Part shown: piece by piece, positions 1 through 64,000 of the stretch
Layout: every line of letters starts with the position of its first letter
How positions within the stretch are numbered: the first letter of the stretch is position 1
NCBI GenBank assembly: GCA_037176885.1
Contig: JAWWNJ010000007.1
Location: forward strand, 3,162,001 to 3,226,000
Source of the DNA: Favolaschia claudopus
Lineage: Eukaryota; Basidiomycota; Agaricomycetes; Agaricales; Mycenaceae
Length of the DNA: 64,000 nt
Reading direction: 5' to 3'
Notes under the pieces: generated by a model
What the model was told of the DNA's origin: nothing
The model's database searches: none
What the model saw: only the letters and a program-made list of their open reading frames with translations
Program-made: the position numbers and the translations under genes

Positions 1-808
1 AGTTCCTGCTAACCAACCGCGACATATCTCTGATTGCCTGGCTGGTTATGTTAACAGAGTCCAGCTCATGATCATCGTATAGAAGATGCAGGGTCAGGCT
101 GCAAATCTGCCTGCCAGCTGCAAGCCATTTCGAGGTAAAAACATCAAGACTGGAACAGAGATTGAGCTCCAGGTCCACAAGGGATGAAGCTAGGATTGTT
201 GGGAAGGAAGGCTGGATGGACAGGCCAAAGGTGGCAAAGCTGGAGTTGAAGTCACAGCGTATGAAACGAATTGTAGTCGGTAAACGACGTCCTAGAACAA
301 GGAGGGGTGTCCAGTCTCCAAGACCCCATCGCGTAAGGTGTAGAGACCTTAGCTCTAAGCTGGAAAGTGCAGCGCGTAACTTCTCTGGGATGTGAATAGG
401 GGAACCATCATAGACGGTGCAAGGAAATAGTCCGAGATGCTGAAGGCCAAGGAGCAGTGGAAGAATACGCCCTACTGCATCCTCTATCTCATTCCAAAGG
501 TATATTGGAGACACAAGCTCGCGGAGACCTAGATTGAGTGTGCGCACATAGCTTCCGATGTGGGGAGAATTGCGAAGCAATCCATCAAAGGCGGTGAATG
601 TGTTCGTGGTTGTCTCAAGAGGAGGGATCTCGAGCAGGCCTTCAGGATATCCGCCTGCCATGCCAATGCCCAGAGATATGACCCTGAAAATCCTCCCTTG
701 AGCCACCGGACGCCAGAATTTGTTGACTACAGAACAGCTTTGAAGATCCTCCACCTCGAGAAAGTCAAGTGTCTGTTCAATGAGCTCCCCAGGGTAGTGG
801 GATATCAT
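1..808 (-). CDS. F-box-like protein, 3' end beyond window
   Basis: An open minus-strand frame runs from an ATG at 808 to the window edge without a stop. The N-terminus reads MISHYPGELIEQTLDFLEVE, followed by 'LQSCSVVNKFWRPVAQGRIF'. This is the usual layout of an Agaricomycete F-box: a Pro and an ELI near the start, a conserved 'C..V...WR..A...IF' at residues 20-45. The remainder is leucine-rich with regularly spaced 'LxxLxLxxx' stretches, as in the LRR-like C-terminal part of these proteins. Such proteins usually act as substrate adaptors of SCF ubiquitin ligases, but fungal expansions of this family are mostly uncharacterised. The frame stays open for about 45 codons upstream of this ATG to a possible splice acceptor, so an earlier exon is possible. 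The substrate cannot be inferred. Confidence 0.72.
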   Translation of the reverse strand, partial: MISHYPGELIEQTLDFLEVEDLQSCSVVNKFWRPVAQGRIFRVISLGIGMAGGYPEGLLEIPPLETTTNTFTAFDGLLRNSPHIGSYVRTLNLGLRELVSPIYLWNEIEDAVGRILPLLLGLQHLGLFPCTVYDGSPIHIPEKLRAALSSLELRSLHLTRWGLGDWTPLLVLGRRLPTTIRFIRCDFNSSFATFGLSIQPSFPTILASSLVDLELNLCSSLDVFTSKWLAAGRQICSLTLHLLYDDHELDSVNITSQAIRDMSRLVSRN

Positions 809-1032
809 GGAGGGCGTCCACCCAACGTTGTCGAGCAGGAAGTTCGGTCCGAGTGCACGGAAATAAAATCTCAGTGAGAAAAAGAAGCTGCAAATCGTCT
901 GTCGAATAAAGTTTAAGAAATGATGACGTGCTAAGAAAAGAAAAGAGGTTGCCGCCGTCAGGGCTGTCTAGGGTTTCTTTCCTTTCTCTTCTACCTTTCT
1001 CATTTTTTCTTTCTTCTTTTCTTTTGCGCATT

Positions 1033-2631
1033 ATGTGCCGGGAAATAGACGAAGACGGGACAACTTGCTCCTGCGAGGAGTACGACGCGCCTACAGATCC
1101 CTCAGCCCCTTCGAAGTGTAGAGAATGCGGACATGGGCGAAGCCGCCATGGTCCTGCAAAGCCTATCCAGCCTCCTCCGTCGCCACCTGTTGCTGACCCA
1201 CCAAAACCTACCATACAAGCGATATTTGACATTCATGCCAACAGGCGCTTGTCCGACGCTTTTCCAGGCACTCAACGCCCCGGGGATGCTCCAGCCACTC
1301 AGGCTGCTGTTGATCCTCAGACTGCCATGGCTGACGCCTTGAAAGGCTACCGACCAAGTAGCAAGAAACACAGGTCATCGTCGTCTTCAAAGCCGCAGAC
1401 GCAGAGTAGGACACCCAAGTCTAGAACTGTAAGTAAATTGTGTCTTCCAGGGTGCGGCTCAGTTTACTTATCATGCAACTAGTCCTCTGCGACTAGACCA
1501 GTAGTCAGTAAAGTCATCCTGCTCACCGAGGGTGTTTCAAAAGTAAGTTTCTGTTCCATTCAACTGACCTTTATTATTCTGATATTGGTACTTGCAGGGT
1601 TTTGCTTTGCGTTCATCGTCGAGAGCTCTAACGCCGTCTGAAGAGCAACTTCGCAAAAGTCACGGCTGCGTTGCTTATGACGTTATGATCTCTGCGGAAT
1701 GGACGCACGAGCAAGCAACTAAGCAACTGGCTACTGTCTTCCCGAAAGCCTTTCAAGCAGCCCAAGTGCAATCTAACAAGAATGACTGGTTCTTACTCGA
1801 GAAATTTTATCAGAAGCTTTCTGTTCTGGATGGCTGTGATCTCAATCCAAATGGTCGCACAATGGTTTCCAAAATCCAAAAGAAAAGTAATACCACTCAA
1901 ACGTTTTTGTATCTTGGTGAGACCATTCCTTTTACAAATCAGTTCATGTCCTGTTGCTGACAATTTTCGACTTGAGCCTTGAGAAAGAGGATTGATCCAG
2001 AGGTCTATGGGACTTGGTATCAGCCGCCCAAAGGCCATGTGCCCAGTTCCGATATCGAAAACATTTCTGACCCGGAGGATGAAAAGGACTCCATTTTCGA
2101 TAGTTTAGACACGCAAACCACGCAAACCACGCCAGCAGCTAGTATGTGATTTAGCTCTATATTGGTGTTACGTCTCAAGCACATTTTTCAGGTTCCCGCA
2201 AGCGTAGGTACGCTTCAACTGCAAGCATCTCAGACGACGAACCGGAAGAGACTCCTGCTGCGAAGAAGCAAAAACTTGGTGCGTAGTCAGTTCGTTGAGT
2301 AATTTTGGAGCTAACACTCTTCATCACAGCTTCAGCCAAAGTCAACAAAGCAGAAGAACCTGTGGCGTCGACATCCAAGCTGCCTGAGAATGCCGACATT
2401 CATGAGTGTAGCTCATTTTGTCTGGCCTTCTTTCCTTGATTCAATGTTTTTGTTTCGCCAGCCTTTAACCGTGAATTGAGCCAGTTTATGTACGACTTCC
2501 AGGCACGATCTCTTGTGTCCGCCCCTCCTCGCATCGCACCTCCCTTTCTTCTTCCTTGGGAGGAGAACTACGACAGGGACCCAAATGCGACAAACCCTTG
2601 GCACCCCGGGTACAAGCACCCCAGGCTCTAG
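1033..2631 (+). CDS. Hypothetical protein with small Cys/His motif, multi-exon
   Basis: Exons joined by eye: 1033-1428, 1483-1542, 1598-1916, 1977-2141, 2192-2278, 2330-2405, and a last block from about 2462 to a TAG at 2629-2631. All but the last junction keep frame with GT/AG ends. The final one (2405/2462) does not join in frame, so the C-terminus is unsure. The protein starts MCREIDEDGTTCSCEEYDAP and has a short cluster (CxC, then 'CRECGHGRSRH') near residues 13-40, followed by a Pro/Ser/Lys-rich linker. A predicted globular part follows ('EWTHEQATKQLATVFPKAF' and the next ~70 residues), then an acidic tail. I do not recognise the family. The Cys/His motif suggests a small zinc site. The gene converges on the dioxygenase gene to its right. 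Confidence 0.5.
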
Positions 2632-3008
2632 TACCGTACTTCTTCGTTCCCAATCTACTTACAATCACACTCCCTGGCTCCCTCCAAACGTCTCTCCATC
2701 TATATGCTTGTCGTAATGCTGTCTCTATACCCAGATACCCAAACGAACACTCTTTCTACAATATCCGCTCATTATCTGTACAGATTCGCGTTATCATGAC
2801 TTACTAGCCTGTTACTGCTATCCTTACTCTCTCTCTCTAATTGCTGCCTGTGCTCTATGCTTCACGCATTACTTACATTCTCTTACAGTCTGCTGCTTTC
2901 CCCGTTACTGTAATTTACCTCGAACCAATAATAGTCGTCACTGGTTTTGCTCAATCAAATACCCGTCTGGTCCAAGCCAATTTCATTGAGCTTCAAGAAA
3001 GAATATTA
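2632..3008. other. Convergent intergenic spacer
   Basis: Pyrimidine-rich, low-complexity sequence lies between the 3' ends of two converging genes. It includes a run of CTCTCTCTC near 2830. I see no gene, repeat copy or structured RNA here. Confidence 0.5.
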
Positions 3009-6000
3009 TTAATAAAATCTACTAATATATGGAGCCCATCCCCTACAATCCTTAACCCACTGCTCTCCATGCCTGTCGGAATGTAAAACCAGGGTACCGC
3101 GTTTACCCGTAAAGTGCATATTAAAATGCGTCAAATCACAGGAGGGAAATATCAAAACATCGCCCATCTTCAAATCCAATTTATAACGCAGTTCGTAAAG
3201 GCAAAGCTCCCCTCCAGTGAAATCGCCAAAAGGAATGACAACACATATGTCTTTGTCGCCAAGGTCGCGGTGAGCCCTAGTTGCCGCACGTAGATTCAGG
3301 GTAAAACCGCCGAACGGATAGCTTGCGCTGGCTGCATTCATAGGTAGCACGTCGCAATAGATGCTTAGGTCCTCGTATTCGCCAGGAAAACGTTTCTGTA
3401 ACTGTTCGCAGCTTAGCTATGTGACGGCAGAGAAGAGGATTCCACTCACCGTTACTCGTATGTAGTCGAACACCTCTTCATAGGCATCACAGAGAATTGC
3501 ATACTCACGAGCGTTATCTCGCATTTCCTTTGATTCATGAGGAGTACGCTGAGTAAGATTGACGCGCCCTCCGTGACTGCGTTGAACATGATCCATATGA
3601 GCTGCCGTAGTCGGTGCCGAATGACCCTGTGAACAGTTAACTGAATCCCGTCATGAAGCCTATGGACACATACCTTCTCCCCGTACCGGGCGTAGTACAT
3701 GTAATTGCACGACAAAAAACGGTAGGCCTCCCTCGCCGAAGTGTCGTCTTTCCATTCCCCTGGCATAGCCGCTTGTATGAGACCAATTGCGTCTATGAGC
3801 TTTTGAGTTAAGTGGTCAGGAAGCGTGAACACATCTGCAAGCAGTTTCCCCTTGGGATCCTGGATTCGCAGAATTTTCCTACATATAATCAAGTAAACCA
3901 TCAAGTTCGTATGAGTAGAGAAGCTTACCCATCCAAGATAGTTGTATTTATCTCTATGTACCGTTTTCGGTTTGGTTCGTTAATCTGTAGTATTTCTGTG
4001 AGTTTAGGACTTTTATTTTAGTAACAAGAGAGCACGTCACCATTTCCTCTAGGTCATCTAGATCGAATGCTATATCTGCATCTTCAGCGTCTTGCCGCGC
4101 CGCTTCAGTGAACTTGTCGGAAGTGCTGGCCTTGACAGGCGACGGGGTCTTGACAAACTCATCCGGCGTTTGGATGACATGGACGTCGGGTAGGGGAAGG
4201 TCATCGACGTCTGCAAAAACGTTCCACGTAGGGACAGGGCTATACCAGACTTCAGAACGTTTGGGTAGCTTTGCGAGACTGCGCCAAAGTTAGAAGGACG
4301 TGCAAAAGGAGCTGTTCACTCACTTGGTTGTGATATTCTCAAACACGGGGTCAGTTGTCACCATAGCATTAAAGGGTATATTTTCGCGCTTCATTTTCGC
4401 CAGACGATCCGGAATCTGGTGGCAGAAATGTAGAGAGGCTAGAAAATCTGATTTCTTGCGGACGTAGTCAAGGGGTATACGCAGCCTATTTACAAGAGTA
4501 CCCCACTTTTCATCTACAAATAGCAAGGTAAGAGCAGAGTCTGATAATATGACGAACAAGGACAAGCTTACGTGAGACTTCTCTGAGGGCACAAGCGAGA
4601 GCTTTAATATCATCGGTTGAGCTCAAACGGTTATTGATGAAGTCCTCTCGTTTATTGGCGACTGCGATGAGGACAAGCAGATATGGAGTGCCTACAAAAG
4701 ACTTGGTTCAGTACAAGTTCCCCGGGAAAGAGCTGAGGGTTTACTGGCTGCACACAGAGACATGAGCCTTGTGCCACACTCAAGCCGTCTCCCATAAGTA
4801 GTTCTTGACATGCCATGAGCCTTGGCGATCGTTTCAGCGCCAGGTACATGAGTATTTTTGAGCCTGGCGTCTGCCTTTATGCTGAGCGTCGCGTTAGCAA
4901 TGAGAGGTTTCTTCAAATAGATCAGAAAGGTTACTCACCTGTCGACGTGCAGAACAAGCTGCACAAGCGTGACCATGTACCAGAAAGAGCCGATTTGATT
5001 CTGTCGCTCCAGCTTTTTTAGTCGGGATGCTGTTTCTGCCAGGTCTCGCGGTGCACGATGCTCAAACTTGTGGCCGCCGTTGGCCAGATCATCCAGGAAT
5101 CGATCCAAGTCGTCGCGGGCCTCTCGCTTGAATATGGCCGCTAACAACTCTGAAAGAAGCGTCCCCGCATCTTTCGTGAGAGCAGGTCCTTCACCGTCGA
5201 CGTTGTAACCAGTCTTTTTCTTCTTCTTCTTTCCACCCCTCTTCCCCCCTTCACTGAGCTCCCCATCACTGTCACCAGACAGCCCACCTGCAGAGTCTAT
5301 CTCCGACTCCCCGTCTGCGTCACGATTCAAAGCTGCATCTGCTGCTGCCCTCATATTGGCTGCAGCAGCGTCGTTCGGAACGGGATGACATTGAGTGCAT
5401 GTATGGTCGTCACAGTCGACGCGCCCGATATCGTCATCCCCTCCTGCACGGCCAGCCACCCCGTTCCTGCAGCACGGTTTGCCACCGCCTGCCCCTCCAC
5501 CTCCCTGAGCTCCTCCAGCACCAGCCTTCAGCTGGGCCCGAACGTGGGCAGGCATTTTGAACCGCAGCATAAGGCGCTCGGGCCTCGGAGCTTCCATCTG
5601 GTCTGACGAAGCACTTGGGAGGGAGGGAGAGAAAGTTTGGGGAGTCATTGACAATCCAAGTGTTGTGGATGGAGATAGGGGATGGGGTGTCAACGGACCA
5701 AGCGTTGGAGCCAAAGTGGGAGACGAAGGAGACAGACCCAGTGCGGACGCAGCAGACTGCGAGGGCTCTGCACGCACCGGGGACGTTGGGTGTGGAGTAG
5801 GAGATGGGCTTGAACTCCAGTCTGGCAGGTGCGTAGCTATTTAAGAAATTCACAGCAAAATTGGAATGTTAAGCATACCTTCCAACGAGGACATGAGGAC
5901 AGGCGGCAAACTTGTGGCGCGGCGGCGTGAAACGCGTTGCGTACTAGGAAGACGACCAAGACGACCCCGCGGGTGCGAGAGAGCAGCAGTTTGGCTCAGA

Positions 6001-6167
6001 GAGTTCCCATTCAGATTTTGAGGCAGAGGAGTGTCGCCCAGCAAAGCTACAGCAAGAGACGATTGTAGCGTAGAGAATGCAAGGTCAGTTTGTGAAAAAG
6101 CAGCCAAGCGTTGAAGAATATTGCTCGCGATATCTTCGTCCAGCTCAAGGACAACTTTGGGAGGCAT
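3009..6167 (-). CDS. TET/JBP-family 2OG-Fe(II) dioxygenase
   Basis: Starts at ATG 6167 (MPPKVVLELDEDIASNILQ) and ends at TAA 3009-3011, with about ten short introns. Exons placed with confidence: 6167-5879, 5836-4939, 4881-4745, 4691-4572, 4513-4324. The C-terminal exon carries the catalytic core: HRD (H and D iron ligands), then 'GGELCLYEL', 'GDVLIFPSCDLTHFN' (second iron-binding His) and 'GKRGTLVLHSD' (2-oxoglutarate Arg). This arrangement matches the fungal TET/JBP family, whose relatives oxidise 5-methylcytosine or thymine in DNA. The first ~400 residues are disordered, Ser/Pro-rich, with a Lys run (residues ~290) that may be nuclear-localising. Fungal members are often carried by or near KDZ transposons. 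A decayed KDZ gene lies at the far right of this window, but I see no direct link. All catalytic residues look intact. Confidence 0.82.
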
Positions 6168-6177
6168 AATGTGAAAA

Positions 6178-6380
6178 GTCGACTTGACCTGACAAAAACT
6201 GTCCACGGTGGACAGTTTTCAGCGCGTTCCGTCACTTGCCCTGTGGGCTGTGACGGGTGACAACGCGTGCCCGCGCGCGGTCCACGGGCACGCGTTTGAG
6301 ATAGACGCGAGCCCGAGAGAGTGTTGGCAAATAAGTGCCAACACTCTCTCTTCTCATCCGCCGCACATCGCTCCCGCTTG
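6178..6380. repeat. Dispersed repeat R1 with two perfect hairpins
   Basis: The same block recurs in direct orientation at 25037-25215 (R2). It begins AGTCGACTTGA and includes 'TTCCGTCAC', 'CTGTGACGGGTGACAACGCG' and 'TTGGCAAATAAGTGCCAA'. Two palindromes stand out: a 12-bp-arm one around 6198-6222 (AAAACTGTCCAC, centre G) and a 15-bp-arm stem at 6318-6353 around an AATAAG loop. It lies directly upstream of the dioxygenase start codon. No coding content is seen. Confidence 0.7.
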
Positions 6381-6580
6381 CTGTTTTCGGGTTTCAGCCG
6401 CCGAACGCGCCTCTATCACTTGTCCCAAGAAGCCCTCCTCAACGCCGGCATCCCTCCACACAACCAAGCCTCGCATTTTCATGGAAGCCAACGCGTCCGC
6501 AACATTGCCGACTCCACCCCATCCCAAACCGGCGCCGTGACGGGATGGTTGAGAGTAAACACAGACGGAGATACAGTCTA

Positions 6581-6602
6581 CTGTACTATTTCGGTCAATT
6601 CG
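6581..6602 (+). repeat. Left terminal inverted repeat of the pogo element
   Basis: Begins CTGTACTATTTCGG immediately after a TA dinucleotide and is the exact reverse complement of 21974-21995. Confidence 0.93.
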
Positions 6603-6943
6603 TCTGTCACGCGTCACAGCCCCCTGGATTGACGAATATTTTCGCGCCTGTCACAGGTCACCGGCGGCTCTGACGAATGTGACAAAAAAGTCCCAAAAAG
6701 CTTTCAAAATTCTCAATAAAATGCCCAAAAAATCCCGTTTTCCGGCGCGCGCTCAGCGCGCGCATCAGTTGGACCAATTTCCGCGGGAACCCGCGCAGCT
6801 CACACGCCATGCCGATTTTTGACGTGATCGCGCAAACTCGTGTTTTGCTTCCGTCTCCCACACTGCCTGTCCTTTCCGCTCCCATCTCTTTCTCCCCAAC
6901 AACTTGCTCAGCCCTCCTACTACCTCGTACATGAATTAAGTAT

Positions 6944-9900
6944 CTACACCTTCGGCTCCGCCGTATCTTTGCCTTGTGCATTGACATGTCTCCAAAAACC
7001 AGCATATAAAGTGTTCGCACGGCGCTTGCGCTTACCCGGCACCTCCTCAGGCAACACAACCTCAGCATCCGCATCGTCAGCCTCTCCAAACAAACCGAGT
7101 CCAGCCTCAGAGTCCGTCTGAGTCTTAAGCTTCCGATTTGACCGTGTTTTCTTCGTGACGACGTGATCGATAACCTCGCGCGTAGGGATCTCTGAGTCGT
7201 CTTCACCGAGTTCTTCATCCTCGTGAGGCTCGATATCCTCAGCAACCTCCTCCTCATCACCCGGGCAGTAGTCGCGAGTCGATTTGTTTAGTAAGTCATC
7301 CCACAGCTTGGGGTTGTCGTGTCGCAGGTTGACGAGTCGATCGTTAGTGTCGAGCGAGGTCATGCACTCGTATGAAAGGTTTAGTCCACCACGAATCGGA
7401 CACATCGCCCACGCCTGGGAGATTTGTATGAGTAGAGCAATTGTCCGAGGTATGTCCCTACCTTCAGAATCAGTTCCTTGTGTTGAGTTGCTTTGTATCC
7501 TTCCCAGATCCATCCAACACTCGCGTCGCGCAATACCGGTTTCGAGGTGTCAAGATCCAAGCCTTCTCCTTTACGACGTTGCTCCAGGAGAGTGTCGACA
7601 AGCCAGGAATGGTAAGCTACCTTGACAGCGTGTTTGAATGGCCGATTAATACCCACATCCAGAGGCTGTCCCACACCGGTGCAACCGCCGGGAACGAAGT
7701 CGACAATAATGTTCTTGTGATTCTCTTTCATGTAGTCCAAGAATGCGGCAGATCGGTGAACAGACCAAACATCAATGATGAGGAGTGCGACGCGCCGCGA
7801 GTCCCACCCGTGCTCGGCCTTCATTCGGTCGAGAAACGGAATGAGTACGTCTTCAATCCACTCCCGCATCGTCTTCTGAGATGACCAGTGATTCTGGACT
7901 TTGCCGGAGAAGACAAAACGGAATTGCGCGGCATCGCAATCGGCCTTGTGGTTCGTTGCCGTAGCTTTGGGAACACTTCGCGGTGACTTCCCGTCATAGA
8001 CGCATTGCGTCGGAAGCTGTTCGCCAGCGGCATTCACCGCGAGGAGTGCGGTAAATGCCCGCTTTTCCTCGTTTCCGACGAGTGCAACCTGCTTTGACCC
8101 ACGAGGTGCGTAAGTCATCTTCGATCCCGGTAAATAGATCACTCCAGTCTGGTCTGCGTTAATGACGAGCTCCGCAGGGATTCGATGCTCTTTGATCAGG
8201 TACGCGCTGATAGACCCGGTATTGGGCCAGGGCTGAATTTATTCATTTTCAGTTCAAGTGCTATTGTATTAAAAGCGTAATACATTAAATACCAAGGGAA
8301 TACGCTCGTATGAGGACTGGCGTTTGCCTGAGCGGCCAGTTAAAGGATTATACACTAAGTGGGAGGTCTGGCACTGTCTACGACTGCGCTGGTATAGCGT
8401 GGAAGTTATAATATTCCAGAACAGACCTATCACGATAGGTCTCTAACCATCCGGAATAGGATTGGGAGTCGCCTTGTGTTCCGACCAAAGGCAGAATGAG
8501 TGGGATATTACTTGGAACTTATAAGAACCTGCCGAAAGGCCAGAAGGAGTGTTTCCTGGAGGCAAGAGGCTTTCACGAATAATTCTATAAACCAATTGCG
8601 AGGGATTTGCGGACGCAGAATATTCCTACAAGGAACTACACGTCATGCCGAGGTGGCTGCCGCCGTATTACGATCAAGGAGCACGGTCCGAGGAGGGACA
8701 CCCATTAATGCCAATTTGGGCAATATTGATTAGGCCGCAGCGGGCCACTGTCATAACATAATGATCGGGATAAGGGAGTGGAACTCAATGCACTTTTGAT
8801 CCATTTCCTGTTCTGGCAACCAAGGATAGGGCGAGGGCATAGCGGGCCCTAGGTTTCTCTCACCATATACCCGTTTGTCAATTGTTCGGTCTCTTATTAT
8901 TTATTAGTGAAAGGTATAAAAGGTATCGTTTCCTGTACTGGTACTCTAGTGGATTCCCTCCTCTCGTTGTGAGCGTCAAGCCAGTATTGGCTTCGTGAAC
9001 AACTAGACGTTGGACTCCATTCGAGATAAACTCCAGAAGCTTATTTGTTTCTTTGGTTTGTTTCGTCAATATATACTGTCTGTTGGATCATCTCTTGAAT
9101 TGTACGCGTGGAATATTGGAAATTTTGGGAACTTACGCGTGGAATTATAAGAACTTTTGGCATACGGACGCGTGAAACGGTTATTGGATATCTTTCGCGA
9201 GTGATATATTGGCGCTTTAACAAGCAAATTAAACACCTAAACCTCTTGAGAAGAGTTACATCTCAAACCCTTGTTGAAACCCACACTTCCTGTGTCAACA
9301 TAGGACTCGTATAGACGTTCTCTGTACAAAGTCAGCAATCGCGAAAGCTTAAGTTTAGTATATTTTGAGTATTAGGATAGTTGGATTGCCACAGTCTATA
9401 CTGGACTGGAACCCCGAACCTCGCACGTCGATCTCATAGTGGTTAGGATTATATTTAGGATTTGATTAGGGATTTAATTCCTTTCATTTCTTGGGTGTTT
9501 TCCATAGTTGCCCTATAGTCAGCGTTTCATCTGGAGCCCACCGCGAGGGGTTCATCCATCTATTTCTATACTTCAAAGTAGAAATCTCAAGCCAAGTTTG
9601 GACTTGTTGCGTATAGAAATATCTCTACCTTCTTATACAGGATTATACCTTGGACTTACATCCGAGAAGAACGAATTATTCGTTAAAAGCGCCGTTGACT
9701 TAGGTCAACGTTTCGGTGCAACCAGACTCGTCAGAAATATCTGCGGACGGCGAACTTGCTTCCACATCTTTCGCGAAACCTAAACCACGCCGGTCTAGTC
9801 GGTTAAAAACACCAACAGACTTAGATCCTCTTCCTAGGAAGAAAAAGCGTACTCCTACTGAGGCAGGTAGATCACAATCTCGAGCCAAAGTTAAGGAACG

Positions 9901-12900
9901 GGTTACAGCGCACAAAAGAAAAAGCAAAAGCTATCACGAATACTCTGTCGAACAAAAGCACACAATCTACCATAGAGGAGGAAGTCGAAGAGGAATACAC
10001 CAATCCTCCAGACTCTCCCTCTGCTATACAAAAATCCACAAAACCTGTACCTTCTATGTGAGATGGGCGGGTCAATGCTGTAAAAGTTGGATAGCTCAAT
10101 TTAGAGTTGTACTGCTTGAGCAGCGCCAAAACAAAAGAGTCGAATTTGCCATCTAAAATTTTCCGACTCGATTGATTTATCGAGAGAGATGTTAGAAGGC
10201 ATAATTGATAAAGGCTCAAAAGAAGATCTATTCGCTGAGAAGGATCTGCGATTGAAAGAAGTTAGTCTGAAAAAGCCTGGAGCAATCGCGAAAGGCGCCG
10301 ATAGTGATGAGAACGAATCGGACTCAGATAATGAGGAGAGCGAAGAAGCTCTGGGCTTGGACTTGAGCTGAGCGGAACAAAAGAGGAGTTCCACACGAGT
10401 CAAAGGCAAAAACACAGAGTCACATTGAAAGGAGTGTAGCGAAATATTCTAAAGAAGAATACTAGTTGGCATTCGCGATAGGCTGTAACGACTGAAAAGA
10501 GTTGGTCGGGGTATACGGCTAATGAGCGGAAGTGTAGACTCTAAAAGCAATGACGAGGAGAGTGGTAATTAACAGAACAATAAGGGCAGAGAGTGGAAGG
10601 TGGACCTCCGCAGTTGAGGGAGTTCTGCAACTCGTGACCGGTTCTGTTAAAGAGAGGGTTAGCACCCTTTCGTGAAAAAGGGGAGCTGCTCACGGGAGAG
10701 GGTAGTTAGGCATTACCGGTGGGTAGTACCTGTTCCCGCTTATGTTGGGCATCGAGGACGCGTCGAAGATCGGTGAGCAAGTACTCGCGGTGATCAAGGT
10801 GATACCGGAGTTGGGCATTCTCGAAGCCGACTCGCGAGCGAAGTTCTGCTTCTTGGAGTCGTAATGCGCCCATCGAATCGGCTGTGGAGCTTTTGACGGC
10901 ATCCCGTGCTTCGGCAACAGTTTGGCGGACTGTTGGGTTGTTAACTGATAAGTCGGTTGCTTCGAAATAAGTCAGAAGCTGGCTTAGAAGCAATCGCGAA
11001 AGCTAAAACGCACCATCGTACTGCTCGACTGAGTCCTCATGCGCGAGTGGCTGTGAGGGACGTGCACGTTTCCGTGGTGGTGGAACGGGGAAGTCTTCAA
11101 CGACGATGGCTGACGCTGAACTTGGATCAGTACGGGCAAGAATGGCCATAGCCTTGATATAGGAGGCAGAGTTTCTGTCAATCCCCTTGATGCGAAGAAA
11201 CGAGAGGCGTACCGAAGAAGGACGCGTACTCCCAGACTGCGAAGTCTGAGGCAGCAATAAGAGGAAGTGGCGAGAAGGAAGCTATCGTGACAGGTCAATA
11301 CTCACCGCAGGATTGCGCTCGTCAAGAGACTGAGTCGCCCGGTGACCAGAGGCACTTGCGTCGTTCTGAAAATTGCAAAAGTCAGAATTAATGACAGCAA
11401 TAATGAATGATAAACGCACGGAGTCGTCCACAATCATGGCGTCGTCCACAAACCCAGGAAGCTCAGAGTCGTCGAAGGGAGATTCATCTCCATCTTCGAT
11501 AGTGGCCTTAGACTTCTTGGTCTTGTTGTCCTTCTGGGGTTGTATTGAGCAATCGAGACAAGCTGAAATAAGGAAATATACCTTAGCGCGAGGAGCGCGG
11601 GGCTTTCGCGAATTCTTGCTCTCTTGATCGTCAGCCTGAGCACGAGCCTCTTCGAGTTCGGTACGGTGTGCTTGCTGAGAAGCTACGGTGTTTCCTCGTT
11701 GGAGCTCGCGCTCGGCCTTGATCTTAGCACACAACTCGAGAATAAGAGGATAGCGACCGCCAATAACGCCGTTGGATCCGACAGCAGTCTGGTGGTAGCT
11801 GTTTTTGACGCTATAGAAAGCATCGTAGAGAGTCTTGTCCTTCGCAATCTCGCCGAGAAGGCCAGAGAACGAGTCCTGACAACGCTATGAGCATTCGCGA
11901 AAAGTGTTAAATTATTAAAACGCACCAAAGTAACAGTCTGTTGGTCGAGGAATGTGCGCTGCTTAGCACGGTCGGGGTACTTGGTCGCAGAAACGCTGTC
12001 TGCGACACCGACGATGGCGTCGTGTTGACCTTTAGTGAGACCGGAGCGAGCCATGTTCTTGAGAGAGGGATACTGAGAAAAGATACTGCTGTAAGGAGTG
12101 TAGAATGCTAGCTCTTTATAGCTAGGCGAGTGGATGGACTCCGTCATAAACAGTTAACTGGGGACAGTTAAAATTTATGAAAAGGGGAGGAGTAGGAGCA
12201 ATCATGATAGATTGCGGGATAAGCGGAAAGAGCGGCCGGAGTTGAATTCTAAAAGGACTTAGGATTTCTATAGACTCTGGAGTTCAGAAATATAAAGGGA
12301 AACTTTGATCGGTATAAGAAATACTGTGATCGGGATAAGCGGAATAAGGACGCCGCATGTGTTCGCATATCAAAGCGTAATACGACCGAAAACAGGAAAA
12401 TTACCGAAATAGGAAGTAGAACAGAGAACCGCACCAGTCTGTCTTGGTCTTTTGACGCAAGCGATCCGAAGATGAGATAGCGATAGGAATAAGCAAAGAT
12501 GGCTTTCGCGATTGACTGAGGAAGTGGAATTCAGTCGTTCCTTGACAAACACATGGATTCCTAAGAGCTAAGAACTACTCTAAGGGACTCTACAAGTGGA
12601 AAGGACTCGACTTTATACTACTTAGAGCTAGAAGAACTACCAGCTTGAGAACTACTGTACAAGCTTAGTCGCACTATCTCTTGGACCATACAGTCCTCCA
12701 CAGCCGATGGCCCGAAGGACGCCTTCATGCCTTCCATGCGCTGAATCACAAGTGCCTTCACATCAGCGGGATACTCGTAGAAGTCGAAGAGCATGTGCAA
12801 GTAGCACAGGCTAGGGAAGTCTTGGATAGCCTCGACTTGGGAACGCAAGGAAAGGTGTTGCTTGTCAAAAGGAGCGACACACTTGTTGAAGTCGTAAAAG

Positions 12901-15900
12901 GCTGCTTGACAGTCTGCGAAGAACTGCACCTCCCACCCGCGATACGCTTCGACTGGGAAGGGAAAATGAGCATTCGTGACAGACTAAGGAAGTCGAGAAA
13001 CGCACCGGGATCAGGGTTGATCCTAAAAATCACTTGCTCCGCATGGCTGCGCCGCGACTCCAGAACCTCCACGAACTTGAGTCGGTTGGTAAAAGTGCAA
13101 GTAGCACCAGTGCCATCGATGAGACACTGCGAGCAAGGTTGACCCCATCTGAGGAAAGTCCCAGACTGCACACAAGAAGTCTGCAGCATGGGATGAGTAT
13201 TGGAATCGATCGCAGGGTTCTGAGACGAAGAGCGTCAGAGGAATTCAGCAATCGTGATAGAGTAAACTGCGAACCGAGTCGAGTAACTCATCACTGTGTG
13301 CACGAATACCAAAACGTTTGAAGGAATCCGGAGAGAGGATAGGGAAACCATAGGAGGTAGCAGTTCCCAAGAGGACAGGGACGACAGGAAGTCCACGGCG
13401 GGCAACAAAAGGGCGAGGCGTCATGAAGGATAAAGTTGGGGAGCCAACGAAAAAGCTATTATGATTGCGCTTAAATAGATCCAAGGAATGGATTATTTAC
13501 TATTGGGGAAAAACGGAGCGATATCCGTACAGCGAGGCAATCGCGACAAAATTTCCTTAATCGATAAATGCGCACGAGGCATCAGCAAGGGCTGGTGACT
13601 TAGGATTCAAGCGTTCGCGAATGGAGAAAAACCTCGTTTTGAGGCAGCGTTGATACAATTAAGGGCAGTATAGCAATATACAAATCAGGCCCATGTATCA
13701 AAAGAGTTCCAGAACAATAGCTAGGACGATATCAAAAGAAATCAAGCAGTACGACAATATCGAAAGATATGTACAAAGATTTCGAGGTATACAAATGTTC
13801 AAAGCGATTGGGAACGCGCGCTGGTCCAAGCAATAGCGATAGTCCATCTGGTAGCGTATAATACAATATCTAACTGAAAGAGTCAGTTAAGATAGGAGAA
13901 TAAGTAAGAAAGGACTTACGAAAAATCAAGTTCCGCCTTGAGAGGAACCTTGAACGAACTCGTCACGACCAGCTTCATCAGCTGCGATAGCGTCGTCGAG
14001 GGAGATAGCCGCAGCAGTGGGCTCGGCTGAGGAATCACGAATGGCGGGGGCATCCTCCTGCATGGGAGAAGGCTCCTTGTGAGCCTCAGCATCCTCCACC
14101 GATATGACCCTCACCTCCTCTCCTTCCTCCTCGTCCATCACAGACCCCTGCGAGCCTTCGTACTGCGAGTCGTGCTCGTAGTAGTATTCGTCAGCACGAG
14201 TGCCATCAGGCATGTAGAACTCGCGCTCAGAGTCGGCGCGAGCGGTCTTGAAGAGTTTGGTATAAAACTCTACCTCCTCCTCCACAACAGAATCGATCCC
14301 AGGAATGACTTTGCCTTTGAAGGCCACCTCGGAACCATTCATGAGGGCACGCAAGTTAGCGCGCGCGCGGAGAAGACGAGCATTCGCGATAGCCACTTGA
14401 CGATCACAGAGGATCTGGGAAGTGTGAGCATCGCGGAGCTCGTTGAAGGCAGAATTCCAGCCTAAGGAAATAACGAAGTTAGAAACGCTGGATTGAATAA
14501 TCAAGGAGACGTACTTTGGTCGGAGAAGACCGTAAGTGGCTCCAAGAAATTGATGACCTGGAGGTACTCAGGGATAGAGAAGCTATCCGAGCACCGAGAC
14601 ATGCCGCTCTTGACACAGGCGTCGCAGCGGGTGTGGCCATTCTCGCGTCGGCACTTGTGATTGCGAATCATGCAATTGCCGCAGCCCATGAGACGCTATC
14701 ATGAATGCTCAGAATCGTTGAGAATGAAGCAAGAGAAGGCAATTGACGTACCAAAACGCTTGTACCTTTGAGAAGCGAGGATTGGAAGCTCTTGGGGAGG
14801 ATCCCAAGACCTTCCTTCGCTGCGCGGATGTCGAATGTGGTTGGCTCAAAGCCTTCCGCCTCGTAGGGGTCCTCCTTGTGAGCCTGAGAAGCGCCGCGAG
14901 TGGTCCGAACCTCAGCAGGACCAGGGGAAGTCTCGTCAGCCTTCTTCTTGCCCTTGCTTCTACCCTTAGAGGGCGACGGTTCCTCGCTATCACGATTGCC
15001 CTTCTTGGAACGTTTATGAGGAGGAGAGACCTCAGGTTCGCCGTCGTCACCGCTATCCTGGTCGTCGTCTCCAGCAGGCTCAAACAACTCTTCCTCGACG
15101 CGTTTGCGCTTGGAAGAACGAGAACTGGACGCAGTGTCCGACTCGTCGGCAGTAGTGCCAGCTGTTGCCTCCTCTTGCTCATCGTTGGTCTAAAGAGAGA
15201 CAATTAGGAATCAGGGGAAAAATGTTAAGACAAGAGTCTTACCTTGGACGCGCCACGCGCGCTTCGGCGAAGACCAGACGAAGGTGGGGCATCTGTCGCG
15301 ATAGCCGCAGACGAGCCAGCCTTAGGGGTCTGAAGCGTCGCATCGTCCTACAAAAACATAAGTAATCATTAATGAAAGAGAGGAATAGGTAAAGAGTACC
15401 TGAGATGTGCCCGCAGGAGCGGAGGCATCAGTCACGAAAGGGTCTTCACTGTCCATGCCGACATCCGGACCCTCCTCGCCACCAGTCGCAGAAGGACCGC
15501 CGTCAGGGCTAACTGACTGACGGTCTCCACGCGAAGCGGCGCCAGCTGCGAAGCCAGCAGCGAAGTCGCTGCCAGACGAAGTGCTCGCACGCGGAGTAGG
15601 AAGTTTGACTATTGGAGCGGGAGAGCCAGCTCTGGGAGTCTGAGGAGCAGGAGCGTCCTAATTGGGGACAATCAGCGCAAAGTACTGAGTAAAGAAACTT
15701 AGGACTTACAGTGGGGGCAGTCGCAGTATCAATCGCGATAGGGTCCGGGCTGCTGGATCCGTCGCCAAAGTTGAAGAACTTGGCAACGCTAGTTGGCGAG
15801 GGGCCACCGAGTGCGGGGCCAGCACTGCCAAAGCTAGACGAGCGAGAGAGCGCTGGAGGTTTTGCCTCGGGAGTGGACGAGCGAGACGACTCAGAGGACG

Positions 15901-18900
15901 GAGGCGTGAGAGGTCGCGCTAAGGAGGCGCTGGGGAGAGGAAGGTTGTTGACCTTGAACCAAGCGTCAGCGACGTAGTCGCGATGCGAGCAATCGCGCCA
16001 GAGGCTGAATTTCGGTGGCCGAGTTTTGCTGCCACTGGGAAGACGGTATCCCTTGGGGAGATAGTAACCCCAGGAACGAGCCTCGGGCAGAGCACCCTCC
16101 CAGCCGGGGTTGCGATCCTTCTCAGGAATGAGGGACCAGATTTCCCAAGCAGAGTTGAGGATGGCGTCAATAAAAGAGCGGTTGTCGATGTTGCCGATGT
16201 CCTGATCCAATTTGGCCTAAACATTGAGAAGCATTAGCTATCACGAAAGGTCAGAAAGAGGATGGAAACTCACCAAAGGGAAGACGCTTTGGTCCATTAG
16301 AGGCTTAATTTTGGCAACACTGGCTTCGTCAAACTTGCCCTCGATCTCGGCCCCTTGATAGGCAATGAGGGCGCAGTAGCGAACGAAGCGTTCGACGTAT
16401 TCGTTGTTGATGCGGCGGAGGTGGGAATCCTCGTAGAACGTTGGCCCGAGCTCTTGACAAGGGAAATCGTCGTCGAATTCGATGATCCCGGGCAGAGTAA
16501 ACTGCAAAGAGAGGTGAAGGATCTGAGAAACCAAGAAGTTTTATCAATACGAGATCTGTCACGAATAAGGGACGACGTACCCTGCTGATGTCCCGACCCT
16601 CAAAAGACATGGGAAGGATGCGATAAGGCTGCTTCCACCGCCCGGGGTATGCATTCTCGAACATTCTCCCAATGTTGTGGATGGCGACGAGTAGCTGATC
16701 GAAGACATCAGTGGTGTCGAAGATCTGGTAGTAGCGGGCGATCAATTGCTGAAAAGTTGAAGTCAGTAAAGAGCTGGACGAGCATTCGCGGATACTCACA
16801 GCAATTGGTTCGAAATGTGTGAGGAGCCATGCGAGCCAGTCAGGGTTCGTCTGGTGAGAGCGATAGACGTCGCGGACGTAGGGGAGTAGCCAGATAGTAA
16901 CAGGGTGGATGAAAAGCTGAAGGCAGTGGACATCCGCCTGGGTAAGCGGGTAGTCGCGAACGAGTTCCGTGGCATGTAGCGGGAAGAACGGGCGAAGTCC
17001 AGCCGGATAGCTGAAGTCCGCGGGCTTGAGATTGTAAGGGACGATGTGACGTCCCTCAGCATCTGCAGCCTGGTACTGGGTCACCGACATGGAGTCCAGG
17101 AAGAGTGTGTGTTCGCTAACGCGAAAGGTGTTGAAAGCGTTCTCAATGGTGAGGGCAGCGTTCTGAGTGACTTGAGCTGTAAAACAGTCCAAGGCAGCCT
17201 GTGAGACTCTATACTACACATATAAGCCAGCCACGTACCCATTGAGTGTGCTAGAGCTGTGGTTTGAGTATTCGCGATAGGTGGTTGTGGTGGGGAGAGC
17301 AGAGAAAGTGAGAGAAGGACTGCGGCAAAACAAACATAAATCACGTGGATTTATTGATGCGCACGGACCCACTTTGCTCGCGCAAACTCCGCACACTCTG
17401 AACACGATAATTGGCGATTGTAGGCGTCAGTATAGGCGATAATGAACACTTATAAGTGTTTTCGGGATCTAAGCGAGGATCCCGCTGTCTATCAACGGAA
17501 GCAAATCTCGCGGGACCACACCGGTCGCGATAGCCGAGTTAGCCGAATGACTGTGGGAAACACTTTTGATAGCGTAAAGAGGGCGCAAAATAAGGACCAA
17601 GTGTTGAGTGGGGACACTCAATTTATGAAAAGGGGAGATGATAGACCCGGTATTGGGCCAGGGCTGAATTTATTCATTTTCAGTTCAAGTGCTATTGTAT
17701 TAAAAGCGTAATACATTAAATACCAAGGGAATACGCTCGTATGAGGACTGGCGTTTGCCTGAGCGGCCAGTTAAAGGATTATACACTAAGTGGGAGGTCT
17801 GGCACTGTCTACGACTGCGCTGGTATAGCGTGGAAGTTATAATATTCCAGAACAGACCTATCACGATAGGTCTCTAACCATCCGGAATAGGATTGGGAGT
17901 CGCCTTGTGTTCCGACCAAAGGCAGAATGAGTGGGATATTACTTGGAACTTATAAGAACCTGCCGAAAGGCCAGAAGGAGTGTTTCCTGGAGGCAAGAGG
18001 CTTTCACGAATAATTCTATAAACCAATTGCGAGGGATTTGCGGACGCAGAATATTCCTACAAGGAACTACACGTCATGCCGAGGTGGCTGCCGCCGTATT
18101 ACGATCAAGGAGCACGGTCCGAGGAGGGACACCCATTAATGCCAATTTGGGCAATATTGATTAGGCCGCAGCGGGCCACTGTCATAACATAATGATCGGG
18201 ATAAGGGAGTGGAACTCAATGCACTTTTGATCCATTTCCTGTTCTGGCAACCAAGGATAGGGCGAGGGCATAGCGGGCCCTAGGTTTCTCTCACCATATA
18301 CCCGTTTGTCAATTGTTCGGTCTCTTATTATTTATTAGTGAAAGGTATAAAAGGTATCGTTTCCTGTACTGGTACTCTAGTGGATTCCCTCCTCTCGTTG
18401 TGAGCGTCAAGCCAGTATTGGCTTCGTGAACAACTAGACGTTGGACTCCATTCGAGATAAACTCCAGAAGCTTATTTGTTTCTTTGGTTTGTTTCGTCAA
18501 TATATACTGTCTGTTGGATCATCTCTTGAATTGTACGCGTGGAATATTGGAAATTTTGGGAACTTACGCGTGGAATTATAAGAACTTTTGGCATACGGAC
18601 GCGTGAAACGGTTATTGGATATCTTTCGCGAGTGATATATTGGCGCTTTAACAAGCAAATTAAACACCTAAACCTCTTGAGAAGAGTTACATCTCAAACC
18701 CTTGTTGAAACCCACACTTCCTGTGTCAACATAGGACTCGTATAGACGTTCTCTGTACAAAGTCAGCAATCGCGAAAGCTTAAGTTTAGTATATTTTGAG
18801 TATTAGGATAGTTGGATTGCCACAGTCTATACTGGACTGGAACCCCGAACCTCGCACGTCGATCTCATAGTGGTTAGGATTATATTTAGGATTTGATTAG

Positions 18901-21698
18901 GGATTTAATTCCTTTCATTTCTTGGGTGTTTTCCATAGTTGCCCTATAGTCAGCGTTTCAGCGCGACGGAGGAACGCGTTCTCACACTGTTCCTCCGCGT
19001 TAGCAGGTAATTTCTGCGCGGCCTTTGTACCCTTTCGCATTGACCACGCTAATGTTTTGTCCAGGAACTTCCTGCAGAACGAATCCGAGACACGGAAATA
19101 CGACCCATCTTTGAAACGATGCTCAAAGAGCTCCGGTGCGCGTTCAGTGATGATTGCAATGATGAGACATCGCGCCACCGCCAATGATAAAGGCGCACCC
19201 GCCACGCGCAAGTCCGTAAGCTGTGCGATGATGTCTTCAACAATCTCCGGGTGAGCGCTCTACAAATTTCTATCAGTCTCATTCGTGCTCGAACAACTAT
19301 TCTTACCAGAATGCCGCGTGGACCCCCTTTATTGTGGCCGGGAATGTTGCCGGTGTCGGCGCGCGCAAGGACACTCGGCTTCCACTGGTTGAAGCCTCCG
19401 ACATTCTCAATCCAGCCCCTCACCGTCGACGGCGTCAAGTGCTGGAAAAAATCGTGATTGACGCGCTGGAGCTCCCTCGCAATATCTGTCGCACCCCACC
19501 CAACTTTTCTCTGCGCCGCTGTGATGGAAGACCAGGCGAACGGTGTCATCCAATTTATGTACGTGGCCCGTCGCTCTCCTGTTCTCTTTTTGCGGCCAGC
19601 AGGATGACGAGTTTTTTCTTTGATGCGTTTAGTGATTTCGCGAGCGGGGCGGGACGCCTCCGCAATCTCGTGACGGGAAGCAGTCTCCCAGTATCGCAGA
19701 TCCACCTAAGAACAGTCAGTTAGCTTTGCGATACGTCTCAGATATTTAGGACTGACCTTCCGCTTCTTTCCTCCCCCGTTCAGCTGCTCCCTTGCCAGCC
19801 GCTTCTTCTCCCGGCATCGATGCTGCCGCTCATTCTGACCATCCTTCCGCCTCTTCTCTTGTGCCCTCTTCTCACGACGCTCCCGTATAGCACGCTCTTC
19901 AGCTTTATCACGGCGCTCATCCGCCTCCGCAGCAAATACGTCTTCCTTCCCCTGCTGCGTCAACACCTTCACCTTTGCCCATCCAGACATGCGAAACAGC
20001 GCCGGCACTTTAGAAGGTGAGCCCTTTTTCAGTATGCCCATCGCGCTGCTCGTTGCGCTCCTAATTTTTTCTTTTAGTTTCTTTTTAACCGGGCTCGCAT
20101 GCGGTGTGTCCGTCGCTCGCTCCGAGTGAGTTCGCTTTTGCGGTGGCGGGGTTATAGGCCGGATATCGTCGTGGCTCTGGGAGGGAGTCGCAATTGTGAG
20201 CGGAAATTCCTCTTCACCCGAATCTGAGTCGAGCTGACTGTGATTGTGGACCGTAGACGTGCCCTGCGGTGATGACAGACGAACATGGTGCGAGTGCGGG
20301 GGGTGGGAACGGAGTGGGGAGGGAGACCTATCCGAGCTGGAGTCGTTGCTCGAGCCGGAGTCTGAATCATCTGGTGCGGATTCAGAGTAGACGGAACCCA
20401 CAGGTGAGTCCGTCCTTGGAGCGTACTCTTCAATCTCCACCTCATCGTCGACATCTATCTCGGTGGCAAGGCTGTTCATGCCCAACCAGTGCCGAAATGT
20501 GAAGTCGTAATCACGGGCATCGTCCGCAAAATTACCACCGTTCTACGCAACATTAGTTATTGGTGGTAAATCTTGTGAGTGTGAATCATACCTTCTGCCG
20601 ATGACGCTTAACGATGCGCAGAAACATTTTGATACGCTCTTCCACCATGGAAGCAGCTGTACATTCGGGAAGGGGGAAGCGCTCGGGATCAAACCAATGC
20701 GCCAGGGCGGAATATGCGAGGATCCCGCACGAGTGCGCGTCATTCTGCTTCGCCACTGGTACATCAATCCACTTGAACTTCGCTCCCAGATGCTCGTACA
20801 GCCACCAATCAAGGTGTCTACGAAGCCCCGCAGGCACCTTCCCCCCAAATCCATCCCCATACCCGACCATCTTCTTTTCGCAGTCAACAGTGAGCGCAAC
20901 CCAATGGTTTTCATTCTGATTGACAATCGTGCCTAGACGGAGCCGACTTCCTGTCGCAAATGCGATGCCAAGTCGTCGAAGCCATCCAAATTGAGTAGCC
21001 GCTCGGTACGTTGTGGGATTTGCATATGCGAGGGCGAGAGCTTGCGCAAAGTAGGTTGTTTGAATGCAGCTCGTGCTTCCGTCGCTAATTCCGAGGTCAG
21101 CCGCCAAAAGCTCGAGCATTTGATCCTCGTGGTCAGTTTGCAGCCAGTCCTTCGTGAACCATCGAGCAAGTCCGTCTACAGCACCTCCGGCTCTGAATCC
21201 CTCCACCCCGCCATCCCATGGTAGCACTTCCAGCGCAGCAAGAGATGCTTGGATATTAGCAGCAGCGTCACTGCTGGTCGCAGGCTTTTCGAGTGCTTCA
21301 TGTAGGGGGTCAAGTGCAGCACGCCACAGACTCTTTGCCTCGCGAACACGCTCAAGAATGGACCAGATTGTGGCTAGCCAGAGCGGATAGCGGTCCGCTT
21401 TATCGCGATGTGCCGGGGAATGAATGAGGACAATTGACTTCATTTCCGGGTCCTCCAGTATTGCACGGCCAAGGTCCTTCACGACAATCGACGGTGGAAT
21501 CACAATTTCGGCAACATTGAACGTCCCAACGGTAGGAAGGTCTTCTGAAAGGTAATCGGAGGCGTCAGGAAAGACGGTGGATTTGCGCTGGGGTGGGAGG
21601 GTAAATTTGATGAGTTTGGATACTGGGAGACTCTTTGGAGGTAGGAACAGCTTCTCCGGTCCATCCGGGATGGTGAAAACGCCTGGACGACTGCTCAT
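6944..21698 (-). CDS. Ulp1/C48 protease fused to pogo-like DDD transposase (split by element 1)
   Basis: Segments: 21698-20592, 20542-19757, 19705-19307, 19259-18961, then across the nested LTR element 8203-7462 and 7414-6944. They sum to 3804 nt (1267 residues) with no internal stop. Residues ~1-370 form a Ulp1-like cysteine protease: His265 (NENHW), Asp282 (GYGDGFGG), Gln318 and Cys324 (KQNDAHSCGILAY). A disordered, Lys/Arg-rich linker follows. Near 680-860 lies a helix-turn-helix region ('TPSTVRGWIENVGGFNQW'). The catalytic domain has Asp881 (VINADQT), Asp1008 (LIIDVWSVHRS) and Asp1046 (GQPLDVGINRPFK), a pogo/DDE_1 pattern. The Ulp1 part joins the transposase through an in-frame 49-nt intron, so this is one gene. 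Only the nested retroelement disrupts it. Ulp1 domains accompany several transposon groups, but their role is unproven. Confidence 0.85.
8208..9529 (+). repeat. Left (5') LTR of element 1
   Basis: Starts TGATAGACCCGG and ends AGCGTTTCA. Same length and, by eye, same sequence as 17639-18960. It contains three ACGCGTG repeats near 9112-9174 and two TCGCGA sites (9198, 9340). The short frames inside it are duplicated in the other LTR and are not genes. Confidence 0.95.
9532..9550 (+). other. Primer-binding site of element 1
   Basis: TGGAGCCCACCGCGAGGGG starts two bases after the LTR end. The same 19 bases occupy this position in elements 2 and 3. It should pair with a tRNA 3' end finishing in CCA. 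I could not assign the tRNA. Confidence 0.75.
9716..10371 (+). pseudogene. Gag stub joined to pol C-terminal remnant (element 1)
   Basis: A basic N-terminal stretch ('PKPRRSSRLKTPTDLD', 'PRKKKRTPTEAGRSQSRAK') resembles the disordered Gag N-terminus of element 2. It runs into a stop near 10060. Directly after, 'IAQFRVVLLEQRQ' matches the Pol C-terminus of element 3 (IAQFRVVPFEQRR). After a frame change, 'IDLSREMLEG' parallels IDLSAETLEK and an acidic tail ends near 10371. Everything between, including most of gag, protease, reverse transcriptase, RNase H and integrase, is deleted. This explains why the element cannot move by itself. Confidence 0.65.
10706..12054 (-). CDS. Accessory protein B' (antisense in element 1)
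   Basis: Starts at ATG 12054 (MARSGLTKGQHDAIVGVADS) with a TATAAA ~55 bp upstream, and runs through about six short introns that start mostly GTGCGT, GTGAGT or GTATAT. The N-terminal part is helical ('VIGGRYPLILELCAKIKAER'). A basic linker follows, then an acidic one ending 'DDAMIVDDS', and a helical C-terminus ('ELRSRVGFENAQLRYHLDHR'). The layout parallels gene B of element 2: helical N-terminus, acidic 'VEVIDDS' block, and C-terminal 'ASFKYRYWLRAYEEMDDQL'. The last intron (39 nt) is the least certain. I do not recognise a known domain. It lies on the strand opposite to the retroelement and downstream of an internal hairpin-plus-purine-tract copy (12154-12190). Confidence 0.55.
12055..12617. 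other. Spacer with internal PPT-like copy and hairpin
   Basis: No gene. 12154-12171 forms a perfect stem (TTAACTG, loop GGGA, CAGTTAA), followed by AATTTATGAAAAGGGGAGG. That is nearly the same arrangement as the genuine purine tract at 17604-17638. The stretch also has one TCGCGA site (12504). Confidence 0.7.
12618..13424 (-). CDS. Accessory protein C' (antisense in element 1)
   Basis: ATG at 13424 (MTPRPFVARRGLPVVPVLLG), stop at 12618. There are two introns: the first phase 0 (ends CTCAG before AACCCTGCG), the second phase 1 (GTGCGT...CCCAG). The second exon holds 'RWGQPCSQCLIDGTGATCTF', a half zinc cluster nearly superposable on 'SWGPPCHNCLIQFHPCDF' in gene C of element 2. The last exon, 'FFADCQAAFYDFNKCV' and 'YLHMLFDFYEYPADVKALVI', aligns with 'MLDQLDEAFAYHHEF' and 'YMRKELILHGYDNSALGFVE' of gene C. 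Both genes share the intron phases and positions relative to the cluster, so I treat them as homologues. The first half of the cysteine cluster is degenerate here. Function unknown; nucleic-acid binding is plausible. Confidence 0.62.
13425..13925. other. Spacer between accessory genes C' and A'
   Basis: No gene visible. It holds two TCGCGA-type sites (13541, 13614) and a variant at 13826 of the element-1 motif. Confidence 0.5.
13926..17242 (-). CDS. Accessory protein A' with Zn2Cys6-like cluster (antisense in element 1)
   Basis: The start ATGG at 17242-17239 joins across an intron to 'AQVTQNAALTIENAFNTFR'. Roughly ten more short introns follow to a stop at 13926. The N-terminal ~400 residues look folded ('WLLPYVRDVYRSHQTNPDWL', 'DFPCQELGPTFYEDSHLRRI'). 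A long Ser/Pro/acidic disordered segment comes next. Then comes 'CGNCMIRNHKC...CDACVKSGMSRC', spacing C-x2-C-x6-C-x8-C-x2-C-x7-C, which fits the Zn(II)2Cys6 binuclear cluster. The segment before it (LPKSFQSSLL) matches 'IPTSYVQTSL' before the cluster of gene A in element 2. A helical stretch and an acidic tail end the protein. Zn2Cys6 proteins are typically fungal sequence-specific DNA binders. The family is not otherwise recognised. Confidence 0.62.
17604..17638 (+). other. Hairpin plus polypurine tract of element 1
   Basis: TTGAGTG, loop GGGA, CACTCAA (17604-17621) form a perfect 7-bp stem with a GNRA-type tetraloop. ATTTATG and the purine tract AAAAGGGGAGA (17628-17638) then abut the right LTR. 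The purine tract primes plus-strand DNA synthesis. The stem is an added structure seen also in element 2. Confidence 0.8.
17639..18960 (+). repeat. Right (3') LTR of element 1
   Basis: Direct copy of 8208-9529, preceded by the purine tract and followed by the GCGC duplication. Confidence 0.95.
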
Positions 21699-21973
21699 CG
21701 CAGCGAGAGTGCTCGGGGAAGGTGCACAGAAAATTGCTTAGATAATTTGATTGATTTACACTGCTTTTGGCTCTATCTGGACATTTTTTGACTCTGTTTG
21801 TCCGTTTACACCTGTTTTATCATTCTATGTACTGGTACACTGTTGCTGAGCATGTTTGAGGGGAGTAGCTAGTATTTTCGAGCATTGACGAATATTTTTG
21901 GAGTGTCACGCTCGGTCCGGCCCATTGACGAACTTCGGATTTCGTTTCAAGGTGTCACAGGTCACAGGCCGGG

Positions 21974-21995
21974 CGAATTGACCGAAATAGTACAG
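21974..21995 (-). repeat. Right terminal inverted repeat of the pogo element
   Basis: Exact reverse complement of 6581-6602, followed by the matching TA. Confidence 0.93.
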
Positions 21996-22099
21996 TATTT
22001 CGGGTCTACAGCGGGATGTGTGGTGCGTTATCATTTATATCTTCGTTTCTGTTCACAATTTAGCCCAATTAATCGACTTGCCAGGCCCTCTTCACGTCT

Positions 22100-23000
22100 C
22101 CAACCCCACCCGACCCCTCCTCCCCCGAAAATGAACGCTTTCTGCTCACCGCCCTCACCTCCTCCTTCCCGTTCTCCCCGTTCCCCCGCACACAACCACC
22201 TCCACAATGAAATCAGCTACGGCGCCGCCGTTTCGAACGTTTGCATCGCGCTCTATAATCTCCCCGCCCTCCCGACACTCTCACTCCAAATTTACTACTC
22301 TTCCCCTTCAAGTTATCCATTCCGCGCAACGCGCTCTCGCCCTTGGTTCGCCTCAACTCTATTCTTTCAATCGGCTCGTCGCGCGGCGCCGCCGACTCGC
22401 AGCTTCTTTTACTCTCAACCTACGCCGGCCACGATTACTTGTCTAGCATCTTCCCCTAATCCTTCCTTAACATCTAACGCATCCTAGCGCTGGGCGCCTT
22501 GATGTGAAACACAGCTGACCCACAAACGGGATCCTTACGCTGCCACCACCTCGATGTCGAACGGCGATTCTTCCGCGCACGTTTCGGCCACCGGACTTGT
22601 GTGTCCTTTGTTCTGCCGGATAGGGACGAGCGTCTGGCATTCTATGCAAATCACAATATCGGCTGGGTCGCGCGCCCCAAACACGACGGGTCAGAAGGAG
22701 GTTTCAAGCGGGGGAAGGGTACAGTTTCGCGGATGTGGTCTCGACGGCGCGCGAGCGGTGTCTTGGAAGGTTCGAAGCGGGGGGCGAAGGAGGCGTTGGT
22801 TGAGGAGACGGATTGGACGTGGGAGGATGAGATGGTGTCGTTGAAGGAGGAGGTGAAAAGCATTGCAGACCAGTGTAGGAAGGATGAGACGAAGAAGATG
22901 GTCAACTTGAGATGTTTGTGCTTTTCCTTCGTTTGTTTCTTCGTAACTAACTTCTACCACCTCTATAGACACTTGACCTCATTCCCCTGTACTCGAAGAT
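22100..23000 (+). pseudogene. Frame-broken coding remnant
   Basis: Several plus-strand frames each give plausible protein over short distances, with stops between them. Examples are 'NSILSIGSSRGAADSQLLLL' near 22360 and '[19 protein letters not shown]' near 22640. The pieces recall a membrane glycosyltransferase-type fungal protein, but I am not sure of the family. The start is lost next to the pogo insertion and the end runs into the kinesin fragment without an intact junction. I read this as decayed DNA. Confidence 0.4.
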
Positions 23001-23071
23001 CCAACCAGTAGATTCTTCACTAGAATACGCCCTCCCCGCCGACCCCATGTCTGACTTGCGCGTTGGTCAAG

Positions 23072-25036
23072 TTTCGAAGAGCTTACTATCGAAGCAGCTC
23101 TGCCTCACTCCAGCCTCGGCGTCGTCACCCTACCCCCCGTCAGAACCTATCCGTTTGATCTCGTATTTGGTCCAGAAGCGGACCAAGCGTTGATATACCA
23201 TGAAGTTGTCAGTCCCATGCTCGACGAGGTGGTCATGGGCTACAACTGTACCCTGTTTGCCTATGGCCAGATCGGGACAGGCAAAACGTGCGTTTCCCTG
23301 TTTTCTGGTTGACCATAGCACTGATACTGTATCTAAAACGCAGTTATACAATGCAGGGCGATCTCACCCCCACTCCTCTTGGAAATCCCTCTACCAATGC
23401 AGGCATGATCCCACGCGTCTTATTCCGTCTCTTTCACCATCTCGAATCTTCCGGATCCGACTACAGCGTCAAAGTTTCTTATATCGAATTGTACAACGAG
23501 GAGCTCCGCGACCTCCTTGCCACCGAGCTTCCTGCTCCATCAGGAAACGCTCAGCCTATGGGCATGGGGAAAGATAACGCTGCTGTCAAAGCCCCCGAAG
23601 GACTCAAAATTTTCGATGACGCCTCCAAAAATGGTGTCTTCATTCAAGGCCTCGAGGAAGTGGCTGTAAAGGACTCTGCTGACGCCCTAGCACTCCTTAC
23701 CAAGGGCAGCGAGCGCCGACAGATCGCCGCCACCAAATTCAATGACCACTCTTCCCGCTCTCATTCCGTCTTTAGCATTACAGTACACGTCAAGAAGGCT
23801 GGTCACGTCGCCAGCGACGATCTGCTCAAAATTGGCAAACTCAACCTCGTCGATTTGGCTGGTTCAGAAAATATTGGCAGGTCAGGTGCAGAGAACAAGC
23901 GCGCACGGGAGGCGGGGATGATCAACCAGAGCTTGCTCACCCTCGGACGCGTCATCAACGCGCTCGTTGACAAGGCACAACACGTTCCGTACCGAGAATC
24001 CAAGCTCACGCGACTCTTACAAGACTCCCTCGGAGGGCGGACGAAGACCTGCATTATCGCAACCGTATCCCCGGCGCGCTCGAACATGGAGGAGACGCTT
24101 TCGACACTCGACTACGCCATGCGCGCCAAATCCATCCGCAACAAGCCCGAACTCAATCAGCGCATGACGCGCAACTCCCTCCTGAAAGAATATGTTGCTG
24201 AGATCGAGCGACTGAAAGCGGATGTCCTTGCTGCACGCGAGAAAAATGGCATCTTCTTCAGCGAGGAGACCTGGCAACAGCTCAGTACGGAGCACGAAGT
24301 CCGTCAGACCGAGCTCGAGGAAGCACGCAAGCAAGTCGACATTGTGGAGGGCCAGATGCGGAACGTGAGAGATGAATTTGAGCAGAGTATTGCTCTCTTG
24401 AAGAAACGAGAGGGGGAGCTCAAAGAGACACGCGACCAGCTCAAGACAACGGAAGAAGTGCTTGACAGCAAGACTGTCGAATTGAAACATGTGCAAGGCG
24501 CACTCGAGGAGGAGACGGTGGTCAGATCGGCCCATCAACAGACGGAGGGTCGCCTGAATACTGTTGCACTTGGGCTCAAAACTGTACTACGTGACAGCAT
24601 CAAGGACGTCGGAGGCCTGTTTGACAAGCTCGGTAGGTTTCGCGTCTTGCAAAGGGGCACACTAGGTTACTGACGATTTCATTCAGAGCGCAAGTCGAAC
24701 ATTCTCAGCACCAACACCCAAGGAGTATTAACGCACGGAAAAGCAATATCCTTGTCCACCATCGCTCTTTCGCGAAAGCTCGAAAGCTTCCTTGAAGCCA
24801 CGTCTCAAAGCAGGACAAAGCTGCGTACCGAGATTGATCAGTTCCAAACGAAAGAACTCCAGATACTCACCAAGCACTCGGAACGCATCGATGAACAACT
24901 GAAGCGTGTTGGCGGTGATCCAGGCAAAGGACACTGCCGAAGCAGAGGCGTTGGCCGCCGTGCAGCATGCACTGAACGAGACACAAGAAACGTCAACAAG
25001 TGACGCCTCGTTTTCCGCCGAGTTCCCCGCCACTCA
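23072..25036 (+). pseudogene. Kinesin-5 (BimC/Cin8-type) motor fragment
   Basis: From '[18 protein letters not shown]' onward the sequence is a kinesin-5 motor: '[12 protein letters not shown]' (P-loop), NDHSSRSHS (switch I), 'LNLVDLAGSENIGRSGAENK' (switch II region), 'VPYRESKLTRLLQDSLGGRT', then a coiled-coil stalk. Introns at 23289-23342 and ~24632-24686 are still in place. Three things argue against function. The first ~70-90 residues of the motor are missing. The invariant P-loop Thr is Ile (GQIGTGKT instead of GQTGTGKT). The frame shifts near 24905 ('DEQLKRV' then 'LAVIQAKDTAEAEALAAVQ' in the next frame). Downstream the match stops at repeat R2. Kinesin-5 normally drives spindle pole separation and is essential, so an intact copy should exist elsewhere. 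Confidence 0.82.
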
Positions 25037-25215
25037 AAGAGTCGACTTGAGCTGTCGAAAAGTGTCCACGATGGACAATTTTTGACGCGTTCCGTCACTC
25101 GCCGTGTAGGCTGTGACGGGTGACAACGCGACGACCATGGACCGCGTTTGAGAGCCCAAGAGGGTGTTGGCAAATAAGTGCCAACACCCTCTTCTCATTC
25201 ACCGTCACTCCCGCT
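25037..25215. repeat. Dispersed repeat R2, second copy of R1
   Basis: Same order of sequences as 6178-6380. The AATAAG-loop stem is kept, but its arms differ from R1 by changes on both sides (R1 GAGTGTTGGCA/TGCCAACACTC, R2 GGGTGTTGGCA/TGCCAACACCC). The first palindrome is imperfect here. Confidence 0.7.
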
Positions 25216-25427
25216 CTTACTACACTGTCGCTCCGCTCTTTCTGGTGCTTGCAACATCTTCTACCTGGATTACATTGAAGTAGAATCCCGCCGGCAATGT
25301 CGCTTTTCCCCTCCACCGCTCAATCTCAAGCTGTCAACGCGTCAACGTTTCGTTTCGTGTCAATGCGTCCGTCAACCGACCCACACCATCGCCTCAATTT
25401 CGGACGACGTTCACCCAAGGTACGCGT

Positions 25428-27224
25428 TGTAACGCTGACACTTGAATATATCAACTGAAGTGCTAAATATAGCGCAGCAGAGAATCTACCACCAAAATAT
25501 ATATATAACACAATCAACCAACACACACAACACTACAACACAAATATCTCCACAAGATACACTCAAATGTCTCTCGAAGAGTTCGTGGGGTTCGATCCGA
25601 AATCCAGATGTCACAGTGACGAGGATATAAGTCGACTTGCAAGTAAAAACCCTGCACAAAACACGCTCTCACACACCGTAGATGGAAGTGATTCCGTCCG
25701 CGGACCTTTCCTAAAAATAGGAACTATAAACGGTAGGATACAAGATACCCAACGTAGTTGAATATCAGGGCGAGATTGAAACAGTGGCCACAGACAGTTT
25801 CCGCGGCAGAATGCACAATTCTTATAGCGCCAGTTACGCTATAGACCTGAACCTCCAAATTCCAGGAACCTTTGACACTCCTTTATATAGCACAAGCCTT
25901 TCAGACGAGGACTAATCAGATCTCTTCCGGTTATGCGCCAGCAGTTCCAACGCAATGCTTCAGCAGATGGACAGTTCCACTCTTCCTCAGACTCAGGGAG
26001 ATACTAGTTCACTCTCGAGCACACGTATCTTCACAATGAGATAGGCAGTCCGCGGGCAGTAGAGGCAGGCAGTTCCTTACGCACTAAGGCCACGACAAAG
26101 CTACTCGAAAGCAAAGCCTCCGCGGGTGAACACTCTCGAAACGATGCTTAGATTCACACTTGAACTGAACTTCAACACAATTTCTATTAAGACAAACGAG
26201 TAGACAATATCTTTATATATGCCTCTACGTTGCTGCCTGAGTTCACCAACGCTGTCCAATAGACTGAGCGCGATGTCCTCCAGCTCAACGAGAAATACAG
26301 GTCCTTTTATACTAATGCCAAGAAATACATCACATAAATAGTACAGAGTAAGCAATGTCGATCCAATTGAGTAGAGAGATGGTATATTGGTATTTGAGTG
26401 TCCCGGCGGACCTTCGGCAGCCTCTTGGCTTGTCGATCCAACGGTAGAAAGTCAGCAATTATGACTCCCACGGTTGAATCACTGAATTGCGGAAGCCCGC
26501 GGAACGCCATCATTGGTGATCCCGTCAATCCGTCACTGGCGGCAACCCTTCCGGTGGTGCCATCAACACCTCTAATAACTCCTAAGACTATTCTTGGGAC
26601 ATTCCAATTCACTCGCAATATCACAGGCTCGTCTGTTGTCCAATTTATCAAGCCACCAAGTCATCCGCGCTGACTCCAATATAGAAATAGATTTCTAATG
26701 AAGTTGCCGCACTTGTCCGGCTTCAGCATCACATCATCAACTCTCCTGTCAAAGACCCCATGTCTTGCCATAACTCTGCCTTCTGATCCTAGCATCGGCA
26801 TCTCCTGTATGAGATCCCTTTCCACTGTTCCAGCCGTCTATTTATAGTCGGCAGCCCGCGGCATCTGTCTTTTGACTGATGTTGACTCTGATAGCCCCCG
26901 CGGCGCCTCCTACATCCTTGTAGACCTTTGTCTAAGTCCGTAGTACACAAGTACTTGACTCTTCGTCACTCTTCTGAGGGTTCGGTTATGGAACAGATCC
27001 ATAGTACTGCAGTAGGCTATTATTATAATGCCTTTCTCCTGTGATGGGTTTTACAGTCAACAGCTCGGAGCTCACTTTGACCCTCCTTAGTGTCACCAAC
27101 AGAGGTACTGACTTCCTATTGATAGTCGAGTAAGACTATAGTCGTGGCGGGTAGTTGGGTTGTTTAGGGCCGCACTTGACTTAAAATAGCCAGATATAAC
27201 GCGCAAAAATGGCCAGTCGTTACA
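25428..27224 (-). repeat. Left (3') LTR of element 2
   Basis: Starts TGTAACGCTGAC, ends GTCGTTACA, and contains seven CCGCGG sites. It carries an extra ATACTAGTTCACTCT near 25990 absent from the other LTR. Confidence 0.93.
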
Positions 27225-27260
27225 TCTCCCCTTCACTAAATCTAGACCGTCCCCGGTCTA
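27225..27260 (-). other. Polypurine tract and hairpin of element 2
   Basis: On the minus strand: stem TAGACCG, loop GGGA, CGGTCTA (27260-27243), then GATTTAGTGAAGGGG and AGA up to the LTR. This is the same order as in element 1, with a different stem sequence. Confidence 0.8.
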
Positions 27261-28057
27261 CAGCCTGCACCAAAATCCGTGCTTATTTTTGGCTTTAAAT
27301 CTAGTGGACCGCAAGGATGACAACTCCCGCGGACGTCTATTTTTAGACCAACTGCAAACTACTTTTCTGTCCCTTTTTCCTCGAGCGACTTGTTTTTAGT
27401 CAAGTCCTCCTGCACTACTCGCTAAGACGTTCCGTCTGTTAATTTAGACAGTTGTTTCCGCGGACGCCAATCATTACGGCATATGACGTCATTGACACTT
27501 TCTGTCTGAAATTTTCGGACAGGGGTTTTTCACCTCTTTTCCTTAAATTTTTCGACTCGGTCAAGTTTTCGCCGTCCTGGACTTCGCCAACCCTAATCCT
27601 AAGTGCGTTTGCACTTCCGCTTTATCTAATCTGTACCTCCGACTTATCATTCGCCGCGGCCGTCTCTGCCCTGGCAATCAGCCCTAGGTTCTTCATCAAA
27701 CCTTAATACTTGGCTTCTAATTACTGCGGCTGCGCCCTAGATTAACTTCCGTCTTCTATTCTTCCTTCCAGGTGAGTCACTGAGTATTCAATTCAGTCCT
27801 CTGAAGGCGTGGCGACTTAGAGAAATTTTCTCTAAGTCCGCTTTCCCTTATAGTTTGGGTGGGTGCGAGTTTTAGCGCCCACTTCTTCCTTCCCTTCCAC
27901 CACCACACACAGTGTCTTACACCCTGTGGCTACTCCTTGGTTTTCTAACTGGCCTTTCGACGCGCTCCTCGACGCCTACGTCGCCGAGTAGCCCTCTACC
28001 TGGATTCTCTCTGCACCTCGTCTTTCACCTACACCCACTGGTGCTCGTCGCCGGTTG
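27261..28057. other. Leader region upstream of accessory gene A
   Basis: No gene is recognised. Pyrimidine-rich sequence with three CCGCGG sites (27328, 27459, 27654). It probably contains the antisense promoter and 5' leader of gene A. Confidence 0.45.
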
Positions 28058-29970
28058 ATGCCCGTTAAGAAGGCCACTACTGCACCCACTCGTCGCTCTA
28101 CCCGCAAGATCACCATGGCCTCTACTAAGCGTCCGCGCAAGACTAAAGCCGGTGCTAAAGTGGGCCCTGGCCGTTCCTCCGTCGTCGTCCCCAAGGACGT
28201 CGAGCCAGACCTTCCCGAATCAGAAGAGTCAGCGGCGTCGACCCCAGAGCCTCCCGCGCCTTCTTCTTCTCGCAAAATCAAGTCTCCACCCGCGGAGGAG
28301 CCTGTCGTCGTCGTTGCTGGGCCTTCGATTCGTTCAGCACTGTTTGAACCGCCGCCGCAGATCCCCTCTGACGATCCTTCTGCTGTTTTCTGGGCTCCAT
28401 TCGACAATTCTTTCGCACGCGACCTGATTCCGCTTTTTATCCACAAGCCGCCGCCGCCGTCGGTCGAGCAGGTCCGTAGCTTAGCGTTATTGACTCCAGT
28501 CCTCGTGCGTGTCTATTTTCTTTTCATCCTCAATCCAATACTTATTATTCCTTTAGAACCCTTATCGTCGTGAACACCCCAACGTGCCGTTGAATGTCGA
28601 GGCGTTCCTGTGGGCCCTCGCTCGCGCTGCCCGTCACATCGCCAAGACTATTCCCGACGTCGACGCAGCGGAGGAGTTGATCGCGCTCTACCGCGATCTT
28701 CGTCCCTCAGCTGAAATCCAGGACACCATCCTCGCCGCGGACCCGCAAGGCAAGCATTACGGTGCGGGGTTCTGCGTCCCCACCATCGTCACTGTTTCTA
28801 CACGAAAGCCTCGCGCTCCCGTTTTCTCCGATAGCGAAGATTCAGACAGCGAGGAGCCACCTGCCAAGCGTCCGCGCATGGCCATCTCTCCTTCGCCTGA
28901 GCGCTCGCCGACTCCTGCTCCTGGGCCCGAGCGTTCTATGACCCCGATGGGTCCCGTCTTCGACATCACCACGCGCGCCGAGTTGATTAACATGTTCTTT
29001 GATATTCCCGAGACGGGTAAGTCTGCGGCTTCTCCACGCTCGTCGCCTACCGTATCTCATTCTCTTTACTTCTTTCATTTCAGGTATGCCTTCCCCAGCG
29101 CACATGAAGATTCCCACGTCCTATGTTCAAACGTCTCTTGTTCCACCAATGCTTTCCAAGATCGCCTTCCCCTGCCTCAACTGCGTGCTCAACTACGCTG
29201 AGTGCAGGCCCGTCGGTGGACGTTCTTCTGTTTGCGTTCGTTGCGCGGATCGCAAACACCAGTGTTCCCACAACTGGACGCCTCTGGAATTCAAACGGTT
29301 CGCCGAATGTATGCGTCCCTTCATCGCGGTAGCTCCCCACACCATCGCCGCCGCACTTCAACGTCTTGTGCAGGCATACGAGGATGCTCAGTTCACCAGC
29401 TTCGCCCACGTCCGCGCGCTCCACAATCTTTGCTTGCAAGCGCAAGACTCCGCCCTCACGATCTCCGGTGCGGAGCGCTCCCTCGCCGTCGAGCAGTTCA
29501 ACGACTTCTTTGTGGATAAAGAAGGCGCGGACTTGGCTCGCGACTTTGTGGCGCACGTTTTGTCGAAGAAGCCGTTTTACGAGCTGGAGCGGGACTTCGT
29601 CGCCCACGAGGCCACTTCAAGCGCGATCCCAGTGACGAATGCTGCGGGCGAGGTAGAGAGCTATACTTATCAGCCCAAGTTCTCTGCTCGCATCATTCCC
29701 GACTTAGATCTCAAAGGCGTTTTGAAGACGGTGGACCCTCAACTCGGTCCTGTTGCTTCTTTCGACGACCTTTCTGCCGCGGGGCCTTCATCTTCTAAGC
29801 TTGCCCCTACGACTTCTACACCTGCGGCTCCACCGTCCACTCCTCTTCCTTCGTTTGGTCCTGCCCCTTTGTTGGAGTCCCCTACTCCAGTTCATCAAAG
29901 GCGCGCAAAGGCAAGGGAGTTGAGACACCGTCCAAGGCGGGACAAGGGCAAGCAAGTTGATCGCGGATGA
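28058..29970 (+). CDS. Accessory protein A with Zn2Cys6-like cluster (antisense in element 2)
   Basis: ATG at 28058, exons about 28058-28506, 28557-29013 and 29083-29970, both introns with GT/AG ends in frame. The N-terminus is basic and disordered ('KRPRKTKAGAKVGPGR'), then Pro/Glu-rich. A helical block follows ('VPLNVEAFLWALARAARHIA'), then a second disordered basic/acidic region. The third exon carries 'CLNCVLNYAEC...CVRCADRKHQC', spacing C-x2-C-x6-C-x9-C-x2-C-x6-C, as in Zn(II)2Cys6 clusters. It is followed by a long helical domain ('TIAAALQRLVQAYEDAQF') and a basic C-terminus ('RHRPRRDKGKQVDRG'). Homologue of A' in element 1 by cluster, flanking sequence and order. I infer DNA binding; the target would need to be tested. 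Confidence 0.68.
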
Positions 29971-30976
29971 GCCTCCTGAATTTTGCTGGACTTCGTATTG
30001 CAAAATTTTTCTTTCTATATCACAAATCTCATGTCGTGCTGTAGTCTCCAGCCGTAGCGTAGACCAACTCAAAAAAAACGACTTTCTCACATATCTTACT
30101 CAGTAGTATTAGCTTTTAGTTTACTTTGCTTGTAAACCATACTACTTTGAGTTCAATGTATTCTAGCGCCCACTGGCGCTCATTGCTGCCTCTGATTCAA
30201 CCGTGTGAACTTTCTTAAGAATTTTTAGTCTTAAACTAAATTCACCCAGTCGACATCAAACGGCCATCATGCCATCATCAATCTTCGGAGATTGCCGAAG
30301 ACAGAATTTTGACCAAGTCCTTCGTCAAAACCCTTCTTCAACTTCTTTTGGAATCAGTCCAATTTCTCCTGTACTTCAATCAGAAGTTATTCTTGACACT
30401 TAATTGACACTTTTCTTCAAGTCGTCAAAAAGTTTCCTCTAGTCAACTCTTCTTTTCAGTTTTCCGCGGGTCTATTTATAGCACAGTTTAAAATCTCTCT
30501 CTTAAGTACCGCGGTAGATACTCAACGTAGAGTTCTGTACTCCCGCATGTATATTCCACAAGCCTCTTGCTTAATAGAATAACCACTATCATCCCTAACT
30601 GCCTCTTTAAAATCGATCGTATAGGAACCGATCGACATTATTCAGCCTTTAAAACTCTTCCGCAACTTGGCTTTTGCAACGCTCCAATTTTAGCAAAACG
30701 AAATTTCCCTGTCTCTTTATGGGTAAATTTGCAAGGCCCGCGGTGGCGCAATACCCTCCCGCGGTTGTCTGTTGCTCTATATTCTCCCCCTCACTAAAGA
30801 AAAAAGATGCGTCCTCGCATATTCAATTCAGTTAGAGGTGCAACCAACAGCCTTGGCTCGTTTTTACGATCGTAGCCGGTCATTAAAATTTTAACCAAGC
30901 TCTCCTAGTCAAAACTATAAATTGACTTCGGTTCTCTGCTCATTTCTTCGTCGCCTACAGGCCTTCATCGCATGCC
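29971..30976. other. Spacer with second hairpin/PPT-like copy
   Basis: No gene. At 30782-30797 the minus strand reads TTAGTGAGGGGGAGAA, almost the same as the true tract. Beside it, 30807-30820 forms a 5-bp stem (ATGCG, 4-nt loop, CGCAT). Four CCGCGG sites are present. The copy lies ~190 bp upstream of gene B. Confidence 0.65.
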
Positions 30977-32644
30977 ATGGCACCACGCTCTGCGCTCATC
31001 GAAGCGTCCAACCTTATCCTTGAAGCTGAACGGCGACTTTCATACGGGTCGTCGCCCTCAGAGACTCTCTCCCTGCGGCTGTCATTCACTCTACGCTCAG
31101 CACGTTCGCAGCCGCGGCGGTTCGTCCATATTTTTGCATGCCCAAACGCTTTCCGCGCTGACTCTGTTCTATTTTTAGTCGGACTTCAAGCTATTCGCTC
31201 AGTCCCTTCAGCACCCCTCCAACGAGAAGGTCGTCAATGCTCTTACTGCCGCCTCCAACGCTATGAGGGACGAGTACAAGATCTCCAAGTTCAAGATCCC
31301 TACTTCCCAGCTTGGCGCTATCGACCGCATGCTCAACAACTACCACAACGCCAAGAATAGCAAGCGCGACAAGACCGCGGCAGCCATCAAGGGCCACCGT
31401 GCTAAGGCTCAAGTTCAACAGGTGCTTTCTCGTGTTCGTCGCATGCCTCCTGGTCCTGAACTGTCCTCTATAATGCAGGGTAAGTCTGTTGAAGTCATCG
31501 ACGATTCCGGGGACGACGACTCCGCGGAGGAAGCTTCCGTCGCTGATCAGGTATTCCTCAGACGTTACGAAGATTATCTATGGTATTAACCAACTCCAGA
31601 TGGATCTCGACAAGGACGAAGGTAGAATCAACCCTCTCTATATCGCTGCCATGGGAGCCAACTATCGCGCAGGAGGCTCCTCTTTGCCCCCTGGTCTCTC
31701 CTTCCAGAAGAATAGTGCGCCCAAGGTCAAGAACGACACTGTGCGTCTATTTTTATCCCTCTGCACTTTCCTCTTCATTCACCCAGATTTCCGTTTGTTT
31801 CGTCTTGCTCTCTCTCACCAGCACGGCCAGGACAACTGCCCTGTCAAACCCAAGGACGGTATCCCTGCCGGTAAGGCTCCTCAAGACAACGGCAAATCCG
31901 TGCGCATCATTGACGATCCGTTCCAGAGGACATGTTCAAAAATGTTCGTAAAGTTCCTGTGCTGTTCGCCTTTTCACTTTGTTCTATTTTTATAACATCG
32001 TTTATTAGGGCAAAGGCCCCAAGGTGAAGAACTCCGACACATCTTCCACTTGTCCTGACGAGGACGAGAAGGTACGTAACCCATATCCCACGGTTTGAAT
32101 TCTCGCTTAACGTTCATCAATTGTTGTAGATGGCGCCCGCGGAACCACTTATGGTGCGTGAAATATTCGTCAACTCTGTTTCTCTGCTTAATTCTCGCTC
32201 ATAGCCTGCTTTGTCGTTGAACCCTGTGTCCAACCGCAGCAACAAGCGTGCCCGTACCGAACCGGATGACGTCGACCTCGACTACGAGCCCAAAGTCCCT
32301 GGTACGAGTTCATCTTCTCCTTGATCTAATTTCGTCTAAATTTTATTATAGACTCCATGGACAAGGACCTCATCGCCATCATGCATTCGGACGATGTCAA
32401 CAAGACCTGGAAGGTTTCTCAGAACCAACTCAAGCACTTGGACGCGCAAGGTTTCAAGGCTCGCGAGCGCTACCTCCGCCGCAACATGGCCGCCGCTTCC
32501 TTCAAGTATCGCTACTGGCTTCGCGCCTACGAGGAGATGGATGACCAGCTCGAGCAGCTCATGAAGATCCATCATGCCGACAACGAGGATCCCATTATGC
32601 GCCCTGCTAGTTCCGCGGTATGTCTCTGCGTTTTATTTTTATAG
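30977..32644 (+). CDS. Accessory protein B (antisense in element 2)
   Basis: ATG at 30977 (MAPRSALIEASNLILEAERR). About seven introns of 45-80 nt follow, many containing the string CTATTTTTA. Joined exons give an N-terminal helical part ('SDFKLFAQSLQHPSNEKVVN', 'KIPTSQLGAIDRMLNNYHNA'), an acidic segment ('SVEVIDDSGDDDSAEEA'), a Lys-rich linker, and a C-terminal helical domain ('LRRNMAAASFKYRYWLRAYE'). The C-terminal domain and the acidic block parallel B' in element 1. No catalytic motif is seen. The last splice and the exact stop (32644 if read through) are uncertain. Function unknown. Confidence 0.58.
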
Positions 32645-33265
32645 CTCTCCAGTTAAACCTTTCCGCCTTCTAGACTTGATCGTCCTTCCGCGGCCTATAT
32701 ACCTATGTGCCTTCGCTCTTTAGACACATAAACCGTCGACTCTCAGTATTCCCTATCGTATCGTCGTGCGTTCAACCGCACATATTTGCTGTTCAACCAG
32801 CAACTGTCCAAATCCCCGGGTGTCTCGTATATACTTAGCAGTGCTTGCAATACAATTGTTTTGTCAAGCCAACTTCGTCTGATTTCCCGCAGTCTCTTGG
32901 ACATCTCAGGAGTGGTAAGACTCTTTTTCCGAGCTCAGAATTCCAAAAATAGAACTCCAATCGTCCAGTTTCTACTTCAACTTCTCAAGTACTTCAAGCC
33001 GCCGCGGAAGCCTTTTTATGAACGACTCCATTGCCGTGACCGCCTACATGCTCCTTGAAGCCCTTATTCCACTGGATATTGTGCGCCTCTAAGTCTTGGC
33101 AAGCCTAGACTTCAAGTCTCACTCCTTTACTTTCCTCCGTCCCGCTTATGATCAATACAAAATCTGATTCAAATAATCACAGGCAAGACATCTCCTCAGC
33201 AGTGTTTACTATTTAAACAGTGCCTCATAGGAACGTTTTCTCCCATAATATTCTTTTCTCTTTGC
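32645..33265. other. Spacer between accessory genes B and C
   Basis: No gene seen. Two CCGCGG sites (32687, 33001). No hairpin/PPT-like copy precedes gene C. Confidence 0.5.
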
Positions 33266-34009
33266 ATGAGCATCCACGGCTTAGACGACGAAGAGAACGA
33301 CGACTACTACGATTATCTCTACGACAGCCCCGACGAAATGGATCCTGCCGCAGTCCTCGCAGCCTTCGCACGCGATATCATAGTCCCTGTCAGCGAGATC
33401 CTTCCCAAGTTTCAAGCTGCCATCTATCTTATGGAAGATAATAAGGTGCGTCCTTAGTACTTGTTACTTTCAACTTCGACTGATCTATTTTCATCACCAG
33501 CCGACTGAACAGTGCTCTTGCTGCGCCAAGAAACACAACGTCGAGCCTTGCGCTCCTACTAGTTGGGGTCCTCCTTGCCACAACTGTCTTATTCAATTCC
33601 ATCCTTGCGACTTCACCAGCAAGGACAAGATGATCGAAAGTTGGAAGAAGCGCGGAGGTCCTGGTGCGTCCATTTATAGATGTCCAGACTTATTCCTCGC
33701 TAATCCTCCCCTTCAGCTATCATCTTCGGTCGCAGCACCGTCGACCTGGAGACCATGCTTGACCAGCTTGACGAAGCTTTCGCCTACCACCATGAGTTTT
33801 CCATCAAGGCTCGCAAGGCCCAGTTCATCAAAGCGGTCAACAAGATCGATGATCTTCATGAACTCGCCTATATGCGCAAGGAACTCATCCTTCACGGCTA
33901 CGACAACTCCGCCCTCGGCTTCGTCGAGCTTCGTATGTCCAAGCTCCTTCCTCCTGGCATCTCTATTCACTCCGTCGAATCGCCTGACAAGTACGATCTC
34001 CCATTTTAA
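33266..34009 (+). CDS. Accessory protein C with cysteine cluster (antisense in element 2)
   Basis: ATG at 33266 (MSIHGLDDEENDDYYDYLYD), stop TAA at 34007-34009. Intron 1 is phase 0 (AAG, GTGCGT...CACCAG), intron 2 phase 1 (CCTG, GTGCGT...TTCAG). The acidic N-terminus leads to 'CSCCAKKHNVEPC' and 'GPPCHNCLIQFHPCDF', spacing C-x2-C-x8-C-x8-C-x2-C-x6-C, probably two zinc ions. A helical C-terminal domain follows ('LDEAFAYHHEFSIKARKAQF'). It stops 57 bp before the pol stop on the other strand, so the two genes are tail to tail. Same architecture, intron phases and cluster half as C' in element 1. Confidence 0.65.
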
Positions 34010-34065
34010 TCCTTCCGCGGAAAAGTTCTAATTTAAGATTACAGAGGCGCATACCACCACAATCT

Positions 34066-37000
34066 TTAATGCTTCCTGCGTTTGGACCGTCTAGGACCAA
34101 TCGACTCTTTTGGCTCATCGTCCGACTCTGCTTCATCATCATCGTTCCCAGTCTCCGATTCTGAGGACTCAGCCTTTTCGGAGTCTTCAGGTGTTACCCT
34201 TATATTTACTTTATCGAAGGCTAGATCCTTTATCTTCTTTGAGCTGCGCTCCTTTGTCTTTTCCCCTTCCGCGGGAATATCGTCCACTAGCTTTTCGAGT
34301 GTCTCCGTAGATACATCAATAAACTTTTGGATGTTGAGCGGAATTTGCATTCGGCGACGTGCTAAGTATGGAACCACACGCCCCGCGGCTATCCTGTCAT
34401 GGAATAACGCGCCGTTCATTTCAGCTAGGATATACGCTCCTCCCTTGGTACGTCTTATAACAACCATTGGGCCAAGGTACCTCCCCTTCTGATCCATCTT
34501 AGAGTTCAGCGACTTCTCTACTTCAGTGTGGCGCACGAGAACCAGATCTCCCGGTTTGAAATCATAGTTTTTAATCTTATGTTCATTGTACCGTTCGAGT
34601 TTACGGACCTGAACCATTTTAGCATGATCTACACGCTTCCTCATGTGTTCAACATGGGCAACATGCTTTGCTAAAGCTCTGGCTCTTAGCCCTATCAGTT
34701 CCGCGGTCGTCAACACTCGACCTGGTATGTCAACCAACCAAGTAGCTTCCTCAATATCCAACGGTAGAATTGGATGCGCTCCAGTCACCGCAAAATAAGG
34801 TGAACAACCTAATCCTTTTCTAACCGTTACTCTGTCTGACCAAAGCATAACATGGAAGAACCAGAACCATTTGGATGGGTTCTTGCCAGTCGCTTTGAAC
34901 AATGCCTGACGCATTTGGAAGTGTCCGCTTTCAATCTTCCCGTTCGCTTGAGAGTTGTACGGTGAAATCTGAATATTTGGTATTCCGTATTTCTGTTTCA
35001 ACCATTCCACAGCTTTCTTGAACTGCCCCGCATTATCCGTAACAATCTGCTTTGGGCAACCCCAACGGCAAATGATTTCTTCAAACAGGAACATTCCAAT
35101 TGCGTGAGCCGTGTCTCTCACAAGCGGTCTCGCTTCTAACCAAGAACTCAACGAGTCCCTAGCATCAACTACTAGTCCACATTTATTGGACACTTGCCCC
35201 ATCACCATTACATCGGTATGGATGACCTGAAATAGACTTGGAGTATGGGTCAAAACTGGCGGGACTTTCAACAGTGTATGTTGTCGGTTTTGGCAAGCGT
35301 CGCAAGACGCAATGTACCAAAATACATCTGCTTCTATTCCTGGCCACCAGAATCGCAGCGTAATCAATTCTCTAGTTGCATAACTTCCGCGGTGACCCAG
35401 ACTGTCGTGAGCAGCCTTCATCATGTACATGCGGTGTTCCTTGTCAACAACTAACTGATTCGCAGTGCCAAAAGATTTCTTATACATCCTCCCCCCTTTC
35501 AAAAAGAAATGTGAGGCGAAGCGCATAAAACTTCTATACTCTGCATCATCATTCATTCCCGCGGGCCTTTTCATAGGGTCCGCTAGCCATTCCTTTACCA
35601 ATGGTAATTTAGCATCTCGCTTTTTCATCCAATCCGAACGATGCTCTTCATCGTAAGGCTCTCGCTTCGACTCATCCCATTTCAATTCTAAATTTGGAAT
35701 CAGAGGCTCCGTCATTAAAATATACTCAGGGATCTGCTTATTCTCCTTCGAGTACGCTTCTCTGCGTGCTCTCGCCAGATTAGCTTCAGTCATTCTGGCA
35801 TTCTCGCAATCACGTTGGAAATCATCCATACAAACTGCATCAACGTCCACCATTTCTGGCTGTTCCTCCTCCGACTGGAAATATCCACCTCTGGTATCAA
35901 TAAGGTGTTTAAAGTCCTCGAATTCCAACGGCTGTGGGCCTTCCGCGGAAACGTCCTCATGGTCCTCGGGAGGTTCATTTTGGTCATAACCCTCTTCCGA
36001 ATTTTTGAATTGTTCATCCCCAGGGAAAGGATCTCTCCTTGATAACCCGTCGGGTGCAAACTTTTCACCAGGGACATGCTTCAGCTTAAAATGGAACATC
36101 AAGATCTTTTCAATCCAGCGGTTAATCGTGGCGTTGGGGCCCATTCCAGGGTTTTTCAACATGCCCTTGATGTATAACGCGTCGGTTTCAACCACAAGCT
36201 TCCTTGCTCCGAAAATCCAATAATACATGGCCTCTAGAGCTCTCATCAACCCGTACAATTCTCGTTTAGGTTGCGAATAGTTCGCCTCGGTCTTCCCTAA
36301 CGTTATACTCGCAAATCGTGCAAAGTATTTCTTCTTAGGATCATCTGGGTCTAGCTGGTAGATAATAATTCCCACAGCTCTCCATGAAGTATCCACTTGA
36401 ATTACTATGTCCGAATCCCAGTCGTACCTCAGGGGTTTTAAAGCTGGGCAGTTTTTCAACCTTTCTCTAATTTTGGCCTGCGCCTCATCACAGTCCGCGG
36501 TCCATACAAAGGGAACGTCCTTCTTCGTTAACTCATTGATAGGTGCAACAATGTCGCCGTACCCTTCAATAAAGCTCCTCAGCACACCAACCGTGCCCAA
36601 GTACGCCTTCACTTGCGTGAAAGAGTCACAGGAACCCCAGTTATTAATAACGTCCACCCTCTTAGGATCGGGAATTCTTCCGCGGTAAGAGCAAATATGC
36701 CCCACAACTTCAAACTCATCCGCACAGAGGACTAACTTCTTCCCTGAAAAAGTCCCTCCTGCGTAAGCCATTCTAGTCACAACTCGATTTAAATTCTCGA
36801 GATGTTCCCAGATAAATCTTCTAATTCCAGGATTCGCAGCAATCCTTTCCCAATCGCCATCTTTTGTCTCGTACCTCGTAGGTCCCCCGCGGACAGGTAC
36901 ATCGTCTATGTAAGGGATTGTTACATGCGGCATTTCATCTCTCAAGATGGTACAAACGTCCTCGTGAAACACGGGAACAGAATTGGTCCATCCCATCGGT

Positions 37001-38328
37001 AATTTTACTAACCTCAGTGCCCCAAACGGCGTCTGGAAGGTTGTATAATCCCTTGAAGATTCCGCTAAGTCCCTGTTATCATATCCGACAAACATATCCA
37101 ACGAAGCTCCGCACGCTCGACCAGCAAAATGTTCTGCTAGCTTCTCCGTGGCTGGAGGTACCCCAGAGTGTTGAATTGTAACCTCATTCAACCTCTCTAA
37201 CGCGTGTACAATTCTCAATGACTTTCCATCTTTCTTTATCACCGCAAAAATAGGTGACCTGTAGGACGAGTTGGATGGTTCATACACCCCAGCATCTAAT
37301 TTTGACTTGATGATGCGGCAGAACTCTTCAAAATGTCCAGGCGGAATTGGAATTTGCGAGCATACCCATGGTGTATGTGGTACCACAGGCATATCAACGG
37401 GCGGGAAATATTCATGCTTGAATTGCCCACGCTCATCCTCTTCCCAGGCGAAATGCTCGTTATGCAACATCATAAAATGATGAAGCAACTTCATCTCCTC
37501 AGGCAATAAGAACCCAGTGTTATGAGTCTTTTCAAATGCCTCCATTCGCTCCGCGGTATATCTTCCTACTGGGTGAATCTCAGGAATATCCGTTTCTATT
37601 TTCGGCATATCCTTCAAAGGGTCCCCCGTGATATTCCGCACAATCCTGAACTTCGCATCCACTTTTCCAAGGATAGGCTTAATCTTTTCCGCGACCGGTT
37701 TGTACTTCTTAGTAGCAAATACTCGCTGTTTTCCCATAGAGATGCCCAAATTTCCAAAAATAAATTGCTCTCTTGGTACTTCCGGCACCGGTACTTCAAA
37801 ATTCAGCTTCCCCTTCGCAGCAGGGACTGTCTTAGCTCCCTCTGCCTTCGAAGTCTTCTTAGACTTCTTCTTCTTCTTTTTCTTCTTGTATTTTCGCTTT
37901 CTACGGTTCACTTTCGGCTCACGGTCCGCCGCCTCCGCGGAACTATTTTTATCATCATTCACGCGGGAATCTCGCTCCATGTAGGCAAACGCAGAGTTAG
38001 CCGAGCTATCACCCGGATTAGGTGCATGCTTTCCACGGTTCGATTTTCTCGGGCTTCCCGGGCTTCCAGATTCCGTGAACAAGAAGACATCTGTGCCTTT
38101 ATCTTTCTCTACCTGCCCCGCGTATTGATTCAACAATACACTAGCATTCTTATCTCCTGCAAATGCGTCCCTAGACGCCAATAAATATGCCATCGTCCTG
38201 TCATCCTGCGTAACAACATCCCCGTCTTTCGGTAAACCATATCCTGTGCACACCAACTCCCCATGGTCGTTGTACTCAAACGCGGCCATTACTTCTCCCC
38301 CATCTTTGAGTTCCTCGAAGACTTGCAA
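34066..38328 (-). CDS. pol: Pol polyprotein of element 2 (RT, RNase H, integrase)
   Basis: An uninterrupted frame of 1420 codons. After an N-terminal region with a long lysine run (residues ~143-160) comes the reverse transcriptase (LPMGWTNSVPVFHED, then YIDD at 473-476, the catalytic Asp pair). RNase H follows (QVDTSW, 'QPKRELYGLMRALEA', VVETDA), then an integrase HHCC zinc finger ('AHDSLGHRG', 'CDACQNRQHTLLK') and the DDE core ('HTDVMVMG', 'VTDNAGQF', 'PYNSQANGKIESGHFQMRQA'). The C-terminus has a GPY/F-type module ('YLGPMVVIRRTKGGAYILAE') and an acidic tail; no chromodomain is seen. It overlaps the protease frame, and the overlap contains GGATTTT, so expression by -1 frameshifting is likely. 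All catalytic residues are present, so the element may be competent. Confidence 0.93.
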   Translation of the reverse strand: MQVFEELKDGGEVMAAFEYNDHGELVCTGYGLPKDGDVVTQDDRTMAYLLASRDAFAGDKNASVLLNQYAGQVEKDKGTDVFLFTESGSPGSPRKSNRGKHAPNPGDSSANSAFAYMERDSRVNDDKNSSAEAADREPKVNRRKRKYKKKKKKKKSKKTSKAEGAKTVPAAKGKLNFEVPVPEVPREQFIFGNLGISMGKQRVFATKKYKPVAEKIKPILGKVDAKFRIVRNITGDPLKDMPKIETDIPEIHPVGRYTAERMEAFEKTHNTGFLLPEEMKLLHHFMMLHNEHFAWEEDERGQFKHEYFPPVDMPVVPHTPWVCSQIPIPPGHFEEFCRIIKSKLDAGVYEPSNSSYRSPIFAVIKKDGKSLRIVHALERLNEVTIQHSGVPPATEKLAEHFAGRACGASLDMFVGYDNRDLAESSRDYTTFQTPFGALRLVKLPMGWTNSVPVFHEDVCTILRDEMPHVTIPYIDDVPVRGGPTRYETKDGDWERIAANPGIRRFIWEHLENLNRVVTRMAYAGGTFSGKKLVLCADEFEVVGHICSYRGRIPDPKRVDVINNWGSCDSFTQVKAYLGTVGVLRSFIEGYGDIVAPINELTKKDVPFVWTADCDEAQAKIRERLKNCPALKPLRYDWDSDIVIQVDTSWRAVGIIIYQLDPDDPKKKYFARFASITLGKTEANYSQPKRELYGLMRALEAMYYWIFGARKLVVETDALYIKGMLKNPGMGPNATINRWIEKILMFHFKLKHVPGEKFAPDGLSRRDPFPGDEQFKNSEEGYDQNEPPEDHEDVSAEGPQPLEFEDFKHLIDTRGGYFQSEEEQPEMVDVDAVCMDDFQRDCENARMTEANLARARREAYSKENKQIPEYILMTEPLIPNLELKWDESKREPYDEEHRSDWMKKRDAKLPLVKEWLADPMKRPAGMNDDAEYRSFMRFASHFFLKGGRMYKKSFGTANQLVVDKEHRMYMMKAAHDSLGHRGSYATRELITLRFWWPGIEADVFWYIASCDACQNRQHTLLKVPPVLTHTPSLFQVIHTDVMVMGQVSNKCGLVVDARDSLSSWLEARPLVRDTAHAIGMFLFEEIICRWGCPKQIVTDNAGQFKKAVEWLKQKYGIPNIQISPYNSQANGKIESGHFQMRQALFKATGKNPSKWFWFFHVMLWSDRVTVRKGLGCSPYFAVTGAHPILPLDIEEATWLVDIPGRVLTTAELIGLRARALAKHVAHVEHMRKRVDHAKMVQVRKLERYNEHKIKNYDFKPGDLVLVRHTEVEKSLNSKMDQKGRYLGPMVVIRRTKGGAYILAEMNGALFHDRIAAGRVVPYLARRRMQIPLNIQKFIDVSTETLEKLVDDIPAEGEKTKERSSKKIKDLAFDKVNIRVTPEDSEKAESSESETGNDDDEAESDDEPKESIGPRRSKRRKH

Positions 38329-39674
38329 AAATCCGGTTTGGTCTCCGCGGGAGCTGTCTGGACTGGCTTTCCTGTGTCTCGATCTATCTTGACCCCCCTC
38401 TGAGAGGTTGCAAAGGTATTTTTGTTCCCTGTGCGCGGATCCGTAATTGTGATCTCGACTTCGCCGGTTCTCTTGCTCGCAAACACAGCTTCTGACAAAA
38501 TTTCGAAGGGGCGTCCCAAAAGAACTTCATAAGGCACCTCATCAATAATATGAACTTGAAGGTGCATCACTATCCCTTCAAAATTAAACGGCACATTTAT
38601 AGCCAAGCCCAAGGTGGACTGAATCTGGCTATTCGCAGCAACCATCTCACAGACTATATTTGTATTCCAAGTCAAACCAATTTCCTTGGCCAACTGAGCA
38701 TTCATTGATACAATCTGCGAGCCGCTATCCGTAATGGCTTCCACATACTTGCCATTCACTGACGGATGAATGCATCTGAGCTTTGCAGAGGAGCCCGCGG
38801 CCGGGACTTTAACAGCTTTCGCTTTTTCTCCCTCTGGTAGAGACTCATAGTATTGAAGGACAGGGTCCCCACAAATAACGCTTCCCTCCGGTAAATCATG
38901 ATCATTGGAGGTAACCAATTCAGGGAACGTGTCAAACATCAACACCGACACAGTCTTTCCATCCTCATCTACAACTTCACAAGTCGTTGTCTCAACTCGA
39001 ACGTTATCCTCTGCTTCACTTTCATCATCCGCGGGGCGCTCAGAGTCTGAGTCTTCATCCTCAAGCACCCTTTGGACGACAAAGTTGTGCACCTTGGTAG
39101 GGACAATATCACCAGAAGTAGTCTTCATAAATTTAGCTTTGTTCTTCCGCGGACCCCCAATCTCAAGAGTTTTCCGGAGCATCTCGTTACTATCCAGCAA
39201 TGTGCCTATTTTGACTGGTATCACAGTTTCCCGAATAGCGTCTGCAATCTCCGCGGTAGCTTTGTCTCGCCGCTGAGTATCTTTAGGCACTCTTGTTCTT
39301 CGTGAACCTGATGACCCTTGGCCATGTTGCTCCTCTGCTGGTTTTCGCGGGAACGCGGGTCGTACGGGAGGGTCAGACAGAGGTTTCACATCCTTGAACG
39401 GAAGTTCTTCCTTCTGATTTTTATTTCTGACACCAACCGACTCGTCCTCAGAATCACTGACTTCTTCAACGGTGACTTTCCTCGTAGGTTGAGTAGAACG
39501 CTTCGGTAGCAACACTTCAACTCTATTCTCTCTGGCTGGCTTAATGGGTGCTTTCCCATTATCTCTCTCGGCTACTGTTTCTTTTTGTTGGTTTTTCTGT
39601 TTTTCTGGAACGCGGTCTTTGGCTTTCGGATCCTCAGGAGCTTTCCGCGAGCGAGTCTCCCTCATCGGAATCAC
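38289..39674 (-). CDS. Protease frame of element 2
   Basis: Runs in the -1 frame relative to gag. A disordered, charged N-terminal half leads to the aspartic protease core 'EAITDSGSQIVSM' (catalytic Asp in DSG) and 'LLGRPFEILSEAVF', the flap/C-terminal part of retropepsins. A first ATG lies at 39665, but the frame opens before it within gag, so a gag-pro fusion by frameshift at GGATTTT (39677-39683) is the likely route. The end overlaps pol by 40 nt, again over GGATTTT (38328-38334). Confidence 0.88.
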   Translation of the reverse strand: MIPMRETRSRKAPEDPKAKDRVPEKQKNQQKETVAERDNGKAPIKPARENRVEVLLPKRSTQPTRKVTVEEVSDSEDESVGVRNKNQKEELPFKDVKPLSDPPVRPAFPRKPAEEQHGQGSSGSRRTRVPKDTQRRDKATAEIADAIRETVIPVKIGTLLDSNEMLRKTLEIGGPRKNKAKFMKTTSGDIVPTKVHNFVVQRVLEDEDSDSERPADDESEAEDNVRVETTTCEVVDEDGKTVSVLMFDTFPELVTSNDHDLPEGSVICGDPVLQYYESLPEGEKAKAVKVPAAGSSAKLRCIHPSVNGKYVEAITDSGSQIVSMNAQLAKEIGLTWNTNIVCEMVAANSQIQSTLGLAINVPFNFEGIVMHLQVHIIDEVPYEVLLGRPFEILSEAVFASKRTGEVEITITDPRTGNKNTFATSQRGVKIDRDTGKPVQTAPAETKPDFCKSSRNSKMGEK

Positions 39675-41533
39675 TGAAAATCCTTCTGAGCCGCCATAAA
39701 CTGCGCTATCTTTGCAACAGACTCCTCGATTCTGTCCAGTCTATCCGCGGTGGCAGGAGAGTCTGACTCTTCCCTGGATTCACTCGCAAACGACTCCGCG
39801 GCCGGTGCAGTGGGGTCACTAGCGTAATAATACTCAAACGCCTCTTGGTTATAATACACCTGAGTACGATTGTTATAGTAATCCCGCACTTTGGTCATGT
39901 AGCTCTTATTCTTGGGTTCCCGCGGCAAAGCCTTTCCATCATAGAAGAACATACACCCATCTTTCAGGATTAGCAGGCCCCCAGTAATATCATCCCTTCT
40001 GTGCTTGCAGTCCGCAACATAATGCGAAGGATCCCAACAATAGTAACAGCCCGTAGGCTTGCCTTCTCTAAGAGGCGGCCTATCCGGTGTATACGATGGC
40101 CTGTCTGGCCCGTATTCTCTTCTTTCCACAGGACGGCTAGGATAATTGGAGGTCCCCTTTGTCAAGGCTTCATGCATCTTAGACATGACCTGTTTTTGGT
40201 CGGTCGTAAACTTGTCCAGATGATTGGCAAGGGTCTTTTCCATTTTGTCCTCAATCTCCTTACGGAGAATTTTCTCCTCTCTGGCTTTGGAATCAGCCTC
40301 AAGCTTCTCCAATCTAGCCTTCAACTTGGCAGCTTCATCTCCACCCTCTGAACTACCCGAAAATAGAACAGCCTTCCTCTTTGTATCCGAGGGAGTTGTG
40401 AAGAAAATAGAGTCATTACTTTTGATCAACGACTTCAGTATTTCCTCAAAGTCTGCCCATTCGTACAGGTCATCAGGATGAGTGTAGGCCGGTTTATAGG
40501 CCTTTCCTTTGTTCGCAGGCAGCGCTTCATATTCAGATTTTGCTCGCTGATACGAAGTAAGTTCCGTCGGACTTCTGGCCAGCACGATATTGCGAAGAGT
40601 CTCCCTGAAGGTAGGGTGAATACCTTTCAAAAAGTCTTGCGCTAACTCGCGCCTTGAGAGCATCTCTCGGTCCTTGTTCATCACTGCAACTCGTCCGCGG
40701 AACTTTCGACAATAGTTGGCAAATTCAACTTCCTCATCTATTCTCACCGGACGGTCTGTATACTGTTTCAAGAAAGACGCCCAGCCCGCGCGGGAACCTT
40801 TCTCTACTGCACGAACTTCAGGATAAGCATCCATCAATTCCGCCTTCCATTCCTCATACGTTCCATTCGTATAGGTGGGCAAAGCTTGCCATTCTTTCTG
40901 CACTTTACTGTTCGCATAGTGGTGTGCTATCCACTTCTTGCTCTGCTCACTAAGCTTTCCTTGCTTCGCGATGATATCTTCGATCCCTTCCAAATACTTG
41001 GGCAAATCCCCTGTTTCGTCATCGAATTTCAGGTTATGTCTCCCAAAAATATCCGGGATCTTGCTCTTATCAATCTCGTCGTAGGTAGCCATAGTGTTTG
41101 TTTGTGGGGGGTTTATCTTGGCTACGGAGTTCGAAATAGCCTCGATGGTCTGATTCAAATGATCAGATAGCTCGCCGTCCGAGTGGGTTGCGTGTCCCTC
41201 AAAGGGTAATGCTGCAGAGGTATTTATAACTTCCGCGGAACGCGCTCTCCTTCTCTTCTTAACTGGTGACGAACTAGACGACCGTCCTGTACTGGAATTT
41301 TTGGTCGTACGCGGTTTTCTGCCAGACGTCGAGGGTCCCCAATTTACAGACTCGGGTATAAGACTGTTCCTTGAAGTCGACGTTTGAGCGGGTTCTTGTA
41401 GTGCAACCCTGGCTTGCTCTAGCAAACTCCTGGCACCTGCTCCTGTATTTAATGGAGACGGGCTACGCTGGTGTCTGCCTCTCCTCGACGTCTTTCTAGT
41501 ACGAGGATTTGTTTGGGCTGGAATTCTCGACAA
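39671..41533 (-). CDS. gag: Gag of element 2
   Basis: The frame is open from about 41533. The first in-frame ATG is at 41092 (MATYDEIDKSKIPDIFG), which leaves ~147 open codons upstream that look coding (basic, Ser/Arg-rich) but lack an ATG. A spliced upstream exon or a non-AUG start is possible. The capsid-like region ('SKKWIAHHYANSKVQKEW', 'AELMDAYPEVRAVEKGSR') is followed by a coiled coil and one zinc knuckle, 'CYYCWDPSHYVADC' (C-x2-C-x4-H-x4-C). It ends 'FMAAQKDFQ', its stop overlapping the protease frame. Confidence 0.88.
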   Translation of the reverse strand: MSRIPAQTNPRTRKTSRRGRHQRSPSPLNTGAGARSLLEQARVALQEPAQTSTSRNSLIPESVNWGPSTSGRKPRTTKNSSTGRSSSSSPVKKRRRARSAEVINTSAALPFEGHATHSDGELSDHLNQTIEAISNSVAKINPPQTNTMATYDEIDKSKIPDIFGRHNLKFDDETGDLPKYLEGIEDIIAKQGKLSEQSKKWIAHHYANSKVQKEWQALPTYTNGTYEEWKAELMDAYPEVRAVEKGSRAGWASFLKQYTDRPVRIDEEVEFANYCRKFRGRVAVMNKDREMLSRRELAQDFLKGIHPTFRETLRNIVLARSPTELTSYQRAKSEYEALPANKGKAYKPAYTHPDDLYEWADFEEILKSLIKSNDSIFFTTPSDTKRKAVLFSGSSEGGDEAAKLKARLEKLEADSKAREEKILRKEIEDKMEKTLANHLDKFTTDQKQVMSKMHEALTKGTSNYPSRPVERREYGPDRPSYTPDRPPLREGKPTGCYYCWDPSHYVADCKHRRDDITGGLLILKDGCMFFYDGKALPREPKNKSYMTKVRDYYNNRTQVYYNQEAFEYYYASDPTAPAAESFASESREESDSPATADRLDRIEESVAKIAQFMAAQKDFQ

Positions 41534-41607
41534 CCCAGGAAAGTCCCTTCTCTAGACTCTCCCAACTACAGCAACGCGTTTTGTTTTATCAACAAATTAC
41601 CACCGAA

Positions 41608-41626
41608 CCCCTCGCGGTGGGCTCCA
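41608..41626 (-). other. Primer-binding site of element 2
   Basis: On the minus strand TGGAGCCCACCGCGAGGGG lies two bases inside the 5' LTR, the same 19 bases as in elements 1 and 3. Confidence 0.75.
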
Positions 41627-41628
41627 GA

Positions 41629-43412
41629 TGTAACGCTGACACTTGAATATATCAACTGAAGTGCTAAATATAGCGCAGCAGAGAATCTACCACCAAAATA
41701 TATATATAACACAATCAACCAACACACACAACACTACAACACAAATATCTCCACAAGATACACTCAAATGTCTCTCGAAGAGTTCGTGGGGTTCGATCCG
41801 AAATCCAGATGTCACAGTGACGAGGATATAAGTCGACTTGCAAGTAAAAACCCTGCACAAAACACGCTCTCACACACCGTAGATGGAAGTGATTCCGTCC
41901 GCGGACCTTTCCTAAAAATAGGAACTATAAACGGTAGGATACAAGATACCCAACGTAGTTGAATATCAGGGCGAGATTGAAACAGTGGCCACAGACAGTT
42001 TCCGCGGCAGAATGCACAATTCTTATAGCGCCAGTTACGCTATAGACCTGAACCTCCAAATTCCAGGAACCTTTGACACTCCTTTATATAGCACAAGCCT
42101 TTCAGACGAGGACTAATCAGATCTCTTCCGGTTATGCGCCAGCAGTTCCAACGCAATGCTTCAGCAGATGGACAGTTCCACTCTTCCTCAGACTCAGGGA
42201 GCTCGAGCACACGTATCCTCACAATGAGATAGACAGTCCGCGGGCAGTAGAGGCAGGCAGTTCCTTACACACTAAGGCCACGACAAAGCTACTCGAAAGC
42301 AAAGCCTCCGCGGGTGAACACTCTCGAAACGATGCTTAGAATCACACTTGAACTGAACTTCAACACAATTTCTATTAAGACAAACGAGTAGACAATATCT
42401 TTATATATGCCTCTACGTTGCTGCCTGAGTTCACCAACGCTGTCCAATAGACTGAGCGCGATGTCCTCCAGCTCAACGAGAAATACAGGTCCTTTTATAC
42501 TAATGCCAAGAAATACATCACATAAATAGTACAGAGTAAGCAATGTCGATCCAATTGAGTAGAGAGATGGTATATTGGTATTTGGGTGTCCCGGAGGACC
42601 TTCGGCAGCCTCTTGGCTTGTCGATCCAGCGGTAGAAAGTCAGCACTTATGACTCTCACGGTTGAATCACTGAATTGCGGAAGCCCGCGGAACACCATCA
42701 TTGGTGATCCCGTCAATCCGTCACTTGCGGCAACCCTTCCGGTAGTGCCATCAACGCCTCTAATAACTCCTAAGACTATTCTTGGGACATTCCAATTCAC
42801 TCGCAATATCACAGGCTCGTCTGTTGTCCAATTTATCAAGCCACCAAGTCATCCGCGCTGACTCCAATATAGAAATAGATCTCTAATGAAGTTGCCGCAC
42901 TTGTTCGGCTTCAGCATCACATCATCAACACTCCTGTCAAAGACCTCATGTCTTGCCATGACTCTGCCTTCTGATCCTAGCACCGGCATCTCCTGTATGA
43001 GATCCCTTTCCGCTGTTCCAGCCGTCTATTTATAGTCGGCAGCCCGCGGCATCTGTCTTTTGACTGATGTTGACTCTGATAGCCCCCGCGGCGCCTCCTA
43101 CATCCTTGTAGACCTTTGTCTAAGTCCGTAGTACACAAGTACTTGACTCTTCGTCACTCTTCTGAGGGTTCTGTTATGGAACAGATCCATAGTACTGCAG
43201 TAGGCTATTAATATAATGCCTTTCTCCTGTGATGGGTTTTACGGTCAACAGCTCGGAGCTCACTTTGACCCTCCTCAGTGTCACCAACAGAGGTACTGAC
43301 TTCCTATTGATAGCCGAGTAAGACTATAGTCGTGGCGGGTAGTTGGGTGGTTTAGGGCCGCACTTGACTTAAAATAGCCAGATATAACGCGCAAAAATGA
43401 CCAGTCGTTACA
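41629..43412 (-). repeat. Right (5') LTR of element 2
   Basis: Same ends as the left LTR, also with seven CCGCGG sites. The right flank begins GCGCGCGTCG. Confidence 0.93.
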
Positions 43413-44235
43413 GCGCGCGTCGTCCATTGCTTCACTCTTCGATGGTAAGCTCGGCTCTGTCGATTTATTTTCCTTGATGAGACTAACTCGGATGTTGAAC
43501 ATGTTTTTAGTTCAGTCTAGTCTGTCGGGTGTTTGCCCTGGTACACGAAGGTTCGAGTGGGCCGCGCATTGCGACGCTTACACTGCCTCGATGTGAGTTA
43601 GCTTGGTTTGGGCCTTTCATCTTTAGTATTACACTGACATTAGTACGGTGAAACTGAAACTGAAACTGAAATTCTATTTTGCCGTACCTGGCCATTATGG
43701 CTATGCGGCAGTACTTCTAGGTAAACTAGATGGTACGGTACTGGTAGAATAAACACATTTTTGGCTGTCTTGTACCGAGGTGAGCGATTTCAATGCCATC
43801 ACTTTTGTACATTCACTAAGGCTACAAATGGACGCCGTGAAGGCCGCTTCAGCTCGTTAGAACATCGGTCTATGATACAGGCTGGACACAGGTCAGTGTT
43901 GACTTTGATTCTGATTTACTTTATAGCCAGCAAATGCCAGATACACACAATGGCTTGAAGTTGAAAGGGGTAGAGTGCAGAACATGGATAGATGTGTCAT
44001 GTAATTATGTAGTCGCGATACTAGTATATCTATTCAACCCAGTGACTTGACAGTCTTGAATCAAGCGGAAACTTTCTTACTACTAAATTGGTAAACTTCT
44101 GTGGAACAGAGTCTGACAGACTAACAGGAAAACAAAACAAAGCAGACCATCTCGTTCAACCATAGAAATCCACTGTTACTAATTATGACTCGAGTAAGTA
44201 GTTCAGCAACACAAATTCAAAGCAACCAGCCTGTA
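43413..44235. other. Unassigned spacer right of element 2
   Basis: Only short frames without recognisable domains. No repeat copy or RNA gene was found here. Confidence 0.4.
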
Positions 44236-44593
44236 CTGTGTCTCTGTGTATTGAAGCAACACCAAATCGACCGTGACATTTCCGTTGCCTTTTTCAAGGG
44301 CAACGGCCAGCATCGTGACAGTGACCGTTGCAACAAAGTGCAACGGTTGCGCCTAATTCAAGGCATATTAACAGCCGCTGGGATGGTTGCGTATTTATTT
44401 GGTGTCCAACAACCGAGAATTTTGGCTGAAAATGCAATGTAGAATGCCTCGGAATTTTTTCCGCTTTTTCCCGCAAAATGTCACGGTGGTTCAAAGGCAA
44501 CGCAGGCCGCCGTGACCGTGACCAGGCAAAAATTTTGCAACGCAACGGAGGTCATCGTGACCGTGACCGTTGCTTCCATACAGGGAGACACAG
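44236..44593. mobile_element. 358-bp MITE with TA duplication
   Basis: The ends CTGTGTCTCTGTGTATTGAA and, reverse complemented, CTGTGTCTCCCTGTATGGAA share 22 of 25 bases over the full terminal repeat. TA flanks both sides (44234-44235, 44594-44595). The inside has repeated CGTGACCGTGACC and GCAACG units in inverted arrangement. No coding capacity. TA target and TIRs fit a Tc1/mariner-type MITE. Confidence 0.72.
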
Positions 44594-44794
44594 TAACCTA
44601 ATCCAGTTTTCAAACCGGCCGCAACAATCCAGGTGAATTCTTCTCCACTCAGGCTTCCAGTTCGCTCCCAGAGCACCAATAAGTAAACTCCTAGTGGAGT
44701 AGTTTCCGATGTCGTTGTTGGTTCACAATCCGTCAGTTTGGGTCGGCATTGGAATTGGAAGTGTCAGTGTTGGTGTCGGAGGTCCGAGTTTCAG

Positions 44795-44919
44795 AATTCC
44801 TCATATCAAAGTCTCATAAAAAGTGACTCTTCCCTTTTCCCGCTGCAAATTATTTTGCCCACTACGTTCTCGCTGAACAATATAGTAGTTTGTCCCACTC
44901 AATCGTAGCAATTTGATTG
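44795..44919 (+). repeat. Truncated older LTR fragment
   Basis: About 75-80% identical by eye to 46525-46650 inside the element 3 LTR. Both contain 'AAGTCTCA', 'AGTGACTCTTC', 'TTTTGCCC' and 'CTACGTTCTCGCT'. The match ends precisely where element 3 seems to start, so element 3 probably inserted into an older related LTR. Confidence 0.6.
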
Positions 44920-46795
44920 TGTAAGGCTCCAGGAGCACTTACGAGGGTTACTGTCTATAACGGTGATAGGGCCGCTCAGCGGCTATGCATGAAACCACAG
45001 AAATTTATCGATTTCTGTACCTATCAGCGGGAGGAAGTAAGGCTAGGATCACAGAAGATATACTCTACCTCGAGGGTAGTATCTTATTGCTTAAGATGGC
45101 CGATAAGCCAGCGGGACATCATCATCTGGTAGCGGGAGCTTAGCGACGTCTCCCTAAACATGGGAGCGGGACTCTGACTTCAACTACTACTACTGTTGGG
45201 CCGAGAGCGTAGCGGGAAACCGTTGCCTTAAGGTGCCGGAGGCCACCAAGAGGAATTAACAAAACCCCGATGTTAGGCGCTAACCCGCCGAACCACCATC
45301 GACGAATCGGACGGACGGACAGACGAACTCTTTAGTACTGGCAGGGAATGCCGCCGGGAACATCACCTTCGGCGGGTCGAACAAGACCTCACGGGAGGGC
45401 CAGATCAAGGAAGACTTGATCTTACACGAGCAGCGGGCTTATCGCCGAGGACCCGACTAGGGCCGGCGAGTGGACTGGATCAGACGTGGAGCATCGGCTG
45501 CCTCGGGTTCACTAGCGGGGAGACCAACCGACGATGCCGGTGTCAAATACCGTTGATATCGGGGAGTCTCCCGGCGAGTGGTGAACCCTTGGATTATATC
45601 GGCTTGCCCTGCTTCAAGCGGGAGCCTCTTTCCTGATGACAGAAGAACTCAGAAGAACTTGACCGCACTCAAGCCGCCACCAGCACGGGTGGCGGGAGGC
45701 GACCTTTGCCTTCACTCGACCAGCGGCAAGCAGCCATTATGAAGAAGATATTTCGTGTCTCCCCTTGAAGACATGGCAACCAGCACGCCATTGCACTGCA
45801 ATAAGGCGCAATACCCACCCACCCGCATGGACTTTCTCCGGGAGGCAGTCTTTTCACTCACGACTGGCAATCCTGAATATACCATTGGTTCCCAGCGGGC
45901 GCGGCATCACTCTTGGACACTCTCTCATCATGATTTTATTTGGTTGTTTCTGCTCCCGCTGCGTGTATTTAATCTCCCGGTGTACTTTTGGTTACTCAGT
46001 CAATTACCTACCCGTAGACAAGGGCAGTTTGTAGCGGACTCTAGAATTTGAATCGGAACTTTGAAAGAGACTAGACTTGATATCTGAGAGAGACTCGAGT
46101 GATACGGAAAGACTTGTGGCATACCGAGCCGCCAGAACTTTGAGAGCCCCGCCAGCCTTTGAGCCCGCGCCCTCCTGAAATACGAAGCCCCGTCTCTTGC
46201 AGTTCCGCGGTATAACCAAGACCCCCGTTCGTGCTTGATTCCGCGCCGTCGACGCCCCGTGTGCCCTGCCGTTCCGCGGTATTCAAAGACCCCCGTTCGA
46301 GCTCGCCGCCGCGTAGTGGTGTAAGTGCCCCGGCCACTGTTAGTGTCCGCGCCATCGACGTAAGAGCCCCGCTCCTCGCCAGAGCCGCGCCAGTTGAATA
46401 AGAACCCCGTCCCGCTGAGCCGCGCCTTCTGCCCGCCGGTTGTCATCCAGAAAGCTTCTTCCCGATTGACGATCCACTACCGGGCGACGCTTTTCTATTG
46501 GCACGGAGACCCTCCCCGCTAGACTCAGAATTTCTCATTTCGAAGTCTCAGAAAGAGTGACTCTTCGCTTCTCCCGCTGCGAATCGTTTTGCCCGCTACG
46601 TTCTCGCTAGACAATCTAGTAGTTCGTCCCGCTCAAACGTAGCGACCTTGATTGATTGAAGCTTGCCCAAGTATTCTGAGGGACGATACGTGCTCCCGCC
46701 ACCCCGAACACACACACACACACGTCGTATTGGATTAGATTTAGTGATTTTATATTTCGGTATATTTCACGCCTACACCCTCACGCACCGTTTCA
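44920..46795 (+). repeat. 5' LTR of element 3
   Basis: The end (…CGTTTCA) is set by the primer-binding site. The start TGTAAGG is inferred from the break in the older LTR match and from its likeness to TGTTAGG of element 4. It holds about 12 GCGGGA/TCCCGC hexamers. Confidence 0.6.
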
Positions 46796-46797
46796 TC

Positions 46798-46816
46798 TGG
46801 AGCCCACCGCGAGGGG
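46798..46816 (+). other. Primer-binding site of element 3
   Basis: TGGAGCCCACCGCGAGGGG, two bases after the LTR, identical to elements 1 and 2. Confidence 0.75.
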
Positions 46817-46957
46817 TGACAGATTATTTGTGTCAAGTCGAAAGAAATCACTTGTGGACGCTGCTATAAACTAGCACGAACCATCCGCCGGTTGACTCGA
46901 GAATAGAATATACACCCGCCCGTTGAGCCGTTAGCTCCAGGCCCGCGATAGAAGATT

Positions 46958-48880
46958 TTGCCATTTAGTTTCGGAGGAGACGTGGCTTCAGAAGGACGAT
47001 CCGCTAGAGTACCACCACCAAAACCTCGATCTACCAACACTAGCCTACGCGCCGCTGCTGCCGCTCTCGATCTCGAACTTGCCGATTCTTCCCTCCCGCC
47101 TGTTGCTCTCGCCCGGGAAATCTATTCTCTGCGCGGACGATCCCAAGCACAAGCTTATCGTGCCCGCCGAACCCAGTCGTTGAGCCCCTCTGCTCCGCTG
47201 GAACAACAAACCCCGACTCAACCGCCCGGCACTAGACCTGTTACGCCCGACGGTGCAGCTACCCAGTCGTCAACGACTCTCTCGTCTGTCTCTTCACCAC
47301 TACTCCAAACTTCACCAACCCCTTCAAACAATCCGATGGCTGAAGACGGCAATAATACTGTCGCCCGAGGAAAGAAGCGCGCGCCGGAACCATGGGACAG
47401 GAACGCCCCGCTCTTCAAAGAAGATGAGCCGGAGGAACTCGTTCGTTTCCTGGACCATGTGGAGCGTATGATGGAATTAGATGAGACGCCGGCCGACAAG
47501 AAGAACGAGTTCGTCTGCCGCTACACCGCTCAAGCTACGGCTGAAGAGTGGCGGCAGTTCGACTCGTTCTCCAAGACGTTCGACAACTTTAAGAAAGAAA
47601 TCCTGGAAAATTACCCGTCAGTCGTCGACCAGAAGAAGGGCTCTGTGCAGAAATTGCACAAGCAGCTTCGTAAGTTCGCCGAAGAGGGGATTGACCGGGA
47701 TGATGAGGACGAGCTCATGCGCCTCACGCGAACCATGAACGTCGAGGCGAACAAACTCCTCGATTCAAACTTGATTTCGCACCGGGAAGCCCTCCCGATG
47801 TTCTTCTCCAAATTGACTCGCGAGTTTAAGGAGCGAATCCTGGAGAATCTCGAGAGGAAACCTCCCGCTGAGGACGACGACGAGCCGGACGCCCGCTCAT
47901 GGACGCTGGCCGAAGTCATGAGCGAGGCCAAAAAGATCGCGAAACGTTCGACCGCCAACTCGGAGTTCTTTGGCACTTCTGATCGAGGTTACTCGAGCAA
48001 GTCGAAGAGCGCCAGCGGCTCTGTACGAGCGTCGAGCGGGCGGTCGATTCTCCCGAATCCGAACGTTGCGATTAAGAAAGAAGAAGAGGACCCTAACAAG
48101 GCCCTTCTTGAGACGATTAAGGTGTCGGTCGTCACTATGATGGAGCGGCTGGATAATCAGACCTCCCAATTAAAAGAGATCGACGCCGCGACCAAGAAGA
48201 AGATGGCTGAGTTAGAGTCCTTCTATAAGTCCCTACCGGGCAGAGTCCCAGGCGCCGCTGACTCCCAGTCTTACCCGCGAATGCCTACCGTGCAATTCAA
48301 AGGGAACCTGGCGGATCAGGGGTGTCTTTATTGCGACAAGTTTGGGCATTTTAGAGATAAGTGTCTCATCCGGCAAGCCCACATAGGGAGTGGAAAGATG
48401 AAGGTCGTGGGGTTCAGAGACTGTTTCCCCGATGGGATACCTATCCCGAAAGACGGGCACAAGTCCAAGAAGCAGCAGGTAGAGGAGTACCGCCCGACCG
48501 CCCAACCAACGGCCGCTGCGCAAAACTACCAGTCTGTCTTCGCTCAGCTCTCCGTTCTTGACATGGACGAGCAGGAGCTGGAAGCCGCGCAAGCCGCGTT
48601 CAGCCAGAACGAGGAATTCTACTATGACCCGAGAGAAGAAGAATTGGTTTCCTTGCGAGCTGAGCAAGTAAACCTCCAGCGGCAAGTGACGCAACTCCAG
48701 TCGCATGGTTCAGGGGGTGTTCAACCACCCCTTGTGGCTCATCAAAGCCAACCTCCCCCGCCGCAATTCGACGCCAACGCTGTTGCGATTCTACTGGCGG
48801 CTGTCTCAGCGAACTCTCGCTCTCCCAACGGGGCTGGTCCTTCCCGAACGGGGAACAGCGCCGAAGGAGAGCATTTTTAG
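46958..48880 (+). CDS. gag: Gag of element 3
   Basis: The frame is open from 46958 (TTG), first ATG at 47336 (MAEDGNNTVARGKKRAPEPW). As in element 2, more than 120 apparently coding codons precede the first ATG. Capsid-like helices ('TAQATAEEWRQFDSFSKTF', 'ENYPSVVDQKKGSVQKLH') are followed by one zinc knuckle, 'CLYCDKFGHFRDKC' (C-x2-C-x4-H-x4-C), and a Gln-rich coiled C-terminus. The stop is reached in CAT TTT TAG; the -1 frame reads GCA TTT TTA into the protease. Confidence 0.88.
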   Translation: MPFSFGGDVASEGRSARVPPPKPRSTNTSLRAAAAALDLELADSSLPPVALAREIYSLRGRSQAQAYRARRTQSLSPSAPLEQQTPTQPPGTRPVTPDGAATQSSTTLSSVSSPLLQTSPTPSNNPMAEDGNNTVARGKKRAPEPWDRNAPLFKEDEPEELVRFLDHVERMMELDETPADKKNEFVCRYTAQATAEEWRQFDSFSKTFDNFKKEILENYPSVVDQKKGSVQKLHKQLRKFAEEGIDRDDEDELMRLTRTMNVEANKLLDSNLISHREALPMFFSKLTREFKERILENLERKPPAEDDDEPDARSWTLAEVMSEAKKIAKRSTANSEFFGTSDRGYSSKSKSASGSVRASSGRSILPNPNVAIKKEEEDPNKALLETIKVSVVTMMERLDNQTSQLKEIDAATKKKMAELESFYKSLPGRVPGAADSQSYPRMPTVQFKGNLADQGCLYCDKFGHFRDKCLIRQAHIGSGKMKVVGFRDCFPDGIPIPKDGHKSKKQQVEEYRPTAQPTAAAQNYQSVFAQLSVLDMDEQELEAAQAAFSQNEEFYYDPREEELVSLRAEQVNLQRQVTQLQSHGSGGVQPPLVAHQSQPPPPQFDANAVAILLAAVSANSRSPNGAGPSRTGNSAEGEHF

Positions 48881-50133
48881 AGAGTTCGAGGAAGGGGGCA
48901 AAGGGGAAACCAAGTGCGGATAAGCCCCCGGAGAACAGACAAGTACGCCCGCCTGTAGGAAAGAAAATGGAAGTTGTGATGCCGAAGTTGCCCTACAAGC
49001 CGAGGACGCTGCGAAAGCCCGCTGTCGAAGCACAGCCGGCGATCGTTGAAACCAAGGAGAAAGGGCGGGAGGAGACAGAAGAACAAAATGGCGCTCAGCC
49101 GCCGGAGCTTCCGTATAGGAACGTTCCTCCGGTCAAGCCAGCCAAAAGGCCCAACGAACCTAGAGTTCGGCCGGCGGGAGATCCGCCGTTAGTGGCCAAC
49201 GAAAAGAACTACGAGTTGAAGGCGCCCGTAGAGGACCAGGACGATGAGGAGGTCGAATCCTTGATAAAGGAGATCTTCGGAAACCTGGAAATAGCTCTCC
49301 CGCTGGGGAGACTGTTCGCCCTCAGCCCGAAGTTGCTGCGCCAGGCTAAGGCGTTGCTCTCGAAGAAGAGGGTCTCGCCCGCTGTTCGAGTAACTCTAGA
49401 ACAGTTGATTAGCCACGCAGAGAGAGAAGCCGACGAAGATGACGAGTCCTCCAGCGTAACCGTAGAGGACCTACCTTACGAGGTAATAGTTCAGGTCGCG
49501 ACAGCGGCCGACGGACTTATGCCAGCGGGAGCCCTGATCACCGTCGACCCAGTAGTCCAATATTGGCAGTCGATAGTGGAGGGAGAGCCGGTAAGGGATG
49601 TCTTCGTCGCCATCTCCGACAATGCTTCTGCCGGAGAATCAGCGGCCCTGAGAGTAGTCTTCCCGCTCATTCACGGCGCCGCTGAAGTTGAATGTATTCT
49701 GGACGGTGGATCGCAGATCGTGTCCATGGCCCTGTCGGTAGCCACCGAACTAGGAGTCAGCTGGGACCCAGATAACTGCATCCACATGATGAGCGCCAAC
49801 GGGCAAACCGAGAAGTCAGTCGGTCTGGCCAGGAACGTCCCCTTCAGGTTCGGTGACATGACGGTGTACCTTCAAGTGCATGTCATACGAAACCCGGCCT
49901 ACAAGGTGCTGTTGGGGCGACCCTTCGAAATCCTGACCGCCAGCGGTATCAAAAATACCTCTGACGGGAACCAGTTCCTGACTTTGACCGACCCCTCCAC
50001 GCAGAAGCGGGTGGTCGTCCCTACCTTCCCCAGAGGCCAGCGGCGACAGGTGCGGCGCGTCCAGAACGACGCATCACCGGCTGAACAGCCGAGCAGCCAG
50101 GAGGAGCAAAATTTTCAGAATTCGAGGAGTTGA
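48880..50133 (+). CDS. Protease frame of element 3
   Basis: Open in the -1 frame from within the gag end, with a first ATG at 48967. Disordered Lys/Glu/Pro-rich N-terminus. The protease core reads 'ECILDGGSQIVSM', then 'YKVLLGRPFEILTASG'. The active-site triplet is DGG rather than DSG/DTG, yet the catalytic Asp and surrounding residues are kept. The end overlaps pol across CAAAATTTTCAG, in which A AAT TTT fits the -1 slippery heptamer pattern. Confidence 0.85.
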   Translation, partial: ESSRKGAKGKPSADKPPENRQVRPPVGKKMEVVMPKLPYKPRTLRKPAVEAQPAIVETKEKGREETEEQNGAQPPELPYRNVPPVKPAKRPNEPRVRPAGDPPLVANEKNYELKAPVEDQDDEEVESLIKEIFGNLEIALPLGRLFALSPKLLRQAKALLSKKRVSPAVRVTLEQLISHAEREADEDDESSSVTVEDLPYEVIVQVATAADGLMPAGALITVDPVVQYWQSIVEGEPVRDVFVAISDNASAGESAALRVVFPLIHGAAEVECILDGGSQIVSMALSVATELGVSWDPDNCIHMMSANGQTEKSVGLARNVPFRFGDMTVYLQVHVIRNPAYKVLLGRPFEILTASGIKNTSDGNQFLTLTDPSTQKRVVVPTFPRGQRRQVRRVQNDASPAEQPSSQEEQNFQNSRS

Positions 50134-53100
50134 TTAACCATCAAGGAGAATTAGCGGTTCAGATAGAACTGGACGAGAATAATGTTCCTAGAATTTGCGC
50201 TTTGATGAAGTCTGGAGAAGAGGGATTTTCGATGGCCGAGACGAAAATGGCCTACCTGGCGGCTGCCATGCCAGAAATTGATGATGAACCCGCTGCTCAG
50301 TTATTCCAAGAATACAACGAGCAGCTGACAGAAGGAAAAGAAGTCGGCGAATCCTATGTGGCTATCGTAGCCAACATAACGGACAAAGTCAGAGAGAAAC
50401 TGAAGGATCCGGCCGCTGTGTTCATGACTGCTGGCATCGACATTGAGTCGGTTAGGCAAGAGCAATCTCGTCATTCAGCGGGGGGGCGCTGTCAGTGCTG
50501 TGACTACGCCGATTGGGTAGTACCCGGGTTTGAACACAATGAGACGAAAGTCGCTTTGATGGAGGAAATCATTCCCGAGGATCACCCGCCTGAAGTCGAG
50601 GTGAAGGAGGTGTTCTCGAAGAAGTATAAACCGGTAGCGCTAAAAGTAAAGCCGGTCCTCGAACCGCTCCCTCCCGAGTTCAGGATAGAAAGGAATATCA
50701 TCGGGGATCCATTGCAGAACATCGTCCCGCTAGACCCTCATCCGCCAGAATTCGTTCCCGTTGGGAGATACACTGCGGAGAGGAAGGCGGTTGTAGACGA
50801 ACTGCATAACGATGGATTCTTGAATGATGAAGAGATGAAGCTGGTTCATCATATGTTATCTATACACGAAAATACGGTAGCATGGGATGACAGCGAAAGA
50901 GGAACTTTCAGAACGGATTTCTTCCCGCCAGTAAAGTTCCCGGTGAAGCCAGACCATAAGGTTTGGGTGGAGAGAAATATTCCCATCCCGCCGGGACAGC
51001 TGGAAGAAGTCTGCAAGGTGCTTAGGGCGAGTATCGATGCCAATATATACGAACCATCCAATGGCTCGTATCGCACCAAGTACTTTGGAGTTCTGAAGAG
51101 TGATAAGAAGTCAATTCGGTTAGTGCATTCGCTGGAGCCGCTGAACGCGGTAACCATTGCACACTCTGGGGTGCCTCCCGGCGCCGCGGATCTGGCCGAA
51201 CATTTCGCAGGAAGGGCTTGTGGGTCCACGTTTGATCTTTACTCTGGGTACAACCACCGGCTGATTGACCCGGAATCTCGAGATTACACAACCTTCCAAA
51301 CTCCGTTTGGTGCGCTTCGATTGGTAAGATTGCCGCAGGGTTGGACCAACTCGGTGCCGATCTTCCACGAAGACGTAACTTACATCCTGCGAGATGAAAT
51401 TCCTGCGGTTACCCGGCCGTATATAGACGACGTGCCTGTCGCCGGCGGCTTCACTCGATACGAAAAGCCTGACGGGACGTACGAGACCATCCCTGAGAAC
51501 CCGCTGATAAGGGTCTTTGTGTGGTTACACTTGGTAGACTGCAACCGGGTACTTACTCGGCTAGCCTATTCTGGGCGACTGTAAGCGGGAAGAAGTTGCA
51601 GATTTGCCGGGGAACTTTTAAGGTAGTCGGCCATGTCTGCTCATACGAGGGCATGCGCCCGGATGAAGATAGAATCGGCGTCATTGAGCGTTGGGGTCCG
51701 CTGAAGGATTTCCACGATGTGAAAGCTTTCCTGGGAACTGTGGGCGTTATGAGAATGTTCATCCAAGACTATACAGTCAAGGCTGAGCCGATTCAGAAGC
51801 TCACCCGGAAGGAAGTCATATTCGAGTGGGGCCCGGCCCAAGACGCATGCATGAAAGTTTTGAAGAAGGCTTTGCGAGAATGTCCCGCGCTTAGACCTAT
51901 AAGATATGAATGGGACACCGAAGTGGTACTGGCGGTCGATACATCGTACCTTGGAGTTGGGGTGCATGTGTACCAGCGGGATCCTTTGGACCTAAATAAG
52001 CGGTACTATGCCCGCTTCAGCTCCATACCTTTGAATGACCGGGAGTCGAGGTATTCTCAGCCCAAGCGGGAATTGTTTGGCTTGAAGAGGGCGCTAGACC
52101 ACATGCAATATTGGCTGTTGGGCTGCCGCAAACTGGTCGTCGAAACCGACGCTCAGTACCTCAAGGGCATGTTGGATCACCCGGGAATGGGGCCCAACAC
52201 TACGATCAACCGCTGGATTGAGGAGATCCTGATGTTTCATTTCACCCTGAAGCATGTACCGGGCAAGACTTTCGGGCCAGATGGACTCTCCCGCCGGCGT
52301 ATTCAGCCGGGGGATCCAGAGTATGATCATCCAGAAGACGAGTTCGATAATAACGAGCCGCCGGGTCTTCATCCTGAAAGTAGTGCTTGGCCGCCTCTCA
52401 AGAACTTCGAGGATTTCAAGCACGATATTGACACCCGAGGTGGATATATGGTAGCGGAATTGGCGGGAGACGAGGCTCGGTCAGCCGCTGACTTCGGAAA
52501 CGACGCCGAGCAGGCTTGGGCTTACACCCGCCTTGGTAGAGAATATGTTTTCGAAGTCTTCTCTCAGTCAAAGGGTGACGACAAGCCAGACGGCGAGCCG
52601 CTGATCCCTGACCTCGAATTGAAATACGACCCGACGAAGCGGGAACCGTATTCTGAAGACCAACGATCGGTAGCAGCGAAGCTAGCGGACGAGCGGCTGC
52701 TCCTCATGAAGGACTGGCGGCGGAATACCCTGGCTCGCCCGGCTGGCATGAACGACAAGGAATACAAAGCCTTCTTGCGATTCGCCACCGGCTTCTTCGA
52801 GGACGCAGATGGAAAACTCTATCATAAATCCTCAACGGGGAGTGCACATCAGTTGGTGGTAGACAAAGATCACCGAATGTATATGATGCGGGCGGCTCAT
52901 GATAGCCTGGCCCACCGCGGTGTCTTTGCTACCAAATCCTTGATAGAAATGCGTTTCTGGTGGCCTGAGATGGAGCGGGACGTCACCTGGTATATTAAAA
53001 CTTGCGAATTGTGTCAGTTAAGGCAAAGGACCTTATTAAAGATCCCGCCCGTTGTCACCCATACCCCTTCGCTCTTCCAGGTGGTGCACGTCGACGTGAT

Positions 53101-54184
53101 GGTCGTTGGGACCCCTTCCAACGGCTTCAACAAAATTGTTGACGCCCGCTGCTCCCTCAGCAGCTATATAGAAGCGCGGCCGATAAAGAATGAGAATGCC
53201 AGAACATTGGCCTTGTTCTTACTCGAAGATGTGATTTGTAGGTGGGGCTGCCCGGAGGAGTTAGTGACAGATAATGCACCGGCCTTCCTAGCGGCTGTGG
53301 CCTACCTTGAATCTAAGTACGGTATAAGAAATATCAGAGTTTCGCCGTATAATTCTCAAGCCAACGGGAAAATCGAAAATGGGCACTTCTCGATGAGGCA
53401 ATCCTTATGGAAAGCTACTGGCGGGAATCCCAGCAAGTGGTACTGGTTCTTCCCGCAGATGTTGTGGGCTGACCGGGTCACTATTCGACGAGGAACGGGT
53501 TGTTCACCCTACTTCATGGTAACGGGCGCACATCCGATCCTCCCGCTGGATATAGAAGAAGCGACTTGGCTAGTGCATTTGCCCGGCAGGACTTTGACGA
53601 CTGCTGAATTAATCGGCTATCGAGCTCAGGCCTTGGCTAAGCACTCCACTCACGTTGAGCAAATGAGAGAACGGGTCACCGACGAGAAACGAGCGAATTT
53701 ACGCCGGTATGAGATAGCCCATAAACATACTATCGAAGATTACCATTTCGAGCCGGGGGACTTAGTGCTCATCAGGAATACGACCGTTGAGAAATCGCTG
53801 AATACGAAAATGGCCGCCAGATACCTGGGACCGGTAATTATCATCCGGCGTACGAAAGGTGGAAGTTATATCGTAGCGGAGATGGACGGCTCTGTCTTTC
53901 AATCGAAGATTGCTCAGTTCAGAGTGGTCCCCTTCGAGCAGCGGCGCTCTATTAAGCTGCCCGCTGACATTCACGACTTAATCGACCTCTCAGCCGAGAC
54001 GCTAGAAAAGATGGTCCAGGAGGAAGACGGTTATTCTGGAGATGACTTCCAATTCGGGAATGTGAGGTTAACCCCCAGCGGGACGGCTGACGAAGAGCCA
54101 GCTCTGCAGGAGGTGTTAAAGCTAGACTTACAACTTAACGAGACCTCGAGTAAACCGTCACAAACTATGGTGATTTCGGAGTAG
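50130..54184 (+). pseudogene. pol: Pol of element 3, broken by one frameshift in RT
   Basis: The first part (to TAA at 51582-51584) holds the RT fingers and palm: 'LPQGWTNSVPIFHEDV', YIDD, ending 'CNRVLTRLAYSG'. The second part, in another frame to TAG 54184, continues the same domain (SGKKLQICRGTFKVVGHVC). RNase H follows (LAVDTSY, 'QPKRELFGLKRALDH', VVETDA), then integrase ('AHDSLAHRG', 'CELCQLRQRTLLK', 'HVDVMVVG', 'VTDNAPAF', 'YNSQANGKIENGHFSMRQ') and a GPY/F-type tail. Comparison with element 2 (YAGGTFSGKK) places a one-base deletion at about 51572. The remaining domains look intact, so the damage is recent or minor. Confidence 0.88.
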
Positions 54185-55788
54185 ACGTAGAAGTACATCG
54201 TTTATTTGTCTACATCTTCTCATTTATATCAAGTGATGGCCGAGCCATCACTGCCCGGCAGGTGTGTCACCCTAACACTCTCCCGCTCAAGACTGACTTC
54301 AGTCTTCAAGATAAAGTACTCAGCGTAATTAACGCGTCAAGAAATCAATTTGATTTTTTAGTATCGAATTACCCCAGCAAGCATGGGGCGCGGACATCGA
54401 TAAGTACTGCAGTCTCGAATGCAAATCAGTAAGTTAGAGTAAGCGATAATCGTTCAGCCCATGAGTGCGCCGTGATCATACATCGACGATCCGGCGGCGG
54501 GCGGCGAGGTGGGATTCAGCGAGAGGTTTTGAATACCTTGCGTAGCCATGCGCGTGTCCGGCGACATAACCTCCGCACCGAAATTGAGCATCTCTGTTTC
54601 CGCGAACCAGCTTTGGTTTTGTGCTCCAGGAATTGATCCGAATTGCATGGGCGGCATATTCAGGTAAAGGTTGGACGCCGCGTTCGACGCTGGCATCATG
54701 TGAGTGAATTGCTGAGGCAGCGGAGGCATCGCCGCGGTTCCCGTCGATGGCCCCGCTTGTGGCATCTGAACCGGTGCGTGCATGGATGCTGCAAGTCCCT
54801 GTGGAGCCTGTTGAGCTTGGCTCGGTGAGCGCCTGAACGAATTAGCGTTTACTCGAGCTCCGCGCCACGGATTTCCCCTTGCCGGGTGTCGCTGCGACTG
54901 TTTAGCCGCTCCTCCACGTTCGCGATATTCCTTTGCCCACGGATTGTGTCGATCAAGTATGCCCGGGCGGCGCGCTGGAGCTTGCCGGCCTTTGCCTTCC
55001 ATGATCGCAGTGGCAATTCTCGAATTAGGTTCCCGACGCATACCTTGCATATCGGGGTCGCGCCACTGCCAGGTATCAAACTGGACCGTGTTCTCGAATT
55101 CGAGCTGCCACGGCAGGTATGGGGAACGGAAGCATACGTCGTTGTCGTTGGGGAATAAGGATGGAGGCGCCGCTGAGTAGCCGTGCGAGTAGGTGAGAAT
55201 ATTGGCGGCGTCTGCGGCGGTCCACCCCGGCGGCAATGGCGCCATGACGTCCAGCGCGAACTGCTGTGCATATTCGTACGCGTCGTCCACGAACGCGGTG
55301 AGTACACCGGCTTCCGCCATACGACGAACGACATCGTCAATCGTCGTATTGACAGTGGCCTGATCAATCGGCATTTTCTGCATATTCACCTTCGCGTTAA
55401 TTTCCAGATTGAGCGCGTTTACTCGTCGCTGATAGAGCCCTGGCGTTCCAAGTATCTCGAAAATGATTTTGTCGACGTGTACCTTACGATTAAGGTCGGG
55501 CGGGTACATGTTGCAGTAGTGCTCGACCGACAGCGCGTGCATGAGGTTGCATCCTCGGACGAGACGCATATTGAGGGTGTATTGATCGTCGAGGCACCAG
55601 AGGTGGTAGCGTAAAGTATGCAAACCTGTCTGTAGCCAGTTCAGAAAATTGTCTTCGAGCGTGTATCTAGACAGGCCCTGTCTAGGGTAACACTCAGCCA
55701 TTTTTTGGGCTTTTTCTGTCGCCGGCCCCGTCCCCGGCTTGTTTGATGGCCTTGATCCATAGATTGAGATAAGGTGGGTCCAAATCAA
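54185..55788 (-). mobile_element. Element 4: truncated minus-strand LTR-element piece
   Basis: On the minus strand, stem AAGACTG / loop AAGT / CAGTCTT (54306-54289), purine tract GAGCGGGAGAG (54288-54278) and an LTR-like start TGTTAGGGTGACACACC (from 54277) follow one another exactly as at the 3' ends of elements 1 and 2. At most ~90 bp of LTR remain before element 3's pol. The right end is undefined. It appears fused tail-to-tail with element 3 by rearrangement. Confidence 0.5.
54454..55701 (-). CDS. Unknown protein of element 4, Gag-like or accessory
   Basis: ATG at 55701 (MAECYPRQGLSRYTLEDNFL), stop at 54454, 415 residues, no introns needed. The first ~240 residues look folded and helical ('CNLMHALSVEHYCNMYPPDL', 'DQATVNTTIDDVVRRMAEAG'). 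The C-terminal ~170 are disordered and rich in Gln, Pro, Met and Ala ('FRRSPSQAQQAPQGLAAS'). No zinc cluster, protease or RT motif. Just upstream, another frame starting ATG near 55792 (MIDLDPPYLNLWIKAIKQAG) also looks coding and may be the true N-terminus separated by an intron or frameshift. Relative to the adjacent hairpin/purine tract it is in sense orientation, which would suit a Gag-like role. Relative to element 3 it is antisense. I cannot choose between these. Confidence 0.5.
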   Translation of the reverse strand: MAECYPRQGLSRYTLEDNFLNWLQTGLHTLRYHLWCLDDQYTLNMRLVRGCNLMHALSVEHYCNMYPPDLNRKVHVDKIIFEILGTPGLYQRRVNALNLEINAKVNMQKMPIDQATVNTTIDDVVRRMAEAGVLTAFVDDAYEYAQQFALDVMAPLPPGWTAADAANILTYSHGYSAAPPSLFPNDNDVCFRSPYLPWQLEFENTVQFDTWQWRDPDMQGMRREPNSRIATAIMEGKGRQAPARRPGILDRHNPWAKEYRERGGAAKQSQRHPARGNPWRGARVNANSFRRSPSQAQQAPQGLAASMHAPVQMPQAGPSTGTAAMPPLPQQFTHMMPASNAASNLYLNMPPMQFGSIPGAQNQSWFAETEMLNFGAEVMSPDTRMATQGIQNLSLNPTSPPAAGSSMYDHGALMG

Positions 55789-56044
55789 TCATCTTTCTTC
55801 TATCTATGCCTTATCTATTTTGACAGCTACTCCTACGATACCTAAAAAGGAAAATAAATCTGGTATTCATTCAGGAGGGATTATCGTCTATTACTCGGCC
55901 GTACTGATATCGGCACCACTAGGCACTATCTCATCTTCCATACGCGCCGCTATCCTTTCGTCCTCTTCGAGCGCAAGCCGCACAGCTGCCGCCGCAGAAT
56001 TATTCCAATTCTGCTTAAAGCGAGAGGCTAGCTGTCTAGATAGT
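55789..56044. other. Spacer
   Basis: No feature recognised between element 4 and the inverted-repeat element. Confidence 0.4.
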
Positions 56045-56170
56045 AGCCATATTGCAATGTGCCTGAAGAATATCTAGTACCATAATGCAACTTAGTCGGT
56101 TGATGGTCGGACGGCCAATAATACCCACATTGCAATGCGTCCGTGGTGCCCGAAAAGGTAATAATTAAAG

Positions 56171-56262
56171 TGGCAAGACTGGGAATCGAACCCAAAAAGC
56201 CTTGCGTGATGTCAATTTATTTACATAACAAGAGCCGAAACCACTACACTAGAATAGAGATA
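56171..56262 (-). other. tRNA-like sequence with A and B boxes (pseudo-tRNA/SINE head)
   Basis: The minus strand contains TTCTAGTGTAGTGG (A-box like) and GGGTTCGATTCCC (a perfect B box), followed by AGTCTTGCCA. The 5' acceptor strand does not pair with the 3' one, so it is unlikely to be a working tRNA. An RNA polymerase III promoter or SINE head is more likely. Confidence 0.5.
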
Positions 56263-56339
56263 CTAACCAGCTAAAGGATAAGGGAGTGGTAGTACACGGA
56301 GCTTGGAATCCACAAGGTAATTCCTCCTTGTCCGGCCCG

Positions 56340-56532
56340 TTTTCAGGGCCCAGTTAGGGTTAGGGAGGTTAAGGTTTGGGTTAGGGTTTGAGTTAGGGTT
56401 TGGGTTAGTCAGGTTAGGGTTCCTAGGTATATTTTCTGCCTCGTTTGGTTAAGGTTAGAATTGATCAGATTAGATTGGTTAGGTTGGTTAGGGTGGTTAG
56501 AGGGTTCAGGTTAGGATGGTTAGGGTTAGAAA
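56340..56532 (+). repeat. Interstitial degenerate telomere-like repeat
   Basis: Many GGTTAGGGTT, GGGTTAGGG and variants (GGTTTGGGTTAG, GGTTAAGG, AGGATGGTTAGGG) over ~190 bp, resembling the TTAGGG repeat used at many fungal telomeres, with much degeneration. Confidence 0.7.
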
Positions 56533-56673
56533 TACTTACCCAACAAGGAATAAACATTGCTAACCCAGAGCCGAAGATCTAGGGCAGCTTGCCTGCCCTA
56601 GGTCTGGGAATTAACAGTCCCAGGTAGGGTAAGGTCTCCTTACCCTAGCTGGGAAAACAAATTGACTTTTAAT

Positions 56674-56760
56674 AGCTCTTTGGTCTAGTTGGATATGATG
56701 CTTCCTAAATTATCTCGTGGTCTGCATGAGGTCGGCGGTTCAATTCTGCCTTTTGGCAGT
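56674..56760 (+). other. Second tRNA-like sequence
   Basis: TGGTCTAGTTGG (A-box like) at 56681 and GGTTCAATTC (B-box like) at 56737. The T-stem can form, but the acceptor stem cannot. Read as a degenerate tRNA or SINE-type promoter. Confidence 0.45.
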
Positions 56761-57484
56761 TCTAATCTTTTCGAATTTCTTAGCAGGCTGGTGGCTGTTC
56801 ACCTGCCTATTTAGGCTTCAAGGACACATTGCAATGCAGGTATTATTGGTCGGCCGACCATCAACCGTGTAAATTGCATTATGGTACTAGGTATTCTCCT
56901 ACCACATTGCAATATAGGTACAGTCTTTACATAGGCTAGGCGGCGTGTCAGCGAGGCTGGCGAGCCGCGTATGCCTGCAGCCCCGCACGCACGTCGGCTG
57001 TGACAGTGCGGGACACTGCACGCTTCTCCTCCCACCAGATTGCACGCCACTCCAAGAACCGCAAGACCCTTCGCATCTCCTCACGCAGCAAATCTACCTC
57101 TTCCACCCATCTATCCTTCCTCGCTTTGGCCCTTGACCACTCGACGCGGACCGCTGCAGTGAATATGTAAGTCTCAATCTAGGCAGAATCGTTACTCTGG
57201 GACGTACCATCCACGAGCTCCTCATCTTCTGCATCAGGGCCGCCTCCCTGCGTCCATATCCACGACATTTTGCGTCGACTTGCGGACGCCATAGCCCTCC
57301 CTTTTCTGTCTTTCTTGCTCGTCCTCGCCCCCACAACACCCAGTCTAGCCCTTGCCGCCGTATCGGGCTCCTCGTCCTGATCTAACCGGATATGCTCATC
57401 CTCCAGCTCTCTGTACGCTGTACACTCCTCCTCCCCTCTCAACTTAATCAAAGCCCTTCTCGCACGTCGGTACTTTGTCGCCGC

Positions 57485-57998
57485 CACCTGTGGTGCCCCA
57501 TATTATACTATAGTTATAGCTTCCATGTGGTCCCCATGGAAGCTATAGTTATAGGTCGAACTATCTTCCATGACATCCACAGAATGTCATCTCCACGGCT
57601 TCCACAGAGGACTTGTCCAGGGCGAAAAATGAGATTTTTCCACCGTTTCCATGCCTTTTCCTGCTACAAAAACCCCCTTTAAAGGGTACTAATGAATTCC
57701 ATGACTTCCATCAGATTTTGTATACACTTCCATGACTTCCATGAAGTAACAAAGTTGTAATAGAGTTAGTATACCCTTCCACTGCTTCCATGAGGGACTT
57801 GTACCATATATATCTGTTGACTTTCCAGCTGAGCTAACTAACCGGTTAGTTAGCTCAGCTGGAAAGTCAACAATATCAGTGGTGATTTGATCTTCCACCA
57901 CTTCCATGAAAATATACAAGTTTAATACACTCTTATTGACCTTCCATGACTTCCATGAGACCAAGTAACTGTGATCAGTATCTGAATGTTCCACTACT
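57485..57998 (+). repeat. Left arm of the 3.46-kb element
   Basis: Carries at least eight TTCCAYNNCTTCCAT-type units (for example 57695, 57728, 57777, 57891, 57942), mirrored in the right arm. Confidence 0.85.
57815..57872. mobile_element. 58-bp perfect palindrome insertion with 5-bp duplication
   Basis: TGTTGACTTTCCAGCTGAGC… is perfectly self-complementary over 58 bp (29-bp arms, centre CCGG). ATATC flanks it at 57810-57814 and 57873-57877, whereas the opposite arm has a single ATATC at the same place. This proves insertion after the arms formed. It starts TG and ends CA. Confidence 0.88.
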
Positions 57999-60486
57999 GC
58001 CACAATTCTATTCCAGTCTACTGTGCCCCTTACCATCCCCTCCCCCCTCTGCCTTCTCTCACTCTCTCTAGTCAACAGATACCCTTCACCACTTCCCCTC
58101 TCCACATCATCATATTTTTCCCACTCCCTAGTAAACTGACAACCGTTTCACATCAGTATCCTCCTCTCCACCATCCTGCTGTGTGAACTCTCTATATAAT
58201 CTCAATGAAGTAGCTGTCACACTATCTCAAAAAGACTTTCAAACACGAGTATATACGAGAACAGTGTTCCAAACACTCCATGTGATCACAAAATCCCTGT
58301 GCCATTGCATTCTTCTCCACAAAGGCATGCTACCTCACTGAGAGTGAAGTCCTGTTCATCCTTAATATATACCACTATCTCAACATTCAGCTCAATCTTG
58401 AAGTAAGGGTGGGCAGCAAGATTAGCCTGATACCAAATGAGTACTAAAGGTCACAGAGAAAGCTGACATAGGAGAGGAGTGTATAGACAATATCCCCTTC
58501 TTTTGTGTGAGGGGGACCCAGGCTTTAGTACATTTGATATAGCAATATAGAGCTTTGTGAATGGTCTTAAAATGGGATTTCCCAATTTGCAACCTGTAGC
58601 AATGTAGCTTTGTCCCATACACATTCATATTATCTGAGATATGCCTAGGCTGAATGTTGTTACTCGTTCACACAGTTCACTCTGGATTTCTATGCAAATT
58701 GGTGGGGCGTAGTTTCATATTTCTGCTTCCCAAAGTGCCCTCAGAGGGGTTAGAAGCAGGATGTGAAGACATTGGGCCTGGGAAGAGTCATGTTTATGGA
58801 ATAGAGGAGGCTGCCTGTTGACAAAGCACAAAATGCTTTGATTTATGGTAAAAAATTGTAATTCCAGCACTTTAATGTCCAACTCTAATGAGTTCCACCG
58901 CTTCCACGGCAAGTTGTATTCAAATTCCACGGCTTCCATGGTATATTGTATTGAATTTCCACCACCTCCATGAGGATTTGTATTGAATTTTCCACTGCTT
59001 CCATGAATTGTGGTCACCTAACTCGTCGTTGTGTGGTCGCCAACTCGTAGCACTGAAATCAATTTTGTTTTCACCATTGCATGAGAACAAGGAGCAATAT
59101 TGAAAATCTGAGGAGGCAGATATCATTAGTTACCTGAGAGCATGTCTTGCAATATTTTCAGGTTTATTGTTAAATTCTGTCTGTCTCAATACGTCTGAAC
59201 ACTGTATGAGCTGAAACTTGCTTGAATCCATATATTCACCTCACAACTTCTTCAGCTTTTAAACACAACTTTTCATATTTGAACTCAATATGAAAGAATA
59301 CTTCAAGTAGGGTCTAAAACAAGATTTTCCAGCCCCTTTAGACACTTCTAGCATCCAATTCAAGGGGGGAACCATCAAAAAGGCCTAAAACTCCGAAATT
59401 GAAAATTTTTAATCTGGATGTCCCCTGCCTTGCTACAAACTCCCTGGAAACAAAGCAGGAGTGTTCTAGTGATTACTGAAAGGCATTCTGAGCATATCAC
59501 TCTCATGAATCACTTCACAATATACAGTTTGGCACTCACCCATGATGTTGTGTCCTACCACTAATCTGACTCTCAAAAAGGTCTCAAACCATTCTCTTCT
59601 GCCCCAGAACCCTGAATATTGATTTATACATGCCTGATACCTCACTTTCACCATGTCAGAAGCATGTCAGGGACAGGTTCACAACATTTTTGTATTGTGA
59701 ATCCAATCTATTACTACACTAGTACAAGACATCTACTCAAGCTGAATGTTGGGTCCCATGTTCTAAGAGGTGTCCTGGTTCAGATAAGGTGACTTTGGTA
59801 GCCAGCAAAAATCCTCAGAGAGGTCAAACAGCAATTGATATCAAAATCAAACAATTTGTTTCGTCTTTCAATTGTATTTTTTGCTGTGCATTCTCTGTGG
59901 CAGAGTAGCAATCTGGATTCTAGAATTGAGTAGTGTGCAGTCAACTCAAGAAACTGTGCATGGTAAGAAAAAAAAGATTCACACAATCTCTGAATCTCAT
60001 TCCACTCAATCTTCGGCTATCTGATCTTCAATATCAGACATTTACATCTACCTATTGTAGATTACAACTAACCCCCCCATTATTGGTCCTTGATAGTGAG
60101 TTATCTCCCTCTATCATCCTTCAATTAGCATGTAGCATATGTCCTCACACTATATTGTGTAATCTCGATTTCCTAACATTAGAGATGGTCAGCATAGGAT
60201 GTTTGGGGTGATTGAGGTGATTATGGGTCTCTTTATCAAGTCAACTGTTGAATAGTCCATTGCCTCAAACCTAGCATTAGTTACCATTCGACATGGTTTT
60301 CCCATGGTTTAGAGCTATATCACAGTAACAGTGAGCACATTGGCCTCAGAGTCAAGGTAGAAGTGCCTCCTCTCATGGAGCATTGCTCTCACCCTTCCAA
60401 AATCCATAATTAAGTGAGGGGATGAAGAAATGATGTAAGGATGGGACCCCGATCAACACATCAAACATAGACAAATATGTATGAGG
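57999..60486. other. Interior of the 3.46-kb element
   Basis: AT-rich, only short frames, no domain recognised. A cluster of four TTCCAY..CTTCCAT-type units lies at ~58890-59005. Confidence 0.55.
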
Positions 60487-60940
60487 AAGTAGTGGAAGAT
60501 TCAAATACAGATTGATCACAGTTACTGGTCTCATGGAAGTCATGGGAAGGTCAATAAGAGTGTATTAAACTTGTATATTTTCATGGAAGTGGTGGGAGAT
60601 CAAATCACCACTGATATATATGGTACAAGTCCCTCATGGAAGCAGTGGAAGGGTATACTAACTCTATTACAACTTTGTTACTTCATGGAAGTCATGGAAG
60701 TGTATACAAATCTGATGGAAGTCATGGAATTCATTAGTACCCTTTAAAGGGGTTTATTGTAGCAGGAAAAGGCATGGAAACGGTGGAAAAATCTCATTTT
60801 TCGCCCTGGACAAGTCCTCTGTGGAAGCCGTGGAGATGACATTCTGTGGATGTCATGGAAGATAGTTCGACCTATAACTATAGCTTCCATGGGGACCACA
60901 TGGAAGCTATACTATAGTATAATATTGGGCACCACAGGTG
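60487..60940 (-). repeat. Right arm of the 3.46-kb element
   Basis: Inverted copy of the left arm, lacking the 58-bp palindrome and one copy of its ATATC duplication. Confidence 0.85.
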
Positions 60941-63900
60941 GTCGCCGCAGTGGTGATATGTTCCGTTCACGCTCATTGAGCGTGGCCGCCCTCGTTCCTC
61001 CCCGCTGGCCCACCAGATTGCTCCTCGCGGTAGTGAGCAGATGGCGCTTCGCATGTAATTTGCTCCGTAGGGTCTTGGATTCCATCGTGAAGCTGACCTT
61101 CCCGAAGACGAGCTTCCTTCTCAGCCAGACCGTCTACACATCTCCCGCGGCTGGCGAAACGAGTGCGGACGGCAAGCAAAGCGCAATATCCTCCGCAAGG
61201 GGCGGGGGCAACTCCGAGTACCGTCCCTCCTCCGCCTCTCGCAACTGCTCCACGGCGCCCGGCATATACACGGCTTGCAGCCTGCGAAACCGCTTGAGCT
61301 TGACGTAGAATGTGCGGCGCATGTCCGTCACACGCTCGATGTGCTCAGTGGGTAAGCAGCGGTCGACCTTTGACCTCCCTCGAATACGAATCCCTGTTGG
61401 TATTCGTGAGCCCAAACGCTTCTAACCGCCGTACCGAGGAACTCACTGGTGGTCCTCGAGTTGGAGGCCTAACACCATAAATGCGCTGGCGCTGGACTTG
61501 TGCACTGCCGACCGGCCGCTGACCGCCTCTTCCAGCTCCTCCTTTGCGAGAGCAAGCCGGATCGCCGCCTCTCCAGAAGTCTGTACAGGGATTGTCAGCG
61601 CTGACACGGTGTCTCATCAGATCAATCTACTTACTTCCTTTCGCTTCTTCCCATTGATACGGATTCTTCTTTGTTCTGTCCTCCTTCCAGCTAGTCAATC
61701 ATCGCCTCCCATTCATCTCGCAGCGACGGATCCAGCGTACGGTCCACCTCTTTCGAAAGCGGCACCTGGCGGTCGCGCTCGTCTATGGCTATCACTAACT
61801 TCCGAGGCAGCGTGGTACCTGTGCGCTGAATCAGTGACATTCTATTAGTCGAGCTGGTACGCACCTTGCCGTACGTTCTTCTCAAAATTATGACGATCCA
61901 CCTTATCCTCAAAGCCATCCTCCCGCGCCCCGTAATTCATCTCCTTCATCGCCGTAGACGCCCCATTGAAATCCGACCAAACCCTTTCCCGTACCTCACC
62001 GTCTGTTCTTCCCACCCCAGTCTGATATGTTAACGAATTCTCCACTGACACGTACGCTCATGAGCAGTAGCGTGCCAGGACCGGCAGGCCCATATGTAAC
62101 TTTCGTGCGCTCAAAGTCCAGCTGCATCTCGGGCGGGAATTTAGTGCAGCGGCGCTGGAAATTGACCCGCCATTGACACGCGATGTCGTAGGCGATCGCA
62201 AGGTATAGAAGTGTAACGCCCACCAGCGACGCCAGTAGGATATAGTCCATATTGATGTACCTGCAATGAGAGACATAAGTGCGTGCGACGGATGATGGGA
62301 AAGACAAAAACTCACCGTTCGCCTTTTGCAAATCACCAATTCCTTGAGGACGTAGTAACTCGTGTCGAGCGCATATAACAGCGCCGACACCGGAAGCTCG
62401 CAAGCCTGTTGTCAGCCTCGTCTCTTTCTGAGCCAAGGCTGCAAAGGCAATACATGTACTCACCTGCAAACCCAGCGCAGCTTCAATGCGCACAGGAAAC
62501 AATTCAAACATTACTGACGTCCTTTTCAGGCACATGGTTGCAATCATTCGTTTATAACCGGTTCCCTCCACAACATAGCCCCATCCCGGACCCAAAGGCG
62601 GATCGTCCCCGCGCATTGGGGCGTAAGCGATTGCGAAGACGGAAATTCGCATCCATAGCGAGTATCAACATGAACAAAAATCTACGTGATGTTAATCGAC
62701 GGCTCGCAATGATTTAAGAGTGACGGTACTCACTGAAATTCCGGCCCAACCTCCCTCCAGCCTTCAGGTAGATTAATACCTTCCTGAGGGCAGGCCCAAC
62801 ATCGCACTGCACACTCCCCTCTCGCCGTCCCTTCCAACCCGCCAGCATCGTGGGCGCGACCAGCCCGTTTCAAGCGCAGCAAAAAACCGAATTGACGGCT
62901 GACGAGACGCAAAATCTTATGGCGATCCTAACATAAGTCTTGTAAGCTTTCTCCGTCGACCGCAACAGTAATCATTACAGACTCACCGGCACATCCGATA
63001 CGCCAGATGCATCCGTCATCAACTCTGTCGTTCGCATGAAGTCATGCGCCGTCACATCGCCAACGACGTTGAGCAGTCGAAACATGTCGAGCGTCGCGAA
63101 GGTCGCGCACGTAGCGGGATCTACCGTACTGGCAGGGTACCAGCCGTTGCGGAGTAACTGCTGTAGATTGTTTGCGTGGTCGGATAAACTGCAGGCGCAA
63201 TACCGGAAACGGATTTCGTGAATGTGTGGGAAATCGAGGACGACCATCGACCGTTCCGCTGGCGCTGCGTGAGGGCAAGGATAGCCGCCGTGGCCTAGCT
63301 GATATACCACACCCAAGGAGGCTGGACTGACGCGCGTCCAAAAATTGCCTTTCCACTCCTGGCATACATCGTTAGCTTCGTGTCGAATATATGAACATTT
63401 GCGCATACCTCGATGATATGTAGATGCAATACAGAATGTCGGCTTTTCACGCAAGGCAAGCACTGCGTGTACATACCGCAGGCTTTGCATCGAAAACGGC
63501 GCGATGCCGCCTCAAGCGTCGCCTCGCAACACGCGCACCTCCCAGCATTATCGCCAGGGCCCTCGTGCCGCAGCATTTCGTCCAAGAACATAGGCGCCAG
63601 ACGCCGCCACACCTTCATAGGGTCATCCTGCCGAGTTGAGTATTCAGATACATTAATCGAAGAACATTGCGGCAAAGAAAACTCACCGAGCTCTCGTAGC
63701 GCTTTCTCTTCTCACCCAAGGTTTCCGCTTCAGCCTCAACAGCCCCGTTGGCATCTTCTGGAAGGGGAGTCCAGCCCCCGAGTTGATCCAGCTCGTTGGG
63801 TGCGCGAGAGTGCTGCTTGCGCTGTATATTTACTGCTTTACGGACCCCGCGACGACCGTCTTGCGAAGAATGGAATTCGCTGTCCTGAGTGGAGTCTTCC

Positions 63901-64000
63901 GGCCTCTCTTCATATTCAATATAAGAGTCGTCGCGTCGAGCCTTGTTGGGGGAGCGCGTCGGTGTGCTGCGGGCGGACATTTCCAGGTAGAGGAGAAGTT

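Follow-up and report, generated by a model that had tools for sequence, protein, structure and literature searches.

Family-specific palindromic words dispersed along Ty3/gypsy-type elements with antisense cassettes in Favolaschia claudopus

The window, i.e., the whole stretch of 64,000 nucleotides of Favolaschia claudopus DNA analyzed here, contains two Ty3/gypsy-type elements (el1 and el2), each with an antisense cassette of three genes (A, B, and C), and a third gypsy element (el3). Their features are as follows.

8208-18960, sense on +: el1, Ty3/gypsy-type element with antisense cassette
8208..9529, +: el1 5' LTR (blastn pair with 17639-18960, 100% over 1322 bp)
17639..18960, +: el1 3' LTR (blastn pair; GCGC on the right flank is a copy of the left flank)
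9530..9553, +: el1 primer-binding site, 24 bp, the same as the el2 site
10048..10404, +: C-terminal pol remnant of el1 (tblastn with residues 427-549 of the L036 pol, 48%, E 1.6e-21)
10706..12147, -: el1 gene B (rough model; a similar ORF in L044 was recognized by eye)
12621..13234, -: el1 gene C with cysteine cluster (two open frames here, a single one in L034)
13926..17090, -: el1 gene A (ORFs and multi-exon splice model, in which the start and exon boundaries are approximate)
14591..14683, -: six-cysteine cluster CGNC..RC of el1 A (ORF and alignment of A sequences)
9195..18775, no strand: el1 word TCGCGA, 21 copies, or 19 when the second LTR is left out; its extended form is AGCwwTCGCGAwwGCT
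25428-43412, sense on -: el2, Ty3/gypsy-type element with antisense cassette
41629..43412, -: el2 5' LTR, 97.8% identical to 25428-27224, seven CCGCGG
25428..27224, -: el2 3' LTR, 97.8% identical to 41629-43412, seven CCGCGG
39674..41551, -: el2 gag-like ORF (open frame and position; no domain passed the cut-off)
38292..39740, -: el2 aspartyl protease ORF (gag-asp_proteas, E 3e-7)
34066..38526, -: el2 pol (RNase H and the integrase zinc domain pass the cut-off; reverse transcriptase stays sub-threshold)
28058..29970, +: el2 gene A (model with exons 28058-28504, 28557-29016, and 29084-29970)
29173..29265, +: six-cysteine cluster of el2 A (alignment of A sequences)
30977..32641, +: el2 gene B region (ORFs; rough)
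33266..34031, +: el2 gene C (model; cysteine cluster at 33513-33608)
25698..43091, no strand: el2 word CCGCGG, 53 copies across the element
44375..54723, pol on +: el3, third gypsy element, with its own word CAGCGG (43 copies in 44300-54800)

The only match found between el1 and el2 is a 36-bp piece of LTR end and primer-binding site (blastn, E 1e-10). The description, in an earlier note on this DNA, of two cassette-bearing elements with unrelated LTRs is confirmed. The primer-binding sites place the sense strand of el1 on the plus strand, in concordance with its pol remnant, and that of el2 on the minus strand; the cassettes run antisense in both elements (approximately 17.1-10.7 kb on the minus strand in el1, 28.0-34.0 kb on the plus strand in el2). 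The LTR pair, primer-binding site, protease, RNase H, and integrase of a Ty3/gypsy-type LTR retrotransposon are all found in el2, and only LTRs, primer-binding site, and pol remnant in el1; the gypsy-type label refers to these features rather than to placement in a tree. No gag or pol domains were found in the scanned ORFs of el1 (five on the minus strand, six on the plus strand) and this element therefore looks non-autonomous. Within the own genome, 31 of 2250 candidates for the el2 pol were scored, each with at least 99% amino acid identity, and no relative was found in the viral contigs scanned with this protein. An LTR pair was not found for el3 in the window, nor was a cassette seen. The window also holds a TIR element (57485-60956).

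The A proteins of el1 and el2 are homologous. An alignment of 18 A sequences shows six shared cysteine positions, five of them invariant and the sixth kept in at least 90%, with a spacing like that of fungal Zn2Cys6 factors (PF00172), whose sites consist of CGN triplets. The resemblance of A to Zn2Cys6 proteins is weak: Pfam Zn_clus (PF00172) matches 12 of the 18 A pieces at E-values up to 10 (best E 0.0025), and A member 1 reaches 9.7 bits where the cut-off is 21. A is encoded inside retroelements, and its loops between the cysteines often lack the basic residues that are usual in Zn2Cys6 factors. Three C pieces gave no Pfam match, and a Pfam scan of six pieces from A, B, and C identified no family. 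AlphaFold prediction was poor (pLDDT 37) for the annotated F. claudopus protein P0001 (with three sequences), to which the el2 A model is 90% identical over 100% of the length, and reached 57 for a 105-residue A cluster piece, whose model had no match in the PDB. A protein search with el1 A (two query forms) found no match; across the own genome, 140 pieces match the N-terminal exon of this gene. In el2, a segment of B (31179-31478) has 65 full-length matches with 91-100% identity, and C is 88-100% identical in 69 near-full-length matches. The open frames of the cassette genes are maintained in many copies.

Each element is densely marked with its own palindromic word, as the earlier note had observed. 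CCGCGG occurs 46 times in 16,188 bp of el2, compared with 3.06 ± 1.70 in 500 dinucleotide shuffles (maximum 8), and TCGCGA 19 times in 9,431 bp of el1, compared with 3.48 ± 1.84 (500 dinucleotide shuffles, maximum 10). These are the top hexamers of the two elements (z 24.9 for el2, z 8.2 for el1), while the maximum z over all hexamers in 40 shuffles was 4.9 (el2) and 5.4 (el1). Counted over the own F. claudopus genome (264.6 Mb), the density of CCGCGG is 0.230 per kb (60,847 sites; 68,711 for the reversed control) against 2.84 per kb in el2, and that of TCGCGA is 0.290 per kb (76,728 sites; 63,389 for the control) against 2.01 per kb in el1. Two tandem el2-type copies on C1 contain 2.72 CCGCGG per kb, compared with 0.22 in their surroundings. 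CCGCGG is located in the LTRs, gag-pol, antisense genes, and spacers of el2, falls in more than one codon phase in each of three gag-pol frames, and has few one-mismatch neighbours in excess (at most 12 vs 6.1). Words are spaced more evenly along the elements than random. Genome-wide, there is no excess of CCGCGG pairs at one fixed spacing (11 sites vs 20 in the control).

Among the relatives read, the word tracks the element family, and every family with an intact cassette has a dispersed word of its own: TCGCGA in el1, L032-L034, and L036, CCGCGG in el2-type elements, CCGCGGAA (with half-sites) in L038-L040, and GCGCGA in L044. In the cassette-bearing families read, the word has a CGCG core and is palindromic except in L044. 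No family word was seen in L035, L042, and L043, which look truncated or degenerate, and enrichment in L054 was not significant. In L041, an excess of CATGGAAG was rejected as a family word, its source being a nested TIR element like that at 57485-60956 of the window; without this insert, word enrichment is under the threshold. L031 was considered as a domain swap within A and rejected. It represents el1-like DNA joined to another element: similarity to el1 begins at 3210, TCGCGA is found at 3472-5266, and 28 of 29 copies of ACTCCG lie at or below 3331, the non-el1 part having its own zinc-cluster ORF and this own word.

Copies of the same family retain their words. In the 7.46-kb pol region of 30 el2-type copies, 25 have 23 CCGCGG, four have 22, and one (L016, with a shorter alignment) has 21. 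When 29 el2-type copies were compared with the window copy (L002), the mismatch rate was 0.0010 in the word, 0.0113 elsewhere, and 0.0156 in other CpG, i.e., 11 times fewer differences at CCGCGG than at other positions, and no difference in a CCGCGG column is common to two or more copies. This low divergence has p = 0.002 against random 6-mers and p = 0.0007 against CpG-bearing windows; the count of variable columns reaches p = 0.053 only. Variation is low, too, in windows outside the words that contain two CpG (0.67 cells per 6-mer in 97 windows), with 0.5 in 14 NCGCGN windows, 0.17 in the words, and 1.9 on average. From el1 to L032, L033, and L034, TCGCGA is retained in 9/10, 9/10, and 8/10 cases (0.53, 0.51, and 0.51 for all hexamers), and from el1 to L036 in 3/3 and 2/2 (0.26 and 0.59). 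Little or no excess is found among L032, L033, and L034 themselves (13/15, 12/15, and 13/16 vs 0.75, 0.79, and 0.73). Among L038-L040, CCGCGG is retained in 5/7, 6/7, and 5/6 cases (vs 0.42, 0.73, and 0.44), and other CGCG hexamers at 0.57, 0.73, and 0.72. Counts and alignments together show that the words are specific to their families, that they are strongly enriched, and that selection on the DNA maintains them.

Families with different words also differ in their A and C proteins, in agreement with the idea that A and word covary. This covariation breaks down within the el2-type elements: out of 57 cassettes with a C of at least 87% identity, 20 carry an A of just 26-32% identity, and the seven exchanged-A copies with an examined pol region each have 23 CCGCGG, like el2. 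In four of these (L045-L048), the loops of the A cluster are different and strongly unlike those of el2, which does not support the claim that the zinc cluster of A dictates the word. B and C are almost constant across el2-type elements. Since A is exchanged while CCGCGG, B, and C stay, the word in el2 follows B, C, and gag-pol, and we consider B and C of el2 better candidates for the reader than A. A further 29 cassettes, from other families, have A at 34-40% and C at 41-45%. In the TCGCGA family, the A cluster stays, and C is either variable (18 relatives with 66-69%) or absent. The latter is the case in L036, where A and pol are present, B and C are missing between them, and TCGCGA is retained; a C reader would need to act there in trans.

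Several other explanations were weighed. That the zinc cluster of A reads the word and co-evolves with it agrees with a cluster that is nearly the same from el1 to L032 and L036 (counted by eye, 46 and 45 of the 50 residues), all of which retain the word, and with the other clusters and other words of other families; the exchanged A proteins described above make it quite unlikely. The constant gag-pol of el2-type elements would fit a reader among its products (integrase or Gag), serving cDNA compaction or protection, recognition of own copies, or steering of integration, and would account for the CAGCGG of el3, which has no visible cassette, and for the word in L036. We nevertheless consider this rather unlikely: it leaves many intact cassette genes unexplained, and el1 keeps TCGCGA with a pol remnant only, unless it is served in trans. 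The elements might also accumulate sites of a host Zn2Cys6-type transcription factor for their own expression. CCGCGG is an everted CCG/CGG pair, and NIT4 of Neurospora binds TCCGCGGA. However, the words are evenly spread and run through coding DNA rather than being confined to promoters, sister families of one host have different words, and neither CCGCGG nor TCGCGA is far out genome-wide against its control, making a host factor an unlikely reader.

A role at the RNA level, with the dispersed words as packaging or kissing-loop signals, would exploit the ability of palindromes to pair between RNA copies, and retroviral dimer sites are such palindromes. It is very unlikely: compared with planted controls, unpaired words show no excess (p 0.60 and 0.26), nor is there an excess of complementary flanks around the words. 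The flanks are roughly strand-symmetric; given this near-symmetry and the lack of an RNA-structure signal, the probable active form of the word is double-stranded DNA, and it looks like a near-symmetric protein site. Composition, mutation bias, or gene conversion might be invoked since the copies are young and similar and windows with two CpG are less variable than average. The few extra one-mismatch neighbours in el2, the different words of sister families, and the lowest divergence in the word columns render this highly improbable.

We see it as close to an even call that a dimeric factor, made by the element from its cassette, binds the dispersed word and opens chromatin in a manner analogous to VANC. 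In the Ty3/gypsy-type group of el1 and el2, each family maintains a short word along its element (about 2-3 per kb), which would be read by a dimeric DNA-binding protein from the elements, most likely a product of the antisense cassette. This reader would occupy many sites on every copy, in cis or in trans; the element would thereby be marked and its chromatin protected from closure by host silencing, similar to the effect of VANC on VANDAL. A, which is exchanged between near-identical elements, may be a fast-evolving partner that faces either a host factor in flux or rival elements. The own genome contains matches to the DNA methylase family that exceed the cut-off, and at 3015-3416 of the window there is a sub-cut-off piece resembling TET/JBP; neither ties the words to silencing. 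More tentatively, the selected palindromic word may serve as a barcode over the whole DNA by which an element-made factor discriminates self from host and rival DNA, with A swapped as the front of an arms race. Symmetric one-base shifts around CGCG (TCGCGA, CCGCGG), the outer GC flanks being shared, would then be steps in the evolution of self-recognition.

In Arabidopsis, VANC is encoded by a VANDAL family, binds a short word that is highly enriched in this transposon family and rare in others, and induces loss of methylation throughout the elements (PMC5735166). The words of el1 and el2 are likewise dense in own copies and rare elsewhere. VANDALs are plant (Mutator-like) DNA transposons, whereas the elements described here are LTR elements with primer-binding site, protease, and pol; VANC21 sites are mainly non-coding, in the same orientation, and their targets are often tandem repeats (PMC5735166), whereas the words here are mostly palindromes and include coding DNA. 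Retand elements (Ty3/gypsy, plants) encode antisense ORFs with predicted DNA binding between pol and 3' LTR and have non-autonomous members, both reminiscent of el1 and el2. They carry a TRP28 domain and tandem repeats, the elements here cysteine-cluster proteins, and an element-wide word is not described in the available part of that paper (PMC11963269). The titles and abstract openings listed from open-licence PMC included none on a fungal LTR element that carries such words or has a zinc-cluster cassette in antisense.

If the proposed reading is true, sequence-specific self-marking of transposons would have arisen separately in fungi and in LTR elements. One genome offers natural experiments in words that differ by one symmetric base pair and in near-identical pol genes with swapped A. 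The families would also provide a ready set of protein-word pairs, make family membership readable from DNA fragments, and possibly yield chromatin-targeting tools.

Each element family read with an intact antisense cassette (genes A, B and C) carries its own nearly symmetric hexamer word, specific to the family and under selection; the cassette is conserved, with A exchanged in one type of element. Both gypsy-type elements of the window, which lies at C7:3162001-3226000 of the 264.6-Mb Favolaschia claudopus assembly, possess this cassette, as the earlier note described; it is placed towards the 3' LTR. The gene order is A, C, B in element 1 (8208-18960) and A, B, C in element 2 (25428-43412), as read from approximate gene models; annotated F. 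claudopus proteins match the model of A in element 2. Element 1, whose identical LTRs mark it as young, retains no more of pol than a remnant at 10048-10404. Element 2 encodes gag-like, protease and pol ORFs, and the primer sites of the two elements are identical.

Both elements are directly preceded by AGGTACGCG (8198-8207, ending in C, and 25418-25427, ending in T), hinting at a preferred target. The flank of element 1 repeats GCGC; those of element 2 read GCGT and GCGC. A DDE_1 transposase-like ORF neighbours element 1. An approximately 190-bp repeat (6174-6366 and 25036-25208; two pieces, 86-88% identity) lies 1.8 kb to the left of element 1 and 0.2 kb to the left of element 2. The fragment at 3015-3416 resembles a TET/JBP oxygenase below the cut-off (E 9.5e-6), and KDZ transposase and CxC2 domains are found at 61999-63511.

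The dense motif proposed for each element was borne out by shuffling. Element 2 contains 46 CCGCGG in 16,188 bp (one LTR counted) versus 3.06±1.70 in 500 shuffles, and element 1 has 19 TCGCGA in 9,431 bp versus 3.48±1.84; each word ranks above the top-scoring hexamer from 40 shuffles. One-mismatch neighbours of CCGCGG show little excess in element 2 (at most CCGCGC, 12 versus 6.1), and TCACGA is also in excess in element 1 (15 versus 5.5). Sites are spaced more evenly than random (CV 0.72 and 0.63 versus 0.97 and 0.92). The preferred context in element 1 is AGCwwTCGCGAwwGCT; genome-wide, AGCNNTCGCGANNGCT occurs 237 times versus 30 for the reversed control, the sites listed being mostly one identical 16-mer that is also present in the LTR of element 1 (places compared by eye). 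A third gypsy element (44300-54800), in which neither an LTR pair nor a cassette was detected, carries the non-palindromic word CAGCGG (43 versus 6.4 expected) on both strands and in several phases. Its coding part is as follows:

up to 54184, plus strand: pol ORFs of the third gypsy element

Enrichment also extends to other family members in the one genome covered, where copy counts from searches are lower bounds. The N-terminal exon of A from element 1 has at least 140 match pieces (100% down to 28% identity), around which 14 loci (L031-L044) were read. TCGCGA occurs 15, 16, 15 and 15 times in L032, L033, L034 (86-87% DNA identity to element 1) and L036 (A N-terminus 45%, core DNA 75%), versus 2.0-2.4 expected. 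The mutually similar L038-L040 (85-94%) contain CCGCGGAA 8-9 times versus 0.21-0.26, together with 6-7 CCGCGG and many GCGGAA half-sites, and L044 contains 24 GCGCGA versus 5.3. In L031 an element 1-like stretch with TCGCGA adjoins a different element with ACTCCG (27 versus 3.0 in its part). No clear word was seen in L035, L042, L043 (degenerate), L041 (nested insert) or L037 (1 kb), and enrichment in L054 (1.3 kb) was not significant.

The different element in L031 (1-3330) bears ACTCCG/CGGACT words and holds an ORF that has both another zinc cluster (CERCVQDNAKCERR...) and a charged stretch resembling a coiled coil. The long inverted arms of a TIR element at 57485-60956 are crowded with CATGGAAG; the A gene of L041 contains a nested copy of this element, at 92-98% where the alignments are longer. 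At C1:23442-54304, two element 2-type copies stand in tandem, seemingly with a common middle LTR, and are visible from the CCGCGG map alone.

Selection on CCGCGG was assessed in 30 copies of the element 2 pol region, 98.2-100% identical to locus L002 over the best aligned piece. The word count is 23 in 25 of them; four copies have 22, and the remaining one, aligned over 7.1 kb, has 21. Against L002, the word columns of 29 copies hold 4 mismatch cells, versus means of 43.9 for random 6-mers (p 0.002) and 48.5 for CpG-bearing windows (p 0.0007); the rates are 0.0010 in words, 0.0113 elsewhere and 0.0156 at other CpG. Differences common to two or more copies affect 0 word columns versus 3.7% of other columns. 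However, little variation is also seen in 97 off-word two-CpG windows (0.67 cells per 6-mer, compared with 0.17 in words; 0.5 in 14 NCGCGN windows), and an initial tally of variable columns in words gave 7 versus 13.9 expected (p 0.053).

TCGCGA is likewise retained from element 1 in L032 (9/10), L033 (9/10) and L034 (8/10), which are not independent samples, versus 0.53, 0.51 and 0.51 for all hexamers; each also has 6-7 sites absent from element 1. Retention in two parts of L036 is 3/3 and 2/2 versus 0.26 and 0.59, although in the second of these parts CGCG hexamers other than the word are retained too (10/11). Among L032-L034 there is little or no excess (13/15, 12/15, 13/16 versus 0.75, 0.79, 0.73); among L038-L040 the values are 5/7, 6/7 and 5/6 versus 0.42, 0.73 and 0.44.

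Word and A cluster were expected to change together, which the element 2-type copies do not support. Exon 3 of A from element 2 has at least 131 match pieces (26-100% identity). When A was paired with the adjacent C, at least 57 cassettes had C at 87% or more, with A at ≥92% in 5, 86-90% in 12, 72-78% in 19, 59-66% in one and 26-32% in 20. Near the 23 members of the 26-32% class, C was found in 21 (20 at 88-99%, one at 42%) and B in 20 (91-99%), and the clusters of the four read (L045-L048) differ strongly from that of element 2. For 27 of the 30 pol loci an A was assigned by place: all 7 with A at 26-32% still have 23 CCGCGG, and the other 20 have 21-23. A C1 copy (A 73%) bears five CCGCGG in the A region versus three in element 2, partly at new places; the word is thus kept where the protein changes. 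A separate family with C at 41-45% has A at 34-40% in 29 of 31 cases, nearer to element 2 A than the exchanged A is, so the histories of A and C disagree. Within the family marked by TCGCGA, at least 18 relatives have C at 66-69% identity, and an 83-residue query did not find C at any of the 16 L036-type places (A 43-46%); in L036, the one read, A and pol are some 460 bp apart. Since A is exchanged in one type and C is variable or not found in the other, no cassette protein follows the word everywhere.

The word probably acts as double-stranded DNA rather than RNA. Twelve tests of strand difference in flank composition were unremarkable for that number (lowest p 0.01, 0.03, 0.05), and neither complementarity of the flanks nor unpairing of the words (compared with planted controls, p 0.60, 0.26) was in excess.

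We favour a dimeric, cassette-encoded reader of the word, putatively B or C in element 2, which would occupy sites throughout the element, in cis as well as in trans; A would be a fast-changing effector. Action in trans would reconcile either view of the reader protein. The antisense placement of the cassettes is the same as in Retand elements (PMC11963269). The outcome may be anti-silencing, by analogy with the VANC proteins of Arabidopsis, whose example demonstrates removal of silencing by such a scheme (PMC5735166).
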